From Streptomyces sp. MST-110588 (GTDB lineage: Bacteria > Actinomycetota > Actinomycetes > Streptomycetales > Streptomycetaceae), in contig NZ_CP074380.1 in the NCBI RefSeq assembly GCF_022695595.1, forward strand, positions 7,592,501 to 7,656,500: a stretch of 64,000 nt of DNA, read 5' to 3'. This document shows positions 1 through 64,000 of the stretch, piece by piece. The position numbers and the translations under genes were made by a program. The notes beneath the pieces were generated by a model. That model saw only the letters and a program-made list of their open reading frames with translations. It was not told the origin of the DNA and made no database searches. Every line of letters begins with the position of its first letter. Positions within the stretch are counted from its first letter, which is position 1.

Positions 1-794
1 TTTTCGACGATGTCGAAAAGGTTGCGGGGCGCGGCGGGCGGCCGGGCGCTGTGGTACTGGGCGATCGCGCCGATCCAGGCGATGCGGCCGAAATCGCGGA
101 GGTGGGCGATGGCGCCTTCCAGATGGTCGCCGCCGACGTTGTCGAGGTAGACGTCGATGCCGTCCGGGGCGGCTTCGCCCAGCAGGTCGCCGACCGGCCC
201 GTCGTGGTAGTCGAACGCCGCGTCGAAGCCCCATTCCCCGGTCAGCCGCCGGACCTTGGCGGGCGAGCCGGCGCTGCCGATGACCCGGCCCGCGCCCAGC
301 AGCCGGGCGATCTGTCCCGCCGCGCTGCCCACGCCGCCCGCCGCCGCGGAGACGAAGACGCTCTCGCCGGGCTTCAGGGACGCCGTACGGGTGAGCGCGA
401 CGTAGGCGGTCAGGCCCGTACCGCCCAGGACGCCCAGATAGGAACGGGCCGGCACCCCCCGGTGAGCGGGCAGGACCCGTACCTCTTCCGGCGTCACCAA
501 CGCATGGGTACGCCACCCCTTGCGGTGGAAGACCAGGGCGCCCTCCTCCAGCCCCGGCGCGCGCGAGGCGATGATGCGTCCGACGGAGCGGCCCTCCAGC
601 GGCGCGTTCAGGTCCCAGCCGCCGTCCATCAGCTCCCTCATGTACGGGTCGACAGAGAGGTAGAGGTTCTCCACCAGGGCCTGGCCCGGGGCGGGCGCGG
701 GAACGGTCGCCTCGGTGAAGGCGAAGTGCGCGGCGGTCGGGAAGCCGTCGGGACGGGAGATCTGGTGGACGAAGCGGGCGGCCGTGCCGGTCAC
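1..794 (-). CDS. NADP-dependent oxidoreductase, MDR superfamily (partial, 3' end off window)
   Basis: Medium-chain dehydrogenase/reductase of the LTB4-dehydrogenase/CurA-like branch, which reduces activated C=C bonds with NADPH in the cytosol. I translated it from the GTG at 794; 264 residues are visible and about 70-80 C-terminal residues lie left of the window. Diagnostic pieces are LSVDPYMR (about residues 46-53), GLTAYVAL (127-134), the nucleotide-binding loop AAAGGVGS (150-157) and YLDNVGGDHL (216-225). No structural or catalytic zinc cysteines are visible, as expected for this zinc-free branch. It diverges from a LysR gene across about 170 bp containing a palindrome, so that regulator probably controls it. 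The exact substrate cannot be read from sequence. Confidence 0.88.
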   Translation of the reverse strand, partial: MTGTAARFVHQISRPDGFPTAAHFAFTEATVPAPAPGQALVENLYLSVDPYMRELMDGGWDLNAPLEGRSVGRIIASRAPGLEEGALVFHRKGWRTHALVTPEEVRVLPAHRGVPARSYLGVLGGTGLTAYVALTRTASLKPGESVFVSAAAGGVGSAAGQIARLLGAGRVIGSAGSPAKVRRLTGEWGFDAAFDYHDGPVGDLLGEAAPDGIDVYLDNVGGDHLEGAIAHLRDFGRIAWIGAIAQYHSARPPAAPRNLFDIVE

Positions 795-926
795 GTGGAC
801 TCCTGGACGAGAAGAAGGCGTATGGGTGCGGGTGCGGCGGTCCGCAGGTGATCGTCGGCCGCGCCCTGCTCACCGTAGGGAACCGTCGCCGCCCCGGGCA
901 GAGGCCCGCATCGATGGAACCGGGCT

Positions 927-949
927 TTCCATGAAATCCGCTCATGGAA
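927..949. promoter_or_regulatory. Perfect inverted repeat, likely LysR operator
   Basis: TTCCATGA - 7 bp - TCATGGAA is a perfect 8-bp inverted repeat between the divergent oxidoreductase and LysR genes. LysR-type regulators usually bind dyads of this sort next to their own promoter. The repeat contains the upstream in-frame ATG at 944, which argues that translation starts at the ATG at 962. Confidence 0.55.
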
Positions 950-961
950 TACTTCCGCCAC

Positions 962-1870
962 ATGAGCGACCTCTCGCCGCACGAGCTGCGCATCCTGATC
1001 GCGGTCGAAGAAGAGCGCGGGTTCACCGCGGCGGCCACCGGCCTGGGCCTGACCCAGTCCGCCGTCTCCCACGCCGTACGCACCTGCGAGCGCAAGCTCG
1101 GGGCCGTCCTCTTCGACCGCGGCCGGCACGGGGCCCGGCCGACCGCCGCCGGCACCCGGGCGGTCGCCCGCGCCCGCCGGATCCTGCGACTGATGGAGAC
1201 GATGGGGCAGGAGGTGCGCGGGGCGCAGGACGGGACGATCACCGGCCCGCTGCACATCGCATCGTTCCGCAGCGCCGCGGCCCACCTGCTGCCCGCCGTG
1301 CTGGAGCGGCTGACCCGCCGTCACCCGGGCCTGGTGCCCGAGGTGCGGATCGTACGGGAAATCGGCCGCGGCACCGGGGGCGAGGTCGCCGACGGACGGG
1401 CCGACCTGGGCATCGCCACACTGGACGCCTCGGGCCCGCCGCCGGGCCTGACCGGCGCCCGCCTCTTTGAGGAGCCGTACGCGCTGGCGCACCCGGCGGG
1501 CCGCGGGCACGCCGACCCGCGGACGCTGCCACTGATCGACTGGGACGAGAACTGCGGCTCGTACACCCGCGAGTGGTGGGCCGGCCAGGACTGGATCCCG
1601 CCGGCCACGATCCGGGTGGAGGACGACACCGTGGTGCTGTCGATGATCGCCCGCGGCATGGGCATGTCGATCATGCCCATGCTGACCCTGACCGGCGCGC
1701 CCGCCGACGTCACCATCACCCCCCTGACGCCACGGCCGCCCCGCCGCGGCGTCGGCTACGTGACGACCCCGGAAGCCGCCGAATCGGCAGCGGTACGCGC
1801 ACTGATCCGCGAACTGCGCTCGCCCGCCTCCGCCCCCGCATGGGCCGACGCCGGACCGGCCGCGAGCTGA
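962..1870 (+). CDS. LysR-family transcriptional regulator
   Basis: Cytosolic DNA-binding regulator of 302 residues. From the ATG at 962 the protein begins MSDLSPHELRIL, exactly where LysR proteins normally begin. The winged-helix region (about residues 3-60) has the usual GFTAAATGLGLTQSAVSHAV core; an effector-binding domain follows from about residue 85. An ATG six codons upstream (944) keeps the frame but lies inside the inverted repeat at 927-949, so it is less likely. The gene diverges from the oxidoreductase at 794, the classic arrangement for a LysR regulator and its target. The inducer is unknown. Confidence 0.9.
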   Translation: MSDLSPHELRILIAVEEERGFTAAATGLGLTQSAVSHAVRTCERKLGAVLFDRGRHGARPTAAGTRAVARARRILRLMETMGQEVRGAQDGTITGPLHIASFRSAAAHLLPAVLERLTRRHPGLVPEVRIVREIGRGTGGEVADGRADLGIATLDASGPPPGLTGARLFEEPYALAHPAGRGHADPRTLPLIDWDENCGSYTREWWAGQDWIPPATIRVEDDTVVLSMIARGMGMSIMPMLTLTGAPADVTITPLTPRPPRRGVGYVTTPEAAESAAVRALIRELRSPASAPAWADAGPAAS

Positions 1871-1887
1871 ACGACGGAGCTGGACGA

Positions 1888-2348
1888 ATGACAGCGAGGC
1901 CAAGGCCGGTGGAGATGCGGCACGGCGTGGCGGCCCGGACCGCGGCGTGTACGGAACTGGTGGCGTGGTCGCGCGGCGGCGACCGGGACCACGTACGGGT
2001 GGTCACCGGGGCGCCCGGCGTCGGCAAGAGCCGGATGGGCGGTTGGGCGGCGCACGGGACACATCCGGCGGGCCGCCAATAGTGCACGCCACCGGGCACG
2101 TGGTACTGGCCGGGTGGGGCGAGACCGTACCGGTGAACAGCTCGGCCGACCGCTTCCTGCGCGCGCCGGCCGTCGCCCACTGGGCCGCCGCCTTCGGCTC
2201 CGGCCGGGATCCCGGTGAGTACGACGAATTCCTGGCCACCCTGCGCGGACTGCTGCGGACGATCGATGCCGCGGGTTTCGAGGGCGGCCCGACGGCCCGG
2301 TTCCGGCCCCGGCTCCTGGCGGACGGGACGGTATTCCTCCTGAGGTGA
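1888..2348 (+). pseudogene. Decayed remnant: P-loop ATPase N-terminus joined to a SUKH-4-like C-terminus
   Basis: An ATG at 1888 opens a short frame with a good Walker A loop (GAPGVGKSR, near 2010-2036), but it stops at 2082 before any Walker B motif. The next frame picks up from about 2086 and reads VPVNSSADRFLRAPAVAHW up to 2348. The VNSS...F pattern followed by a short helical tail resembles the C-terminus of SUKH-4-type immunity proteins, which in Streptomyces can be fused to P-loop domains. I read this as one large gene that lost its middle and its frame. The family assignment of the second half comes from memory of the motif. The remnant starts 18 bp after the LysR stop. Confidence 0.5.
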
Positions 2349-2499
2349 CGCCCCGAAGTATTCCCCATGGGGAGCCGGCGGCATGACGGCCGACGCTGCC
2401 GTAGATGTGTTCGGTGACCGCGAAAATGATCCTGGCCATGGCGCCGTCGCACATATGATCCTCTCGCACTGTTTTTCTGTTTGTGGGGGACTTCGCCCT

Positions 2500-4131
2500 G
2501 TGGGCACATCTCTGCGGGCCCTGCGGGCACTGTTCCTGCTGGCCGGGTTCTACGTTCTCGCCCTCGCCGTACTCGGCGGGCTCGCCTGCGCCGCCCTCGT
2601 GGCCTGGAGCCGGGCCCCGACCGCGGGCGCGCTCACGGTGACCGCCCTCGCCGTGGTCCTGGGCCTTCCGATTGTGCGGGGTGTCTGCACACTCGGGACG
2701 GGGGACGGAAGCGGCACGGACGGCCTTGCGGTCACCGAGGCCGGGCAGCCCGAACTGTGGCGCGCCGTCCGCGCGCTGGCCCAGCGCACCGGCACCCGGG
2801 CACCCGATACGGTCCTGCTCACCGCGGAGGTGAACGCGGCCGTCCACGAGCACACCCGGCTGCTGGGCCTGCTGCCCGGCCGGCGCCGCCTGCACCTCGG
2901 CGTACCGCTGCTGATCGGCCTGAGCGAACCACAGCTCCACTCGGTCCTCGCCCACGAACTGGGCCACTACGGCAACGCGGACACCCGCCTGGCGGGCATC
3001 ACCCTGCGTGGCCGCGACAGCGTACTGCGGACCGTGGAGGGCTTCCGGGCACCGCGGCGCGAGCGGGCCGACGGGGCGACACGCCGGCAGGAGGAGGCGG
3101 TAGCCGCCGGGGCAGGGAAGCGCGAGGCGGCGGGCGCCGGCCGGGTCCGGTCCGCCCTCGGACGGATCATCAGGCCGCTCCTGTACGGGGTGGTGGCCAG
3201 GCCGTTCCAGGCGTACGCGCGGTTCTACCTACGGGCCACGCAGAGTGTCGCCCGTCAGCAGGAGCTGGCCGCCGACCGTGTGGCGGCCCGCGTCGCGGGC
3301 CGCGACGCCACGGCCTCGGCGCTGCGGGAGATCGCCGTCCTCGACGCCGTCCACGACTTCTATATGAGCCGCTACGTCGCTCTGGGCGCCCGGGCGGGCC
3401 TGCTCCCGCCGCGCGGCGAGGTCACCGGCGGCGTACGGCGGCTGCTCGACGACGCCGAACTGCGGTCCGGCCTGGCGGAGCTGCGCGGCGAACTCCCCTC
3501 CGGCGAGGTGTCCCCGTACGACTCGCACCCGCCGCTGGCCGAACGGGTACGGCTGATCGAGGCACTGCCCGACGACGGCCCGGCCACGGCCCCGGTACGG
3601 GCCGCGCTGACGCTGTTGCGTGACACGGAGCGGGTGCTCGCCGAGCTGGAGGACGCGGTCCTCACACCGGAGGCACTGGCCATGGAACGGGCCGACTGGC
3701 CGGAACTGACCCACCGGGCCGTGCACACGCTGACGGAGGCCGGCGCCCGGCCGTTGCGTACGGCGATGGCAGCCGCCGGAATCCCGCCGGGCGGCGCGGC
3801 GCGGGACCTGGCGCTCCTGCTCGACGCCGTCGACGCGGGGCGGCTGTGGCCGGTCGCCGGCCATCTGCCCAAGTCGCCGGAGGCCGCCCGGGCGAGCGGC
3901 CGGGCAGCACGCGAGTTCCTGCGCCCGTCGCTGGAGGAAGGGGTGCAGCATCTGGCGGAGCTGGCCCTGGTGGAGGCGGCCGGCGCGCGCTGGGAGCTGT
4001 CCTGGTACGCCGGGCCCCGGCTGCGGCTGCCGGGGGAGCGGGACGTGGAGGAGGAACTGGCGGCGGCGGTACGGGCCGCCGTCACGGACGCCCCGGACAC
4101 GGGCCCGCTCCGCAGCCTCCTCGCCGCCTGA
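2500..4131 (+). CDS. M48-family membrane zinc metalloprotease
   Basis: Peptidase of 543 residues with two N-terminal membrane segments (about residues 10-36 and 42-62) and a cytosolic catalytic domain. HELGH (152-156) supplies two zinc ligands and the catalytic Glu; the QELAADR segment (Glu near 255) fits the third ligand. HtpX/Ste24-type enzymes degrade or process membrane proteins, so a stress or quality-control role is likely. I chose the GTG at 2500 because GGGGGA sits 9 bp upstream; the in-frame ATG at 2383 would add 39 residues with no membrane or protease character. The C-terminal 200 residues, rich in Ala and Leu, are not in the peptidase core. Confidence 0.88.
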   Translation: MGTSLRALRALFLLAGFYVLALAVLGGLACAALVAWSRAPTAGALTVTALAVVLGLPIVRGVCTLGTGDGSGTDGLAVTEAGQPELWRAVRALAQRTGTRAPDTVLLTAEVNAAVHEHTRLLGLLPGRRRLHLGVPLLIGLSEPQLHSVLAHELGHYGNADTRLAGITLRGRDSVLRTVEGFRAPRRERADGATRRQEEAVAAGAGKREAAGAGRVRSALGRIIRPLLYGVVARPFQAYARFYLRATQSVARQQELAADRVAARVAGRDATASALREIAVLDAVHDFYMSRYVALGARAGLLPPRGEVTGGVRRLLDDAELRSGLAELRGELPSGEVSPYDSHPPLAERVRLIEALPDDGPATAPVRAALTLLRDTERVLAELEDAVLTPEALAMERADWPELTHRAVHTLTEAGARPLRTAMAAAGIPPGGAARDLALLLDAVDAGRLWPVAGHLPKSPEAARASGRAAREFLRPSLEEGVQHLAELALVEAAGARWELSWYAGPRLRLPGERDVEEELAAAVRAAVTDAPDTGPLRSLLAA

Positions 4132-4293
4132 ACCCGCCCCCGGCGCCGACCAACGGCCCGCCACCGTCCAGCGCCTACCGGTCCCAACCCGCCGGCCCCC
4201 CTCCACAACTCAACAACTCACCGACCACCACTCACGTCGCCGGCGGCCACCGATGCCGCCCGGCGCACACCCCCGATTGGATCGCCACATCCC

Positions 4294-5340
4294 ATGCACG
4301 GGATCCTTCCCCTCATCGTCCTGACCGTCTCGCTCTGCGTCTGGCTGTGGAAGCGCAGGCGTACGACCAAGCTCGCCGTCGCGGCCGGCGGGGACCTGCT
4401 GCCGCCGGAGCGGCAGAACACCGAGCGGTCCTGCCCGGACCCCGAGGCGGACGCCGTGTCGGCGGCCCTGTCCCGGGGCGAGTGGCGGACCGCCGCGAAG
4501 GCGATCGCCGCCGCGGGCACGGACTGGGAACGCCGCTCCGAACTGGTGGGTGTCGTCGCCGACCGGGCGGCCGAGGACGACACCTGGCTGCGGGCCTGGG
4601 AGGCGGAGCTTCCCGACGACCCGGACGCGGCCGTGGTCCGCGCCGCCGCGCAGGTAACCCTGGCCTGGGAGATCCGGGGCGCCGCCTACGCGAAACACAC
4701 CACCGCCGAACAGTTCGCCGGGTTCCACCGGGTGCTGGCGCAGGCCCGGGAGGCGTTCGAGCGGGCGGAGGCCCTGGCCCTCCCTGGTGACCCCACCCCG
4801 TACGTGAAGAAGATCCCGCTGTACATGGGCCTGGGCGCGCCGCACGAGGCGATGCTCGAACTGTGGAGCGAGGTCACCGCCCGCGCCCCCTACCACTTCG
4901 AAGGGCACCTGTGCGCGCTCCAGTACTGGTGCGCGAAGTGGCGCGGTTCCGCCGAGGCCGCCCGCGACTTCGCGGGGCAGGCCGTGGCGGCGGCTCCGCG
5001 CGGCAGCCTGCTGACGGTGCTGCGTCTGATCGCCTGGTTCGAGCACCACGACGACGAGGCGCCGTCCGAGGCGTACGGCTGGCCGGAGGTCATGGGAATG
5101 ACGGACGAGGCGCTGGCCGACATCGCCGCGGCGCGCCCGGACGATCCCAGGGTGGCGACGGTCCGGCACATGCTGGCGTACTTCCTGACGAAGCAGGAGC
5201 GTCACGAGGCGGCCCTGGAACAGTTCCGGCAGGTGGACGGCTATGTGAACGCGCTGCCGTGGTGCTACCGCACCGACCCGGCCAAGTTCTACTGCCGCTT
5301 CCGGACCAAGGCACTGCGGGGTGCCGTGAGCGGCGACTGA
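4294..5340 (+). CDS. Unknown protein with N-terminal membrane anchor and TPR-like helices
   Basis: I do not recognise a named family with certainty. The 348-residue product starts with a short hydrophobic stretch (about residues 3-18) followed by KRRRTTK, suggesting a membrane anchor with a cytosolic body. The rest is helical, with spacing such as ALSRGEWRTAAKAIAAAGTD and HEAALEQFRQVDGYV that looks like degenerate TPR repeats, and a Trp/Tyr-rich stretch (FEGHLCALQYWCAKWRG). Actinobacterial proteins of this kind are usually left hypothetical. There is no clear ribosome binding site at the ATG. It follows the M48 protease by 160 bp in the same direction, but there is no evidence of an operon. 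Confidence 0.6.
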   Translation: MHGILPLIVLTVSLCVWLWKRRRTTKLAVAAGGDLLPPERQNTERSCPDPEADAVSAALSRGEWRTAAKAIAAAGTDWERRSELVGVVADRAAEDDTWLRAWEAELPDDPDAAVVRAAAQVTLAWEIRGAAYAKHTTAEQFAGFHRVLAQAREAFERAEALALPGDPTPYVKKIPLYMGLGAPHEAMLELWSEVTARAPYHFEGHLCALQYWCAKWRGSAEAARDFAGQAVAAAPRGSLLTVLRLIAWFEHHDDEAPSEAYGWPEVMGMTDEALADIAAARPDDPRVATVRHMLAYFLTKQERHEAALEQFRQVDGYVNALPWCYRTDPAKFYCRFRTKALRGAVSGD

Positions 5341-5562
5341 GCGGAGGGGGCGCCGGAGGCATCCCTGACGCGTCGAGTCCTCGGCCGCAGGGATCGGCCG
5401 GCCTTCGCGGCACCCGTGACCTGAGAAACCCACCCGTACCAGCTCCGATAGCATGTTCGATCTCACGGTGATCGTCCTCAATGTCCACTTCACCGGAAAG
5501 ACAACGCCATCCGGCACGAAAAGTGATCCATTTAGCCACCATCTAACAAAGCGGCCAGACAA

Positions 5563-6927
5563 TTGATATCTCGACCATCACGGGTGTTTTCGCGAAAAAA
5601 CCGCAGAGTCACGTGCGTCGCACGGCGTCGGCCACGGGCGATTCTCTGGGCCACGGCCGGTGTGGTGGCCCTCGGATTCTTCATCGCGCTGGAGATCGCC
5701 GCGCGTCGTTACGGCCTGCCGGGGCCGATCACCAACCAGGCGCAAGAGATCATATTCGCCCCCGCGTCCGGGCCGCTGCTGTACGCCGGCATGACGCTGA
5801 TGATGGTGACGCTCACCTGGCGGCAGCGGTTCATCGCGGCCGGTGCCGCCATCGGCATCGACGCCGTCTTCTTCCTCGTGCGGTGGGCGGCCGGCGCCAA
5901 GATGACCTTCGGCAACGGCGCGCTGTGGGTGATCCTGGGCTGCGCGGTCATCGCCGTCACGCGCCGCACCGGCCAAGAACGCGTCCTGCTGCTGAAGGGC
6001 GTCGGCCTGGGCCTGCTGCTGGTGGCCGGCCGCAAGACCGGCGACACCTGGCTGCTGATCACCTCCAAGACCCGCCCGACGGTGCTCGACCTGTACGTGG
6101 CGACCGCCGATCACGCGCTGGGCAACCCGTCGTGGCTGGTGGGCCGGCTCGTCAAGGCCACCGGCCCGGTCGGCGCCCACGTCCTGGACTTCGTCTACGT
6201 CCAGCTCGCGGTGGCCGCGGTCGTCGTCGCCCTGTACCAACTGCGCAACGTGGCGGTCGAGCGCCGCTTCCCCGGCCATCATCTGGTGCGCACCTTCCTG
6301 GTCATCGGCCTCCTCGGGCCGGCCATCTACATGATCTTCCCGGTGGTCGGGCCGGTCTTCACCTACGGTGACGGCGCCTTCGGCACCGGCGGCGGGCACT
6401 GGGCGCTGGCCCACCTGTGGCCGGACACGCTGCCGCCGGCCGGCACCCCGCACCCGATGCCGTACGACGAGGTCACCCCGCGCAACTGCATGCCCAGCCT
6501 GCACACGGCGTGGGCCACCGCGATCTTCATCCATTCCCGCACGGGCCCCCGCGTCCTGCGGTTCGCCGGCGCGTTCTGGCTGGTCGCCACGCTCGGCGCG
6601 ACGCTGGGCTTCGGCTACCACTACGGCGTGGACCTCATCGCCGGCGTGGTGTTCACGCTCACGATCGAGGCGGCACTGCGCTCGCTCGACCGCGGCCGGG
6701 ACCGGTCGGGAATCCGGCTGGCCCTTTACGGCACGGCGGTCTTCGCGGCGCTCCTGGTGTCCTACCGCTATCTGCCGGTGCACATGGCCAGGCACCCCTA
6801 CGTGTTCGGGCCACTTCTCATCCTGGCGATGGCCTCGGTGATCTACGGCTATGCACGGACCACCAAACGGTGGGAACCGAAAGCCGCACCGGCGCCGCAA
6901 CCGGAACTGCAACCCGAACCGGTGTGA
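5563..6927 (+). CDS. Polytopic membrane protein with PAP2 (phosphatidate phosphatase/IPC synthase-like) domain
   Basis: About 454 residues with ten or so hydrophobic segments. The C-terminal half holds the PAP2-type signature RNCMPSLHTAW (about residues 307-317) and GFGYHYGVDLIAG (about 349-361), supplying the catalytic histidines and aspartate. This spacing is closer to inositol-phosphotransferase-like PAP2 proteins than to simple phosphatases, so the substrate is probably a lipid phosphate or phospholipid head group. The start is uncertain: the longest frame begins with TTG at 5563, and a GTG at 5584 is equally possible; neither has a convincing ribosome binding site. The 220 bp upstream are unusually AT-rich for the window and likely hold the promoter. 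Confidence 0.8.
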   Translation: MISRPSRVFSRKNRRVTCVARRRPRAILWATAGVVALGFFIALEIAARRYGLPGPITNQAQEIIFAPASGPLLYAGMTLMMVTLTWRQRFIAAGAAIGIDAVFFLVRWAAGAKMTFGNGALWVILGCAVIAVTRRTGQERVLLLKGVGLGLLLVAGRKTGDTWLLITSKTRPTVLDLYVATADHALGNPSWLVGRLVKATGPVGAHVLDFVYVQLAVAAVVVALYQLRNVAVERRFPGHHLVRTFLVIGLLGPAIYMIFPVVGPVFTYGDGAFGTGGGHWALAHLWPDTLPPAGTPHPMPYDEVTPRNCMPSLHTAWATAIFIHSRTGPRVLRFAGAFWLVATLGATLGFGYHYGVDLIAGVVFTLTIEAALRSLDRGRDRSGIRLALYGTAVFAALLVSYRYLPVHMARHPYVFGPLLILAMASVIYGYARTTKRWEPKAAPAPQPELQPEPV

Positions 6928-7067
6928 GAGTCACGCCGATCGCGTCGATGACCGGCCGCGCGGCCCGGACGTAGGGCGAGGCCGTTGCCACGGACGGGGA
7001 AGCGGCCGGACGATGGACTCCTCCACCGGCCTCACCCGGTCCGGCAGCGGCTCACCAGGGGGACGGG

Positions 7068-7553
7068 ATGCACGCGGAGTCCATCACCGCGGTGTGCGCC
7101 GTCGTGATCGCGGTGGCGTCGCTCGCCGTATCGGTCTACCAGGCACACGCGATGCGGCAGCACAACCGCCACTCGGTACGTCCGATACTGCAACTCCACC
7201 AGAGCTGGGCAGCGGGGCGGACCGCGGGCATCCGGCTCATCAACTCCGGGTTCGGGCCGGCCGTCGTCATCGGCAGCACCCCGACCGTCGACGGCACGGT
7301 GATCGGCGAGATGACCAGGGGCCGCCGTGTTCCCCGGGAACGGGAGGCGGCCGGACCGGACTGGCGAGGGGTGGACGCGGACGTCATCATCGAGGCGACG
7401 GGGCCTGCGCGCCGCGCGGGGACAACTGCGTCCTGCGGAGGGCGCCCTGGACGGGCCGCTCGGCGCGGTGCTGCGGGGAAGGTGTTCGGCTGGTACGGCA
7501 ACACGGGCGGCCGGGCGGCCGGACAGCCGGACCGAGGGAAGGAAGCCGGATGA
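7068..7553 (+). CDS. Small membrane-anchored unknown protein, coupled to GH65 gene
   Basis: A 161-residue product with one N-terminal membrane helix (about residues 5-25), then RQHNRHSVRPIL and IRLINSGFGPAVV, as in a recurrent Streptomyces family of single-pass proteins with an unknown soluble domain. The last 60 residues are Gly/Arg/Ala-rich and look degenerate, so the C-terminus may be worn. GGGGGAC precedes the ATG by about 4 bp. The stop codon overlaps the GH65 start as ATGA, suggesting translational coupling. No function is assigned. Confidence 0.55.
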   Translation: MHAESITAVCAVVIAVASLAVSVYQAHAMRQHNRHSVRPILQLHQSWAAGRTAGIRLINSGFGPAVVIGSTPTVDGTVIGEMTRGRRVPREREAAGPDWRGVDADVIIEATGPARRAGTTASCGGRPGRAARRGAAGKVFGWYGNTGGRAAGQPDRGKEAG

Positions 7554-10039
7554 CCGTACGCCGACAAGCCGCGCCGGCCATGCCGTCCGCGCCGCCCCCG
7601 ACGTCCGCACCGGCCGGGCCGACGGGGGAGTGGACCTGGGAGTACGAGGGCTACGACCCGTCGCAAGAACGTCTGCGGGAGTCCCTGTGCACACTCGGCA
7701 ACGGATACTTCGCCACCCGCGGAGCGGCGCCCGAGACGGTCGCCGGTGCCTGCCACTACCCCGGTACGTACGTGGCCGGCTGTTACAACCGGCTGGTGTC
7801 TCAGGTAGCCGGACGGCAGGTGGAGAACGAGGACCTGGTCAACCTGCCCAACTGGCTGCCGCTGCGCTTCCGCGTCCCCTCGGAAGCGGGCGCTGCCGCC
7901 CGGTGGATCACCCCCGACGACGCGGGCCTGCTGGAATACCGGCAGACGCTGGATCTGCGCGCGGGCACCCTCACCCGCCGTATGCGCGTCCACCTGGCTG
8001 GCCCGCGGAGCCTGCTCGTGGTGCAGCGCCGCCTCGTGCACATGGCAGACCCGCATCTGGCCGCCCTGCGTACGGAGTTCACGCCACAGGGCTGGTCGGG
8101 GGAGCTGGAGGTGGAGTCGGCGGTGGACGGCGACGTCACCAACGCCGGGGTCGCCCGGTACGGCGCGCTCGCCGGTGACCACCTGATACGTATGCACACC
8201 GGAGCGGTGGACCCGGCGACCGTGTGGCTGCGGTGCCGTACCTCCACCTCCGACATCCGCCTCGCCTGCGCGGCGCGTACCCGGGTCACGGCCGGCCGGG
8301 CGGCCAGGAGCCGGACCGTACTGAGCCCGACCGGCGCCGCCCACCGGGTGCGGCTGGCCGTCACGGACCACGAGACCAGCGCGGTGGAGAAGGTCGTGGC
8401 CCTGCACACCTCACGCGACCCGGCGATCAGCGACTCCTCGCTCGCGGCCGTCGACGACGTGGCACGGGCACCCGGCCACGCCGAACTCCTCCTCTCGCAC
8501 ACCGCGGCCTGGGACCGCCTGTGGCGCCGGGCCGACCTCCAGGTCCCCGGCGAAGCCGGCCGTATCCTGCGGCTGCACCTGTTCCACCTGCTCCAGACCC
8601 TCTCCCCGCACACGGCGGAGCTGGACGTGGGCGTACCCGCCAGGGGGCTGCACGGCGAGGCCTACCGCGGCCACGTCTTCTGGGACGAGCTGTTCGTCCT
8701 GCCGTACCTGAACCTGCACTTCCCCGAGATCTCCCGGGGCCTGCTGAACTACCGCCACCGCAGGCTGGGGCGGGCCTGCCGCGCCGCGGAGGACGCGGGC
8801 CGCACCGGGGCCATGTACCCCTGGCAGAGCGGCAGCGACGGCCGGGAGGAGACCCAGACCTGGCACCTGAACCCGCGCTCCGGACGCTGGCTGCCCGACC
8901 ACACGCGCCTGCAGCACCACGTCGGCTCGGCCGTCGCCTACAACGTATGGCGCTACTGCGAGGCCAGCGGAGACACCGAGTACCTGCACACCAAGGGCGC
9001 CGAGATGCTGACACAGATCGCCCGGTTCTGGTGTGACACCGCCCGGTACGACCCCGGGACCGGCCGCTACCGCATTCTGGGGGTCGTCGGCCCCGACGAG
9101 TACCACGACGCCTACCCGGACGCCGGCGTTCCGGGCCTGAACGACAACGCCTACACGAACGTCACGGCCGCCTGGGTGCTGCGCCGTGCCCTGGACCTCG
9201 CCCGTACGCTGCCCGTCCCGCGGCGCCGCGAACTCTTCGACCAGCTCCACCTGGACGCCGGCGAACTCGACCGGTGGGAGGAGGTCTCCCGCAAGCTCCG
9301 GGTCCCCTTCCACGCGGGTGTGGTCAGCCAGTTCGACGGGTACGGCGACCTCGCGGAGCTGGACTGGGAGACCTACCGCAAGCGCTACGGCGACATCCGG
9401 CGGCTGGACCGCATCCTGGAGGAGGAGGGGGACAGCCCCAACCGCTACCAGGTATCCAAACAGGCCGACGTCCTGATGCTCGGCTACCTCTTCTCCCCCA
9501 CGGAACTGGCGGACCTCTTCCGCCTGCTCGGCCACCCGATGGACGAGGCGAAGTGGCGGGCGACCGTCGAGTACTACCTGCGGCGCACCAGCCACGGATC
9601 GACCCTGAGCGGACTGGTGCACGGCTGGGTGCTGGCCCGCGCCCGGCGCGGTGACGCCTGGCAGCACTGCCTGGAGGCGCTGTGCGGGGACGTGGCCGAC
9701 GTTCAGGGCGGCACCACCGCCGAGGGCATCCACCTCGGGGCCATGGCGGGCACCCTGGACCTCGTACAACGCGGACTGGCCGGCCTGGAGACCCGCGGGG
9801 AAGCGCTGAGGTTCGACCCCGCGCCCCTGCCGGAACTCTCCGCCTTCGGCTACCGGCTGCGGTACCGGGGCCACTGGGACGTCGGAGTACGCATCACCGC
9901 CGACCTCCTGCGGATAGCCGTACCGGCCTCCGAGGAACGCCCCGTCCGGGTGGTCTTCGCCGACCGCACCGTCATGGTCCCGCCGGGCGGCACCCACGAG
10001 TTCCGCCTGTCCGCCCCGCCCGCCGCGGGCGTTCACTGA
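7550..10039 (+). CDS. Glycoside hydrolase family 65 enzyme (disaccharide phosphorylase type)
   Basis: An 829-residue cytosolic enzyme of the maltose/kojibiose/trehalose phosphorylase family, which splits alpha-linked disaccharides with phosphate and inversion to give beta-glucose 1-phosphate. It shows the N-terminal beta-sandwich (CTLGNGYFATRGAAPET near residue 45), the HVFWDELFVLPYL helix, the GVVGPDEYHD motif whose Glu517 is the general acid, and SHGSTLSG (from residue 681) in the phosphate site. Keeping that phosphate loop favours phosphorolysis over hydrolysis. The start ATG at 7550 overlaps the upstream stop. No beta-phosphoglucomutase lies beside it, unlike many GH65 loci. Which disaccharide it uses cannot be read from sequence; trehalose or a related storage sugar is plausible. 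Confidence 0.88.
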   Translation: MTVRRQAAPAMPSAPPPTSAPAGPTGEWTWEYEGYDPSQERLRESLCTLGNGYFATRGAAPETVAGACHYPGTYVAGCYNRLVSQVAGRQVENEDLVNLPNWLPLRFRVPSEAGAAARWITPDDAGLLEYRQTLDLRAGTLTRRMRVHLAGPRSLLVVQRRLVHMADPHLAALRTEFTPQGWSGELEVESAVDGDVTNAGVARYGALAGDHLIRMHTGAVDPATVWLRCRTSTSDIRLACAARTRVTAGRAARSRTVLSPTGAAHRVRLAVTDHETSAVEKVVALHTSRDPAISDSSLAAVDDVARAPGHAELLLSHTAAWDRLWRRADLQVPGEAGRILRLHLFHLLQTLSPHTAELDVGVPARGLHGEAYRGHVFWDELFVLPYLNLHFPEISRGLLNYRHRRLGRACRAAEDAGRTGAMYPWQSGSDGREETQTWHLNPRSGRWLPDHTRLQHHVGSAVAYNVWRYCEASGDTEYLHTKGAEMLTQIARFWCDTARYDPGTGRYRILGVVGPDEYHDAYPDAGVPGLNDNAYTNVTAAWVLRRALDLARTLPVPRRRELFDQLHLDAGELDRWEEVSRKLRVPFHAGVVSQFDGYGDLAELDWETYRKRYGDIRRLDRILEEEGDSPNRYQVSKQADVLMLGYLFSPTELADLFRLLGHPMDEAKWRATVEYYLRRTSHGSTLSGLVHGWVLARARRGDAWQHCLEALCGDVADVQGGTTAEGIHLGAMAGTLDLVQRGLAGLETRGEALRFDPAPLPELSAFGYRLRYRGHWDVGVRITADLLRIAVPASEERPVRVVFADRTVMVPPGGTHEFRLSAPPAAGVH

Positions 10040-10244
10040 CCACCGGACCCAAGAGATCGCCACCCAGGAGAGCCGGCCTGGCGTCGAGGGGCCGATGGGG
10101 CCGCGCGGTGTCCCGCGTGGCCCTGCGCGGGACCCGTGCCCCGGCGGGACGATGCCGTCGTCCGGAGGACGGACCGTGAGGGATGCCGGAGTGTGAGGGG
10201 CGCCGGAGCGTGAGGGCGCCGGACCGCGATGGAGGGGTGTTCGC

Positions 10245-11168
10245 ATGACTGGCCACATAGCCGTGGGGCTGGACGGCTCCCGGGAAAGCCTGGCAGCCGC
10301 CGACTGGGCGGCCGGCGAAGCCCGGCTCCGCGGGCTGCCGCTGCGGCTCGTGCACGCCTGGGAAGGACCCAAGGACCTGGACCTGGACCTGGACGGGGAC
10401 ACCGGCCAGAAGGAGCCGGACCTGCCGGAACTGGCCGTACCCAGGCACTGGGCGCGGCGCATCCTGCGGTCGGCGGAGAACGGCCTGAGCCTGCGCCACC
10501 CGGACCTGCGGATCGTGGCGGACCTGGTACCCGAGCCGCCGGCCGAGGCGATGGCGGAGGCCGCCGGGCGGGCGGAACTGCTGGTGCTCGGCTCGCGCGG
10601 GCTCGGCGGGGTCGCCGGATTCCTGGTCGGGTCGGTGGCGATGTCCACCGTGGCCCACGCCGGCCGGCCGGTGGTCCTGGTACGGGCGGGACAAGGGGCG
10701 CCCGGGAACGGCGGGAACAACCCGGCCGGCGAGCCGTACCACGAGGTGGTGGTGGGCATCGACGCCCGGCGTCCCTGCGATCCGGTGGCCGGGTTCGCCT
10801 TCGACGCCGCCGCCCGCCGCGGTGCGCCGCTGTGCGTCGTCAACGTCTGGAACCCGCCCTCGTCCTACGCGGACCTGCCGGTCTCACCGCAGGAACCGGA
10901 CATCGACGCGGCATTCGGGGAGCGGGCGCGCCGGGCCGTCACCGCGGCACTGCGGCCATGGCGGGAGAAGTATCCGGAACTGGAGGTCACCGAGGTGTCG
11001 CGGACCGGGAAAGCCGCCCGGAACCTCATCGAATGCGCCTCGTCGGCAAAGATGTTGGTCATCGGGCGCCGCATCCGCCGTTCCGCCGTCGGGGCGCACA
11101 TCGGCCCGGTCGCGCACGCGGTGATCCATCACGCGAGGTGCCCGGTCGCGGTCGTACCGCACGAGTGA
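10245..11168 (+). CDS. Universal stress protein, tandem USP domains
   Basis: A 307-residue cytosolic protein with two UspA folds (about residues 2-147 and 165-305). The first ends with the ATP-binding pattern GSRGLGGVAGFLVGSV followed by GRPVVLV; the second has GRRIRRSAVGAHIGPV. It begins with IAVGLDGS, the usual first strand and P-loop. GGAGG lies 8-12 bp before the ATG. A hexanucleotide repeat (GGACCT) inserts a LDLDLDLD stretch near residue 45. Tandem USPs accumulate under hypoxia, stationary phase or DosR/OsdR-type control in actinobacteria; an imperfect DosR-like palindrome lies at 10129-10142. Confidence 0.9.
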   Translation: MTGHIAVGLDGSRESLAAADWAAGEARLRGLPLRLVHAWEGPKDLDLDLDGDTGQKEPDLPELAVPRHWARRILRSAENGLSLRHPDLRIVADLVPEPPAEAMAEAAGRAELLVLGSRGLGGVAGFLVGSVAMSTVAHAGRPVVLVRAGQGAPGNGGNNPAGEPYHEVVVGIDARRPCDPVAGFAFDAAARRGAPLCVVNVWNPPSSYADLPVSPQEPDIDAAFGERARRAVTAALRPWREKYPELEVTEVSRTGKAARNLIECASSAKMLVIGRRIRRSAVGAHIGPVAHAVIHHARCPVAVVPHE

Positions 11169-11456
11169 TGTCACCAGTGGTGCCCGGGGCACACGGTGGC
11201 CCGTGGCAGGTGCCCACGACGGGACATCGGGGCTCATCGGCCGACCGGTTCCGGCCTTTTCCTGACAGCGCTGCCTTCCCTCTTGCTCCGGCGTGGGCCG
11301 GGCGGCCCCGAGCGGCCCGGACCGTCCCTGCCCGGCGCGGGAGCACGTGCCCTGCCCTCGCCCACGGGCCGGAAGGTCCCTGACGTACCCCGTGCCGGCC
11401 CTGTCCCGTTGCCGGACCGTGTGTGAGCTCGTGTACGGCGAAGGAGGTGTCGGCCT

Positions 11457-12038
11457 GTGCGTGCTGCGAAAACGTGGTGGCGTCGGTGGCACGGCCCTTT
11501 GTGCCGCAGGGTGGACGTGTGGGATGCCTGGCTCGGCCTGCTGACGGCGCTGCTGCTGGCCTTCGGTGTGCCGGCGGCCGGCTGGTGCGCGGCGTCGTGG
11601 GCGTATGGGGCACAGAGCCAGAGCCGGCGGGAGCAGCAGCGGTCACGCCATGCGGTGACCGCCGTACTGACGCGGGACGTACCGGTGCATCAGCCGCAGG
11701 GGGACGGCGTCGTGGACAGGTATCCCACCACGGTCCGCTGGCGTGCGCCGGACGGGTCGGTCCGTACCGGGCGGACCGCGGTGGACGCCGGTAAGCGAAA
11801 AGGGTCCCGCATCACGGTATGGGTCCTCGACGACGGCCGCCTGACGGACAAACCTCTCGGCCACGGCGGCGTGCTGGTGGCTTCCACGGCCGCCGCACTG
11901 CTGGCGGCGACGGGAGCGGGCACGACCGTCTCCGCGGTGTTCTGGCAGGTCCGCCGGAGGCTGGACCGCAGGCGTTCGGACGCCTGGGCGCAGGAGTGGG
12001 CCGAGGTCGGCCCGGTGTGGTGCCGTGGTGCGGGATGA
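11457..12038 (+). CDS. Rv1733c-like two-pass membrane protein
   Basis: A 193-residue protein with two membrane helices (about residues 22-45 and 138-162) flanking a soluble loop with DGVVDRYPTTVRW and DGSVRTGRTAV, the layout of the Rv1733c family known from the mycobacterial dormancy regulon. Its biochemical role is unknown. It starts at GTG 11457 with a strong AAGGAGG about 10 bp upstream. Its position next to a universal stress protein supports a hypoxia or dormancy role, which is inference from the mycobacterial precedent. Confidence 0.75.
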   Translation: MRAAKTWWRRWHGPLCRRVDVWDAWLGLLTALLLAFGVPAAGWCAASWAYGAQSQSRREQQRSRHAVTAVLTRDVPVHQPQGDGVVDRYPTTVRWRAPDGSVRTGRTAVDAGKRKGSRITVWVLDDGRLTDKPLGHGGVLVASTAAALLAATGAGTTVSAVFWQVRRRLDRRRSDAWAQEWAEVGPVWCRGAG

Positions 12039-12245
12039 CGGTCCCGGCCCGCACCCGGTGAGGGCTCCGTGCGGGCCCGCGGTGTGCGGGGCGGCGGGCC
12101 GGGCCGGGCTGCGGCCCCGGTCCGGCGTGTTCGCCTCTCCTCCTTCCCGTGGTCCGCGCAGCAGGCTCGAAGTCCGGGGACAGCCGGGCAGTTGCCGTCC
12201 AAGGACGCGGCGTCGCCTCCACGGGAGGCGGGGTGAGGAGGGACA

Positions 12246-13691
12246 GTGCTCCAGGACATCACAGCAGGGACGCAGGAGCGGGTCACCGGGATGCTCAACC
12301 GCCGGGCCGTGGGCGGACTGGCACTGGGCGTCGTGCACGACGGCCGCCTGGAGCACTTCGTCGGACACGGCTTCGCCGACATGGCCCGGCGGGTTCCGGT
12401 CGGCCAGGACACGGTCTTCCGTATCGCCTCCCTCAGCAAGACCTTCACCGCCGTCGCGGTGATGCAGCTTCGGGAACGGGGCCTGGTGGACCTCGACGCT
12501 CCCGCCGAGGACTATCTCAGTGCCTACCGGCTGGTGCCGGGAAGGCCCGACTTCCGGCCGGTGACCTTACGTCACCTGCTGACGCACACCGCGGGCATCG
12601 GCGAGCTGCGCACGGCCGCCGACCTGCTGCGGCCCAACGCCGGGGAAGGCGTACGGGTGGGCGATCCGCTGCCGTCGCTCGCCGAGTACTACCGGCGGGG
12701 CCTGAAGGTCGACGCGCAGCCGGGAACGCGGTGGACGTACGCCAACCACGGCTTCGCCACCCTGGGCCAGATCGTCGCGGAGGTCAGCGGCGAGCCCTTC
12801 GACCACTACCTGCGCGAGCACGTCTTCGCGCCCCTGGGCATGACCGACACCGACCTCGTACGCTCCCCACGGCTGCGCGACCGCCTGGCGACGGGCTACG
12901 ACCTGGGCGCCCGGGGACCGAAAGCGGTCACCGACCGGGAGCGGACGACACCGGGCGCCTCGGCGGTCTACTCGACACCGCGCGACCTGGCCCGCTACCT
13001 GTGCGCGCTGCTCGGCGGTGGCACCAACGAATACGGCACGGTCCTCGGGCCCGAGACGCTCGCCACGATGTTCGCCCCCCACTACCGGCCCGACCCCCGC
13101 GTGCCGGGCATGGGCCTGGCGTTCTTCCGCGGCACGGCCGACGGCCACCGGCTCGTCGAACACCAGGGAATCCTGCCCGGCTTCACCTCACAGATGTTTC
13201 TGGCCCCGGACGACGGGCTCGCGCTGATCGCCCTGACCAACGCCGCCCACCGCGCGCTGCTGTGGCTGCCCGGCGAGACGGAAGCCCTCCTGCGCCATCT
13301 GCTCGGCCTGCCGGAAGCGGCCATCCGGGCCGATGTGCCCCAACACCCCGAAATCTGGGGCGAACTGTGCGGCTGGTACGGCCTCGCGGGCCGGATCACG
13401 GACGTACGGGCGCGCGCCATGGCGGGCACCGCCGTCGAGGTCTTCGTCCGCGGCGGCCGGCTCCTGCTGCGCACCCTGACGCCCGTACCGCACCTGCTCC
13501 GCGGCATTCCCCTCCATCCCGACGACCCGGACGACCCCTACGTCTTCCGCATCGACCTGTCGCGCTACGGAATCGGAGCGGCCCGGATCGTCTTCGGCCG
13601 GTCGGCGGACGGGAAAAGCACGGCCCTCCACTTCGTTCCGGTACCCCTCTCCCTCCACAAGATGACCGCTCCATGGCGCTGCCGCCCGTGA
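12246..13691 (+). CDS. Serine hydrolase, class C beta-lactamase-like family
   Basis: A 481-residue penicillin-binding-protein fold enzyme. SLSK (residues 62-65) is the nucleophile motif SxxK, YAN (165-167) the YxN motif, and HQG near residue 306 stands in for KTG. A C-terminal region of about 120 residues follows and may be a small beta-barrel. No signal peptide is visible, so it is probably a cytosolic esterase or D-aminopeptidase-like hydrolase, not a secreted beta-lactamase. GAGGAGGG lies just upstream of the GTG start. Confidence 0.87.
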   Translation: MLQDITAGTQERVTGMLNRRAVGGLALGVVHDGRLEHFVGHGFADMARRVPVGQDTVFRIASLSKTFTAVAVMQLRERGLVDLDAPAEDYLSAYRLVPGRPDFRPVTLRHLLTHTAGIGELRTAADLLRPNAGEGVRVGDPLPSLAEYYRRGLKVDAQPGTRWTYANHGFATLGQIVAEVSGEPFDHYLREHVFAPLGMTDTDLVRSPRLRDRLATGYDLGARGPKAVTDRERTTPGASAVYSTPRDLARYLCALLGGGTNEYGTVLGPETLATMFAPHYRPDPRVPGMGLAFFRGTADGHRLVEHQGILPGFTSQMFLAPDDGLALIALTNAAHRALLWLPGETEALLRHLLGLPEAAIRADVPQHPEIWGELCGWYGLAGRITDVRARAMAGTAVEVFVRGGRLLLRTLTPVPHLLRGIPLHPDDPDDPYVFRIDLSRYGIGAARIVFGRSADGKSTALHFVPVPLSLHKMTAPWRCRP

Positions 13692-13760
13692 CACCTCCCG
13701 GCGGCCGGACCTCGGATGAGAACACGAACGGCCGGACAACGCCGAAAGGAAGACCGGGAA

Positions 13761-14390
13761 TCAGAGTTTCGAGCCCTTGACGCTGCGCCCGATCGGTTCC
13801 CTGGTGTGGAACGCGACACATCCGACCTCGCGGTCGCCGTCCTGGACCCATGAATCCTTGGAGGGGGTCCACAAGTAATAGCCCAGGACGGATTCACCGG
13901 GGCTGGAGCCGACATAGTCCGTGAACTTCTTCTCGCACAGCTCCGCGGCGGCCGAGTTCACCAAGTCATCGCCCGGGAACGCGACGTCGGCCGTCCATCC
14001 GTTGCCCACGAAATACACTTCCGCGTCGTGTTTCTCCCCGCAGGAGACGACACGGACAAAGTCCGGGAGCCCCTTGTAGTCGCTCCTTCGTATGCCGGGT
14101 GCCTGGAAACAGTAGCCGGGCTCCATGGTGAACAGTGACACGATCACGCCGACCGGAGGCCCGGGCGCGGGGTGGTGCTTTCCGTTCCGTACGACGGGAA
14201 CGATCACGTACAAAACGACGGGGGCGATGGCCGCGAGCGCGAGGAAGAGGATGGACGACCTGACGAGGAGGCGTTTTCGCCGCTGCTGGTTCTCCTCCGG
14301 TGTGCGGTGGACTTCCCGCCGGTGGACCCATACGGTGCATGCGGCGCTCAGGAGAGCCGCCACCAGGTTCACCGCCGCGTCCAGGCTCAT
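13761..14390 (-). CDS. Membrane protein with septum-formation-type domain
   Basis: A 209-residue protein with two membrane helices (about residues 4-20 and 45-67) and an extracellular domain containing GYCF, VVSCGEKHDAEVY and DREVGCVAF. The pattern of conserved Cys with a (P/K)H-x-x-EV block matches the actinobacterial septum-formation family (PF13845), whose function is poorly known. The ATG at 14390 was chosen over an upstream start at 14636 because the intervening 82 residues look non-coding. It diverges from the gene at 14572 over about 180 bp. Confidence 0.72.
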   Translation of the reverse strand: MSLDAAVNLVAALLSAACTVWVHRREVHRTPEENQQRRKRLLVRSSILFLALAAIAPVVLYVIVPVVRNGKHHPAPGPPVGVIVSLFTMEPGYCFQAPGIRRSDYKGLPDFVRVVSCGEKHDAEVYFVGNGWTADVAFPGDDLVNSAAAELCEKKFTDYVGSSPGESVLGYYLWTPSKDSWVQDGDREVGCVAFHTREPIGRSVKGSKL

Positions 14391-14571
14391 GGCATCAGGG
14401 TAGGGACGAGGCCGCCGGGAGCCCAGAGATGCCGTCCAACCTGGCACCGGCCGCGGTCCACGGCAAGGCTGTGCCGGGTCGCGGTGAGGAAGTACGCTGA
14501 GCCACGCACTTTGTGGGACGCCGGCGGAAACGTACCGGAGCGAAACCCTCCGGTATGCGCGGGAGGTGATC

Positions 14572-15180
14572 GTGGCGGAGTCCGGCGTGACCGTTGCGCT
14601 GATCAGCTTCGGCAGCAGCTTTTTCAGCGCGTTCATCGTCCTGCTGGGCGACCGCTACATGGGCCGCCTGCAAAAAGAGGCGGTGACCGAAAGCGCCCGT
14701 ATCGGAGCCGGGGCGACGATCGCCGGCGCGGACCGGCAGGCGCAGGCCACCGTGGCGAGTTCGCAGTGGCAGTCGCGCAAGGCGGAAGCCGATGAATACC
14801 GCGTCCGGATCTCTGACCTGAAGAAATTCCAGGAATCGCTGTACAGCGTCAGGGACCAGATCGACCCGCTGATCGATGGAACGCTCCCCGCGGCGTGGCC
14901 GCCCATCGTCCGCAGAATTCCGCTCCATGTACCCAGATGGATTCCGTCTTCAAGCGATCTGTCCGTCCAGATCCTCGCCGACCGGATGCGACGCGGCGCG
15001 TCGCGGATCGATCTGGAGGTGCCGCTGGAGGTGGCTCAGACGGAGGGCACGGTGTCTCCCTTTCTCCGGGAAGTCGCCGAGGTGCTCAAGAGCGAGATCG
15101 ATCAGATGATCGCGCTCGCCGAGGAGGGAATCTCCGCGCTGGAAGGCTGGATATCCGACACCGTACGCCCGGAACGGTGA
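14572..15180 (+). CDS. Unknown protein with N-terminal membrane helix and coiled coil
   Basis: About 202 residues. A hydrophobic N-terminus (about residues 5-25) is followed by a polar helical stretch rich in Gln, Ala and Glu (about 30-95) that looks like a coiled coil, then a less structured tail. I do not recognise a family. The GTG at 14572 has GGGAGG five bases upstream; the GTG at 14566 lies inside that site and is unlikely. Third codon positions look a little less GC-biased than in neighbours, hinting at a more recently acquired gene; this is an impression. Confidence 0.5.
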   Translation: MAESGVTVALISFGSSFFSAFIVLLGDRYMGRLQKEAVTESARIGAGATIAGADRQAQATVASSQWQSRKAEADEYRVRISDLKKFQESLYSVRDQIDPLIDGTLPAAWPPIVRRIPLHVPRWIPSSSDLSVQILADRMRRGASRIDLEVPLEVAQTEGTVSPFLREVAEVLKSEIDQMIALAEEGISALEGWISDTVRPER

Positions 15181-15666
15181 CGCCTCCACCGGCTCCTCCG
15201 CGCGCAGCCGGCCGCCACCACGGCATGCCGTTCGTGTGACCGCCACCGTCCCGGCCAGGGGCCGACCGGCCTGTTCCGGGCCCTGCAGACCCATGCCGGG
15301 CGGGAACCGCAGCGTGCTGCTCGGCTCGGCACGACGCGGGGAACCCTTGGGTTGCGCCGCCCGACGGCCAGTGCGACACGGCGCACGGTACGGGCTGTGC
15401 TCATGGTGCTGACTCCCTCTCCGAAGGTGATGGACGCACCTGCATGGTCAGTGCACCGCCGCCGCCCCGCGCGCGCCGGACGCCAAGTGGGGTACCGCGC
15501 AGGCCCGGTGTGCCCTGCCGCGGCTCCCCCTTCGCCCGCCGCGCGGTGGTCGCCTCCGGGCGCGAGGAACGGCACAGCAGTCCCCGCCCGCCGCTCGCCC
15601 GGACCGTGACCGTCCGCCGGTCCGCCGTGGCTGTGCGGGGGTGGACCGCGTCCCTAGGATCGCCTC
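15181..15666. other. Intergenic stretch without a convincing gene
   Basis: 486 bp between the unknown protein and the permease. On the minus strand a GGAGAGGGAG site precedes an ATG at 15404 encoding MSTARTVRRVALAVG, which resembles the start of a small secreted protein, but the following residues lose all signal-peptide character. It may be a truncated leftover. The last 60 bp probably carry the permease promoter. I see no strong terminator or repeat. Confidence 0.4.
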
Positions 15667-17691
15667 ATGCCGAAGCTGCTGGACGTGGTCAAGCGCATAG
15701 TCATCGGCCGGGTACTGCCCACGGAAGGGATCCAGGAGACGCTGCTGCCCAAGCGGCTGGCGCTGCCCGTCTTCGCCTCGGACCCGCTGTCATCGGTCGC
15801 CTACGCCACCCAGGAAATTCTGCTGGTCCTCTCGCTGGGCGGCCTGGCCTATCTGCACCTGGCCCCGTGGGTGGCGCTCGCGGTGGTCGCCCTGATGGCC
15901 GTGGTGGTGCTGTCCTACCGGCAGGTGGTGCACGCCTACCCCTCCGGCGGCGGCTCGTACACCGTGGTGTCCACCAACCTCGGCCCGTCAGCGGGCCTGG
16001 TGGTCGCCGCTTCGCTGCTGGTGGACTACGTGATGACGGTGGCGGTGTCCGTCGCGTCGGGCGTGGACAACATCATCTCCGCGCTGCCGGCGCTGCACGC
16101 CTACCGCACGCTGATGGCCGTGACGTTCGTGGCGCTGCTGGCCGCCCTCAACCTGCGGGGGGTGCGCGAGTCCGGACGGATGTTTGCCGCACCCACGTAT
16201 CTGTTCGTCACCGGCGTTCTGCTGATGTGCGCCACCGGCTTGCTCCGCTGGCTGCTGGGGGACGCGCCCGTGGCGGAGTCGGCCCGTTACGGCATCAGTC
16301 CCGAAAGCGGCCACGGCGAGCTGTCCTCGCTCGCCGTGCTGCTGCTGGCCGCGAAGGCGTTCTCCAGCGGCTGCACCGCGCTGACCGGCGTGGAAGCCAT
16401 CTCCAACGGCGTTCCCGCCTTCCGCGAACCCAAATCGCGCAATGCCGCCACCACGCTGACGGTCATGGGCGGCATCGCGGTCGTGATGTTCTCCGGCATC
16501 ACCGCGCTGGCCCTGCTCGCCAAGGTGCACATCGCCGCGGACACCTGCGACCTCACCCCGCCCGTCGACCACTGCGCCGACGTGCCGCAGCCCACCGTCA
16601 TCGCCCAGCTCGCGGCGGCGGTCTTCGGCGGGCACGGCGCCGGGTTCTTCTTCATCCAGGCCGCCACCGCCCTGGTCCTGGTCCTCGCCGCCAACACCGC
16701 GTTCAACGGTTTCCCGCTGCTCTCCTCGGTCCTGGCCGAACACCGCTACCTGCCCCGTCAACTGCACACCCGCGGCGACCGCCTCGCCTTCTCCAACGGC
16801 ATCCTGCTCCTGGCCCTGGCCGCCGGCGGCCTGCTGTGGGCCTACCAGGCATCGGTGACCAGCCTCATCCACCTGTACATCCTCGGCGTCTTCACCTCCT
16901 TCACCCTCTCCCAGGCGGGCATGGTCCGGCACTGGAAACACGTCCTGAGGACCGGGACGGAACCGGCACTGCGCCTGCGTCACCACCGCGCCCGGGCGAT
17001 CAACGCCCTGGGGGCCACGGTGACGGCGTTGGTCCTGGTGATCGTGCTGGCCACCAAGTTCACCCAGGGTGCGTATCTGGCGGTGGCTGCGGCGGTGGTC
17101 CTGTGGGTGACGATGCGGGCCATCCACTGGCACTACGCCCGGGTCGCCGACGAACTGCGTGCCACCGACCCGGCCGCCGACCTGCTCCCGCCCACGCGCG
17201 TACACGCCGTGGTCCTGGTCTCCCACCTGCACCGGCCCACCTTGCGCGCGCTGGCCTACGCCCACGCCACCCGTCCCGACGTCCTGGAAGCCCTCACCGT
17301 CGCGGTCGAGCGCGAGGAAGCGCGCGAACTGTGGTCCCGATGGGACAGCTTCGGCATCGACGTCCCCTTGAGGATGCTGCGGTCGCCCTACCGGGAGATC
17401 ACCCGGCCGGTCGTGGCGTACGTGCGCTCCCTGGGCCGGGCGGGCCCGCGTACCGCGGTCAGCGTGTTCATTCCCGAATACGTCGTGGGGCACTGGTGGG
17501 AGAACCTCCTGCACAACCAGTCCGCGCTGTGGATCAAGGGCCGGCTGATGTTCGTCCCCGGTGTCATGGTCATCAGCGTGCCCTGGCAGCTCACCTCCTC
17601 CCACCGCAGGAGGCACCGCGCCCCGGCCCAGGCCGCCGGTTCGATCCGCCGCGGCGAGCCTCTGTGGCCGAGTGCTCCGGTGGACAGGTAG
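15667..17691 (+). CDS. APC-superfamily permease, KimA-like potassium transporter
   Basis: A 674-residue permease with 12 predicted membrane helices and a cytosolic C-terminal domain of about 170 residues. The N-terminal FASDPLSSVAYATQEILLVL (about residues 36-55) is the hallmark of the KUP/KimA branch; KimA (YdaO) of Bacillus is a proton-coupled potassium importer inhibited by c-di-AMP. YPSGGGSYTV in the first repeat is typical of APC transporters. The C-terminal part (from LRATDPAADLLPP) resembles the KimA soluble domain that mediates dimerisation. Potassium specificity is inferred from family likeness. Its placement beside stress genes fits osmotic adaptation. Confidence 0.78.
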   Translation: MPKLLDVVKRIVIGRVLPTEGIQETLLPKRLALPVFASDPLSSVAYATQEILLVLSLGGLAYLHLAPWVALAVVALMAVVVLSYRQVVHAYPSGGGSYTVVSTNLGPSAGLVVAASLLVDYVMTVAVSVASGVDNIISALPALHAYRTLMAVTFVALLAALNLRGVRESGRMFAAPTYLFVTGVLLMCATGLLRWLLGDAPVAESARYGISPESGHGELSSLAVLLLAAKAFSSGCTALTGVEAISNGVPAFREPKSRNAATTLTVMGGIAVVMFSGITALALLAKVHIAADTCDLTPPVDHCADVPQPTVIAQLAAAVFGGHGAGFFFIQAATALVLVLAANTAFNGFPLLSSVLAEHRYLPRQLHTRGDRLAFSNGILLLALAAGGLLWAYQASVTSLIHLYILGVFTSFTLSQAGMVRHWKHVLRTGTEPALRLRHHRARAINALGATVTALVLVIVLATKFTQGAYLAVAAAVVLWVTMRAIHWHYARVADELRATDPAADLLPPTRVHAVVLVSHLHRPTLRALAYAHATRPDVLEALTVAVEREEARELWSRWDSFGIDVPLRMLRSPYREITRPVVAYVRSLGRAGPRTAVSVFIPEYVVGHWWENLLHNQSALWIKGRLMFVPGVMVISVPWQLTSSHRRRHRAPAQAAGSIRRGEPLWPSAPVDR

Positions 17692-17826
17692 AGAGACGCA
17701 TGCAGCGGATGAGGCGGATGAGGTAGGGACAGGGCCGTGCCGTGGGTGTGGCGCAGCCGGCCGGCTCTCCGGCGGCACCGGGCCCTGGGAGCCAGGGAGG
17801 CCCGGGCCCGGCTCCGGCGCCGCGGT

Positions 17827-17843
17827 TCACCCACGGCGGATGA
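17827..17843. promoter_or_regulatory. TCACC-N7-GGTGA box (one mismatch)
   Basis: TCACC-CACGGCG-GATGA, a one-mismatch copy of the 17-bp palindrome that recurs across this island. It ends 34 bp before the ATG at 17878, which also supports that start over the GTG at 17737. Confidence 0.45.
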
Positions 17844-17877
17844 CGCGTGCCGCGCCGTGCGGCGCTGTGATGCGGGC

Positions 17878-18489
17878 ATGGGTGCAGACCGCGCCGCCGA
17901 AGGCCCGCTGGCAGCGGTCCTGTTGACCGGGCCCCGGCTGGCCCTGGGCGCCGTGGCCGCCGTGGGGACGGCGGCGACCACGGCTGCCGTACGGGTCGCG
18001 GAGGGCGTCCGCGGCGCCCGGCGTGCCGTGCTGCGGCGGCTGGTCGCCGCGGTCGTCGGCGAACTGGACGTGGATGCCGTGGTGGCCCGGGTGGATGTGA
18101 ACAAGGTGGCGGAGCGGGTGGACGTCGACCGGGTCGCCGACCGCGTCGACGTGGCGCGCGTCACGCGCCGGGTGGACATCGACGCCGTACTGGACCGGAT
18201 CGACCTGGTGAGCCTGACCCGGCAGGTGCTTGAGGAGATCGACCTCGGCAGAATCGTCCGGGACACGGGCGGCGACATGACCGGCGAGGTGCTGGACGCC
18301 GTACGGCTGCGCAGCGCGCGGGCGGACCGGCTGGTGGACGCCGTCACCGACCGGCTGCTCCGTCGGAACAAGGACGTTGTACTCCGTGACGTGACCGTTG
18401 AGGAGCCACGGGCCGGGCGTCCGGGCGCCGACGGACAGGCGGCCGGCGGACAGGCGGCCGGCGGCCCGGCCGGACGGGCGTCCCCGTGA
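17878..18489 (+). CDS. Unknown protein with six nonapeptide repeats
   Basis: A 203-residue product. After an Ala/Val-rich helix (about residues 11-60) come six consecutive nine-residue units (63-116): LDVDAVVAR, VDVNKVAER, VDVDRVADR, VDVARVTRR, VDIDAVLDR, IDLVSLTRQ. The regular VDV-x-x-V-x-x-R pattern suggests a solenoid or amphipathic surface. A Gly/Ala-rich tail ends the protein. Actinobacteria often encode such a protein directly before an RDD protein; its function is unknown. The stop overlaps the RDD gene start as GTGA, so the pair is co-translated. The start at ATG 17878 is favoured by the regulatory box just upstream. Confidence 0.65.
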   Translation: MGADRAAEGPLAAVLLTGPRLALGAVAAVGTAATTAAVRVAEGVRGARRAVLRRLVAAVVGELDVDAVVARVDVNKVAERVDVDRVADRVDVARVTRRVDIDAVLDRIDLVSLTRQVLEEIDLGRIVRDTGGDMTGEVLDAVRLRSARADRLVDAVTDRLLRRNKDVVLRDVTVEEPRAGRPGADGQAAGGQAAGGPAGRASP

Positions 18490-18971
18490 GGCCGTCCGCC
18501 GCCGTGACCGGCCCGTCCCGCCTTCAGGGCCGGGCCGCGGGGCTGGTCTCCCGCACCCTGACGGCCATCACCGACATGCTCGTCGTGCTCGGCATCGCCG
18601 TACTGGCGGATCTGGGCATCGGCGCCGTCCGCTTCTTCGTCCTGGGACCGCCGTTCGCCCCGCCGAAGCCGTCGGACTGGCTGACCGGCCTCTGGGGTTT
18701 CGCCCTGGCCGTCGTCTACCTGGCCGTGAGCTGGTCGGTGACCGGACGGACCGCCGGCGGCTGTTGGATGGGGCTGCGCGTGGTCCACCGGTCGGGGCGG
18801 CAGCTCGGGCCCGGCCGCGCTCTGCTCAGGGCCGTGCTGTGCGTCATGTTTCCCCTGGGGCTGCTCTGGGTGCCGTTGAGCAGGCGTGACGCGTCCGTCG
18901 CCGATGTCCTCGCGCAGAGCGCGGTGGTGTACGACTGGTACGGCCGACGGGCCCGCGACGGCACGCCGTGA
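18486..18971 (+). CDS. RDD-family membrane protein
   Basis: A 161-residue protein with the RDD layout: an Arg/Asp-bearing first helix (GLVSRTLTAITDMLVVLG, about residues 19-36), a second helix (about 69-87), then GRTAGGCWMGLRVV and WVPLSRRDASVADVLAQSAVVYDW. RDD proteins are small integral membrane proteins, some linked to ion or osmolyte transport; no substrate can be named. It is translationally coupled (GTGA) to the nonapeptide-repeat gene. Confidence 0.85.
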   Translation: MRPSAAVTGPSRLQGRAAGLVSRTLTAITDMLVVLGIAVLADLGIGAVRFFVLGPPFAPPKPSDWLTGLWGFALAVVYLAVSWSVTGRTAGGCWMGLRVVHRSGRQLGPGRALLRAVLCVMFPLGLLWVPLSRRDASVADVLAQSAVVYDWYGRRARDGTP

Positions 18972-19100
18972 CGGCCGGCCGGTGACCACGGCCGCGAGGC
19001 GAGAGGTGACGGGGCCTGCCGCTGTGGGGTGCGCAAGGAGCGGCGGGCGGAAGGCGCGCTGCCCGGTCCGACCGCTGCCCGGTCCGCCGGTGCCGACGGC

Positions 19101-20504
19101 TCAGTGCGCTTTCACCTGCCGCGGGAGCAGCATGGCGGCGAGGAAGCCGCCGCAGCCGACGGCCGCCAGCACCGCCAGCGCGGCAGCGTAGGAGCCCACG
19201 GCCAGGTCGGCGACGAGGATGGTGCCGGCGATCGCCGTACCCATGGAGGATCCGAGGTTGGACACGCTGCGCGACAGGCCGGAGATCTCACCCTGCTGCT
19301 CCTCGGGGAAGCTGGACTGCACGATGTTCACCGACGGGGTCAGCATCACCCCGAGCCCCAGGCCGATCAGGAGCAGCCCGGGTGTGCTCGCCCACGCGTC
19401 CGGTGAGCCGCCCGCCATGGCCAGGAGTGTGGCGATGCCGGCGACCGTCACGGCGAAGCCGGTCATGACCAGGGTGCGCGGTGTACGGCGCTTGGCGAAG
19501 CGTTCGGCGGCGAGCGAGGACGCCAGCAGCCCCGCGGTGGCCGCCGTGAAGATCACTCCCGTCCGGATCGCATCGTAGCCGCGTACCACCTGGAGATAGG
19601 CGGCCACCACGAACGAGACCCCCATCAGGATCAGCCACTGGAGATTCTGCGTGAGCAGACCGAGGTTGGAGGTGCGATCACGGAACAGGCCCGTCGAGAG
19701 CAGCGGTTCGGCCCCCGAGCGCTCCATGGCCCGTACCCGGCGGAAGAACCAGGCCAGTACGGCGGCCCCGAGCACGAGCAGCCCCGCCATCAGCCAGGCG
19801 TTGTCGTCGGCGGCCAGGATGCCGGCGACGAGGAGGACCAGTCCGACGGCCGACAGGATCGCCCCGCCGGTGTCGAAGGTCCGCGTGGGGTCCGGGGGCA
19901 GCGGATCGGCGATCCGGCGGCTCAGTACGACGATCACCGTGACCACCAGTGCCTGGAAGATGAACGCCGCCCGCCAGCTCAGCCCCGAGGTGATCAGCCC
20001 GCCGATCAGCGGCCCGGCAGCCGCGCCGATGCCGCCCATCGCCATGATCGCCCCGAACGCGCGGGCGCGGGCGGTGAGGTCCGTGAAGTACAGCGTGGTG
20101 AGGATGTAGACCGGCGGGATGAGCAGTGCCGTCCCCACGCCTTCGAGGATCGAGTTGCCGAGGATCAGTACGCCCAGGCCCGGCGCCGCCGCGCTGAGCA
20201 GGGCGCCGACGCCGTAGACGGCAAGGCCGGTCACCAGGCACCGCTTGCGGCCGAGGCGGTCGGTCAGCTTCCCGCCGGGGATCATCAAAGCGGCCATGAC
20301 CAGCAGGAAGATGGTGATCGCGAGCTGCACGCCCTGCACGGTGGTGTCGAGGTCCGCGCTGATGTCGTTGATCATCACGTTCATGTTGGAGCCGGCGAAG
20401 CTGCAGATGAACTGTGCGAGCGCGAGCGGCACCAGCACCTGCCGTGGTGTGCTCACCGCGTGTTTACGGGTTCCCGGTCCGGCGGGAGTGGGCGGTACTG
20501 CCAT
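19101..20504 (-). CDS. MFS drug/solute exporter, DHA2 (14-TM) type
   Basis: A 467-residue transporter with about 14 membrane helices. The loop-2 motif GGKLTDRLGRKRC (about residues 77-89) and motif C-like GGIGAAAGPLIGG in helix 5 are typical of proton-coupled drug exporters. The substrate is unknown. It converges with the RDD gene and diverges from the DUF7144 gene at 20722; the palindrome at 20625-20641 lies about 120 bp upstream of its start and could affect both. Confidence 0.88.
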   Translation of the reverse strand: MAVPPTPAGPGTRKHAVSTPRQVLVPLALAQFICSFAGSNMNVMINDISADLDTTVQGVQLAITIFLLVMAALMIPGGKLTDRLGRKRCLVTGLAVYGVGALLSAAAPGLGVLILGNSILEGVGTALLIPPVYILTTLYFTDLTARARAFGAIMAMGGIGAAAGPLIGGLITSGLSWRAAFIFQALVVTVIVVLSRRIADPLPPDPTRTFDTGGAILSAVGLVLLVAGILAADDNAWLMAGLLVLGAAVLAWFFRRVRAMERSGAEPLLSTGLFRDRTSNLGLLTQNLQWLILMGVSFVVAAYLQVVRGYDAIRTGVIFTAATAGLLASSLAAERFAKRRTPRTLVMTGFAVTVAGIATLLAMAGGSPDAWASTPGLLLIGLGLGVMLTPSVNIVQSSFPEEQQGEISGLSRSVSNLGSSMGTAIAGTILVADLAVGSYAAALAVLAAVGCGGFLAAMLLPRQVKAH

Positions 20505-20624
20505 CGTCGCGCCTTTCGATCGCTGCCGTCGGGCGTACGGCGCGGACCCTGTCGTCCGGCGTACGGCACCAAACCGCCGCCCGCCGGGCGCCGTTCATCC
20601 TCGCGGCCAGGTGATCGCGCGTCG

Positions 20625-20641
20625 TCACCCTCCGGGGGTGA
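20625..20641. promoter_or_regulatory. TCACC-N7-GGTGA box (exact, extended)
   Basis: TCACC-CTCCGGG-GGTGA, with symmetry extending outward (GCGTCG before, CGACGC after), making this the most extended copy. It lies 80 bp upstream of the DUF7144 gene in the divergent region with the MFS gene. Confidence 0.6.
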
Positions 20642-20721
20642 CGACGCGCCCGCGCGCCCGGAGCATCCTCGGCGCCGACGCGGGGGCAATCCGCACCCGC
20701 CTCGGACACGGAGGGCCTGCC

Positions 20722-21144
20722 ATGGCCACCACGACCAGCCCGCACCACCGCTCGGCAGGAGTCAGCGCCGCCGCCAGCGGCCTGACGATCTTCGCCGCCG
20801 TGATGCTGCTCATCTCCGGTGTGCTCGACCTCTTCCGGGGCATCATGGGCATCGCCGAGAACGAGGTCTTCCTCAACACCCCCAACTACGTGTTCAAGTT
20901 CGACCTGACGGCCTGGGGGTGGATCCACCTGGCCTTCGGGGCGGTCGCCATCGCCGTGGGCCTGGGCCTGTTCACGGCGGCCACCTGGGCCCGGGTGCTC
21001 GCGATCGGCATCGCGGCACTGCTGATCATCGTCAACTTCCTCTCCATCCCCTACTACCCGGTCTGGTCGATCACGCTGATCGCGCTGTACGGGGTCACCA
21101 TCTGGGCCCTGTGCATCGTCCGCCGGGACACCCTCAACGAGTAG
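20722..21144 (+). CDS. DUF7144-family four-helix membrane protein (copy 1)
   Basis: A 140-residue integral membrane protein with four hydrophobic segments and the conserved LTAWGWIHLAFGAVAIAVG and IPYYPVWSITLIALYGVTIW blocks. The family is common in Streptomyces stress loci; its function is unknown. GGAGGG lies 8-13 bp before the ATG. A paralogue lies at 33595 with the matching GWGWIQLITG and TPYYPVWS blocks, and both have the same palindrome upstream. Confidence 0.8.
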   Translation: MATTTSPHHRSAGVSAAASGLTIFAAVMLLISGVLDLFRGIMGIAENEVFLNTPNYVFKFDLTAWGWIHLAFGAVAIAVGLGLFTAATWARVLAIGIAALLIIVNFLSIPYYPVWSITLIALYGVTIWALCIVRRDTLNE

Positions 21145-21354
21145 CCGGGCCGGGCCCGTGCCGGACCGGGCGGTGCGCACGGCACAGGAGTGCGCCGGGC
21201 GGATCGCGCAACTCATCACTCCCCTGCGGGTGCGGCCGGGGCCGGAGAGCGACCTGGGCCACAACTCCGGCCCCGGCCACCGCGCGGGCACCCGCCGGCG
21301 TCCGCCGGACCGGACCGTGACCAGCACCTCTGGTACCGGCCCGGCGCCCGCGCC

Positions 21355-23151
21355 ATGGTGAGGGTGCGCGACGCGGCGCCCGGTCTCCGTATGCTCTCAA
21401 GCTACCGGCGGCAGTGGCTCGTCAAGGACGTCGTCGCCGGAGTCGTCCTGACCACGCTGCTGGTGCCGCAGGGAATGGCGTACGCGGAGCTGGCGGGCCT
21501 GCCCGCGATCAACGGCCTGTACACCTCCGTCCTGTGCCTGCTGGCGTACGCCCTCTTCGGACCGTCACGGATCCTGGTGCTCGGCCCGGACTCCTCGCTG
21601 GGCCCGATGATCGCCGCGACGGTGCTGCCGCTGGTCGCCGCCGGAGGTGAGACCGAACGGGCGGTGGCGCTCGCCTCGGTGCTGGCGCTGCTGGCCGGTG
21701 CCGTCATGGTCCTGGCGAGCGTGGCCAAGCTCGGCTTCATCGCCGACCTGATCTCCAAGCCCACCATGACCGGCTACATGAACGGTCTGGCGCTGACCAT
21801 TCTCATCGGGCAGTTGCCGAAGCTGTGCGGCTTCTCCACGGACGCCGACGGGCTGCTCGGCGAGGTCCGCGCATTCCTCCGCGGCCTGGCCGACGGACAG
21901 GCGGTGCCCGCCGCCCTCGCGGTCGGCGCGGGCGGGGCCGTGCTGATCCTGGTACTCCAGCGGTGGCTGCCGAAAGTGCCGGCGGTGCTCGTCATGGTGC
22001 TGCTGGCCATCGCTTCGGCCTCCCTGTTCCACCTGGCCGACCACGGCGTCGGCCTGGTCGGCACCCTGCCCACGGGCTTCCCGCCGCCGACCGTGCCGCA
22101 CATCGCCTGGAAGGACCTCGGTCCCTTGTGCGTGGGAGCGATGAGCATCGCGCTGGTGTCCTTGGCCGACACCATCTCCAACGCCTCGGCGTTCGCGGCC
22201 CGCACCGGGCAGGAGGTCCAGGGAAACAAGGAGATGAGCGCGATCGGTGCCGCGAACCTGGCGGCGGGGCTGTTCCAGGGCTTCCCCGTCAGTACCAGCG
22301 GCTCACGGACAGCGGTGGCCGAGCGGGCGGGTGCCCGGACCCAGCTCACCGGGATCGTCGGGGCGGCGCTGATCGTCCTCATGCTGGTGCTTCTCCCGGG
22401 GCTGTTCCGCAATCTGCCCCAGCCCGCGCTGGCCGCGGTGGTCATCACGGCCGCGCTGTCCCTGGCCGACATCACGGGGACGGTACGGCTGTGGCGGCGG
22501 CGCAAGGCGGAGTTCCTGCTGTCGGTCGCGGCCTTCCTCGGGGTGGCGCTGCTCGGCGTGCTCCCCGGCATCGTGGTCGCGGTGGGTCTGTCGATCCTCA
22601 ACGTCTTCCGGCGCGCGTGGTGGCCGTACAGCACCGTGCTGGGCCGGGTGCCGGGCTTGGAGGGTTACCACGACGTCCGTTCCTACCCCGGTGCCGGGCA
22701 GCTCCCCGGCCTGGTGATCCACCGGTTCGACGCGCCGTTGTTCTTCGCCAACGCCGTGACCTTCCGGGAGGAGGTGCTGCGACTGGCCCGCGCGGAGCCG
22801 CCGCCCCGGTGGGTCCTGCTGGCCGCCGAGCCCGTGACCGACGTGGACACCACCGCGGCCGACGTACTGGAGGAACTCGACCGGGCGCTCGGCGTCCGGG
22901 GCGTCAGGCTGGTCTTCGCCGAACTCAAGGACCCGGTGCTGCGCATGATCGACCGGTACGGGCTGACCCATGTCTTCGGCAGCGACCGGTTCTTCCCCAC
23001 CGTCGAATCCGCCGTCGCCGCGTTCCGGGCCGGGACCGGCGCGGACTGGACCACGGGCGGACCGCGTCCTGACGCCGCCGGCCCGGACGGCAGCGGCAGC
23101 CCACCACCACGGGCGGAAGGCCGACACGACGCCTCGGCACCGCCGTCCTAG
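21355..23151 (+). CDS. SulP-family inorganic anion transporter with STAS domain
   Basis: A 598-residue SLC26/SulP transporter. The membrane domain (about residues 10-425) includes LLVPQGMAYAELAGLPAINGLY in the first helices and the FPVSTSGSRTAVAERAGARTQ segment. A C-terminal STAS domain (about 465-560) with DVDTTAADVLEEL follows. The family moves sulfate, bicarbonate or other anions; the substrate is not readable. The ATG at 21355 or the GTG at 21358 is the start; upstream sequence in frame is not transporter-like. Confidence 0.88.
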   Translation: MVRVRDAAPGLRMLSSYRRQWLVKDVVAGVVLTTLLVPQGMAYAELAGLPAINGLYTSVLCLLAYALFGPSRILVLGPDSSLGPMIAATVLPLVAAGGETERAVALASVLALLAGAVMVLASVAKLGFIADLISKPTMTGYMNGLALTILIGQLPKLCGFSTDADGLLGEVRAFLRGLADGQAVPAALAVGAGGAVLILVLQRWLPKVPAVLVMVLLAIASASLFHLADHGVGLVGTLPTGFPPPTVPHIAWKDLGPLCVGAMSIALVSLADTISNASAFAARTGQEVQGNKEMSAIGAANLAAGLFQGFPVSTSGSRTAVAERAGARTQLTGIVGAALIVLMLVLLPGLFRNLPQPALAAVVITAALSLADITGTVRLWRRRKAEFLLSVAAFLGVALLGVLPGIVVAVGLSILNVFRRAWWPYSTVLGRVPGLEGYHDVRSYPGAGQLPGLVIHRFDAPLFFANAVTFREEVLRLARAEPPPRWVLLAAEPVTDVDTTAADVLEELDRALGVRGVRLVFAELKDPVLRMIDRYGLTHVFGSDRFFPTVESAVAAFRAGTGADWTTGGPRPDAAGPDGSGSPPPRAEGRHDASAPPS

Positions 23152-23274
23152 TCCGGGGGCGTCCTGGGACCAGTTCGGACAGTACGACAGTACGGTACGG
23201 AGGGATGGGCGCCCGGCCCGGCGCGAGCGTTCGCGCTCGGCGCCGGACCGGCCATCGAGTTCGCCGGTCTCTTC

Positions 23275-24758
23275 TCAGTCGCGCTCCGGGCCGATGGCGA
23301 GCACGTGCGTCCCCCAGGCGTCCAGATCCACGAACAGGCCCGCACCGGTCAGTTCCTCCCCGGTGCGGACGTACCACTCACCGTCCAGCAGCCCGGTCAG
23401 CAGCCATGTGGCATCGTCCCCCAGTTCCGGCCACGGCAGCCGGATCCGTCCCTGGGCCGTCCGTTCCGAGAGGTTCACCGCCGTCAGGAACCGTCCGGCG
23501 GGGCCCGTCCAGCACCAGGTCAGCACGTTCCGGCCGGAGTCGTTGTCGGGCCAGCCCGCGCACTCCAGCAGCCTCCACCGCCCGGTCCGCATCCCGCTGC
23601 GGTGCACCCCGGCCAGCAGCCGCTCGTGAAACGCCCGCAGTTCGGTGTCCACCGGCTCCTCCGGCCGCCGGTCCAAGAAGACCGGCAACCGGGTACGGCG
23701 CCCGGTGAACTGGCCCTCGTGCCACAGCGTCGCGCCCGGCAGCGTGGCGATCAGGACCGCCGCCGCGCGCTCCTTGGCCGGGTGCAGCGTCTGCGCGGCC
23801 CGGGGCTCGTCGTGGTTCTCCAGGAACCGTACGAGCCCGCGCTGGTAGCCCTCGTCCGCCGTCAGGTGCTGCCGTACCGACTCGGGGCCCTCGTGCAGGA
23901 TCCGGTCGTACAGCCGCTTGTCGTAGCAGAAGTCGAACCCCTGCTGCTGCAAGGCCCATTCGAGGTCCCAGTACGCCTCGGCGACGAACGTCATGCCGGG
24001 GTGGCGCTGTCGTACGCCGTCGATGACCGTGGGCCAGAAGTCCTCCGGCGGCGGGGTTCCGGGGCGCTCCCCCCAGGTGCGGGCGAAGATGTCGTTCATC
24101 AGCAGCATCGCCATGTCGCAGCGCACCCCGTCACAGGTCTGCCCGATGCGGGTCAGCACGTCCGTGGTGGCCCGGCGCAGGGCGGGTGCGAAGGCGTTCA
24201 ACTGCACCACGTCCGGCCAGGGCGGGAAGAAGGGGTCCCGGCCGCGGGCCAGGACGGCGGTCCCGGTGTCGAGGTAGGCGGCCGGATCGCGCCGCGCGTC
24301 CTCGGCGGTGCCGCGCACGAAGTACTCGGGGTGCGCGGTCACCCAGGGGCTGTCCGGGGCGACGTGATTGGGGACGTAGTCCAGGAGCAGTCCCAGGCCC
24401 CGCCCGTCGAGTTCGGCGCGCGCGGCGGCCAGCCCCTCGGCGCCGCCGAGCGCCGCATCGACCTCGTAACGACGGATGCAGTACGGCGACCCGGCGATCT
24501 CGTCCTCCTGGATGCCGGGCACGGCCTGGGCGAACGCGATGCGCAGCGACTGGTCCCACAGGGCGATGCCCCGGCCCTGCGGGCTGCGCTCCCACACCCC
24601 CATGAGCCAGACGGCGTCGATCCCGTGCGGGGTGATCTCCTCCCACGCGTCCTTGGGCACGTCGCCGAGTCCGCCCGGACGCCCGGTGCGGCGCTGCACC
24701 TCGCGCAGCCACACCCGGGTGTTGACCTCGTGGACGACGGGCTGCGCGGGCAGTTGCG

Positions 24759-24762
<4 letters not shown>
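23275..24762 (-). CDS. GH13 (alpha-amylase family) glycosidase
   Basis: A 495-residue cytosolic (beta/alpha)8-barrel enzyme with no signal peptide. The catalytic triad is visible: nucleophile Asp216 in GVRCDMAM, acid/base Glu262 in FVAEAYWD and transition-state Asp318 in LENHDE. DYVPNHV is the conserved region I. A C-terminal beta-sandwich follows. Its ATG overlaps the stop of the upstream GH63-like gene (ATGA), so the two are co-translated and probably act on the same alpha-glucan or glucoside pool. Confidence 0.88.
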
Positions 24763-27448
<2,686 letters not shown>

Positions 27449-27485
27449 GTCTGCCTCCCCGCCCGCCGCCCTGCCTGCCGCGGGC

Positions 27486-28907
27486 TCACCCGGCTCCAGG
27501 CTGGGCACCCGTACCGGACGCCGCCTCACCTGGCCCGGGTGAGGAGCCGTCGCGCACCGCGAGCGTGACCGCGGCCTCGTACACCGCCAGTACGACCGCG
27601 GTCACCAGCAGACTCGTCCACGAGGAGAGCAGCAGCGCGACCAGGGCCGCGACGATCACACCGGCGACCCGCAGCACGTCGGCGTGTCCGCGCATCCACG
27701 TCCGCAACTCACTCCCCTTGGGAACCCGCCGGCCCGCGCGTACGGCGAACCGGCCGACGGCCCGGGCGCCCCGGGAGGTGTGACGGCGCAGACCGACGGG
27801 CAGCCGGCCGGGGCCCACCAGGTACATCAGCAGGGCCAGGACGACACCGATCCACAGCAGTTGGGCGCCGCGGTCGCGCAGCGTCGTGAAAATCGTCCAC
27901 AGCGCCTGCTGTACGCCGTCCCGGTACACGCCGGATGGCACCTGGGACAGGAGCTGGTTCCGTACCGCCCGCAGCACCCCGAAGAGCGCGGTGACCCCGA
28001 TCACGAGCCACAGGCCCAACTGGAGCAGGGTGCGCCGGCGGTCGGGGGAGACCCACAGGGCGAGGCCGAGCAGCAGCGGCGTGGCGATCAGCAGCGCCAC
28101 CAGGCCGCGCTTGACCGCGAGCACGCCCTGCTGCAACTGCCCGAGCCGGTGCCGGTTGTAGAGCGTGATCTGCCCGAAGTCCTCGGGCAGCGAGACACCG
28201 AGCGCCTTTTCGATCCGGTCGTGCAGCTTGGGCGGGATCTGGCCGGAGGTGACCTCGGGCAGGTCCAGCCGCTTGCCGAACAGGGTGGGGAGCTTGTCCT
28301 CCAGGGCGTTGAGCGCGTTGTTGACCAGGGGGAGCAGGTTGAGGGTCACCGTGTCGCCCTGCACGCGCACGCCCGTGCTGCGCCGCTCCAGCACCGCGGT
28401 GATCCGCTCGTGCGCCAAGCGGTGGGCGGCGCGCCACAGGGACTGGAACTGCTCCGTCGCCAGCAGCTTGGACACCGTGTCGTGTACGTAGCCGTGGACG
28501 GCCTCGGTGACCGGCGCCGCGACGAACGAGGCGCGCGGCGGCAGCGCGTCGGACAGCCGCTTCTGGACGTCGAGCCGGTCGAAGATCTCATCCGTGAGGT
28601 AGGTGGAGACCGCCGCGTTCACGGCCGGGTCCTGTGGCAGCGGCCCCACCGTGGCGACCCAGCGGTCCGTGTTGAGCGCGGTCCGCGCGCCCCATACGCC
28701 GACGACCGTGGTGACCGTGAGCACGGCCACCAGGGCGATCACCACGGCGGCGGCCAGGCGCCGCACGGCCAGGAGCCGGGCCCGGCGCCGTCTGTCCGTA
28801 CCGGCACGGTCCCGTAGCTCGCGGACCTCCGCCCGCAGGCGCTCCAGTTCGCTTGCGGGCGCGGAGCCGCCGGCCGTGCCCTCGTCCGCCGTTTCCTCAC
28901 GGGCCAT
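27486..28907 (-). CDS. Polytopic membrane protein of unknown function with large extracytoplasmic domain
   Basis: A 473-residue protein. A short N-terminal coiled coil ([17 protein letters not shown], about residues 19-35) precedes a first membrane helix (about 47-72), then a soluble region of about 190 residues, and four more helices in the C-terminal half. This arrangement matches a family of actinobacterial integral membrane proteins with no assigned role. GGAGGTG precedes the ATG at 28907. It is upstream of the GH63/GH13 pair on the same strand with a 37-bp gap and could be in the same transcript, although a palindrome inside its 3' end (27526-27542) may give the glycosidases their own promoter. 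Confidence 0.72.
27526..27542. promoter_or_regulatory. TCACC-N7-GGTGA box (exact), inside upstream gene
   Basis: TCACC-TGGCCCG-GGTGA lies in the last codons of the membrane-protein gene and 77 bp upstream of the GH63-like start, consistent with an internal promoter for the glycosidase pair. Confidence 0.5.
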
Positions 28908-28954
28908 GACACACCTCCGCCGCCCACCGTCGCGTGACCCGCGCCGTGCGGCCC

Positions 28955-28971
28955 TCACCTGCGGCGGGTGA
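28955..28971. promoter_or_regulatory. TCACC-N7-GGTGA box (exact), divergent region
   Basis: TCACC-TGCGGCG-GGTGA, identical over 17 bp and its immediate flanks to the copy at 33484. It sits between the membrane protein (start 28907, 47 bp away) and the small gene at 29042 (70 bp away), so it can serve both directions. Confidence 0.6.
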
Positions 28972-29041
28972 CGCCATGGGCGGCGGGGTGCGGCTGCATG
29001 GAGGCAGTGCCGCCGCGGGGGCTGCTCGAAGGGAGGTGCGC

Positions 29042-29251
29042 GTGGTCATGACCGGACCGGTAAACCTGCTGACGACCGCGTTCGGCACCGGCACGGATTC
29101 CGCGGGCCGGATCGTCCAGGAGCCGGACCTCCTGGAGGCACTCACTCCCGTGGTCGTGGCAGCCACGGCCGCTGTGGGGCGGCTGGGCGAGCCGGCCGCT
29201 TCCCTGCCCACACCAGGCCGGGCGACCGGCCGACTCGCAAGGAGGCTCTGA
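29042..29251 (+). CDS. Small unknown protein upstream of DUF1269
   Basis: A 69-residue product read from GTG 29042 (an ATG at 29048 is also possible), with GGGAGG 5-10 bp upstream. It contains ALTPVVVAATAAVGRLGEPA, an Ala/Val-rich segment. Its stop TGA shares one base with the ATG of the DUF1269 gene, which supports real, coupled translation. No family is recognised. Confidence 0.45.
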   Translation: MVMTGPVNLLTTAFGTGTDSAGRIVQEPDLLEALTPVVVAATAAVGRLGEPAASLPTPGRATGRLARRL

Positions 29252-29736
29252 TGGCAGATCTCGTCGTTCTCGGATTCTCGGACAGGGAGAAGGCGGGCGC
29301 GGTGCTGCGCCTGGCCAAGGACCTCTCCCGCCAGGAACTGCTCGACCTGGAAGACGCGGCACTGGCCTGGCGGACCATGGACGGCAAGATCCATGTCCGC
29401 CAGTCGCACAACCCCACCGCGACCGGTGCGGCCGGTGGCGCCCTGTGGGGCACGCTGTTCGGGATGCTCTTCCTGATGCCGGTGTTCGGTGCGGCGGTGG
29501 GCGCGGCCACCGGCGCGGCTGCCGGCAAGCTCACCGACGTCGGCATCAACGACGCCTTCGTCAAGGAGATCGCGGGCACCCTGGAACCGGGCCGGGCCGC
29601 GGTGTTCGCGCTGGTCCGCCGCTCCACGCCGGACCGGGTACGCGAAGCGGTACGCCCCTTCAACCCCAGCGTGATCCGTACGTCGCTGACCAAGGACCGT
29701 GAGGAAGATCTGATCGCGGCACTCCACTCGGTCTGA
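29251..29736 (+). CDS. DUF1269-family protein
   Basis: A 161-residue protein with the family's soluble alpha/beta part (MADLVVLGFSDREKAGAVL) and a central Gly-rich hydrophobic block, AAGGALWGTLFGMLFLMPVFG (about residues 65-85), continuing with AAVGAATGAAAG; then KLTDVGINDAFVKEIAGTL and a RTSLTKDREEDLIAAL tail. DUF1269 proteins are probable membrane-associated stress proteins of unknown activity. AAGGAGG precedes the ATG. It is in operon with the small upstream gene and under the divergent palindrome at 28955-28971. Confidence 0.85.
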   Translation: MADLVVLGFSDREKAGAVLRLAKDLSRQELLDLEDAALAWRTMDGKIHVRQSHNPTATGAAGGALWGTLFGMLFLMPVFGAAVGAATGAAAGKLTDVGINDAFVKEIAGTLEPGRAAVFALVRRSTPDRVREAVRPFNPSVIRTSLTKDREEDLIAALHSV

Positions 29737-29759
29737 CGTATCGCGCTCGGCGCCGGATT

Positions 29760-29788
29760 TCACCCGGGTGAGAACTTCACCCGGGTGA
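29760..29788. promoter_or_regulatory. Two tandem 12-bp palindromes TCACCCGGGTGA
   Basis: TCACCCGGGTGA occurs at 29760-29771 and again at 29777-29788, with first bases exactly 17 bp apart. The half-sites match those of the TCACC-N7-GGTGA boxes, but with a 2-bp spacer. They lie 89 bp upstream of the LuxR gene, suggesting autoregulation or cross-control within the same regulon. Confidence 0.5.
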
Positions 29789-29877
29789 AACGGCGTCGGT
29801 GGCGCTGCCCATGTCACCTCGCCCGTCCCACACTTGCCGCAGCCGCACTCTCCCGCTTCGAGAGCGAGGTGCCGCCC

Positions 29878-32163
29878 ATGGACAGGTGTCCGAAGGAGCG
29901 CGGTGACGGACTCTCGCCCGCGCCCGGGACCACGGTGCCCGCGCTGCCGAGGTGGCTGGTCCCCAGGCCCCGGCTGACGGACCGGATCTCCCAGGGCGTC
30001 CTGGGGCCGCTGACCGTGGTCGTCGGCCCGGTGGGCGCCGGGAAGTCGGCGCTCGCCGTGGAATGGGCGCACACCGGGCGGGCGCCGGGGCCGGTGGCCT
30101 GGGTGACCTGTGACGGCCGCGACGAGCGGCCCGACGTCCTGTGGCCGCGAGTGATCAGCGCGCTGGTCACCGCCGGCACGGACGTGCCGCCGTCCGCGGC
30201 GGCGTCCTGCGGTCCGCCGCTGGTGGCCGGTCTGACGGCCGCACTGACCGCACGGCAGGACCCGGTGGTCCTGGTCCTGGACGACTTCCAGACGGAGCCG
30301 GGTTCGCCGACCGCCGACAGCGTGATCGGTCTGCTCAAACACGCGGCTCCCGTGCTGCGCCTGGTGGTGCTCTCGCGCCGCGACCCGCCGCTGCACCTGC
30401 ACCGGTTCCGGCTGTCCGGTGAACTCACCGAACTGCGCACCGCAGACCTCGCCTTCGACGACCGGGAGACGGCCGCGCTGCTCGCACAGCACGGCATCGA
30501 GGTGTCCAAGCAGGTGGTGGGCGCTTTGCGCAAGCGCGCGGACGGATGGGCCGCGGGCCTGCGCTTCGCGGCCATGTCCATGGAGAAGCAGCCGTCTCCG
30601 GAGAAGTTCGTGGCGCAGTTCGCCGGTGACGACGAGACGGTCGTCAGCTATCTCGTGGAGGAGGTCCTGGACGTACAGCCCCCGGGGATGCGGCGGTTGC
30701 TGCTGACGACGAGCGTCCTGGACCACATGAACGCCGAACTGGCCGCGGAACTCGCGGGCGCGGAGGCGGGGGGCCACTTCGCGGAGCTGGTGCGGGGGAA
30801 CTCCTTCCTCCAGCCCGCCGGTCATGGCTGGTACCGCTGCCACCGGATGTTCGCCGACGTGCTGCGGACGCGCCTGCGCCACGAGACACCGGCACTGGTC
30901 CCCGAACTCCACCGCCGGGCCGCCGCCTGGCTGGGCCGGCACGGGCTGCTCGCCGACGCGGTACGGCACTGGCTCAAGGCCGGCGAGCCCACGCGCGCCG
31001 GCCGCCTGATCGTCGGCCGGCTGGCGATCGGCCAGGTCCTGGGGCTGACCGAGCCCCGCCTGCCGGACGACCTGGTCCGGCAGTTGTCCCAGGTGGCCGA
31101 GGCGGGCGAGCCGGAACCCGCGCTCGTCGCCGCGGCCTCGGCCCTGGCCCACGGTGACGAGGCGGCCTGCGCGGACTCGCTGGCCCGGGCCGGGCGGCTC
31201 GCCGGGGAACTGCCGGCGGACCAGGAGGACCGCGTCACCGGCTGCCGTCTGACGCATGCCGTGATCCGCATGGCCCAGCAGCGCTCCCGGCTACCGGATG
31301 CCGCGCGGTCCGCGGCGGCCGAGGCGGAGGCCCTGTGCTCGCGGCTGACGCGGGCGACGCTGACGGCGCATCCCGAGATCCCGGCCCTCACCCTGGCGAT
31401 CCGCGGCCACGGCGAACTGCGCGACGGCGCTCTCCAGGCCGCCGCGGTCTCCCTGGCCGCGGGCCTCAAAGCCGCCTGCGCCGCGGGCAACGGCGTGCTG
31501 CGCCGGGACTGCCTGGTCGAACTCGCGCTGCTGGAGGTGTTGCGCGGGCGCTTCCGCGCCGCCGACGAACTCGTCACGCTCGCCTCCCAGCCGCCCCTGC
31601 CGACGTGGACCGCGACCGACCGCTCCCGGTCCTCGCTGCACGTCGTACGGGCCTGGGTCGGCCTGGCCCGCGGCGAGCGCGCGCAGGCCCACCGCGAGCT
31701 CGGGTGCACGCGTACCGCGCTGAACCTCACCCCCGATCCGTTCGTCGCCGAACTCTGCTCCCTGGCGGCCGAGCTGGCCAAGGCCGCGGAGCGCGGCGGG
31801 CCGCTGTCCGGCCGGATCGGTGACGCCGTGGCCGGCTGTCACCTGCCCACGGGGCTGCTGCGGACGGTGGAGCCGGTGTGCGCGGCCGTGCTCGACTCGT
31901 CCGCCGGCTCGCGTACGCAGATCTTGGCGCGTCCCGCGCCGCCCCCCATGAACCCCGGCCCCGCTCCGGTCGAGCGGCTCAGCGCGCGGGAGCGGGAGGT
32001 GCTCGGCCGGCTCGCGCAGATGATGACGACCGAGGAGATCGCCACGGACCTGTACCTGTCGGTGAACACGGTCAAGACGCACCTGAAGAGCGTCTACCGC
32101 AAGCTGGCCGTCTCCCGGCGGTCGGCCGCGGTCCGGCGGGCCCGTGAGCTGGAACTGCTGTGA
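29878..32163 (+). CDS. LuxR-family regulator of the large ATP-binding (MalT/LAL) type
   Basis: A 761-residue regulator. A P-loop NTPase domain comes first with Walker A GPVGAGKS (residues 50-57) and Walker B-like VVLVLDDFQ (near 128), followed by the MalT-type sequence VLSRRDPPL, a long helical repeat region, and a C-terminal LuxR helix-turn-helix (LSAREREVLGRLAQMMTTEE ... VNTVKTHLKSVYRKLAV). Such proteins act as ATP-dependent, ligand-sensing activators. The ATG at 29878 is preferred because the earlier in-frame GTG at 29785 lies within the palindromes. It is the best candidate in the island for a box-binding regulator. Confidence 0.85.
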   Translation: MDRCPKERGDGLSPAPGTTVPALPRWLVPRPRLTDRISQGVLGPLTVVVGPVGAGKSALAVEWAHTGRAPGPVAWVTCDGRDERPDVLWPRVISALVTAGTDVPPSAAASCGPPLVAGLTAALTARQDPVVLVLDDFQTEPGSPTADSVIGLLKHAAPVLRLVVLSRRDPPLHLHRFRLSGELTELRTADLAFDDRETAALLAQHGIEVSKQVVGALRKRADGWAAGLRFAAMSMEKQPSPEKFVAQFAGDDETVVSYLVEEVLDVQPPGMRRLLLTTSVLDHMNAELAAELAGAEAGGHFAELVRGNSFLQPAGHGWYRCHRMFADVLRTRLRHETPALVPELHRRAAAWLGRHGLLADAVRHWLKAGEPTRAGRLIVGRLAIGQVLGLTEPRLPDDLVRQLSQVAEAGEPEPALVAAASALAHGDEAACADSLARAGRLAGELPADQEDRVTGCRLTHAVIRMAQQRSRLPDAARSAAAEAEALCSRLTRATLTAHPEIPALTLAIRGHGELRDGALQAAAVSLAAGLKAACAAGNGVLRRDCLVELALLEVLRGRFRAADELVTLASQPPLPTWTATDRSRSSLHVVRAWVGLARGERAQAHRELGCTRTALNLTPDPFVAELCSLAAELAKAAERGGPLSGRIGDAVAGCHLPTGLLRTVEPVCAAVLDSSAGSRTQILARPAPPPMNPGPAPVERLSAREREVLGRLAQMMTTEEIATDLYLSVNTVKTHLKSVYRKLAVSRRSAAVRRARELELL

Positions 32164-32241
32164 GTAAGTGACCGGTGACCGCCCACCGGGCCGGCCCGCC
32201 GGGGACAGGGCGGTGGAATCTCCGGTTCCGGCGCCGTCCAT

Positions 32242-32476
32242 TCATGCGAGCCGACCGGGCCGGTAGTTCCCCGCGGGCTGCCGGACGATCACATTCATCC
32301 GGTTGAAGGCGTTGATCAGCAGGCCGCACCCGTTGATCTGACTCGCGCGGATCTTGACCAGTTCCTGCGTGGCGGCCGGCAGCGTGGAAGTCCGAGACCA
32401 CCTGTGCCGCCGAGATGACGTGCTTGAGGACCGTGCCCGCGGTCGGGCTGTCGAAAAGTTTCAGCCGGGCATCCAT
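32242..32476 (-). pseudogene. Carboxymuconolactone decarboxylase/AhpD-like remnant
   Basis: A good GAAGGAG site precedes the ATG at 32476, and the product opens MDARLKLFDSPTAGTVLKHV, the standard start of Streptomyces AhpD-like proteins. After VVSD the frame slips; the next frame reads LPAATQELVKIRASQINGCG and then jumps directly to INAFNRMNVIVR and a stop. The CxxC/His active-site segment and most of the middle are missing. So the gene has both a frameshift and an internal deletion and cannot be functional. Confidence 0.75.
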
Positions 32477-32575
32477 CGTGTGCTCCTTCGCTGTTGTCGA
32501 GGGCTCACACGTATGACGGAAGGGACCGGCGCGATGTGACGCGGCCCGCGGCGAGGTACGTCCGGTCCGCGGGCG

Positions 32576-33058
32576 CTACCGGATGAGCCCGTGCTGCCGG
32601 GCCCGGTGCAGCGCCTCGGCCCTGGAGTGGGCACCGAGCTTGCGGTACACCGCGCGCGTATGGCTCTTGACGGTGTTGTACGACACGAACAGGTCATCGG
32701 CGATCCGCCGCAGCGGAACCCCCTCCTGGAGGTGCCGCAGCACGGTCAGTTCGCGGTTGGTCAGCGGCTCGGCCGACGCCCTCGGGCCCGGTGCGCCCCG
32801 GCGCTGCCGGGGCACCGCGGCCCGTACCACCGACATCCTGTCCACCAGGGTGTCCGCGAGCCGCGGATCGCCCAGCTCTTCCGCGATCTCCACCAGGATG
32901 TCGGCGATCCACACCAGACAGGCCGAGACGGCCGGGTCCGCCGCCACGGCCTCGCGGCCCCGTTCCCGTAACCGTCCGTACAGGTCGGGCGCCCGGCCGG
33001 TCTCCCACGGACCGGCCGGAGCCCGGCTCCTTCGCGGGGTAGGACGCGCGGCGAGCAT
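32576..33058 (-). CDS. Short LuxR-type HTH regulator
   Basis: A 160-residue protein ending in a LuxR/NarL helix-turn-helix (LTNRELTVLRHLQEGVPLRR ... VSYNTVKSHTRAVYRKLGA, about residues 98-155). The N-terminal 95 residues are helical (DPAVSACLVWIADILVEIAE) and have no receiver or P-loop, so it resembles the C-terminal third of a MalT-like regulator made as a separate protein. GGGAGGTGAGGAC precedes the ATG. It could bind the island's palindromes alone or compete with the large LuxR protein at 29878; that is inference. Confidence 0.75.
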   Translation of the reverse strand: MLAARPTPRRSRAPAGPWETGRAPDLYGRLRERGREAVAADPAVSACLVWIADILVEIAEELGDPRLADTLVDRMSVVRAAVPRQRRGAPGPRASAEPLTNRELTVLRHLQEGVPLRRIADDLFVSYNTVKSHTRAVYRKLGAHSRAEALHRARQHGLIR

Positions 33059-33127
33059 GTCCTCACCTCCCGGCGGCAGGCGGTAGACACCCAGCGTCGC
33101 GTGGGCGGCCCGGTGCCGGAAGGGGGC

Positions 33128-33421
33128 TTACGGCCCTTCGGGGCCGGCGCTCCCTCCGCCGGCCCCGGCCGCCCCGGGCAGTCGCCGGACCTCCAGCAGT
33201 TCCAGCCCCAGTGCCTGGATGCGGTCGAGGATGCCGTACAGCGCGGCCTGGTCGAGACCGGCTCCGTACAGCACCGTCTCGGCCGGGCACAGCCGGACCG
33301 TCAGCTCGCCGAAAGCCGACGCCAGAGCAGTACCGACTCTGCCCCGGACCCGTATCTCGAAATCGCTGCCGCCAAACGGTGTTCCCGCTCGCTCGTGCCC
33401 TGCGCCCGCCTGTGCGCCCAT
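33128..33421 (-). CDS. Small conserved actinobacterial protein of unknown function
   Basis: A 97-residue protein with FEIRVRGRVGTALASAFGEL and DQAALYGILDRIQALGLELL, a stand-alone alpha/beta domain that recurs in Streptomyces stress loci. I know it only as hypothetical. The start at ATG 33421 has GGAGGTGACGCC directly upstream. The palindrome at 33484-33500 lies about 60 bp upstream of its start, and it diverges from the second DUF7144 gene. Confidence 0.65.
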   Translation of the reverse strand: MGAQAGAGHERAGTPFGGSDFEIRVRGRVGTALASAFGELTVRLCPAETVLYGAGLDQAALYGILDRIQALGLELLEVRRLPGAAGAGGGSAGPEGP

Positions 33422-33483
33422 GGCGTCACCTCCTGCGGCGGCCTGGCTTCCCCGCCATTCTCGCCGGGCGGCGCCGGACGGCC

Positions 33484-33538
33484 TCACCTGCGGCGGGTGA
33501 CGTGCGCGCGCACCGGTGCGTTCTCATCCTGTCCGGGT
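33484..33538. promoter_or_regulatory. Pair of TCACC-N7-GGTGA boxes (one exact, one with one mismatch)
   Basis: Exact copy TCACC-TGCGGCG-GGTGA at 33484-33500 and one-mismatch copy TCATC-CTGTCCG-GGTGA at 33522-33538, 38 bp apart centre to centre, between the divergent small gene (33421) and DUF7144 copy 2 (33595). The second ends 56 bp from the DUF7144 start. Confidence 0.6.
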
Positions 33539-33594
33539 GAACCGGCGCGGGCCCGCGGGGGAATGCTCCGGCCCACCGAGGAGGAGGTGCAGGC

Positions 33595-34059
33595 ATGGCT
33601 GAGCAGACTTCGGCGGGAGGGACAGGACACAGCCGACAGGGTGTGTCCGAGCCACGCATTCGCCCGGTCGCGATCGGCGGCGTCGTGTTCGCCGTGTGCA
33701 TCATGGGCATCATCGGGGCCTACCACGCGATTGCGGGGCTCGCCGCGATCATCGACCACAACTTCTACCGCTCGCAGCAGAACTACGCGTACGACTTCAG
33801 CATCAGCGGGTGGGGATGGATCCAGTTGATCACCGGCATCGTCGTCGTCGCGGCGGCGTTCCAGATCTTCAGCGGACGCACCTGGGCGCGCGCCGTCGGC
33901 ATCGCGGTCGCGGTGATCAGCGCGCTGGAGAACTTCTTCTTCACCCCGTACTACCCCGTGTGGTCGGCGATCGTCATCGCGCTCGACGTCCTGGTGATCT
34001 GGTCCCTGGCCACCTACGGCCACCGGGAGGCCCACAAGGTCTACAACGCGCCGCTGTAG
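33595..34059 (+). CDS. DUF7144-family four-helix membrane protein (copy 2)
   Basis: A 154-residue paralogue of the protein at 20722, with four hydrophobic segments, ISGWGWIQLITGIVVVAAAF and TPYYPVWSAIVIALDVLVIW. It has a longer polar N-terminus (about 20 residues). GAGGAGG lies 8 bp before the ATG. Function unknown; placed in the same putative regulon by two upstream boxes. Confidence 0.8.
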   Translation: MAEQTSAGGTGHSRQGVSEPRIRPVAIGGVVFAVCIMGIIGAYHAIAGLAAIIDHNFYRSQQNYAYDFSISGWGWIQLITGIVVVAAAFQIFSGRTWARAVGIAVAVISALENFFFTPYYPVWSAIVIALDVLVIWSLATYGHREAHKVYNAPL

Positions 34060-34163
34060 GGACCTGCCGGCCCCGCGGACGCCGCGCGGGAGCCGGAGAA
34101 GAACCGGAAGAGGTGAACCGGAGGGGCGAGGCCCGCCCGAGCACGGTGGCGTTCCCTATGAAC

Positions 34164-35474
34164 CTATGAACCGCGGGCCGGCCCCAGCCCCAGCCTGAGC
34201 AGGAGGCGCCAGTCCAGCGGCGGGCGGGCCGGGCGCACGCCCGGCCGCCGCCGGGGCACGAGCACCCGCAGGGCCAGCGGTCGCACCTCGCAGCGCACCG
34301 GTACGCGCAGCCGCAGCGCCTCCCCGTCGACGCCGACCGCGATCCGCTCCTGATCGGCGTCGACGACGACATGCCGGGCCGTCACCCGCGTCAGGCCGGC
34401 GGCCCGCCGTCCCCGCACCAGGCCGGCGGCGTGCGCGGCGCTGCTGACCTGGACACCGACGCAGCCCAGCACACCGCTGTCCAGGCGTGCCCGGCGCCCC
34501 AGCCCGGCGATATCACCCAGACCGTAGGGGTTGTTGCTCACCAGCAGGGCCTGCGGGCCGCAGAACGTACGCTCCCCGGCCTGTGCGGTGAGCCGCCCGC
34601 CCTGGTGGCCCATGAGCAGGCCGGGCAGCAGTTCCAGGGTCGTGCGGGTCTTGCCGTCGCGGTAGGACGGACTCTGCACCACTTCGGCGTAGGCACCGAA
34701 GGACACGTTGTTGACGAAGGGCCGCCCGGCCGCCCGGCCGAGGTCGACGCGCAGTTCCACGCCGTCGCGCAGGGCGTCCAGGGCCTTGGACGGGTCCTCG
34801 CGGTCCAGGCCCAGATCCAGGGCGAAGTGGTTGCGCGTACCGGCCGGGATCACCAGGAAGGGCAGGCCGAGACCGGCGGCGACATCGGCGACCAGGGCCT
34901 GTGTGCCGTCCCCGCCCGCGACACCGAGCAGGTCGGCGCCCCCGGCCGCGGCCTTACGGGCCAGCTCCGCCACGTCCGTGACGCCCGGCCCCTCCAGAAG
35001 CAGCACCTCCGCGCCCAGCGCCGCGGCCTTCTCGCGCAGCCCGAACCGGTCCACCTTGCCGCCGCCCGACCGCGGATTCATGATCAGGACCGGGTGGCGG
35101 ACCCGCGGTGCCGGCCGCTCGGGCATCGGGACCGGCCTGTCGTGCAGCACGAGAGCGGCCCGGCCCGCGCCGGCCGCGACCAGCCACAGTCCGCCGGACA
35201 CCGCGACGACCCACGCCAGATGGGCGCCGGTGTACTTCCAGACGACCCACGCCGGGGCGGCCAGCGCCAGGAGGAAGGCCAAGGCCCGCAGGACGCCCCG
35301 CCGGCTCAGGGCCCACCAGAGCGCGGCGGCGGCGACCGCCACACCGAGGAGCCCGACCGCCACCAGGGCGATGGTCCGCAGCCCCGCGAACACCCCCAGC
35401 ACCAGCACCGCCGCGGTGGCGGCGGCCAGTGACGCACGCGCCAGCCACCGCTGCTTCCGCATGGTCGGTTCCAT
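34164..35474 (-). CDS. Diacylglycerol/sphingosine kinase-family enzyme with N-terminal membrane helices
   Basis: A 436-residue protein. Three or four membrane helices occupy about residues 8-105; the DAGK catalytic domain follows with HPVLIMNPRSGGGKVDRFGL and the nucleotide loop GVAGGDGTQAL, then IPAGTRNHFALDLGLD. The family phosphorylates diacylglycerol or related lipids using ATP at the membrane. ATG 35474 is preferred, with a second ATG at 35462. It diverges from DUF2252, and two copies of the island palindrome lie between. Confidence 0.85.
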   Translation of the reverse strand: MEPTMRKQRWLARASLAAATAAVLVLGVFAGLRTIALVAVGLLGVAVAAAALWWALSRRGVLRALAFLLALAAPAWVVWKYTGAHLAWVVAVSGGLWLVAAGAGRAALVLHDRPVPMPERPAPRVRHPVLIMNPRSGGGKVDRFGLREKAAALGAEVLLLEGPGVTDVAELARKAAAGGADLLGVAGGDGTQALVADVAAGLGLPFLVIPAGTRNHFALDLGLDREDPSKALDALRDGVELRVDLGRAAGRPFVNNVSFGAYAEVVQSPSYRDGKTRTTLELLPGLLMGHQGGRLTAQAGERTFCGPQALLVSNNPYGLGDIAGLGRRARLDSGVLGCVGVQVSSAAHAAGLVRGRRAAGLTRVTARHVVVDADQERIAVGVDGEALRLRVPVRCEVRPLALRVLVPRRRPGVRPARPPLDWRLLLRLGLGPARGS

Positions 35475-35508
35475 GCCGCCACCGTGCGCCGGAGCGCCCG
35501 TACAGGCA

Positions 35509-35632
35509 TCACCCGGGCAAGGCGACCCCGGCCGTCCGTACGCACCGGGCCGGGCGGCCACGCGGCGGCGCCGGCACCCCGCCGACGTCTCCTGCGCCCT
35601 GCCCACCCGCCCGCCTCACACCACCGGGGTGA
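35509..35632. promoter_or_regulatory. Two TCACC-N7-GGTGA boxes (one mismatch each)
   Basis: TCACC-CGGGCAA-GGCGA at 35509-35525 is 34 bp upstream of the kinase-like gene; TCACA-CCACCGG-GGTGA at 35616-35632 is 55 bp upstream of DUF2252. Each divergent gene therefore has its own copy, at distances similar to those at DUF7144 copy 2. Confidence 0.5.
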
Positions 35633-35687
35633 TGGCCGGCCCGACCGCACACGCCGAAAGTCGTGCCCTCGAAGAGGGGAGCCCGCC

Positions 35688-37091
35688 ATGTCCGACGCCC
35701 AGCACGCGCACGCCACACCCCAGGAGCGGGCCGCCCGTGGCCGGGCCGCCCGCACCCTCGTACCGCGCTCCCGCCACGCGGAGTTCACTCCCACAACGGA
35801 CCGGCCCGACCCGGTCGCCGTCATCGAGCGGCAGTCGGCGACCAGGCTCCCGGAGCTGGTGCCGATCCGGTACGGGCGGATGCTGCAGTCCCCCTTCCGC
35901 TTCTTCCGCGGCGCCGCCGCCCTCATGGCGGGCGACCTGGCCGGCACGCCGTCCACCGGGCTGCGGGCCCAGTTGTGCGGGGACGCGCACCTGCTGAACT
36001 TCCGGCTGCTCGCCTCCCCGGAACGGCACCTGATGTTCGACATCAACGACTTCGACGAGACACTGCCGGGCCCCTGGGAATGGGACGTCAAGCGGCTGTC
36101 GGCCAGCCTCGTCATCGCCGGCCGCGCCAACGGCTACAGCGGGCCGGAGCGGGCCCGGGTGGTACGGGAGACGGTCCGCGCCTACCGGGAGGCGATGGAC
36201 GGCTTCGCCAAGATGCGCAACCTGGACGTGTGGTACGCGCGGATCGACGCGGACGAGCTGTACGGCGCGCTGAGCGGGGAGTGGGACAAGGAGGCGCAAC
36301 GGCGGATCTCCCGGACCCTGGCCAAGGCCCGCACCCGCGACCACCTCCAAGCCCTGGAGCGGCTCGCCCACGCCGTCGGGGACGAGCTGCGGATCGCCCC
36401 CGACCCGCCGCTGGTCGTGCCGCTCGGCGACCTCCTGCCGGGCGCCGAACGCGAGCAACTGGAACAGCAGTTGCGGGAACTGGTCGAGCGCTACGCGCGG
36501 ACCCTCCAGGCCGACCGGCGGACGCTGCTCACGCAGTACCGCGTGGTCGACATGGCCCGTAAGGTCGTCGGCGTCGGCAGTGTGGGAACCCGCTGCTGGA
36601 TCCTCCTGCTGCTCGGCCGGGACGCCGCCGACCCGCTCTTCCTCCAGGCCAAGGAGGCGCAGGAGTCGGTGCTCGCGCCGTTCGCCGAAACGGGCACCTT
36701 CACCAACCAGGGGGAACGGGTCGTCTTCGGGCAGCGGCTGATGCAGGCGGCCGGCGACATGTTCCTCGGCTGGGAACAGGCCGAGGGCCTGGACGGGCGG
36801 CGGCGCGACTTCTACCTGCGCCAACTGCGCGACTGGAAGGCCATCGCCCGGGTCGACACCATGACGCCCGGCCTCATGCGGCTGTTCGGCCGGCTCTGCG
36901 GCACGACCCTGGCCCGTGCCCACGCCCGGTCCGGCGACCGGATCGCCATCGCCGCCTACCTGGGCCGCTCCGACGCCTTCGACCGCGCGCTGGCGCAGTT
37001 CGCCGAAAGCTACGCCGACCAGAACGAGCGCGACCACCGGGCGCTGGCCGAGGCGGCGCGCACCGGCCGGGTGACGGCGACGTCAGCGTAA
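35688..37091 (+). CDS. DUF2252-family protein (kinase-like fold)
   Basis: A 467-residue cytosolic protein with the family blocks MLQSPFRFFRGAAALMAGDL, LCGDAHLLNFRLLASPERHL and FDINDFDETLPGPWEWDVKR, which carry the DxHxxN-like and DxxDFD-like residues of an aminoglycoside-phosphotransferase fold. The substrate is unknown. GAGGGGAG precedes the ATG. Its 3' end overlaps the convergent YihY gene by 9 bp. Confidence 0.87.
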   Translation: MSDAQHAHATPQERAARGRAARTLVPRSRHAEFTPTTDRPDPVAVIERQSATRLPELVPIRYGRMLQSPFRFFRGAAALMAGDLAGTPSTGLRAQLCGDAHLLNFRLLASPERHLMFDINDFDETLPGPWEWDVKRLSASLVIAGRANGYSGPERARVVRETVRAYREAMDGFAKMRNLDVWYARIDADELYGALSGEWDKEAQRRISRTLAKARTRDHLQALERLAHAVGDELRIAPDPPLVVPLGDLLPGAEREQLEQQLRELVERYARTLQADRRTLLTQYRVVDMARKVVGVGSVGTRCWILLLLGRDAADPLFLQAKEAQESVLAPFAETGTFTNQGERVVFGQRLMQAAGDMFLGWEQAEGLDGRRRDFYLRQLRDWKAIARVDTMTPGLMRLFGRLCGTTLARAHARSGDRIAIAAYLGRSDAFDRALAQFAESYADQNERDHRALAEAARTGRVTATSA

Positions 37092-37889
37092 GGATTCCTC
37101 CGGCACCCCCAGCCGACGGCGCAAAGGCCCGGTATGGGCCAGTACTTGCCCGACGGCGATACCGGACACGACGGTGGCGAAGAAGAGGATCAGCCAGGAC
37201 AACAGCGTGAAGACGGAGCCGAGCTGCCCGTACCGCTCGACGCTGCGGTCCAGCGCGCGCGGCAGCCACAGACCGGAGACCGAGGAGAACGCCACCACGC
37301 CCACACCGGTCAGCAGCGCACCCGGCAGCAACGGCAGCCAGGGCAGACGCCCGGCGAGCAGCAGGTGCTGGGTCCACCACCACATCGCGACGGCGCCGGC
37401 CATCTGGAGAGGTATCCCCAGGCCCGGGCCCGCGCCGAACGCCCGGTGGAGCAGCCCCTGATACAGGAGCGCGGCGATCCAGACCACGAGCCACAGCGCC
37501 CAGCGCCAGGCCACGATCCGCGCCCCCGCGTGCGGCAGGTGCCAGGAACGTTCGCACACCCGCTGGAGGACCCGGGTGAAGGCCGTGGCGGACAGCAGGG
37601 CGACCAGCACACCGACCGCTCCCCAACTGTGCAGTTCCGGGTCCGAGGCCCCATGGGTCAGGTGCGTCTGCGCCAGGACGGAGCTGTCCGCCCCGAACAG
37701 GGAGCGCAGCGAGTTCACCAGCTCCTGCCGCACGGCGTACGGGCAGAAGGACGAGACGGCGATCAGCATCGGCAACGCGGCCAGGAACGCCTGCGCCGCC
37801 AGCCGCGTCGCGAGGTCCAGGATGTTGACGCTCACGAGCTGCCGCACGATACGCCCCGCCAGTGGCCGGGCGAGATCGGTGATCGTCAT
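37083..37889 (-). CDS. YihY/BrkB-family inner-membrane protein
   Basis: A 268-residue protein with six membrane helices and YihY family features (LAAQAFLAALPMLIAVSSF and WLILFFATVVSGIAVGQVLA). Formerly annotated as ribonuclease BN, the family is now regarded as membrane proteins of unclear function, possibly lipid or solute transporters. It is shorter than many homologues (often 290-330 residues). A one-mismatch palindrome lies 66 bp upstream. Confidence 0.82.
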   Translation of the reverse strand: MTITDLARPLAGRIVRQLVSVNILDLATRLAAQAFLAALPMLIAVSSFCPYAVRQELVNSLRSLFGADSSVLAQTHLTHGASDPELHSWGAVGVLVALLSATAFTRVLQRVCERSWHLPHAGARIVAWRWALWLVVWIAALLYQGLLHRAFGAGPGLGIPLQMAGAVAMWWWTQHLLLAGRLPWLPLLPGALLTGVGVVAFSSVSGLWLPRALDRSVERYGQLGSVFTLLSWLILFFATVVSGIAVGQVLAHTGPLRRRLGVPEESLR

Positions 37890-37955
37890 GCTGCTGCCCT
37901 CTCGCGGCAGGGAGAACCGGCCCGGCCAGCCTCACAGTTGTCCACCCGATGCGTG

Positions 37956-37972
37956 TCGCCCGCCGGGGGTGA
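37956..37972. promoter_or_regulatory. TCACC-N7-GGTGA box (one mismatch)
   Basis: TCGCC-CGCCGGG-GGTGA, 66 bp upstream of the YihY start on the minus strand. It is the rightmost copy I find in the window. Confidence 0.45.
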
Positions 37973-38063
37973 CGGAGAACGGCGGACAGGGCGACTGCCA
38001 GGGGTCCTGTCCGGGCCGGCCGGAGCCTGCCGCGGACCGGTCCGGGCACAGGCGCCGGACGAT

Positions 38064-38094
38064 TTGACCTTCACGCCGACGTCAAGGTCGAAGG
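38064..38094 (+). promoter_or_regulatory. MerR-type operator, site 1
   Basis: TTGACCTTCACGCC continues into an inverted ACCTT...AAGGT arm pair, just upstream of the decayed MFS gene. About 21 of 25 positions match site 2 at 39365. A -10 element at the expected long MerR spacing is not obvious here. Confidence 0.45.
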
Positions 38095-38101
38095 TGGCGT
38101 C

Positions 38102-38904
38102 ATGACTACCTCCGACGACATCGGCGGTCCTTCCAGGGACCGCGGGCACGCATGGGCGCTGACCGTGCTGACCTTGTGCGCGTTCACCCTCGGAACGGGC
38201 GAAATCATGATCGCCCGCTGTTCTTCGGCCTGGCTGCCGACGTGGTGCCCGAACACAGGCGGGGCACGGCGGTCGCCCGGGTCTCCCTGGGCCTGAGCCT
38301 GGCGATGATCGCGGGCCTGCCGCTGGGTACGGTGATCGGCCGGTGGCTCTCCTGGCAAGCCACCTTCGCGGCGGTGGCCCTGCTCGCCGTGGTCGCGGCC
38401 GGGCCGTTGCCGGCACTGGTACGCGCACCGTACGCCGGCTCCGCGCCCGCGACCGAGCCCCTCATCACCGAACTGCGGGTCCTGACCGAACGCCGGGTAC
38501 AGGCCGTCGTCGCCGTCACCGCGCTCGGCGCCGCCGCCGCTTTCACCGCGTACACCTTCATCACCCCGCTGCTCACCGAGGCCGCCGGATTCACCGCCTC
38601 CGCCGTCACCCTGCTCCTGTTGCTCTTCGGTGTCGGCGGCACGGTGGGCAATCTCATCGGCGGGAAACTGGCGGACCGTTCGGTGGCGCGGTGTGCGCCA
38701 CGGTGGCGGCCCTGGCGGGAGCGCTGCTGCTCTTCGGGGCGACGATCGAGGTCAGGCCCGGCGGTGGGCGGACTCCTTGCGGTGCTCGCCCTGGGCATCG
38801 CCCTGGCCGGACACCGCGGCGACCGGCGGCGCGGGGACGCCCCGGCCGCTGCCACGCGTGACCGGACCGGTTCACGTACCTCAGAGCCACTGCATACGCC
38901 ATAA
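38102..38904 (+). pseudogene. Decayed MFS transporter (AraJ/chloramphenicol-efflux type)
   Basis: Starts as a normal MFS protein (ALTVLTLCAFTLGTGEIMIA), then the frame breaks near 38220 and resumes in another frame at FFGLAADVVPEHRRGTAVAR, with helices 2-4 missing. It reads well through GLSLAMIAGLPLGTVIGRWL, FTAYTFITPLLTEAAGF and GGTVGNLIGGKLADRSVAR, then shifts again near 38690 (CATVAALAGALLLFGATIE) and again before AVGGLLAVLALGIALAG. With at least two frameshifts and an internal deletion it is not a functional transporter. The MerR-type site upstream suggests it was a target of the regulator at 39431. Confidence 0.8.
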
Positions 38905-38948
38905 CCACTCGACATGCCCGAAACCCTCCACATCGGGGAGATATCCGA

Positions 38949-39368
38949 ATGAATACGTTCAACCAACGAGTCATCGAAGAGTTCCGCGCCCGCCGAGGTG
39001 CCGTAGGCGGACAGTTCGAGGGACGGCCACTGCTCCTGTTGACCTCCACGGGAGCGAAGTCCGGCCTTCTGCGCACCAACCCCGTCATTTATCTTCCCGA
39101 CGGCGAGGACCGGTTCGCCGTCTTCGCCTCCAACGGAGGCGCACCCACCGCGCCCGCCTGGTACCACAACCTGACCGCCCACCCCCTGGCGACGATCGAG
39201 GCCGGCGCCGGCACATACCAGGTCCGCGCCACCGAAGCCATGGATGAGGAAAGGGACCGGCTGTGGGCCCGGCAGGTCGTGGCCGACCCGCACTTCGCGG
39301 CCTTCCAGGAACGCACCCGGCGCCGTATCCCCGTCATGGTGCTCACCCGGCAGCACACCCGGCCTTGA
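38949..39368 (+). CDS. Deazaflavin (F420)-dependent nitroreductase-family protein
   Basis: A 139-residue Ddn-like protein with the split-beta-barrel family blocks LLLLTSTGAKSGLLRTNPV, FAVFASNGGAPTAPAWYHNL and PLATIEAGAGTYQVRA. Family members use F420H2 to reduce quinones or nitro compounds. AGGGGAGAT-type purines precede the ATG. It lies between the MFS remnant and the MerR gene, and its stop codon overlaps the -35 of the MerR promoter. Confidence 0.87.
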   Translation: MNTFNQRVIEEFRARRGAVGGQFEGRPLLLLTSTGAKSGLLRTNPVIYLPDGEDRFAVFASNGGAPTAPAWYHNLTAHPLATIEAGAGTYQVRATEAMDEERDRLWARQVVADPHFAAFQERTRRRIPVMVLTRQHTRP

Positions 39369-39395
39369 CCTTCACGTCCACGGCAACGTTTACGC
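39365..39395 (+). promoter_or_regulatory. MerR-type promoter, site 2
   Basis: TTGACC (39365-39370) and TTACGC (39390-39395) are separated by 19 bp, the stretched spacing typical of MerR-activated promoters. The spacer begins TTCACGTCC and shares most bases with site 1 at 38064. It probably drives the MerR gene at 39431. Confidence 0.6.
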
Positions 39396-39430
39396 TCCCT
39401 CCTGAAAGCATCCATCAGGAGGGACGCACC

Positions 39431-39850
39431 ATGCGCATCGGGGAGCTGGCCCACGCCACCGGCACGACGACCCGGGCCCTGCGCTACTACGAGGAACAGG
39501 GCCTCCTGCGCCCCGACCGGTCCACGAACGGCTACCGCAGCTACGGACAGGGCGCGGTACGCGTCGTGGAGAACATCCGGCTGCTCCTGGCCGCCGGCCT
39601 GACCACCGACGACCTGCGCCTCCTCGACGGCTGCCTGCGCGACGAGCTGACCGGCACCCACGCCTGCGCCGACCCCACTCCCAAGATCGAGGTCTTCGAA
39701 CAGCGTCTGTCCCTGCTCCAGCAGCGCATCAACGACCTCGTCGCCGTACGCGACCAGCTCCTGGACCGGCTCTGCGACCTGCGCCGCCCCGCCGACACCG
39801 CCAACCGGCCGGCCTGCCCGGCGCCCGTGACGACGGCGGCGACCGCGTAA
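39431..39850 (+). CDS. MerR-family transcriptional regulator
   Basis: A 139-residue regulator with a winged-helix N-terminus (MRIGELAHATGTTTRALRYY and EEQGLLRPDR) and a C-terminal dimerising helix (EVFEQRLSLLQQRINDLVAV). No conserved metal-binding cysteine pair is evident, so it is more likely an organic-ligand or drug sensor than a metal sensor. AGGAGGG precedes the ATG. It likely binds the twin sites at 38064 and 39365 and thus controls itself, the nitroreductase region and formerly the MFS gene. Confidence 0.87.
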   Translation: MRIGELAHATGTTTRALRYYEEQGLLRPDRSTNGYRSYGQGAVRVVENIRLLLAAGLTTDDLRLLDGCLRDELTGTHACADPTPKIEVFEQRLSLLQQRINDLVAVRDQLLDRLCDLRRPADTANRPACPAPVTTAATA

Positions 39851-40119
39851 GGGCTTGCCGGTCACCGACGTGCCGTCTTGATCCCACGGCGGTGTCAGGC
39901 ACCTGCCGGCCCGGAACCGCGCGGCCGAAACCGCTCCTTCCACGGCTGTTTTCGGCCAACTCCGATGCCGGCGCATCCACCGCGGGCGGTCGGCCGAATG
40001 AGTGGCACCGGGACGTGTCCCGTCGGCCGTGGCCGGCACGCCGTACGCGTTCCGTACCGAAACGCATCCGTACGTGCCGTACCACACCGGGACATACCCG
40101 CACCGCAAAGGACGCCGCG

Positions 40120-41742
40120 ATGTCGACAGCATCACTCCGCAGGCCGCCGGCCCGGGCACTGCTGGCCGGGGGAATCGCGCTGGTGGCCACCTCCTTGGCC
40201 ACGGGGACGGCCGCACTCGGCCCGGCCCCGGCCACCGCGTCGAGCCACCGGGAAGCACCGCTGATCTCCGGTCAGCCGGAATACGACAACACCGACGTGT
40301 ACGCCTTCACCAGCCCGGACAAGCCGGACACCACCACGCTGATCGCCAACTGGTGGCCGTTCGCGGAGCCTGCCGGAGGCCCCAACTTCTACAAGTTCCC
40401 CACGGACGCCCGCTACGACATCCACATCGACAACACCGGCGACGGCCGGTCCGAACTGATCTACCGCTGGACCTTCGAAGAGAGCTACCGCAGCAAGGAC
40501 ACGTTCCTGTACAACACCGGCCCGGTCACCTCGCTCGACGACCCGGACCTCAACTACCGGCAGACCTACGACCTCCAGCTCCTGCAGTTCAAGGACGGCA
40601 AACAGACCGGCACGCAGACGCTGGCCGACGACGCGCCCATCGCCCCCTCCAACGTGGGCAAGGCATCCATGCCCCGGTACGGGGACCTGCGCAAGCAGGC
40701 CGTACGGGCGGTGGGCGGGAGCGGTACGTCCTACGTCGGGCAGGCGGACGACCCGTTCTTCCTGGACCTGCGCGTCTTCGACCTGCTCTACGGGGGCGAC
40801 CTGTCCGAGGTCGGCCGGGACACGCTCAAGGGCTACAACGTCAACACCGTGGCCCTCCAGGTGCCGACGAAGGAGCTGACGGCCGGGCCCGGCAAGCCCG
40901 TCATCGGTGTCTGGAGCACCACCGAGCGCCGTACCGCGGCCAACGGCTGGCAGCAGGTGTCCCGGCTGGGGATGCCGCTCGTCAACGAACTGGTCATCCC
41001 GGTCAGGGACAAGGACACCTTCAACGCCTCCACGCCGTGGCAGGACGGCCGGTTCGCCAAGTACGTGAACGATCCCGAAGTGGCCCGGCTGCTGGAGAAG
41101 ATCTACAAGCTCAAGGCACCCGCGGTACCCCGCAAGGACCTGGTGCAGGTCTTCCTCACCGGCGTGCCGGGACTCAACCAGCCGGACGGGGTGCGCCCGC
41201 ACGAGGCGATCCGGCTCAACACCTCGATCAAGCCGGCCGCCGATCCCAAGCGGCTCGGCGTGCTGGACGGCGACCGGGCGGGCTATCCCAACGGACGCCG
41301 GCTCACCGACGACACCGTGGACATCTCCTTGCAGGTCGTCCGCGGTGAGCTGGCCGGGCAGAAGAACGACCTGGGTGACGCGGTCGACGCGAACGACAAG
41401 AAGTTCGACGGCCGGTTCCCGTACGTCGCCGAACCCACCTCCGGGTCGCGCGGGCCGCTGGCCGGTGGCGGCTCGGCCGCTTCCGCTTCCTCCGCCTCTC
41501 CTTCCGTGTCTTCTCCTTCCGTGTCCTCTCCTTCCGCGGGCCCGTCCGTGAAGAACAGGGCGGCAAGCCCGCTGACGGGCGGACGGCCCTCGGCCGCCCT
41601 GCCCGGGGCGTCCGGGACCGGCGAGGGGGACGGCCGGCTCGTCCTGATTTCCGCCGCCAGCGGTGCCGCGGCCCTGGCCGTGGCCGGGCTGGGGCTGCTG
41701 CGGTGGCGTCGTACCCGTCGGCGGAGCACCGACCGGCCGTGA
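40120..41742 (+). CDS. DUF4331-family secreted/cell-wall-anchored protein
   Basis: A 540-residue exported protein. A signal peptide (about residues 1-41, ending ATASSHREAP) precedes the DUF4331 domain, with DNTDVYAFTSPDKPDTTTLI, NFYKFPTDARYDIHIDNTGD and VFLTGVPGLNQP. A Ser/Pro linker encoded by a repetitive TCTCCTTCCGTGTC-type stretch (41480-41545) leads to a C-terminal membrane helix and an RRTRRRS tail, so the protein is probably anchored at the outer face. It heads a run with TPR and NicO genes on the same strand. Confidence 0.85.
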   Translation: MSTASLRRPPARALLAGGIALVATSLATGTAALGPAPATASSHREAPLISGQPEYDNTDVYAFTSPDKPDTTTLIANWWPFAEPAGGPNFYKFPTDARYDIHIDNTGDGRSELIYRWTFEESYRSKDTFLYNTGPVTSLDDPDLNYRQTYDLQLLQFKDGKQTGTQTLADDAPIAPSNVGKASMPRYGDLRKQAVRAVGGSGTSYVGQADDPFFLDLRVFDLLYGGDLSEVGRDTLKGYNVNTVALQVPTKELTAGPGKPVIGVWSTTERRTAANGWQQVSRLGMPLVNELVIPVRDKDTFNASTPWQDGRFAKYVNDPEVARLLEKIYKLKAPAVPRKDLVQVFLTGVPGLNQPDGVRPHEAIRLNTSIKPAADPKRLGVLDGDRAGYPNGRRLTDDTVDISLQVVRGELAGQKNDLGDAVDANDKKFDGRFPYVAEPTSGSRGPLAGGGSAASASSASPSVSSPSVSSPSAGPSVKNRAASPLTGGRPSAALPGASGTGEGDGRLVLISAASGAAALAVAGLGLLRWRRTRRRSTDRP

Positions 41743-42120
41743 TCCGCCGGCGCCACCGGAGCCGCCGCACGGGGACCGGCGGCTCCACCCCGGCCCCTGA
41801 CGTGGGGGAGGGGCCGGGGCCAGGCATGAGGAGAGCCGGGACCGCGGGCCGGAGACGACCGGTCCGCGGTGCCGGCGGTGCCGGGCGGTGAGGACACGGC
41901 CGCCACCGGCCGGGCCGGACCTGACCGGTCGTCGGCGTCGGCACCACCGACAAGCCCCCACCACGAACCGGGCCGGGGTGCGGCGATCCGCTTCCCGCGC
42001 CGCACTCCGGCCCTCCGACGGGCACGGGCGTGCCCCCAGCCGCCCGCGTCCGCCGACACCAGGCATCACGAGACGTCACGAGACATCAAGAAGCATGACG
42101 AGGCATCGAGGAGGTACGCC
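41743..42120. other. 378-bp gap with degenerate short repeats
   Basis: No convincing gene on either strand. The last 50 bp (about 42063-42112) contain four or five degenerate 10-11-bp repeats of the type CATCACGAGA/CGTCACGAGA/CATGACGAGG directly before the ribosome binding site of the TPR gene. These could be a protein-binding array or a slippage product. The rest is G-rich and featureless. Confidence 0.4.
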
Positions 42121-43485
42121 GTGGGGTCCACCCACACCCTCCGCCGGGCACTGGCCGTCGTGGCCCTGGCGCTGTCGCTGAGCACCCTGGCGTGGGTCAC
42201 CGGGTTCCGCTTCCCGGGCGTCCGGGACGACCAGGGGCCCCGGACACCCGTTCTGCGGGGGGACACCGACGGGTCCGTGGTCCTGCCGCTGACCGGGGAG
42301 GGGCTGGGCCGCCGTCTGGACACGCTGCGGCGGCACCTGCGCGCCCAGCCCCGGGACGCGGCCAACTGGGCGGCGCTCGGTTCCGCGTGCGTGGAGCAGG
42401 CCCGGCGTACCGCCGATCCAGGACTGTACGGACAGGCGCAGCGCGCCTTCGCGCGTTCCCTCGCGCTGAGCCCGGCACCGGGCAACAGCGGCGCCCTCGC
42501 CGGTCAGGCCGCGCTCGCCGCCGCCCGGCACGACTTCTTTGCCGCGCTGCGGCTCGCCGACCGCTCGCTGGCGGTCAGCCCGTACGGCGAACTGGCCCTG
42601 GCCGTCCGCGTGGACGCGCTGGTCGAACTCGGCCGCTACGACGCCGCGCACCGGGCCGCGCTGCGGGCCGACGCCCGCCGTCCCGGCATCCCCGCCTTCA
42701 CCCGGTTCGCGTACGTGGCCGAACTGCGCGGCGAGCGCGCCACCGCCCGCCGGGTGCTGGAACAGGCCCTCGCCCCGACGAGCGCCCCCGGTGACATCGC
42801 CCACCTCGCCACGGCCCTCGGCGAGCTGTCCCGGTCGGAGGGGAAGCCCGGCCCGGCCCTGCGCTCGTACGCCGTCGCGTTGCGCGCCGACCCCGGTCAC
42901 GTGCCCGCCCTCCTGGGCCGGGGACAGGTGCGGGCGGCAGTCGGCGACCTGGCCGGAGCGGTGCGTGACCTGGAGGCGGTCGTCGCCCGGCAACCGCTGC
43001 CGGCACACCTCGCCCTGCTGGGCGAGATGTACGCGGCGCGCGGGGAACGCCGCGCCGCCGCACGGCAGTACGCCGCGCTGGACGCCTGGACGCGACTGGC
43101 CCGCGCCCAGCGCGTCAACACCGACCTGGACACCGCCCTGGTCGCCGCCGACCACGGCGAGCGGGCGCAGGCGCTGCGCGCCGCCCGCGCCGAGTGGAAG
43201 CGGCGGCACACCGTACACACCGCCGACGCCCTGGCCTGGGCGCTGCACCGCCGGGGCCGGGACGCGGCGGCGCTGCCCCTGGCCCGGCAGGCCACCGAGA
43301 CCCTGACCAGGGGCGGCTACCGCAACGCCGCGTTCCTCTACCACCGCGCCGAGATCGAACACGCGCTGGGCCGCGACGCGGAAGCCCGTACCCATGGCAG
43401 GGACGCTCTCGCCCTGGGAACGGCACTGACGCCCCAGGCGCGTACCGCCCTCGGCCGGTGGGTGACAGCGGGGGAGCAGGGGTGA
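42121..43485 (+). CDS. Membrane-anchored TPR protein
   Basis: A 454-residue protein with an N-terminal signal-anchor (LRRALAVVALALSLSTLAWV, about residues 7-26) and a series of TPR-like helical pairs from about residue 70 to the end (for example WAALGSACVEQARRTADP, ALAVRVDALVELGRYDAAHR). The repeats probably scaffold an extracytoplasmic complex. The GTG at 42121 is preceded by GAGGAGG. Its stop overlaps the NicO start (GTGA), so they are co-translated. Confidence 0.75.
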   Translation: MGSTHTLRRALAVVALALSLSTLAWVTGFRFPGVRDDQGPRTPVLRGDTDGSVVLPLTGEGLGRRLDTLRRHLRAQPRDAANWAALGSACVEQARRTADPGLYGQAQRAFARSLALSPAPGNSGALAGQAALAAARHDFFAALRLADRSLAVSPYGELALAVRVDALVELGRYDAAHRAALRADARRPGIPAFTRFAYVAELRGERATARRVLEQALAPTSAPGDIAHLATALGELSRSEGKPGPALRSYAVALRADPGHVPALLGRGQVRAAVGDLAGAVRDLEAVVARQPLPAHLALLGEMYAARGERRAAARQYAALDAWTRLARAQRVNTDLDTALVAADHGERAQALRAARAEWKRRHTVHTADALAWALHRRGRDAAALPLARQATETLTRGGYRNAAFLYHRAEIEHALGRDAEARTHGRDALALGTALTPQARTALGRWVTAGEQG

Positions 43486-45164
43486 GCGGGCGGCGCGTGA
43501 TGCCGGAGGTGCGCAGGAGGCGATGGGCGCGGCGCGTCGTACTGCTGGTGGGCGTCTTTCTGCCGGTGGTGCTGCTCGGTACGACGGGAGCCGCGCCCGC
43601 GGCGGCGCACCCGCTGGGCAACTTCACCGTGAACGCCTACGACGGACTGACCGTCTCGCCCCGCGAACTGCGCGTCGACCACGTCGAGGACCTGGCCGAG
43701 ATCCCCGCCGCCCAAGCGGAACCCCGGATCGACCAGGACGGTGACCACCGCCTCGACGCCGCCGAACGCATCGCCTGGGCCCGGCGGATGTGCGTCCGCG
43801 CGGCACGGGGGAGCGCGCTCACGGTGGACGGCCGTCCCGTACGGCCGGCGTCCCGCGGCGAGCGGGCACGGGCCGTGCGCCGGCCGGGACAGGCCGGACT
43901 GTCCACCCTGCGGCTGGAGTGCCTGCTGACCGCGCCGCTCGGCCTGTCCCCAGGCATGGACGACGACACCGATAACACCGCTGACACCGACAGCACCGCT
44001 GACGCCGCTGACGCCGCTGACTCCGGTACGGCCGTGCGCTTCACGGGCGGCATGGCGGTGGGGGAGGACGGTCCCGGCTGGCGCGAGACCACGGCGCGTG
44101 GCGACCGGGTACGGCTGGTGCGCACCGACGTCCCGGCGCGCTCCGCCTCCGCCCGGCTCACCCGTTACCCCGACGACCTGCTCTCCACGCCGTTGCGACA
44201 GCACGGCGCCCACCTCGCCGTCCGCGCCGGCGGCCCCGCGCTCACCGCCGATGCGAACGGCGGCCCGAGCGGCGGCCTGAGCGACGGCGCATCGGACGCG
44301 GCGGGGGAGCAGGCGCGCCCCGGGGCGGTGGCGGCGCTGCCGCGCGGGGCGGACGGGCTGACACAGCGTTTCACCGGCCTCGTCGGCAGCCACCGGCTCA
44401 CCCTCGGCTTCGGCCTGCTGGCCCTCGCGCTGGCCGCCGTACTGGGCGCGGCGCACGCGCTCGCCCCCGGACACGGCAAGACCGTGATGGCCGCCTACGC
44501 CGCCGGCGGACACCGTGGTTCCTTCCGGTCCCTGCTGCGGATCGGTGCGGCGGTGACGGTCACGCACACGGCCGGGGTGCTGGTCCTGGGAGTGGTGGTG
44601 GCAGCGGGGCCACAGGCCGTACCCCTGGCCATCCCCTGGCTGACGGCGCTGAGCGGCCTGCTCGTCGCGGCGGCGGGCACCGCCCTGCTCCGCCGGGCCC
44701 TGGCCCACCGGTCAGGGCCCGTACACGTACACACACACCTCCCTTCACACGACCATGGCCACGCGCACCAAGGCGAACACGAACCGGGCCGTGCCCATGC
44801 CCACGCCACTGCCGTTGCGGCGCGGCCGAGGACGCGGGACACGCTGCTGCTCGGCTTCGCCGGGGGGCTGGTGCCCAGCCCATCGGCGGTGCTGGTGCTC
44901 GTCGGGTCCAGTGCTCTGGGCCGGCTCTGGTTCGGGGCGCTGCTGGTACTCGCGTACGGTGTGGGGCTCGCGTTCACTCTTGTGGTGGTCGCTGTACTGC
45001 TCGTCCGTGTGGGCGCGCGGCTGGGGCAGCGGCTCATGGGGGCGGCACCCCGTTATGAGCGGGTCTTCGGCTTCCTGCACCGTACGGCTCCGGCCATCAC
45101 GGCCTCTCTGGTCGTTCTCCTGGGCGCGGCGCTCGCCCTGCGGGGGGTCGTCGCGGCGGGGTGA
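43482..45164 (+). CDS. NicO-family nickel/cobalt transporter with extracytoplasmic N-terminal domain
   Basis: A 560-residue membrane protein. A signal sequence (to about residue 42, ending AAAHPLGNF) is followed by an extracytoplasmic domain of about 240 residues, including an Asp/Thr/Ala repeat tract. The membrane domain carries AAHALAPGHGKTVMAAY, the conserved HxxxxGHxK-like metal motif of NicO/RcnA, and a His-rich loop (HVHTHLPSHDHGHAH). These point to Ni2+/Co2+ movement, probably efflux. It is coupled to the TPR gene upstream. Confidence 0.8.
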   Translation: MSGRRVMPEVRRRRWARRVVLLVGVFLPVVLLGTTGAAPAAAHPLGNFTVNAYDGLTVSPRELRVDHVEDLAEIPAAQAEPRIDQDGDHRLDAAERIAWARRMCVRAARGSALTVDGRPVRPASRGERARAVRRPGQAGLSTLRLECLLTAPLGLSPGMDDDTDNTADTDSTADAADAADSGTAVRFTGGMAVGEDGPGWRETTARGDRVRLVRTDVPARSASARLTRYPDDLLSTPLRQHGAHLAVRAGGPALTADANGGPSGGLSDGASDAAGEQARPGAVAALPRGADGLTQRFTGLVGSHRLTLGFGLLALALAAVLGAAHALAPGHGKTVMAAYAAGGHRGSFRSLLRIGAAVTVTHTAGVLVLGVVVAAGPQAVPLAIPWLTALSGLLVAAAGTALLRRALAHRSGPVHVHTHLPSHDHGHAHQGEHEPGRAHAHATAVAARPRTRDTLLLGFAGGLVPSPSAVLVLVGSSALGRLWFGALLVLAYGVGLAFTLVVVAVLLVRVGARLGQRLMGAAPRYERVFGFLHRTAPAITASLVVLLGAALALRGVVAAG

Positions 45165-45368
45165 CGCCGCCGGCATCGGACTGCTTTTCCGCCGAGGCTC
45201 GTGGGGCACCCGATGGGGGAGCCCTGACGGGCTGGGTTGTGCGCACTTCATGCAGACATCAGGGAAATATGGGTGGATAGAGGCAGCCATTCGCCGCTCC
45301 GGTCCGCGAGCCCGACGGCCGGCCGCGGAGTGCCGCCTACCCACCCCTACAAGGAGTAAGGAGCAGAC

Positions 45369-45823
45369 ATGCCGCAGGACCAGGACAAGCACCCTCCTTA
45401 CCGCCCGGTCGTCTTCCGCGACCGTTCGGCGGGGTTCGCCTTCCTCACCCGGTCCACCGCGACCAGTGAGCGGACCATCGAGTGGGACGACGGCAACACC
45501 TACCCCCTCGTCGAGGTGGAGATCTCCTCCGAGAGCCACCCCTTCTACACAGGGAAGGCCCGGGTCGTGGACGCCGAGGGTCAGATCGCCAAGTTCACCC
45601 GCCGTTACGGCGAGGCCCCCGGGGACGACACGGACATCGACGTACGGCCGCGCCCGCAGGACGTCACACCGGACAGCGCGCTGCGCACCGGTACGGAAGG
45701 CGAGGTGTCCCCCGAGGACCTGGTGCTCGCCGCCGGACGCGACATCACCCCGAAAACCTGGAGTGGGCCCGCCGGCGCCTGGCGGAGGAGGGCCGCGCGG
45801 CGGTGGAGAAGGAACTGCCGTAG
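45369..45823 (+). CDS. rpmE2: Type-B ribosomal protein L31 fused to a second small domain (apparent frameshift near 45750)
   Basis: Residues 1-83 are a cysteine-free L31 type B ([20 protein letters not shown] and [20 protein letters not shown]), the zinc-independent paralogue used when zinc is scarce. There is no stop after FTRRYGEA; the frame runs through an acidic linker (84-112) into [16 protein letters not shown], the start of a small Streptomyces domain also found as a separate protein. One base seems missing near 45748-45755 (CCCCGAAAA): adding it restores [16 protein letters not shown], a VEKELP tail and a stop at 45823 (about 151 residues). As written the frame runs on to 46346 in junk. 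AAGGAGTAAGGAG precedes the ATG. Confidence 0.7.
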
Positions 45824-46257
45824 GCCGGCCTTGGGGGTGTTGCGGGTGATGCCTTGCGCATCCGGTCCCGCCCGGGCCAGGAGGCCGGGGCGCTCGCCAT
45901 GGGCGAGGAAGGAGCGGGGCAGGCCCAGTACCCGTACGGGGGTGATGATGTGTGCCGGTGCGCGCGGCGCTGCCGATGCCGCCGTCGGCGAGGGCGTCCC
46001 CCACGGTGACGGCCGGCCGTCACCGGGCCGCCAGGCCGGGCAGGGGGCTGGAGACGAGATGGGTCCAGCGGGGGTCGGCGACGGTGATCCCGTGGCCGTC
46101 CCGCTTCAGCGCTGCGGCAGCCTCCAGACACGGGGTGGCCATGACCCCGGCGCCGACCAGCAGGACGTCCAAGGGGCGGTGGGGGGCCGCGGTGCAGTAT
46201 GCCGATGCCGTCCATGGTGCCGAGGGCAGGGATGTCGGGTCCGGCGGTGGCTTTCGG
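45824..46257 (-). pseudogene. dxs: C-terminal remnant of 1-deoxyxylulose-5-phosphate synthase (dxs), right half of a split gene
   Basis: On the minus strand one frame reads [37 protein letters not shown] and GLAAR, hits a TGA at 46020, then continues in the same frame with [20 protein letters not shown]; after HHHP another frame gives [20 protein letters not shown] and DAQGITRN. These are the transketolase C-terminal-domain blocks of DXS in order. One premature stop and several frame changes show it is dead. It continues on the other side of the insertion sequence at 47266-47530. Confidence 0.75.
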
Positions 46258-46324
46258 CTAGGGCGCTTCTGATGGCTCTTGTCGGTCGGGGTGGGCCAAG
46301 CTCTGAGCTGGGCACGCGTAGGGC

Positions 46325-47265
46325 ATGGTGCGGCGACATGAACTGACCGATGCGCAGTGGCGGAAGATCGAGCCGTTACTGCCGGCCAACGGCCGGCCTG
46401 GTGGGCAGTGGTCCGATCACCGGAGGGTGGTGAACGGGGTGCTGTTCCGGGCCCGTACGGGGGTGCCCTGGCCGGACCTGCCGGAGCGGTACGGGCCCTG
46501 GCAGACCGTCTACGAACGGCATCGCCGCTGGTCGGCGGACGGCACCTGGCAGCGCATCCTGGCCGAGCTGCAGATCGAGGCCGACGCCGGCGACCCCGAC
46601 GGCGCCTTGGCCCGCGAGCTGGAGCAAGAGTGGGCGGTGAACATCGACTCCACTTCCTGCCGGGCCCACCAGCATGCGGCCGGGGCCCGGCAACGACCGC
46701 CGCGCGACTGGCCCGAAAAGGGGGCGGGACGCGTGTGGAGGCCGATGGACGGGAGGCCCTGGGACGCTCACGGGGCGGACTGACCACCAAGGTCCACCTG
46801 CTGGCCGATGACCGGGCCCGCCCGCTGACCTGGCTCACCTCGCCGGGCCAGCGGGGCGACAGCCCCATGCTCCTGCCGGTGCTGGAGTCGCTGCGTATCG
46901 CTCGCCGCGGGCCCGGCCGGCCACGCCGCCGCCCGGACCGGGTGCGCGGCGACAAGGCGTACTCCAGCCGCGACAACCGCGCCTACCTGCGCCGCCGGGG
47001 TATCAAGGCGACGATCGCCGAGCCGGACGACCAGCGGGCCCACCGCCGCAGCCGTGGCCGGGCAGGCGGCCGGCCGCCTGCCTTCGACAAGGCCCAGTAC
47101 CGGCGGCGCAACGCGGTCGAGCGCTGCGTCAGCAAGTGGAAACAGTTCCGGGCGGTGGCCAGCCGCTACGACAAGCGCGACTACATTTTCAACGGCACCC
47201 TCACCGTCACCACGCTCGTCATCTGGCTCCGCGACACCGTCCAAGAGCCATCAGAAGCGCCCTAG
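46325..47265 (+). CDS. IS5-family transposase, two overlapping frames (programmed -1 frameshift likely)
   Basis: The first frame (46325-46783) begins [20 protein letters not shown] and ends after the first catalytic block [13 protein letters not shown]. The second frame continues with [28 protein letters not shown] (second Asp) and [20 protein letters not shown] (catalytic Glu), completing the DDE set. A slippery A-AAG-GGG heptamer at 46717-46723 sits where the frames must join. The second frame's stop codon TAG (47263-47265) lies in the target duplication, outside the element proper. Confidence 0.85.
46717..46723 (+). other. Candidate -1 ribosomal frameshift site in transposase
   Basis: AAAGGGG read as A-AAG-GGG in the first frame allows a -1 slip to AAA-GGG, after which translation continues in the second frame through [15 protein letters not shown]. 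Two-frame IS5-family elements of the IS427 group commonly use this strategy. Confidence 0.5.
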
Positions 47266-47530
47266 CGCAGTGCCGTGGGCCCGTCGGCGTACCCGTCGGC
47301 CTCGCGCAGCAGTTCACACCGGGTGGCGGGGTCGCGGGTCGCGGCGAGCCGGATGCCGGGGACCGCGGACAGCAGCGCGGTGTCCCATATGCCGTGGTGG
47401 CCGGCGCCGTTCGGTCCGGTGACGCCTGCCCGGTGCAGGATGAGGGTGACCTGAAGCCGGTGCAGGGCCACGTCCATGAGCAGTTGGTCCAACGCCCGGT
47501 TCAGGAAGGTCGCGTACCGGCACCGCGGGT
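47266..47530 (-). pseudogene. dxs: Middle remnant of 1-deoxyxylulose-5-phosphate synthase (dxs), left half of a split gene
   Basis: The minus strand encodes [40 protein letters not shown] and [20 protein letters not shown], the pyrimidine-binding domain of DXS, and runs directly into the IS right end after GPTALR. The N-terminal thiamine-diphosphate domain is absent; the rhodanese gene begins immediately beyond. So the dxs copy was already 5'-truncated, and the IS separates the middle from the C-terminal piece at 45824-46257. Confidence 0.8.
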
Positions 47531-47540
47531 ATCGGTACCC
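47527..47540. promoter_or_regulatory. Inverted repeat GGGTA-TCGG-TACCC upstream of rhodanese
   Basis: A perfect 5-bp inverted repeat with a 4-bp spacer, 40 bp before the GTG start. Copper- and sulfur-sensing repressors of the CsoR/CstR family use GGGTA/TACCC-type sites, and CstR-type targets include rhodaneses, but no such regulator is in the window. Confidence 0.35.
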
Positions 47541-47579
47541 TGTCGAAGGGGAAACCCCTGACCAGCAAAGGACATCCCC

Positions 47580-48146
47580 GTGGCAGCCACCGCTTCCCTC
47601 ACCGCCGCCCAGGCGTACGCCCGCCTTTCCGAACTGACCGTCATCGACGTCCGTACCCCCGGCGAGTACGCCTCCGGACACCTGCCCGGTGCCCACAACA
47701 TCCCCCTCGACCACCTTTCCACGGCCCTGCCTGCCCTGAAGACGGCCGCCGGCCGTGGCGACCTGCTCCTCGTATGTGCCTCGGGCGCCCGCTCCGCCCA
47801 GGCCCGGGGCCGCCTGGCTGAACACGGCATCGCCGCCGCCGACCTGACCGGCGGCACCACCGCCTGGCAGCAGCTCGGCCACCATGTCCAGCGTTCCGCC
47901 GGCCCCCGCGCCGTCTGGGCGATGGAACGTCAGGTACGTCTCGCCGCCGGCTCCCTCGTCCTGACCGGTCTGCTGACCGGCCGCCGTCGGCCCGCCGCCC
48001 GCTGGCTGTCCGCGGGCGTCGCCGGCGGACTGGTGTTCTCCGCCCTCACCAACACCTGCGGCATGGCCAGGATTCTCGCCAAGCTCCCCTACAACCGGCC
48101 CGCGGCCACCGACCTCGACGCCACCCTCGCCGCCCTGACCGACTGA
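47580..48146 (+). CDS. Rhodanese-domain protein with C-terminal membrane segment (YgaP-like)
   Basis: A 188-residue protein. A single rhodanese domain (about residues 5-105) has the active-site loop Cys66-ASGA-Arg71, so it can carry a sulfane sulfur. The C-terminal part (about 125-175) has one or two membrane helices with [20 protein letters not shown] and [20 protein letters not shown], the DUF2892-type tail of YgaP proteins. AAAGGA precedes the GTG start. It probably handles persulfides at the membrane. Confidence 0.87.
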
Positions 48147-48149
48147 GCG

Positions 48150-48645
48150 CACGGAACCACTGATGTGGCGCGCAGTTTGCCCTGGGTACGGCGGTGGCCC
48201 TCGTCGGGCCACAACGCCAAGTTCGTGGCCGGCGTGGGCGGCAGTCGCGCAGGCCGCGCAACTGGGGGATGCCGGCACCCGGCTCGTCCTGGTGGAAGAG
48301 CATCACCCAGCGGTCCGGGCCGTCACGGTCGGCACGCAGGAGACGGCGCGTCCACACGCGACGCTGGGCGCGGTCGTCACCGTACTCGTAGCGGTCGTGC
48401 CGGCCATGCGGACCAGGTGCGCGTCGGAGCCGGTGTCCAGCGCGGACAGCGGCTCCGCGGCCCGGTCTGCCCGCGGCTTGAGGGCGCCGATCGGCAGCAT
48501 CCGGGACTCCCGTTGCGCCCGGACCGCCAAGAGCGAGCGTGGCCACGCTGACCGGTGCGCCCCGAAGCTGGAGCCGGTGCCGGATGCGGTCCAGGTCGAG
48601 CCCGCTGTTACGGATCGCGCCTTGCAGCGCGTGGGGGAACGGCAC
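48150..48645 (-). pseudogene. Frameshifted remnant of a Streptomyces helix-turn-helix regulator
   Basis: Minus-strand reading starts PFPHALQGAIRNSGLDLDRI and RHRLQLRGAPVSVATL, an XRE-like HTH start, then loses the expected YWxSGRxxPER segment. Further on [20 protein letters not shown] and [10 protein letters not shown] match the later part of such regulators before degrading again. I recall these blocks together in a common Streptomyces regulator family of unknown role. No intact frame remains. Confidence 0.5.
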
Positions 48646-48715
48646 CGGTTCCCTGTTGTCCGAAGTCGCCGCCAGTCGCCGGAAGATGCTGTGATCAGCT
48701 CGGGACTGTCAAGGG

Positions 48716-49098
48716 TGCGTGATCGATCGGGAACACCGGGGACCGAAGGCCCAACTCTTGACTCAAGAATCCCCAACTCGCCGCATGGCGCCGCATGTTG
48801 TCCGGCATCTCCCTGCGCGCCCGGGTGCCCCCGGCGCATTCTGCACTTCTGAACGGTCCCGGTGGCGAGAGTCCCCGGCGTCCCGGCCCGCGTCACCACG
48901 TACGCCGCTGACCTCAGCCGACAGATCGACGGCTGATGCACCACCATCGGAGCCCCGCGCCTTCCCCTCGCGGGGCTCCGGCACGTCAGACACCGGCCGG
49001 GGCGGTTTGTCGCGCCGCGTTGTTGGCTAAGGTTCAAGTCGGAACACGAGAGGGGGCTCGTCGGTGGGCGGGAGCGGGCGGTTCTCCGGGGCGCGGCA
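48716..49098. other. Non-coding gap before PAP2 gene
   Basis: About 380 bp. No ORF with coding character on either strand. An inverted-repeat-like run, GCGGGGCTCCG after GAGCCCCGCG near 48950-48980, could form a hairpin. TTGGCTAAGGTTCAAGT near 49022 is the most AT-rich part and may include the PAP2 promoter. Confidence 0.35.
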
Positions 49099-49821
49099 GT
49101 GCGGTGGCGGCGGGTGACCGGCCGGCCGGCGCCCGTTGTGCTGCCCCCGTTGCTGCGCGCGTGGCTCGGGCCGATCGCGGCCCTCGCCACGCTGATGGTC
49201 ATCGTGCTCGGGGTCCGGTACGCCGGCCGCGGCCGGCCCGGCATGGTGGACGCGTGGATCCAGCCGGCGGTGGACGGTGTGCGGTCGCCGTGGCGGCACG
49301 TCGCCCTGGCCACGGATTTCCTGGGGGAGCCCGTCGGAGCGGCGGCGCTGGTGGTGGCCGTCGTGGCGGGCTGTCTGCTGCTTCGGTGTCCGCGCGCGGC
49401 GGTGTTCGTCGTTGCCGGGGCCGGCCTGGCCGTGGGGACGGCGACGCTGCTCAAGTCGCTGGTGGGACGCTCCATCCACGGCGAGGACAATCTGTCCTAT
49501 CCGAGCGGGCACACCGCCTTCCTCACCGCGCTCACCCTCGCGGTGGCGCTGTTCGCGGTGGGCCGGCTCGGTCTCGGCAGGGCGGCCGGTACGTTGCTCG
49601 TGCTCGCCGCGGCGCTGGTCGCCGGTGCCGTCATGGGCTGGGCGCAGGTCGCTCTGGGCGCGCACTACCCGACCGACGTCCTCGGCGGCTGGTGCACCGC
49701 GCTGGCGGTGACACCGGCGACCGGGTGGCTGGTCGACCGGACGGCCGACAGGCTGGTTGCCCGGACGGCCGGTCGGGCGGCCGGCCGGGCAGCCGACGCC
49801 GGCCGGGAGGAGCGCTCCTGA
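49099..49821 (+). CDS. PAP2-family phosphatase
   Basis: A 240-residue membrane phosphatase with about six helices and the three PAP2 motifs: KSLVGRS, PSGH (residues 135-138) and GAHYPTDVLGG. Such enzymes dephosphorylate lipid pyrophosphates such as undecaprenyl-PP or phosphatidate at the outer membrane face. The C-terminus (DRTADRLVARTAGRAAGRAA) is a short Arg/Ala repeat. It converges on the saccharide operon with a 7-bp gap; if it recycles undecaprenyl-PP it could serve that pathway, which is inference. Confidence 0.85.
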   Translation: MRWRRVTGRPAPVVLPPLLRAWLGPIAALATLMVIVLGVRYAGRGRPGMVDAWIQPAVDGVRSPWRHVALATDFLGEPVGAAALVVAVVAGCLLLRCPRAAVFVVAGAGLAVGTATLLKSLVGRSIHGEDNLSYPSGHTAFLTALTLAVALFAVGRLGLGRAAGTLLVLAAALVAGAVMGWAQVALGAHYPTDVLGGWCTALAVTPATGWLVDRTADRLVARTAGRAAGRAADAGREERS

Positions 49822-49828
49822 CGCCGCG

Positions 49829-51172
49829 TCATGCCAGGCGGCGGAACACGGGTTTGACCGGTCGGCCGGCCATCCAGGGGGTGGGGTCGGCGGCGTCCAG
49901 TGCCTTGCGGTACACCGCACATGCCTGGGCCACCACATCGACGGTGTGGTCGATGTCGGCCTCTTCGAGTGCGCTGCTCACCACGAACGACGGGGCCAGC
50001 ACGCCGCCCGCGAGGAGCCGGCGCAGGAACAGGGTGCGGTACCCCTGCGAGGGTTGCCGGTTCTCGTCGAGGGTGGCGAAGACCAGATTGCTGGCCCGGC
50101 CCCGTACGAGGACGTGGTCACCGACGCCCATACTGGTCGCGGCGTCCCGGACACCGGCGGCCAGCCGCTCACCGAGGGCGTGCAGCCGTGCGGTGATGCC
50201 CTCCTCGACGTAGGTGGCCTGCACGGCCATCGCGGCGGCCAGCGAGTGGGTCTCCGCACCGTGCGTGGTGGACAGCAGGAACACCCGCTCGTGGGGGTGG
50301 CGCAGCCCGCCCCGCTCCATCAGGTCACGCCGCCCGGCCAGCGCGGAGACGGCGAACCCGTTGCCCAGCGCCTTGCCGAACGTGGAGAGGTCGGGGACGA
50401 CGCCGTACAGACCCTGGGCACCCGCCTCGGACCAGCGCAGGCCGGTGATCATCTCATCGAAGATCAGTACGCAGCCGTGCCGGTCGGCCAGCTCGCGCAG
50501 GCCGGCGAGGTACCCGGGCGGGGGCTCGGTGTGGGTGGCGGGTTCCAGGATCAGAGCGGCGACCTCGCCGCGGTACCGGGTGAGCAGCTCGTCCGTGGCG
50601 GTCAGGTCCCCGTACGGGAACGCCACCGTGAGCTCGGTGGTCGCCGCCGGAACACCGGCGGACATCGGCGTGGTGCCGATGAACCAGTCGTCGACGGAGA
50701 AGAACGGGTGATCGGCACAGATGGCCACCCGTGGGCGCCCGGTGACGGCGCGGGCCAGGCGCACCGCGGCGGTGGTGACGTCGGAGCCGTTCTTCGCGAA
50801 CTTCACCATCTCGGCGGTCGGCACCGTGGCCAGGAAACGCTCCGCGGCCTCGACCTCCACGACGGACGGCCGCACGAAGTTGCTGCCGCGGTCGAGTTCC
50901 CGCCGTACCGCCTCGATCACTCGGGGGTGGGCGTGGCCGAGGCTGACCGACCGCAGGCCGGAGCCGTACTCGATGTAGCGGTTGCCGTCGATGTCCCACA
51001 CGTGGGCACCGCGGCCGTGGCTGATGACCGGGGCCAGGTTCTCGGGGTACTGGTCCTCGCCCTTGGCGTAGGTGTGCGCGCCACCGGGGATCAGGGAGTG
51101 CAGCCGCTCGTTGGCCTGTTGTGACCGGGGCAGGAGGAACTCCGCGCCGTCTTCGGGTCGTCGGGTGTCCAC
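49829..51172 (-). CDS. Class-III aminotransferase, glutamate-1-semialdehyde aminomutase-like
   Basis: A 447-residue PLP enzyme. Lys267 in LSTFGKALGNGF is the Schiff-base lysine; LIFDEMITGLRWSEAG contains the conserved cofactor-binding Asp. HemL-like enzymes in saccharide clusters aminate sugar or acyl chain precursors, and this copy is unlikely to serve heme synthesis because of its setting. It is the last gene of the long minus-strand operon, 7 bp after RmlC. Confidence 0.85.
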   Translation of the reverse strand: MDTRRPEDGAEFLLPRSQQANERLHSLIPGGAHTYAKGEDQYPENLAPVISHGRGAHVWDIDGNRYIEYGSGLRSVSLGHAHPRVIEAVRRELDRGSNFVRPSVVEVEAAERFLATVPTAEMVKFAKNGSDVTTAAVRLARAVTGRPRVAICADHPFFSVDDWFIGTTPMSAGVPAATTELTVAFPYGDLTATDELLTRYRGEVAALILEPATHTEPPPGYLAGLRELADRHGCVLIFDEMITGLRWSEAGAQGLYGVVPDLSTFGKALGNGFAVSALAGRRDLMERGGLRHPHERVFLLSTTHGAETHSLAAAMAVQATYVEEGITARLHALGERLAAGVRDAATSMGVGDHVLVRGRASNLVFATLDENRQPSQGYRTLFLRRLLAGGVLAPSFVVSSALEEADIDHTVDVVAQACAVYRKALDAADPTPWMAGRPVKPVFRRLA

Positions 51173-51179
51173 GCCGGCC

Positions 51180-51731
51180 TCAGCTCTCTTCTCGCTTCAG
51201 GGCCTCGGCGAGGCCCGGTGCCTCCCGGTCCCGCCGGGACATCGATGTGACCGGCAGCGGCCAGGGAATGGCGAGCTGCGGATCGTCGAAGGCGATCGTC
51301 ACGTCCTCGGCCGGATCGTGCGGGCGGTCGATCCGGTACGAGACGTCGGCGGGTTCGGTCAGCGCCTGGAAGCCGTGCGCGCACCCCGCCGGGACGTACA
51401 GGGTCACCTGCGTCTCGCCGGACAGCTCGAAGAAGGCCCGGTTGCGGTAGGTCGGCGAGCTTGCCCGCAGGTCCACGACGACGTCGAAGATCCTTCCGTA
51501 CGAGCAGCGCACCAGCTTGGCCTCGCCGGCTCCGGAGCGCAGGTGCAGGCCGCGCAGCACCCCCCGGGCCGAGCGGGACACGCTGTCCTGGACGAAGGCG
51601 CCCGGGTCCAGGCCCACCGAGCGGGCCACGCCGGCGTCGAAGGTGCGGCAGAAGAAGCCGCGCTCGTCGGTGTACGGCGTGGGCTCGAACAGGTATGCGC
51701 CGGCGATCTCCGGGACTTCCCTCGCTTTCAT
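51180..51731 (-). CDS. dTDP-4-dehydrorhamnose 3,5-epimerase-family protein (RmlC-like)
   Basis: A 183-residue cupin-fold epimerase. SARGVLRGLHLRSG carries the catalytic His63; FDDPQLAIPWPLP is the conserved C-terminal block. It probably epimerises a nucleotide-linked 4-keto sugar. Its ATG overlaps the stop of the pyruvyltransferase gene (ATGA). The sugar it acts on is unknown, because no RmlA/RmlB pair lies in the visible part. Confidence 0.87.
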   Translation of the reverse strand: MKAREVPEIAGAYLFEPTPYTDERGFFCRTFDAGVARSVGLDPGAFVQDSVSRSARGVLRGLHLRSGAGEAKLVRCSYGRIFDVVVDLRASSPTYRNRAFFELSGETQVTLYVPAGCAHGFQALTEPADVSYRIDRPHDPAEDVTIAFDDPQLAIPWPLPVTSMSRRDREAPGLAEALKREES

Positions 51732-53002
51732 GAAACCTCCTGCTGAGCGTGGGCACGGGCGTGTGTGTGGGCGTGGGCAGAGGTGCGGTCGGTCGCTGGG
51801 AACAGGGCCTCGCTCAGGGCGGTGAACTGGTCCTCAAGGCGCCGGGCGGCGATCAGGTTCCGCTCGGCGAGGGTCCGCCGTAGCTCCGCCGATCGGTGTT
51901 CCAGCGCCCGGAACTGCTCCAGCAGCCGGCCGGCGTCGACCTCGCGGGCCGGGTGGCAGTACGTGCCCAGCCCCATCTGTCCCATGAGCGCGTCGCTCTT
52001 GGCCGCGTAGCTGAGCGCGAGCGTTGGCGTGCCGACCTTCAGCGCGCAGACCAGGTTGTGGTAGCGGGTGGCCACCACGGCCCCGGCCGCCGCCATCTCC
52101 TTCATCAGGCCGGCCAGCGAGGCCGCTTCGGCGGCGGTGACCAGCGGCGAGTCCACCGCGCCCCGGATCGCGGCGACCACCGGCGCATCGCACTCGTCGC
52201 CGGTGAGCAGCCGGACCGGCCTGCCGTCCTCGACCAGCGCGCGGACGAAGCGGGTCATCCCGTCGAGGTAGCGCCGGTGGATCTCCTCGGCCCGGGCGCG
52301 GTCGTCGTTGCCGCCGTGGAAGGCCATCACGCCGACGCAGACCGGGCCCGGTGGGCTCGTCCGTTCCGCGGGCGTGACCGCCCCCGGCACCGGCAGGGCG
52401 AAGGCGAGGTCCGGATAGACCTCGTCGCCCGTGGTGTCCACGCCCATGGCCCGTATCGCCTGGCGGGACAGGGCGTCCCGGTACGAGCGGTACGTGGCCA
52501 GCCGCGCCGACCACCGCACCAGCGTCCGGGTCGGCCGGTCGCGGATCGTGTCCGCGCCGACCCCGACCAGCGCTACCCGGGTGCCGAACAGCCGGCCACC
52601 GGCGCAGAGCAGGAACAGGGAGTACGGGAAGCCCCACGGCCGCAGCGGCAGCGTGGCCTCCAGGACGCCCATGCCCGGCACGATCACCACGTCGTGCCGG
52701 CGCACCCAGGCGGCGGTGCGGAAGGCGTCGACGAGCTTGCCCGCACCCTTGGCCGCGATCGCGCCCGCACGCGAGGCGGTCCGGTACTCCCCGCGGTACC
52801 AGTGCAGCCGCGTCGCGGGAATCCCGTACCGGGCGGCGACGGCCTGGGGCCCGCCGCACAGCGCGTCCACGACCGCCTCCGGATGCTCGGCGCGGAGGTA
52901 ACCGAGCACGGCCTCCAGCGACCCGTCGTTGCCGAGGTTGCCGGAGCCGAGCAGGCCGAACACCCCGACACGCACCGGAGCCCCGGAACGCTCCCGCCTC
53001 AT
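51728..53002 (-). CDS. Polysaccharide pyruvyltransferase-family protein
   Basis: A 424-residue protein with FGLLGSGNLGNDGSLEAVLG at the N-terminus and VVATRYHNLVCALKVGTPTL near residue 315, the landmarks of the CsaB/PssM-type pyruvyltransferase family. Members add pyruvate ketals to sugars of exopolysaccharides or secondary cell-wall polymers. The His/Ala-rich tail is atypical. It overlaps GT2 upstream and RmlC downstream by 4 bp each. Confidence 0.85.
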   Translation of the reverse strand: MRRERSGAPVRVGVFGLLGSGNLGNDGSLEAVLGYLRAEHPEAVVDALCGGPQAVAARYGIPATRLHWYRGEYRTASRAGAIAAKGAGKLVDAFRTAAWVRRHDVVIVPGMGVLEATLPLRPWGFPYSLFLLCAGGRLFGTRVALVGVGADTIRDRPTRTLVRWSARLATYRSYRDALSRQAIRAMGVDTTGDEVYPDLAFALPVPGAVTPAERTSPPGPVCVGVMAFHGGNDDRARAEEIHRRYLDGMTRFVRALVEDGRPVRLLTGDECDAPVVAAIRGAVDSPLVTAAEAASLAGLMKEMAAAGAVVATRYHNLVCALKVGTPTLALSYAAKSDALMGQMGLGTYCHPAREVDAGRLLEQFRALEHRSAELRRTLAERNLIAARRLEDQFTALSEALFPATDRTSAHAHTHARAHAQQEVS

Positions 53003-53955
53003 GCCCGCCTCCCCTCACGGCCCGCGACCAGGGCGTCGACACAGACGCTGATCCGGTCGGGGTCCACCGGAGCGCGGTCCTCGACCCGCTCGCCGGCGCC
53101 CGGCCGGACCCGGCCGGCCATCCATGCGGCCAGGTGGCGGTAGCACGCGCGCCGGTCGGCCGGGGACAGCGGCGCCCGCCGGACCGCCGAGGCGAAACCC
53201 CAGACGTACTCGGCGAGCAGCCGGGGCGTGGGGTGCAGCGGGCCTGCCCGGCGCGGATCCAGGTTGACGCACCGGGAGCGCTTGGAAGGGTTCGCCCGCT
53301 CGGCGCGGGTGGGGTGGTCGCGGCGGAAGTACAGCAGCTCCGGCACCTGGTGGAAGGGCCCGTGCAGGGCGATCTCGGCGACGAACGTGCGGTCCGCGTG
53401 GTGGTAGCTGTCGTGCGGCTTGACCCGGCGCAGCACGTCGGCCCGCATCACCCCGTAGAAGTCGTCACCCCCGGGCTCGAACAGCAGACTGCGGAAGCGC
53501 TCCGGCGCGTGGGGCGATGCGGTGGCGAGCGTGTACTCGTAGGGGACCTTGACCCGGCCGTTCTCGTCGATGACCGCCTGGTCGGCGTGGGCGAGGATCA
53601 CCTCGGGCCGCTCGTCCAGCGCCTGCACGCAGCGCCGCAGCAGATCGCGGGCGTACAGGTCGTCGTGCGAGGCCCACTTGAACAGCTCGCCGTGGCACCG
53701 GGTGAACACGTAGTTGTGGTTCGGTGCGGCACCGATGTTCCGGGGCAGGCGGAGGTAGCGGATGCGGGAGTCCCGCGCGGCGTACTTACGGCAGATGTCC
53801 TGGGTCCCGTCGGTCGAGGCGTTGTCGGAGATGACCAGTTCGAAGTCCTCGTAGGTCTGGCCGAGCAGGGCGTCGAGCGACTCGGCCAGGTACTCCTCGC
53901 CGTTGTACACGGGCAGGCCGATGCTCAGCCGGGGAGTGCGGCGCAATGCGGTCAT
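52999..53955 (-). CDS. Family 2 glycosyltransferase
   Basis: A 318-residue GT-A enzyme: LSIGLPVYNGEEYLAESLDA opens the nucleotide-sugar fold, LVISDNASTDGTQDI is the first Asp motif, and FKWASHDDLYARD contains the DxD-equivalent that binds the metal. It adds a sugar to the growing saccharide at the cytosolic face. It overlaps both neighbours by 4 bp (ATGA-type). Confidence 0.9.
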   Translation of the reverse strand: MTALRRTPRLSIGLPVYNGEEYLAESLDALLGQTYEDFELVISDNASTDGTQDICRKYAARDSRIRYLRLPRNIGAAPNHNYVFTRCHGELFKWASHDDLYARDLLRRCVQALDERPEVILAHADQAVIDENGRVKVPYEYTLATASPHAPERFRSLLFEPGGDDFYGVMRADVLRRVKPHDSYHHADRTFVAEIALHGPFHQVPELLYFRRDHPTRAERANPSKRSRCVNLDPRRAGPLHPTPRLLAEYVWGFASAVRRAPLSPADRRACYRHLAAWMAGRVRPGAGERVEDRAPVDPDRISVCVDALVAGREGRRA

Positions 53956-55250
53956 GGCGTCCTCGCTTCGCGGATGGTGTTCCGGTGGTGCTCACGCAGG
54001 GCGGACCGCAGGTGCAGCCACCACACGGCCGAGCCGGTCGACGTCGCGGCGGCGACGCCCCAGGCCGAGCCGGCCGTACCGGCCACGGCCGCCCCGCCGA
54101 GCCCGCCGGTGACGTAACAGGCGGAGGCGAACAGTTGACTGCGCAGGCTGCGCCGGGCCGCGCCCAGCGCACGCAGTCCGGCCGCCGCACCGGTGCCCAG
54201 ACCCGCGCCCGCGACGCCGAGCGTGACCGGAACGATCAGCGCCGAGGCGGAGCCCCAGACACCGCCGAGCACCAGTTCGCCGAGCCGGCCGGGCACCAGG
54301 AGCAGCGCCGCGCCCCACAGCAGCGCGGCGGCGGCCTGCCCGCCGCCCAGCAGGAAGCAGAACCTGCCGAGCTGGTGCGGGGCGCGCCGCAGCACCCGTG
54401 CCGCCTCCGCGACGGTGACCAGGGAAAGCCCCATCAGCACAGCCATGAACGGGCCGAGCAGCAGCTCGGCACCGCGGACCACGCCCACCGCGCCGACCCC
54501 GACGATCGCGCCGAGCCCGTACGCCCGAAGCTGGCCGGCCCCGCTGTTGCCGAGGTTCTCGGCCAGATACCGGTAGCCGAGGTCGCGGTGCGCGTGAAGC
54601 CACCGGCGCGCACCGGCCATATGGGGCCGGATGCCGGACTGGAAGCAGCCGTACACCGCGGCCACCGCGGCGGACCCGCCCCAGGCGAGCACGAAAGCGG
54701 ACACGCTGCCCCCGCTGCCCGTGCCACCCGCCACCACCATGGCCGGGACGAGCGCGAGGCCCCACACGAGGTCGTTGACGAACGCCTTGTGCCCGGTGCC
54801 CGCGGCGAAGAACGCGAACCGCCACGCGTCCTGCAGCAGCAGCCCGGGCAGGACGACACCGAGGCAGGCGAACGCGGGCCCCACACTGCCGCCGACGCCG
54901 AGACCGGCCACCACACACGCCGCGCCGAGGGCGGCCCCGACACCGAGCGCGGTTCCCGAGGACCGGGCCACCGCCTCGCGCCAGGACGCGTCGGGTACCC
55001 CGCTGAAGCGCACCACCAGCGGGTCGGTGGCAAGGCCCCGGGAGACGTTGAGCACCACGCCGTAGGTCACCCAGGCCAGGCTGAAGGCGCCGAACGCGGT
55101 CACCCCCAGCGAGCGGGCCACGTAGATGCCCACCACGAAGTTGGACATGCTGGAGGCCGCCTGGTCGGCCAGCCCCCAGGACAGCCGCCCGACCAGGGCC
55201 CGTCTGGCGGTCGCGGCCCCCGGCCGCGTCTTCTCCCCCTCGGTGGTCAT
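53952..55250 (-). CDS. Polysaccharide flippase, MATE/PST-like membrane protein
   Basis: About 432 residues with roughly 12 membrane helices, starting GRLSWGLADQAASSMSNFVV and IYVARSLGVTAFGAFSLAW, the first two helices of Wzx/PST exporters. It likely flips a lipid-linked saccharide across the membrane. The ATG at 55250 is used here; a GTG at 55259 would overlap the previous stop as GTGA, the pattern at most junctions in this operon, and is equally possible. Confidence 0.82.
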   Translation of the reverse strand: MTTEGEKTRPGAATARRALVGRLSWGLADQAASSMSNFVVGIYVARSLGVTAFGAFSLAWVTYGVVLNVSRGLATDPLVVRFSGVPDASWREAVARSSGTALGVGAALGAACVVAGLGVGGSVGPAFACLGVVLPGLLLQDAWRFAFFAAGTGHKAFVNDLVWGLALVPAMVVAGGTGSGGSVSAFVLAWGGSAAVAAVYGCFQSGIRPHMAGARRWLHAHRDLGYRYLAENLGNSGAGQLRAYGLGAIVGVGAVGVVRGAELLLGPFMAVLMGLSLVTVAEAARVLRRAPHQLGRFCFLLGGGQAAAALLWGAALLLVPGRLGELVLGGVWGSASALIVPVTLGVAGAGLGTGAAAGLRALGAARRSLRSQLFASACYVTGGLGGAAVAGTAGSAWGVAAATSTGSAVWWLHLRSALREHHRNTIREARTP

Positions 55251-55255
55251 CGGCG

Positions 55256-56665
55256 TCACGCCTTGATCAGCCCGGCGCCGTGCAGGGCGTCGGCCGCGGC
55301 GGCGACGGTGTCGAACGGCAGCCCGGACCGCTCGGCGACATCCAGCAGACCGTGCTCGCCGTCGGAGAGGCTGAGCACCCACAGCATGGCCATCTGGGCC
55401 TGCTTGGCGTCGCTGCGCCCGCCGAGCGCGTCGTACAGCCCGCGCCGGCCCAACTGCGGTTCGCCGTACGGGCTGAGGTTGACGTACCGCCGGTTGCGGT
55501 CCAGCACGGCGAACGCCTCGCGGCAGACGGCCAGCGTGTCCGCCATCGCCTCCGGGGAGACGAACTCCAGGTCGTCCGCCGAGGTGTGGTATTCGGGGTA
55601 GCCGGCGTACGGGGTCCGGCTGAGCGAACCCACACCGAGGTCGAACCCGGGCGAGCAGAACTGCCGCTCGTCGTAGCCGTACGGAGTGAACTCGATGACG
55701 CGGTGCGGGCGTCCGGAGGCGGCCAGCACATGCCGCATCACCCGGTCGATCTCCGCGTCACCGCGCCTGCTACGCTTGTACGTCACCTGGCCCGGGTCGC
55801 CGGCGCAGGCCAGCACCAGCCCGTGCTTGACCCTTCCCCCAGCTCTCGGCTCCGCTTGAGCAGGGGATACCCCATTCACCCGCTCCTTGTTGCGGGCCAG
55901 CCAGGTGATCGCCCCGATGGTGCCGGGCGCGAACAGGAACCGGTAGGTGTAGTACGGCTGCGCCTCGGCCAGCGCCCGGGCCAGGAACGTCGCCACCGCG
56001 ATGCCGGCCAGGTTGTCGTTGGCCAGCGACGGGTGGCAGACGTGGCAGGAGACGATCACCTCGTCGGCGACCTGCCCGGGGACCACGTGCTCGGCGTAGG
56101 TGAGGTGGCCGTCGGCGAGCGTGGAGTCGATGCGGACCTCGTACTCGCCCTCCGGCAGCGCGTCCAAGGTCTCCTGGGACAGACAGAATCCCCAGTCCGG
56201 CTTGTAGTAGCTGGTGCGGTACGGCACCCAGCCCGGGTGCTCCGGCAAGGTGTGCAGATGGCCGCGCAGCTCGGCCAGCGGCATGGTCGCCGACACCGGC
56301 ACGCTGTAGCCGAGCACGTGCAGGTTCGAGGCGGCGAAGTCGACGACCCGGCGGCCGGTGCTGTCGGCGATGTACGCGTCCTTGATGTTCCACTCCTGAG
56401 GCACCGTCCAGTCGAGCACCTGCGTCCCGGTCGGCACCTCGTGCACCTGGAGCGGGACGTACTCGCCGACGATCTCCAAGGTGGCGCGCACACCGTCGCC
56501 GGTGATGCTCCGGCACAGCGGGTACAGCCGCTCCACCAGCGCGTACATCTGCTCGCCGGCCGCGGTCGGCGAAGCCGCACCGGTCCCCGCAGCCACACCG
56601 GTCCCCTCAACCGCCCCGGACCCCGCAGCCGCCCCGGCCCCCGGCTGCTCGCCGGCCCCGGTCAC
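55256..56665 (-). CDS. DUF4910/DUF2172 aminopeptidase-like protein, carrying an in-frame repeat insertion
   Basis: A 469-residue protein. LVERLYPLCRSITGDGVRAT is the typical start of the conserved domain; VSCHVCHPSLANDNLAGIAV carries metal ligands of an M28-like fold; a winged-helix-like domain ends the protein. The family is frequent in saccharide clusters and its activity is unclear (peptidase or amide hydrolase). A 48-bp dispersed repeat (55832-55879) adds 16 residues, VNGVSPAQAEPRAGGR, between ITWLARNKER and VKHGLVLACAGD without breaking the frame. Its GTG at 56665 overlaps the epimerase stop. Confidence 0.82.
   Translation of the reverse strand: MTGAGEQPGAGAAAGSGAVEGTGVAAGTGAASPTAAGEQMYALVERLYPLCRSITGDGVRATLEIVGEYVPLQVHEVPTGTQVLDWTVPQEWNIKDAYIADSTGRRVVDFAASNLHVLGYSVPVSATMPLAELRGHLHTLPEHPGWVPYRTSYYKPDWGFCLSQETLDALPEGEYEVRIDSTLADGHLTYAEHVVPGQVADEVIVSCHVCHPSLANDNLAGIAVATFLARALAEAQPYYTYRFLFAPGTIGAITWLARNKERVNGVSPAQAEPRAGGRVKHGLVLACAGDPGQVTYKRSRRGDAEIDRVMRHVLAASGRPHRVIEFTPYGYDERQFCSPGFDLGVGSLSRTPYAGYPEYHTSADDLEFVSPEAMADTLAVCREAFAVLDRNRRYVNLSPYGEPQLGRRGLYDALGGRSDAKQAQMAMLWVLSLSDGEHGLLDVAERSGLPFDTVAAAADALHGAGLIKA
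55832..55879. repeat. Streptomyces-type dispersed palindromic repeat inside a coding sequence
   Basis: The sequence CCTTCCCCCAGCTCTCGGCT followed by CCGCTTGAGCAGGGGATACC is a close relative of a short palindromic element I recall as common in intergenic regions of Streptomyces genomes. It can form a hairpin pairing CCCC...GGGG. Here it sits in frame in a gene, and I find no other copy in the window. Confidence 0.65.
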
Positions 56666-57687
56666 CGGCGCCACCGCAGGGTGTCGTCGACCGTGCCCGC
56701 CTCGGACGCCGCGCGCAGCACGGCCAGCCGGGTGAAGCGCCGCTCGAAGCCCTCCCGGGTCAGCCCGTGTTTCCGGTAGGCGTCGGCGAGTTCGAGCGCG
56801 CCCTGCTTGACCGTCCACTCGCAGTCGAAGCCGGGCACCGCGGCGCGGAACCGGGAGAAGTCCACCCGGTAGGACCGCGGATCGGCACCGGTCTCCCCGG
56901 TGATCACCACCCGCGAGCCGACCACCGCCTCGGCGACCTGCCCGGCGATCTCGGCGACCGTGACGTTGTTGATCTCGCTGCCGATGTTGAACGCCCGGTC
57001 GTGCACCGCCTCCCGCGGCGCGGTCAGCGCGGCTGCGAAGGCCCGTGCGATGTCGACGGCGTGCACCAGCGGGCGCCAGGGGGTGCCGTCGGAGAGCACC
57101 AGCACCTCACCGGACAGGAGCGCGTGGCCCACCAGGTTGTTCAGCACGATGTCGGCGCGCAGCCGGGGTGAGTGGCCGAAGGCGGTGGCGTTGCGCATGT
57201 ACACCGGGCTGAAGTCGCCGTCGGCCAGCGCGTGCAGGTCGTCCTCCACCCGCACCTTGGACTCCGCGTACGGCGTGACCGGGCGCAGCGGGGCGTCCTC
57301 GGTCACCAGGTCCGCACCGCCGGCGGCGCCGTAGACGGAGCAGGTCGACGCGTACAGGAAGCGCCGCACCCCGGCGTCGCGGGCCAGCCCGGCCAGCCGT
57401 ACGGAGGCGTGGTGGTTGATGTCGTAGGTGAGCTGCGGCGCCAGCGCTCCCAGCGGGTCGTTGGACAGCGCGGCCAGGTGGATCACGGCGTCCACCCCCG
57501 CCACGTGATCGGCCGTGACGTCACGCAGGTCCACCCGGTACCCCGGAGGGTCCGCGGGCGGCGGGCCCAGCACGCAGTCGGCGAACAGGCCGCAGTCCAG
57601 CCCGACGACCTCGTGCCCGGCGGCCGTCAGGACCGGGGCCATCACGGTGCCCAGGTAGCCCTGGTGTCCGGTCAGCAGTACGCGCAA
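56662..57687 (-). CDS. NAD-dependent nucleotide-sugar epimerase/dehydratase
   Basis: A 341-residue extended SDR. GHQGYLG near residue 8 is the NAD-binding GxxGxxG, and YAESK holds the catalytic Tyr and Lys after the STCSVYG serine block. It acts on a nucleotide sugar, probably making a keto or epimerised intermediate used with the methyltransferase and RmlC-like enzyme. A GTGA overlap links it to DUF4910; a 3-bp gap separates it from PIG-L. Confidence 0.88.
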   Translation of the reverse strand: MRVLLTGHQGYLGTVMAPVLTAAGHEVVGLDCGLFADCVLGPPPADPPGYRVDLRDVTADHVAGVDAVIHLAALSNDPLGALAPQLTYDINHHASVRLAGLARDAGVRRFLYASTCSVYGAAGGADLVTEDAPLRPVTPYAESKVRVEDDLHALADGDFSPVYMRNATAFGHSPRLRADIVLNNLVGHALLSGEVLVLSDGTPWRPLVHAVDIARAFAAALTAPREAVHDRAFNIGSEINNVTVAEIAGQVAEAVVGSRVVITGETGADPRSYRVDFSRFRAAVPGFDCEWTVKQGALELADAYRKHGLTREGFERRFTRLAVLRAASEAGTVDDTLRWRR

Positions 57688-57690
57688 GGT

Positions 57691-58338
57691 TCATTCCCCC
57701 AGGTCGAGAGTGAGTTTGGTGACGGCGAACGCCTCGGCGTAGCGCGCATGGCATTCGATGCCGCGGATCCGGGCCAGGCCGAGGAAGGCCTCCCGGTCGT
57801 ACCAGGGCCGGTGCCGTTGCGAGGGGTAGTGCTCCTGCAGCAGCCGCACCTTCTCCTCGGCGGTCTCCGGCGACAGCGGCTGGTACGCCGCCATACGGCC
57901 GAGATCGCCGTCCCACTTGACGATCTCGTAGCCGAGTACGAGGTGATCGCGGAACGCGGTGGTCACCAGCTTCGCCAGGCCGCGGTGATCCTGGTGCGCG
58001 TCATCGGTACGCGGAGCCAGCACGAGATCCGGCCCGGTCCGCTCACGCAGCTCCTCGACCGCGGCCTTGGCCTCGTCCCACTGCGCCGGCAGCCGGCCGT
58101 CCGCCAGCTTGAGCACGGTCAGCCGCAGATCGGCACCCGGGCAGAAGGCGGCCAGCGCGGCCTGTTCCTCCTGCTCCCGCTCGCTGCCGCCGCCGGTGAG
58201 CACCAGCGCGTCGATACGGACACCCGGCCGCGCACGGCACATCGCCAGCAGTGTGCCGCCGGCGCCGATGGCGATGTCGTCGCAGTGCGCGCCCACCGCG
58301 ACGAGCCGGTCCAGGCGCCCGGCCCCGAGCCGGATCAC
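57691..58338 (-). CDS. PIG-L-family N-deacetylase
   Basis: A 215-residue LmbE-like zinc deacetylase: AVGAHCDDIAIGAGG (His18, Asp20, Asp21) and HQDH near residue 113 are the metal and catalytic motifs. It removes acetyl groups from N-acetyl sugars, freeing an amine. GTG 58338 overlaps the nucleotidyltransferase stop (GTGA); sequence upstream of it in this frame is not deacetylase-like. Confidence 0.88.
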   Translation of the reverse strand: MIRLGAGRLDRLVAVGAHCDDIAIGAGGTLLAMCRARPGVRIDALVLTGGGSEREQEEQAALAAFCPGADLRLTVLKLADGRLPAQWDEAKAAVEELRERTGPDLVLAPRTDDAHQDHRGLAKLVTTAFRDHLVLGYEIVKWDGDLGRMAAYQPLSPETAEEKVRLLQEHYPSQRHRPWYDREAFLGLARIRGIECHARYAEAFAVTKLTLDLGE

Positions 58339-59198
58339 GCGGTCCTCGCCGCGGCGCCGTGACTGCCCCCGGCCGCGCCCGCCTGCGCGCCGCCCCTGCT
58401 CCCCGTCGCGCCCGCCCCCGAACCGTCCCGTTCCCATACGGCCCACGGGCGTTCGCCCCGGGCGTAGGCGGTATCGAGCGCGGCCCGCTCCTTGACGGTG
58501 TCGGTGGGCTTCCAGAAGCCGCGGTGCCGGTGCGCCACCAGCCGCCCCAGCTTGGCCAGTCGGGCGCATCCGTCCGCGACCAGGTCCCCGTTCTCCGGGA
58601 TGTGGTCGAAGATCTCCTGACGGAGCACGAAGTAGCCGCCGTTCTCCCACAGCGGCAGTTCGCTCACCGCGGTGATGCCTCCCACCAGGCCGTCCTCGCC
58701 CAGGTCCACGCAGTGGAACGAGGACTGCGGCGGCACCACCATCATCGACGCACCGGCGTCGCGCCGGGCGAAGGAGTCGATCATCTCGGGCAGCGGGGCG
58801 TCGGTGAGCACATCGGCGTAGTTGGCGAGAAACATCTCCTCGCCGTCCAGGTGGTGCCGCACCCGGCGCAGCCGCTCCCCGATCGGTGACTCGACGCCGG
58901 TCTGCACGAACGTGATCGTCCAGGAGGCGATGTCGGTGGACAGCAGCTCGGTCCGCCCGCCCCGCAGCACGAAGTCGTTGGACACCGTCTCCTCGTAGTT
59001 GAGGAAGAAGTCCTTGATGTGGTGGGCCCCGTATCCCAGGCACAGGATGAACTCCGTGTGCCCGAAGTGCGCGTAGTAGCGCATGACGTGCCAGATCAGG
59101 GGCCGCGGGCCGACCATCGCCATCGGCTTGGGCAGGTCGTCGGCGGCACCGCTGCGCATCCGCAGTCCGTAGCCGCCGCAGAACAGTACGACCTTCAT
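58335..59198 (-). CDS. Sugar-1-phosphate nucleotidyltransferase (glucose-1-P cytidylyltransferase-like)
   Basis: A 287-residue enzyme: VVLFCGGYGLRMRSG carries the GGxGxR nucleotide motif and LPKPMAMVGPRPLIWHVM the conserved Lys. The CLGYGAHHIKDFFLNYEE block is closest to CDP-glucose-forming (RfbF-type) enzymes, so the pathway may use CDP-sugars. The C-terminal 40 residues (Gly/Ala-rich) are not part of the fold. It probably activates the sugar modified by the following enzymes. Confidence 0.85.
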   Translation of the reverse strand: MKVVLFCGGYGLRMRSGAADDLPKPMAMVGPRPLIWHVMRYYAHFGHTEFILCLGYGAHHIKDFFLNYEETVSNDFVLRGGRTELLSTDIASWTITFVQTGVESPIGERLRRVRHHLDGEEMFLANYADVLTDAPLPEMIDSFARRDAGASMMVVPPQSSFHCVDLGEDGLVGGITAVSELPLWENGGYFVLRQEIFDHIPENGDLVADGCARLAKLGRLVAHRHRGFWKPTDTVKERAALDTAYARGERPWAVWERDGSGAGATGSRGGAQAGAAGGSHGAAARTA

Positions 59199-59211
59199 GC
59201 TGCAACCTCAT

Positions 59212-60521
59212 TCACGACGTGGCCTCGACAATGCTCAGTTCCGGGATGGGAAAGACCAGCCGGCCGCCCCAGGCGTGCACGAAGGACAACTGCTCGACCA
59301 GCTCGGCGCGCAGGTTCCAGGGGAGGACGAGCACATAGTCCGGCCGGTCGGCGGCTATCTGCTCGGGCGGCAGGACCGGGATGCGGGTGCCCGGGGTGAA
59401 CCTGCCGTGCTTGTACGGGTTGCGGTCGACCGTGTACGGGAGCAGGTCGGGCCGGATGCCGCAGTGGTTGAGCAGGGTGTTGCCCTTGCCCGGGGCGCCG
59501 TAGCCGACGACCGTCCGGCCGCGCTCGGCCGCCTCGATGAGGAATTTCAGGAGGTCCCGGCGCACCTTGGCCACCCGGGCGGAGAACTCGGTGTACCCGG
59601 ACAGCTCCTGCAGCCCGGCGGCCTTCTCCTTCTCCAGCACGTCGGTCATCCGCCGCGAGGGCTCGCCGGCCACCTCGGCCGGCCGGGCCCACAGCCGGAT
59701 GGAGCCGCCGTGCGTGGGCAGCACGTCGGTCGAGGGCTCGCCGGCCACCTCGGCCGGCCGGGCCCACGCCGGATGGAGCCGCCGTGCGTGGGCAGCAGCT
59801 CGACGTCCACGAGCGCGAGTCCGCCACTGGCCAGCGCCCGGGCGGCGGAGGCGACCGTGTAGTACTGGAAGTGCTCGTGGTAGATCGTGTCGTACTGGTT
59901 CTGCTCGATCAGGGTCAGCAGGTGCTGCACCTCGATGGAGACCCAGCCGTCGTCGGCGACCAGGGCGCGCAGCCCCTTGGTGAACCCGGCCACGTCGGGG
60001 ATGTGCGCGTAGACGTTGTTGGCCACGACCAGGTCCGCCGGGCCGTGCTCGGCGCGGACGTTCGAGCCGGTGTCCGGATCGAGGAACTCCGTGAGCGTGG
60101 GCACACCCGCCTCCCGCGCCGCGGCGCCGACGTTGACCGACGGCTCGATGCCCAGGCAGCGGACACCACGGTCCACCATGTGCTTGAGCAGGTATCCGTC
60201 GTTGCTGGCGACCTCGACCACGAAGGCGTCGGGGCCAAGAGCAAGGCGCTGTACGGCGTCGGCGACGAACGTGCGCGCGTGCTCCACCCAGGAGGTCGAG
60301 TAGGAGGAGAAGTACGCGTAGTGCGTAAACGTTTCCTCCGGAGTGATCAGCGGAGGGATCTGCGCCAGCCAGCAGTCGGTGCAGACCCGCAGGTGCAGCG
60401 GGTACGCCGGCTCCGGCCGGTCCAGTTGGTCCGCGGCGAGGAAACTCTCGCACGGCGGGGTCGCCCCCAGATCGACGACGCTCGCCATCGCCGCCGAGCC
60501 GCACAGTCGGCATCGTGTCAC
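59212..60521 (-). pseudogene. Sugar C-methyltransferase, frameshifted by a tandem duplication and a one-base deletion
   Basis: The N-terminal part (GTG 60521) has the zinc-binding start CRLCGSA...CTDCWLAQIP and a SAM fold (VVEVASNDGYLLKHMVDRG, PADLVVANNVYAHIPDV, YHEHFQYY). After LLPTHGGSIR the frame breaks near 59767; another frame repeats LPTHGGSIRLWARPAEVAGE and continues with MTDVLEKEKAAG, VVGYGAPGKGNTLLNHCGI, the C-terminal domain of NDP-hexose C-methyltransferases. The broken segment is a 75-bp tandem repeat (59657-59805), one copy missing a base. As written it gives two pieces, 291 residues and a downstream portion starting possibly at ATG 59649. If the break is a sequencing error, the enzyme would be intact with 25 extra residues. 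Confidence 0.8.
59657..59805. repeat. 75-bp tandem duplication inside the methyltransferase gene
   Basis: Two direct copies of a unit starting GAGGGCTCGCCGGCCACC at 59657 and 59732. About 66 bp are identical apart from one base missing in the second copy (CCCACAGCC versus CCCACGCC, near 59767). The period of 75 bp is a whole number of codons, so without the deletion the duplication would have kept the frame. Confidence 0.85.
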
Positions 60522-61800
60522 TTACTGCCCCCATTCCTGCCCGCGCGGGTGCCCCACCGCGAGCCAGTGCTTCTCTCCCCTGCCGGCGGCGGGCACTCCC
60601 CGCCGCCCGACCGACCCGCGATCGCGGTGCGGTACCCCTCCACCAGGCGCTCCAGCCCGACGGCCGGGCTGAAACCCTGCTCGTAACGGCGCCGGGCCGC
60701 CTGCCCCATCTCCCGGTTGCGGGCCGGGTCCGCCGTGATCCGGCGCAGGCAGGACACCAGCGAGGCGGTCTCGCCCGGCCGGTGCAGCAGCCCGCTCACC
60801 CCGTCCTGGACGAGTTCGACGAAGGCGCCGTGACCGGCGGCGACGGCCGGCACCCCGGCCGCCATCGCCTCCACGACCACCAGGCCGAACGCCTCCAGCC
60901 ACGTCGAGGGAGCCACCACGGCGACCGACCGCGCGATGGCCTGCCGGCACTGCTCCCCGTCGTACAGACCGACGTACCGCACGTCGTCGCGGCCCGCCGC
61001 CCAGGCGGTCACCTCCGGCTCCAGCGGCCCGGCGCCCGCGACCACGAGCGGCACGCCCACCCGCCGCTCGCCGCGATCTCCTCCCACGCGGCCATCAGCA
61101 GCCGTACGCCCTTGGCCTCCACGAGCCGGCCGAGATAGAGCAGATGCTCGCCGGCGCCCGATCGGCGGGCGCCGGGATCGGGCACGAAGTTGTGCTTCAC
61201 CACCAGCCGCCCGGCCGGCATGCCGGCCCGAACCAGCACGTCGCGCTGCGCCGCGGAGATGCAGAAGAACCGCTCCACACCGGACCACCACCGCCGCCGG
61301 TTGACCGACAGGCTGACCGCGAGCGGCACCGTCGCCAGCCGGGAGCCGCGGTAGCAGCCGTGCCGTACGGCGGGCAGCGGCGCCGACCCGACGCACTCGG
61401 TGCACGGCCGGCCGTCCCGCTGCAGCGTGCCGGGCGGGCAGACCTGGCCGTAGTTGTGCAGCGTGGCGACGGCCGGCACGCCGGCGTCGGCGCAGGCGGC
61501 CAGCACCGCGGGCGACAGCAGCGGGAAGACGTTGTGGATGTGCACCACCTCAGGGCGCGAGGTACGCAGCCGGGCGGTGAGCTCCGTGCGGACCGCCGGG
61601 TTCCACGGCACCAGCAGCGGCACCGCGGCCTTGCCCGGCAGGGACCGGGCGGCGATGTCGTCGCTGCGCCGCTGGAACAGCTCGACCCGGTGGCCGGCCG
61701 CGCGCAGCAGCCCCACTTCCTGGTCGACGACCTTGTTCTCGCCGCTCGGCTGGGCCGAGGAGTAGCGGTTGTGCACCACCAGGATCCGCATGCCGTGCAT
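60518..61800 (-). pseudogene. Family 4 glycosyltransferase, frameshifted by one base
   Basis: The N-terminal Rossmann half starts at ATG 61800 (GGGAGGTGA 9 bp upstream) with MRILVVHNRYSSAQPSGENK and VVHIHNVFPLLSPAVLAA and runs to EEIAASGG; the C-terminal half continues in another frame with VGVPLVVAGAGPLEPEVTAW, APSTWLEAFGLVVVEAMAAG and GHGAFVELVQDGVSGLL, which holds the EAFGLVVVE donor-sugar motif. One missing base near 61061 (CCC/GGG run) explains the break. Both halves are otherwise perfect, so the defect is recent or a sequencing error. The stop overlaps the methyltransferase start (GTGA). Confidence 0.82.
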
Positions 61801-61804
61801 GTCT

Positions 61805-63109
61805 TCAGGTCACCTCCCGGTCCCGGGCCCACCGCGGGACACGTCGTGGGGGGAGTGCGGGCGCCGTCAGGGGCGTGGCCGCGGCGGGTGCCGCCAGCAG
61901 TGAGGCGGCCACGGCCAGATGCAGCAGATACGGCGAGGCGTCACCCAGCCCCGATTCGGTGTACGACGCGATCGTGCAGTAGCTGATCAGGAAGATCGCG
62001 CAGGCCCTCGGCAGCGACGGTGGCCGCAGCAACGCGACACCGCCCAGCACGATGACGACCGCCGCCACCAGGGCGACGCCGGTCAGCCCCTGCTCGTGGT
62101 AGACGGCCAGCCAACTGTTGTCGATCGGCAGCCCGCCGAAGGACTTGTCGCCCAGGCCCACGCCGAACAGCTCCTTCCCGGTCGTCCGGGGCTCCGCCAG
62201 CAGGGCGTCCCAGACGTTGGCCCGGCCGGTGAGGCTGGTGAGGTACTCCTGGCTCTGTCCGCGCAGGAACCACGTCCGCAGCGCGGAGGCGAACCCGATC
62301 GCGGCCACCGCGGCGCACAGCACCGCCCAGGTGAACAGCCGGCGGGCGGCGGCACTGGTCAAAAGGAGCGAGCCGATCGCCAACGCCAGCCCCACGAGCA
62401 GGCCGAGCGTGGCCGTGCGGGTATGGGTCAGCGCGAGCAGAACGAGTGAGGGCACGATGATCACCGCCGCGCTGCCCCTGTCGGTCCGCCGGCCCAGTAC
62501 GAGCAGCACGGTGAGCCCGGTGATCACCGCTGCGTACTGTCCGATCTGCGGCGGGGTCAGCGGCCACAGCGCGCCGACCAGCCGCCCGCCGTAGAGCTCG
62601 GGCATGGCCGCGCCCGGTGAGACGAGCGCGCCGGCGGCGACCGACCCGAGCACCGCGAAGTACATCCGGATGTGGTGCCGGACGAAGGTCGTACTGCCGT
62701 CCCACCAGCGGCTGAGGAGCCACAGCGTGCTGACGAAGAGAGCCAGCCGGGCGCAGCGGAACAGCGCGCCGAACCCGGACTCCAGGTGCACGCTGGAGAG
62801 CACGCTCGGCACCAGCAGCAGGGTGAGCAGGAACAGGAAGGCGCCGCCTCGGATACGCAGCCGGAGATTGAGCGCGAGCGCCAGCGCGAACGCGGCGACC
62901 AGCGCCCCCATGGTGACCACTTGAATGAGGGAGCGGGGCAGTGGGATCACGGTCTTCGCCCCGGCGGAGCCGAGGGTGTTCAGGACCAGCAGGCCCCAGA
63001 CGACCCCGACGGCCTTCGGCGTGCCGTCTGGGCACGGTCCGGCGCCGGGTCCCGTTTCCGCCGTGTCCGGGCCGCCCGGCAGCCCGCCGCGCCGCAGGTC
63101 CCCGCCCAT
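61805..63109 (-). CDS. O-antigen polymerase/ligase-family membrane protein
   Basis: A 434-residue protein with about 11-12 membrane helices and a large periplasmic-type loop ahead of NSWLAVYHEQGLTGVALVAA, the Wzy/WaaL-like signature. LTHTRTATLGLLVGLALAIG in the middle fits the conserved Arg-bearing helix. It polymerises or ligates lipid-linked saccharide units outside the membrane. The ATG at 63109 shares one base with the upstream stop. Confidence 0.83.
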   Translation of the reverse strand: MGGDLRRGGLPGGPDTAETGPGAGPCPDGTPKAVGVVWGLLVLNTLGSAGAKTVIPLPRSLIQVVTMGALVAAFALALALNLRLRIRGGAFLFLLTLLLVPSVLSSVHLESGFGALFRCARLALFVSTLWLLSRWWDGSTTFVRHHIRMYFAVLGSVAAGALVSPGAAMPELYGGRLVGALWPLTPPQIGQYAAVITGLTVLLVLGRRTDRGSAAVIIVPSLVLLALTHTRTATLGLLVGLALAIGSLLLTSAAARRLFTWAVLCAAVAAIGFASALRTWFLRGQSQEYLTSLTGRANVWDALLAEPRTTGKELFGVGLGDKSFGGLPIDNSWLAVYHEQGLTGVALVAAVVIVLGGVALLRPPSLPRACAIFLISYCTIASYTESGLGDASPYLLHLAVAASLLAAPAAATPLTAPALPPRRVPRWARDREVT

Positions 63110-64000
63110 CAGCGACCGGCCCACGGGTCGAGGGTGCTGCCCGCGTCCTGCCGGTACGGCGCGGCCTGCCACTGCCCGAAGTCCAGCACCCGGCTCGGGT
63201 CGTGGGCGACGAACTTCCACGGTCCGAGGTAGACGTTGTCGTGCCAGCGGTTGTGCTGCCCGCGGGTGATCGCCTCGGCCACCAGCTCGCCCTGGTACGG
63301 CGACCAGTCCGGATAGGTGCCGTAGTTGGCCAGCACCGCCATGCGGTCGCACCTGACCGTGCACTTGAGGACGGACTTGTCCAGTACGAAGCGGTTGCCG
63401 TGGATGTCCACCCGCTGGGTCTTCCAGCGGCAGTCGCCGTACAGCGGTGCGGTGGCGATCGCCGGCCGCGCGCAGCGGCGGGAGTCGCGCACCAGCAACG
63501 TACAGTCGCCGGTGGAGGTGTTGGCCGGACTGTTGCAGAACCGGTCGGCGTTCTCCCACAGGGTGATCCCGGACCAGTTGTTCTCCAGTACGTTCCGGTA
63601 GACCTCGATCTTGTCCGTGCGGGCCTTGATCCGTGGTTCGCCACCGGACTCGGACAGGTAGACGGATCCGAACGGGAAGCTGTCGCCACGGTCGGCGTAC
63701 CTGCGGCCCTCGACCCAGTTGTTCCGCCGGATGGTGTTCTTCCGGATGACCGCGTTGTAGCTGGTCTCATAGATCAGCGCGGCACCGTCGTTGGCCTCCA
63801 GCACATTGTCCTCGATGCGGAAGTCGTTGTTGTTGGTGTCCGCCCACAAACCGGTTCCGCGGTTGCCGTGCACCCAGTTGCCGCGTACGTCGGCGCCGTC
63901 GACGGCCCAGAACTTGATGCCGCCGGTGCAGCCGCAGCCCGGCTGCCGACGCTCCCAGTCGTCGCGGTTGTTGGCCACGATCTCGTTGCCCTCGACCACC
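63109..64000 (-). CDS. Right-handed parallel beta-helix repeat protein (partial, 5' end off window)
   Basis: About 296 residues visible, the C-terminal part. Repeated short strands with Asn ladders (EGNEIVANNRDDW, RGNWVHGNRGTGLWADTNNN, RKNTIRRNNWVEG, YRNVLENNWSGITLWEN) are typical of pectate-lyase-like solenoids. Six cysteines in the last half (CNSPANTSTGDC, RRCARPA, GDCRWK, KCTVRCD) suggest disulfides and export. It could be a polysaccharide lyase, epimerase or binding protein for the cluster's product. The start and any signal peptide lie right of the window. Confidence 0.75.
   Translation of the reverse strand, partial: VVEGNEIVANNRDDWERRQPGCGCTGGIKFWAVDGADVRGNWVHGNRGTGLWADTNNNDFRIEDNVLEANDGAALIYETSYNAVIRKNTIRRNNWVEGRRYADRGDSFPFGSVYLSESGGEPRIKARTDKIEVYRNVLENNWSGITLWENADRFCNSPANTSTGDCTLLVRDSRRCARPAIATAPLYGDCRWKTQRVDIHGNRFVLDKSVLKCTVRCDRMAVLANYGTYPDWSPYQGELVAEAITRGQHNRWHDNVYLGPWKFVAHDPSRVLDFGQWQAAPYRQDAGSTLDPWAGR

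Follow-up and report, generated by a model that had tools for sequence, protein, structure and literature searches.

The island and its palindromes

The window, i.e. the whole stretch of 64,000 nucleotides from Streptomyces sp. MST-110588 that was analysed, contains a 20-kb island, in which a 17-bp palindrome, TCACC-N7-GGTGA (the N7 site), stands before a series of putative target genes. The one-mismatch copy TCACCCACGGCGGATGA (17827..17843, +) precedes two genes (17878..18971, +), the second of them encoding an RDD-family protein; no NANNNT hexamer is found 18-27 nt from it, and its GGATGA half is seen also in a related locus, L050. The copy at 20625..20641 lies between the putative target genes for an MFS transporter (19101..20438, −) and a DUF7144 protein (20722..21144, +), with NANNNT placed 22 nt off each side. 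The next copy (27526..27542, −), positioned within the 3′ end of a gene for a 473-aa protein without a Pfam match (27486..28907, −), precedes a GH63-like gene consisting of two overlapping ORFs in different frames (24759..27448, −; start of the first ORF at 27448), its −10 hexamer CAGCCT being 22 nt away. The gene of the 473-aa protein, likewise a putative target, is preceded by the copy at 28955..28971 (GACGGT, 23 nt), which also faces the ORF 29048-29251 (+), no fitting NANNNT being present in that direction.

Two LuxR-type proteins are encoded in the island: a candidate activator with an N-terminal ATPase, the LAL (29878..32163, +), and a small protein with a GerE domain (32576..33058, −). 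The small gene X (33128..33421, −), a homologue of the 65-aa ferredoxin-like proteins adjoining LAL genes, follows the copy at 33484..33500 (−; GAGAAT, 21 nt); its Foldseek matches were weak, none of the 1151 reaching E ≤ 0.001. The remaining putative targets are a second DUF7144 gene (33595..34059, +) with the copy TCATCCTGTCCGGGTGA (33524..33540, +; AATGCT, 21 nt), a DAG-kinase-like gene (34164..35462, −) with the copy at 35509..35525 (−; CACGGT, 22 nt), a DUF2252 gene (35688..37091, +) with TCACACCACCGGGGTGA (35616..35632, +; GAAAGT, 23 nt), and the gene of a YihY/BrkB-type membrane protein (37083..37889, −) with the copy at 37956..37972 (−; GAGGCT, 22 nt).

A rescan of the window placed the exact copies (20625, 27526, 28955 and 33484) and four one-mismatch copies (17827, 35509, 35616 and 37956) where the initial annotation had reported them, while the one-mismatch copy given as 33522-33538 is indeed present, but at 33524-33540. 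Its list left out an exact copy at 46417, located within a transposase ORF outside the island, as well as one-mismatch copies at 1321 and 57972. The statement that all island copies but one lie between genes agrees with our gene calls, the copy at 27526 alone overlapping a called gene, in an island that is about 87% coding according to a simple gene caller made for this analysis. A supposed tandem variant of the N7 site before the LAL gene (29760..29788) consists of the 12-bp palindrome TCACCCGGGTGA at 29760 and 29777; the doublet exists, the palindrome being single in most relatives, and is best treated as an element separate from the N7 site.

Frequency of the palindrome in the window and the genome

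The 7.9-Mb genome contains 15 exact copies of the 17-mer, four of them inside the island (binomial 5.6e-8, for a region picked after the fact). With up to one mismatch, 12 copies occur in the window against 2.87 expected, and 0 of 100 shuffles reached 12. Among spacers from 0 to 20 scanned in the window, exact convergent half-sites were found five times with N7 and at most three times with any other spacer.

It would be extremely improbable that these are chance or structural palindromes, such as terminators, repeats or remnants of mobile elements. The copy at 46417 does lie in a transposase ORF, and of the 11 exact matches found elsewhere in the genome at least eight fall within genes or copies of a transposase; against this stand the positional conservation and the fixed −10 spacing of the island sites across species, together with the 16 of 16 intergenic sites with a −10 in loci that were not picked by site (see below). 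The palindrome is real and non-random, and it looks functional. The 11 outside copies are distributed as five in called genes, three in transposase copies, one across a start and two before a gene, and because of this mixed distribution the 17-mer alone does not mark upstream regions across the genome. A comparison of upstream and coding hits, proposed with the initial annotation, therefore comes out mixed for the 17-mer itself, with five of the 11 in genes; once the −10 is included, the exact compound element (site, N22 and NANNNT) occurs three times in the genome, always within the island. Allowing one mismatch, it occurs in 23 places, 17 of which are outside the island, the reversed control giving seven.

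Conservation and promoter geometry

In 17 Streptomyces loci (L046-L062), picked by similarity of the DUF7144 protein, the N7 sites are kept before orthologous genes, often including the "mismatch" peculiar to each site, so that the expected conservation of the boxes before orthologues is clearly seen. In a set of 96 promoters, from which repeated DUF7144 cross-matches had been left out, the NANNNT hexamer starts 22 or 23 nt past the palindrome in 87, any other offset accounting for at most four. Within this −10 spacing set, the figures are 3/3 for the MFS gene and, for the orthologues of the individual sites, 14/14 (27526), 12/12 (28955), 18/18 (33524), 15/15 (35509), 11/12 (35616) and 13/16 (37956). 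It should be pointed out that the 56/57 for the loci L124-L143 is not independent evidence, because those regions were picked for their sites.

Since the −10 starts 22 or 23 nt downstream, the centre of the palindrome falls near −43, i.e. at the position of a class II activator. No TTGACA-like letters were found in the −35 region by letter counts over a 92-row table holding repeats, and the promoters have on sequence the features of class II activated sigma-70 promoters—a site centred near −42, a poor −35 and a fixed −10. Blocking of the polymerase by a dimer that covers −51 to −35 is also conceivable, but with no recognisable −35 and a rigid −10 spacing, both of which fit activator dependence, a repressor operator seems very unlikely. 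Conservation among species shows both the site, a predicted operator of the form TCACCY-N5-RGGTGA, and its geometry.

The carriers are not DUF7144 genes as such, an idea that was rejected: among the 30 best-matching loci of the genus, only one carries an exact site in the roughly 400 bp upstream, one further carrying a one-mismatch copy. In other regions a SHOCT gene often precedes the DUF7144 gene, and the site then stands before the SHOCT gene. What recurs in many Streptomyces is a group of roughly twelve adjacent genes (membrane, enzyme and stress-type) with the palindrome at a fixed distance in front. The island regulon proposed in the initial annotation is partly supported: the N7 sites are conserved before orthologues, but the regulon is not limited to this type of island.

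Candidate regulators

The LAL carries a C-terminal GerE/LuxR helix-turn-helix (PF00196, 52.9 bits, cut-off 23.5) and, in the alignment, an N-terminal Walker A motif, GPVGAGKS. Pfam AAA_16 and AAA_22 stay below cut-off in it, AAA_22 being above cut-off in the relative L125; the stretch SVNTVKTHLKS is identical across the 11 LALs aligned. Relatives of the commoner LAL form (E ≤ 1e-90) are present in 73 of 199 genomes of the genus. With that form the island LAL shares only about 38% identity, and with E 3.2e-81 in its own genome it falls below the cut-off behind the 73.

Genomes with the LAL have a median of four compound sites, versus one in the 120 genomes with neither the LAL nor the small LuxR protein (one-sided p 1.5e-24, uncorrected for kinship). 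Of 113 sites listed for 30 LAL-bearing genomes, 62 are less than 20 kb from the LAL gene, the other 51 not being near it. A test free of site-based choice was provided by six Streptomyces genomes newly drawn class-wide by the LAL protein alone: all six have two to four exact sites in the LAL region, and 16 of these 16 sites are intergenic with the −10 at 22 or 23. For the two island loci in which the island LAL is not in view, L050 and L061, the source genomes encode a LAL relative (at 38% and 66% identity). Beyond the genus, exact N7 sites with a −10 were found at only two of 14 loci with LAL relatives, and the LAL's own promoter had an N7 site in none of 12.

The small LuxR protein is a highly improbable activator. 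It has a GerE domain, its gene is near the 33484 and 33524 sites, and all but two of the 17 loci L046-L062 contain it; yet it occurs in just eight of 199 genus genomes (E ≤ 1e-20), far fewer than have site clusters, it is labelled in only one of 20 fetched site clusters (L141), and L050 keeps the sites without it in view. It is disfavoured because it is too rare and because its promoter may have another box: by weight matrix, an OsdR-type box that scores among the best 0.04% of positions and is followed by a −10 at 22-24 nt is present in nine of 16 small LuxR promoters, but not in the other seven. Plain mismatch counting gave no signal for this box over random windows. The small LuxR gene may be controlled through such a box.

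A LuxR/NarL-type regulator encoded elsewhere, e.g. an orphan response regulator of the BldM kind with looser spacer requirements, could also read the operator, but this is unlikely. At least three compound sites are nevertheless present in ten of the 120 genomes that lack both island candidates, and a search without a positive control found no LAL in these ten at E ≤ 1e-40. The part of PMC4125116 dealing with BldM describes a response regulator that binds as a homodimer and activates developmental targets, with the Group I site TCACcCgnncGgGTGA, the half-sites of which, TCACCc/gGGTGA, nearly equal those of the N7 site. The spacer is, however, strictly 7: in L046-L062 there are 42 exact N7 sites (32 with a −10) and none with N8 or with the BldM-type N6, the latter being absent from the window too, and BldM was set aside because of this difference. 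The BldM consensus TCACCCGNNCGGGTGA has no exact match in the genome, which carries little weight alone, as real BldM sites vary. A genome-wide regulator would, moreover, leave unexplained both the 62 of 113 sites beside the LAL and the median of one in genomes with neither candidate.

A LuxR-type protein, as suggested in the initial annotation, is therefore still the best candidate, now narrowed from two to the LAL. From co-occurrence, physical linkage and family, the LAL is the most likely regulator, and it probably controls the island regulon by reading the N7 operator as a class II activator. OsdR, the first idea, from the stress genes, was dropped as its consensus differs from the N7 matrix. 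Letter matches in a paper on the secretion-stress system CssRS were primers only.

Proposed mechanism and comparison with known systems

In the proposed mechanism, the LAL would respond to a signal and dock as a dimer on TCACCY-N5-RGGTGA, centred near −43 and substituting for a −35 box; the bound protein, presumed to activate, would recruit RNA polymerase to the NANNNT −10 starting 22-23 nt downstream. Transport, membrane, glycosidase and stress-type genes of the island would thereby be co-activated, the ferredoxin-like protein X among them, and a single palindrome between divergent genes could act in both directions. Tentatively, and with considerable doubt, the system might be an undescribed actinobacterial stress module, in which a LAL reading the 7-3-7 palindrome at −43 induces the 65-aa X, which feeds back on the LAL, the rimosus-type island having in addition a hypoxia (OsdR-like) input via the small LuxR gene.

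Such genes stand together in many Streptomyces, with the LAL in 73/199 sampled genomes, and little-studied ones (DUF7144, DUF2252, SHOCT, DUF308/HdeD-like, X and others) are here given an operator, a promoter geometry, a target set and a candidate regulator. For an orphan LAL, this means a directly testable candidate site. A LAL-controlled regulon of this sort is known in kind; literature searches found no description of this one.

MalT, the best-known LAL, binds direct repeats, and the island protein lies under its equivalog cut-off (NF003420, 218.4 bits against 537). MalT, SCO0877 and SCO7173, as far as described in PMC3282765, are like the island LAL large proteins with a Walker A ATPase and a C-terminal LuxR helix-turn-helix; the text of that paper on SCO0877/SCO7173, which concerns phosphate and actinorhodin genes, makes no mention of palindromes. 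Compared with the BldM Group I site as given in the relevant part of PMC4125116 (16 bp, centre 6), the island site (17 bp, centre 7) has one centre base more, and the developmental targets reported there are unlike the island's gene set.

The OsdR/DevR (DosR) dormancy regulon, in the section of PMC5069765 that presents it, has stress-type targets clustered round the regulator and a 16-bp palindrome with the consensus AGGGCCGATCGGCCCT. Boxes of this type do not mark the site-bearing promoters, the window having 29 loose matches (up to 3/14 mismatches). One loose match, at 28940, adjoins an N7 site. The consensus is another sequence than the N7 site, but on the evidence of that section the two systems are alike in having stress-type targets grouped at the regulator gene and a palindromic site.

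Occurrence of the palindrome in the window and in the genome

Scanning the window confirmed the palindrome TCACC-N7-GGTGA (the N7 site) as described in the initial annotation, except that the copy placed there at 33522-33538 is located at 33524-33540. With at most one mismatch, the site occurs 12 times in the window against 2.87 expected, a number reached in none of 100 shuffles, and exact convergent palindromes number five with the N7 spacer and at most three with each other spacer from 0 to 20. Genome-wide (G000, in which the window occupies 7592501-7656500), the exact 17-mer is present at 15 places, four of them inside the island of stress-type genes (17827-37972). According to our own gene caller, five of the 11 copies outside the island are inside called genes (L004, L005, L008, L009 and, on a weak call, L001), one overlaps a gene start (L010), two are positioned upstream of a gene (L002 by 88 bp, L007 by 54 bp) and three belong to transposase copies (window 46417-46433; genome 816382 and 3854444). 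The window copy at 46417 lies within an ORF (46325-46783) matching a DUF4096 transposase, the 100 bp preceding it being identical in L003 and 91% identical in L006; the matches in transposase copies are background, not promoters. With five outside copies in genes and three in transposase copies, the bare 17-mer is thus not a genome-wide upstream marker, but its clustering in the island, the notable feature, does stand out.

Conservation upstream of orthologous genes

A similarity search of genome contigs with the second DUF7144 protein (33643-34059) as query yielded 17 Streptomyces loci, including those of S. rimosus, S. monomycini and Streptomyces sp. CB02923. All 17 contain N7 sites with at most one mismatch, four to nine per locus, and the same genes are preceded by them, in agreement with the proposed conservation upstream of orthologues. 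Taking the window and the 17 loci together, and counting genes with their start in view and a site with at most one mismatch within 230 bp, the site precedes the genes for the second DUF7144 protein (18/18), the DAG kinase (15/15), GH63 (14/14), a 473-aa protein (12/12), DUF2252 (11/12), YihY (13/16), MFS (3/3), RDD (2/2), the first DUF7144 protein (2/2), SulP (2/4), the small LuxR (2/16), GH13 (1/15) and DUF1269 (1/15), and the gene of the large LuxR-type regulator (LAL) in 0/12. Individual sites often retain their own deviations from the consensus: TCACAC before DUF2252 and GGATGA before the RDD gene are kept across loci, as are, with exceptions, TCATCC before DUF7144, TCGCC or TCCCC before the DAG kinase gene and GGGCGA before YihY. 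The GH63-like gene (24759-27448) consists in the window of two overlapping ORFs in different frames and in a relative (L141) of a single long ORF; the split may be natural or a sequencing effect.

Promoter geometry

In 96 site-bearing promoters, considering the nearest site for each gene and offsets of 0 to 33, the -10-like hexamer NANNNT starts 22 nt after the palindrome in 69, 23 nt in 18 and at neither distance in nine; at any other offset it was found in at most four. Eight of the nine window sites have a gap of 21 to 23 nt, and the one at 17827 has no such hexamer in the tested range. If the hexamer is the -10 element (-12 to -7), the palindrome would cover approximately -51 to -35 and be centred on -43 or -44; at the six positions right after the site, where a -35 element is expected, T occurs in at most 10 of 92 rows of a table with repeated rows. 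LuxR-type class II activators bind at about -42, and the arrangement has the layout of class II activation. The exact compound element (N7 site and hexamer, 22-nt gap) occurs at three places in the genome, none of them outside the island; allowing one mismatch extends the list to 23 places, six in the island, the backwards-read control giving seven.

The two LuxR-type candidates

The initial annotation proposed either of the two LuxR-type proteins of the island as the regulator. For the small one (P0001; 32576-33058, minus strand), a GerE-domain protein, a search at E ≤ 1e-10 gave 43 relatives, the protein itself included, and those with a named organism are all from Streptomyces. Of the 199 genus genomes, eight contain it at E ≤ 1e-20; among 20 regions selected by compound-site clusters, it is present in one. 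Its promoter carries the box AGGGCCGTAAGCCCCC (33122-33137), not the N7 site, with GACGCT 23 nt further on, and in the window the stop codon of the neighbouring gene X (33128-33421, minus strand) overlaps this box. A matrix of the OsdR/DosR type, built from the 26 sites in Table 1 of PMC5069765, scored within the top 0.04% of positions in nine of 16 small LuxR promoters and outside it in seven; an OsdR-type input to this gene is possible.

The LAL (29878-32163, plus strand) has 761 aa, with an N-terminal Walker A motif and a C-terminal GerE domain, and scores under the NCBIfam MalT cut-off. Sequences like SVNTVKTHLKS are common in LALs, and therefore the invariance of this helix-turn-helix stretch in eleven of them, ten sharing 38-73% identity with the first, is at most consistent with the LAL as the regulator. 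The LAL promoter has no N7 site; what is conserved there is the 12-bp palindrome TCACCCGGGTGA, present as two copies in the window (29760-29788, about 40 nt ahead of CACACT) and in both L047 and L048, and as one copy in most other loci. The genome has five occurrences of it, two of them at this promoter. For S. coelicolor, 14 putative LALs are given in PMC3282765.

Co-occurrence of the LAL and the sites

With a gap of 22 or 23 nt, the compound element is present in 147 of 199 genus genomes, frequently clustered. DUF7144 was found in all 20 of the regions fetched for such clusters, a site-based selection; SHOCT-type genes and gene X relatives each occur in 18 of them and a LAL gene in 17, two of the latter as contig-end fragments (L139 and L142); the genomes of the remaining three (G026, G130 and G182) carry a LAL elsewhere. 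With the LAL from these regions as query, relatives were found in 73 of 199 genomes at E ≤ 1e-90, a cut-off below which the LAL of G000 itself scores. In raw counts ignoring kinship among genomes, these 73 have a median of four compound sites (at least two in 68), another six that carry the small-LuxR island, G000 among them, have 4, 4, 5, 5, 4 and 1, and the remaining 120 have a median of one (at least two in 26, at least three in 10). The sites listed for 30 LAL-bearing genomes number at least 113; 62 of those listed fall no further than 20 kb from the LAL gene and 51 lie outside that range, at least 26 of the 30 genomes having one or more nearby.

Ten genomes (G032, G055, G066, G088, G118, G139, G152, G163, G165 and G170) have at least three compound sites and no detected LAL, the sites listed for G032 and G165 being scattered; in a search without positive control, no LAL was found at E ≤ 1e-40 in these ten and ten other no-hit genomes. 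A recurring element, TCACC-N7-GGTGACGCCG...GTCTAGCGT, appears among the matches listed away from LAL genes in G007, G009, G017, G130, G196 and G197, and is perhaps another conserved promoter.

A class-wide draw by the LAL protein alone added six LAL-bearing Streptomyces genomes absent from the genus draw. Exact N7 sites occur in every one of their LAL regions (L174-L179, with 3, 4, 2, 2, 2 and 3), the 16 being without exception intergenic and followed by NANNNT at 22 or 23 nt; eight other spacers combined gave four exact sites. Outside the genus, 17 genomes have weaker LAL relatives, 13 of which were fetched as 14 loci. Exact N7 sites with a -10 were found in two (three sites in L181, one of two in L190), L189 has one exact site inside a gene, and the other 11 have none, L188 and L192 among them showing one-mismatch sites with a -10.

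Gene X

Gene X shares 46% identity over 54 residues with a 65-aa family, neither having a Pfam family hit. For a family member (P0047), a compact beta-alpha-beta-beta-alpha-beta fold is predicted (mean pLDDT 92.9), with weak matches to ferredoxin-like folds. Such small proteins accompany LAL genes in L124-L143 and, beyond Streptomyces, in L180-L189, an X-like gene being labelled in nine of the 14 loci from other genera; one guess is that X serves as a LAL partner or feedback signal.

Comparison with known systems

Judged from sequence, the genes preceded by N7 sites form a real, conserved and putative class II activator regulon, the best candidate for its regulator being the LAL at 29878. No description of the site or of this LAL regulon was found in the largely open-access literature searched, which included the portions consulted of PMC5069765, PMC4125116, PMC3498368, PMC8914203, PMC3282765, PMC13118837, PMC6637917 and PMC11043171. 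The regulon is apparently undescribed as a system, while being of a kind already known.
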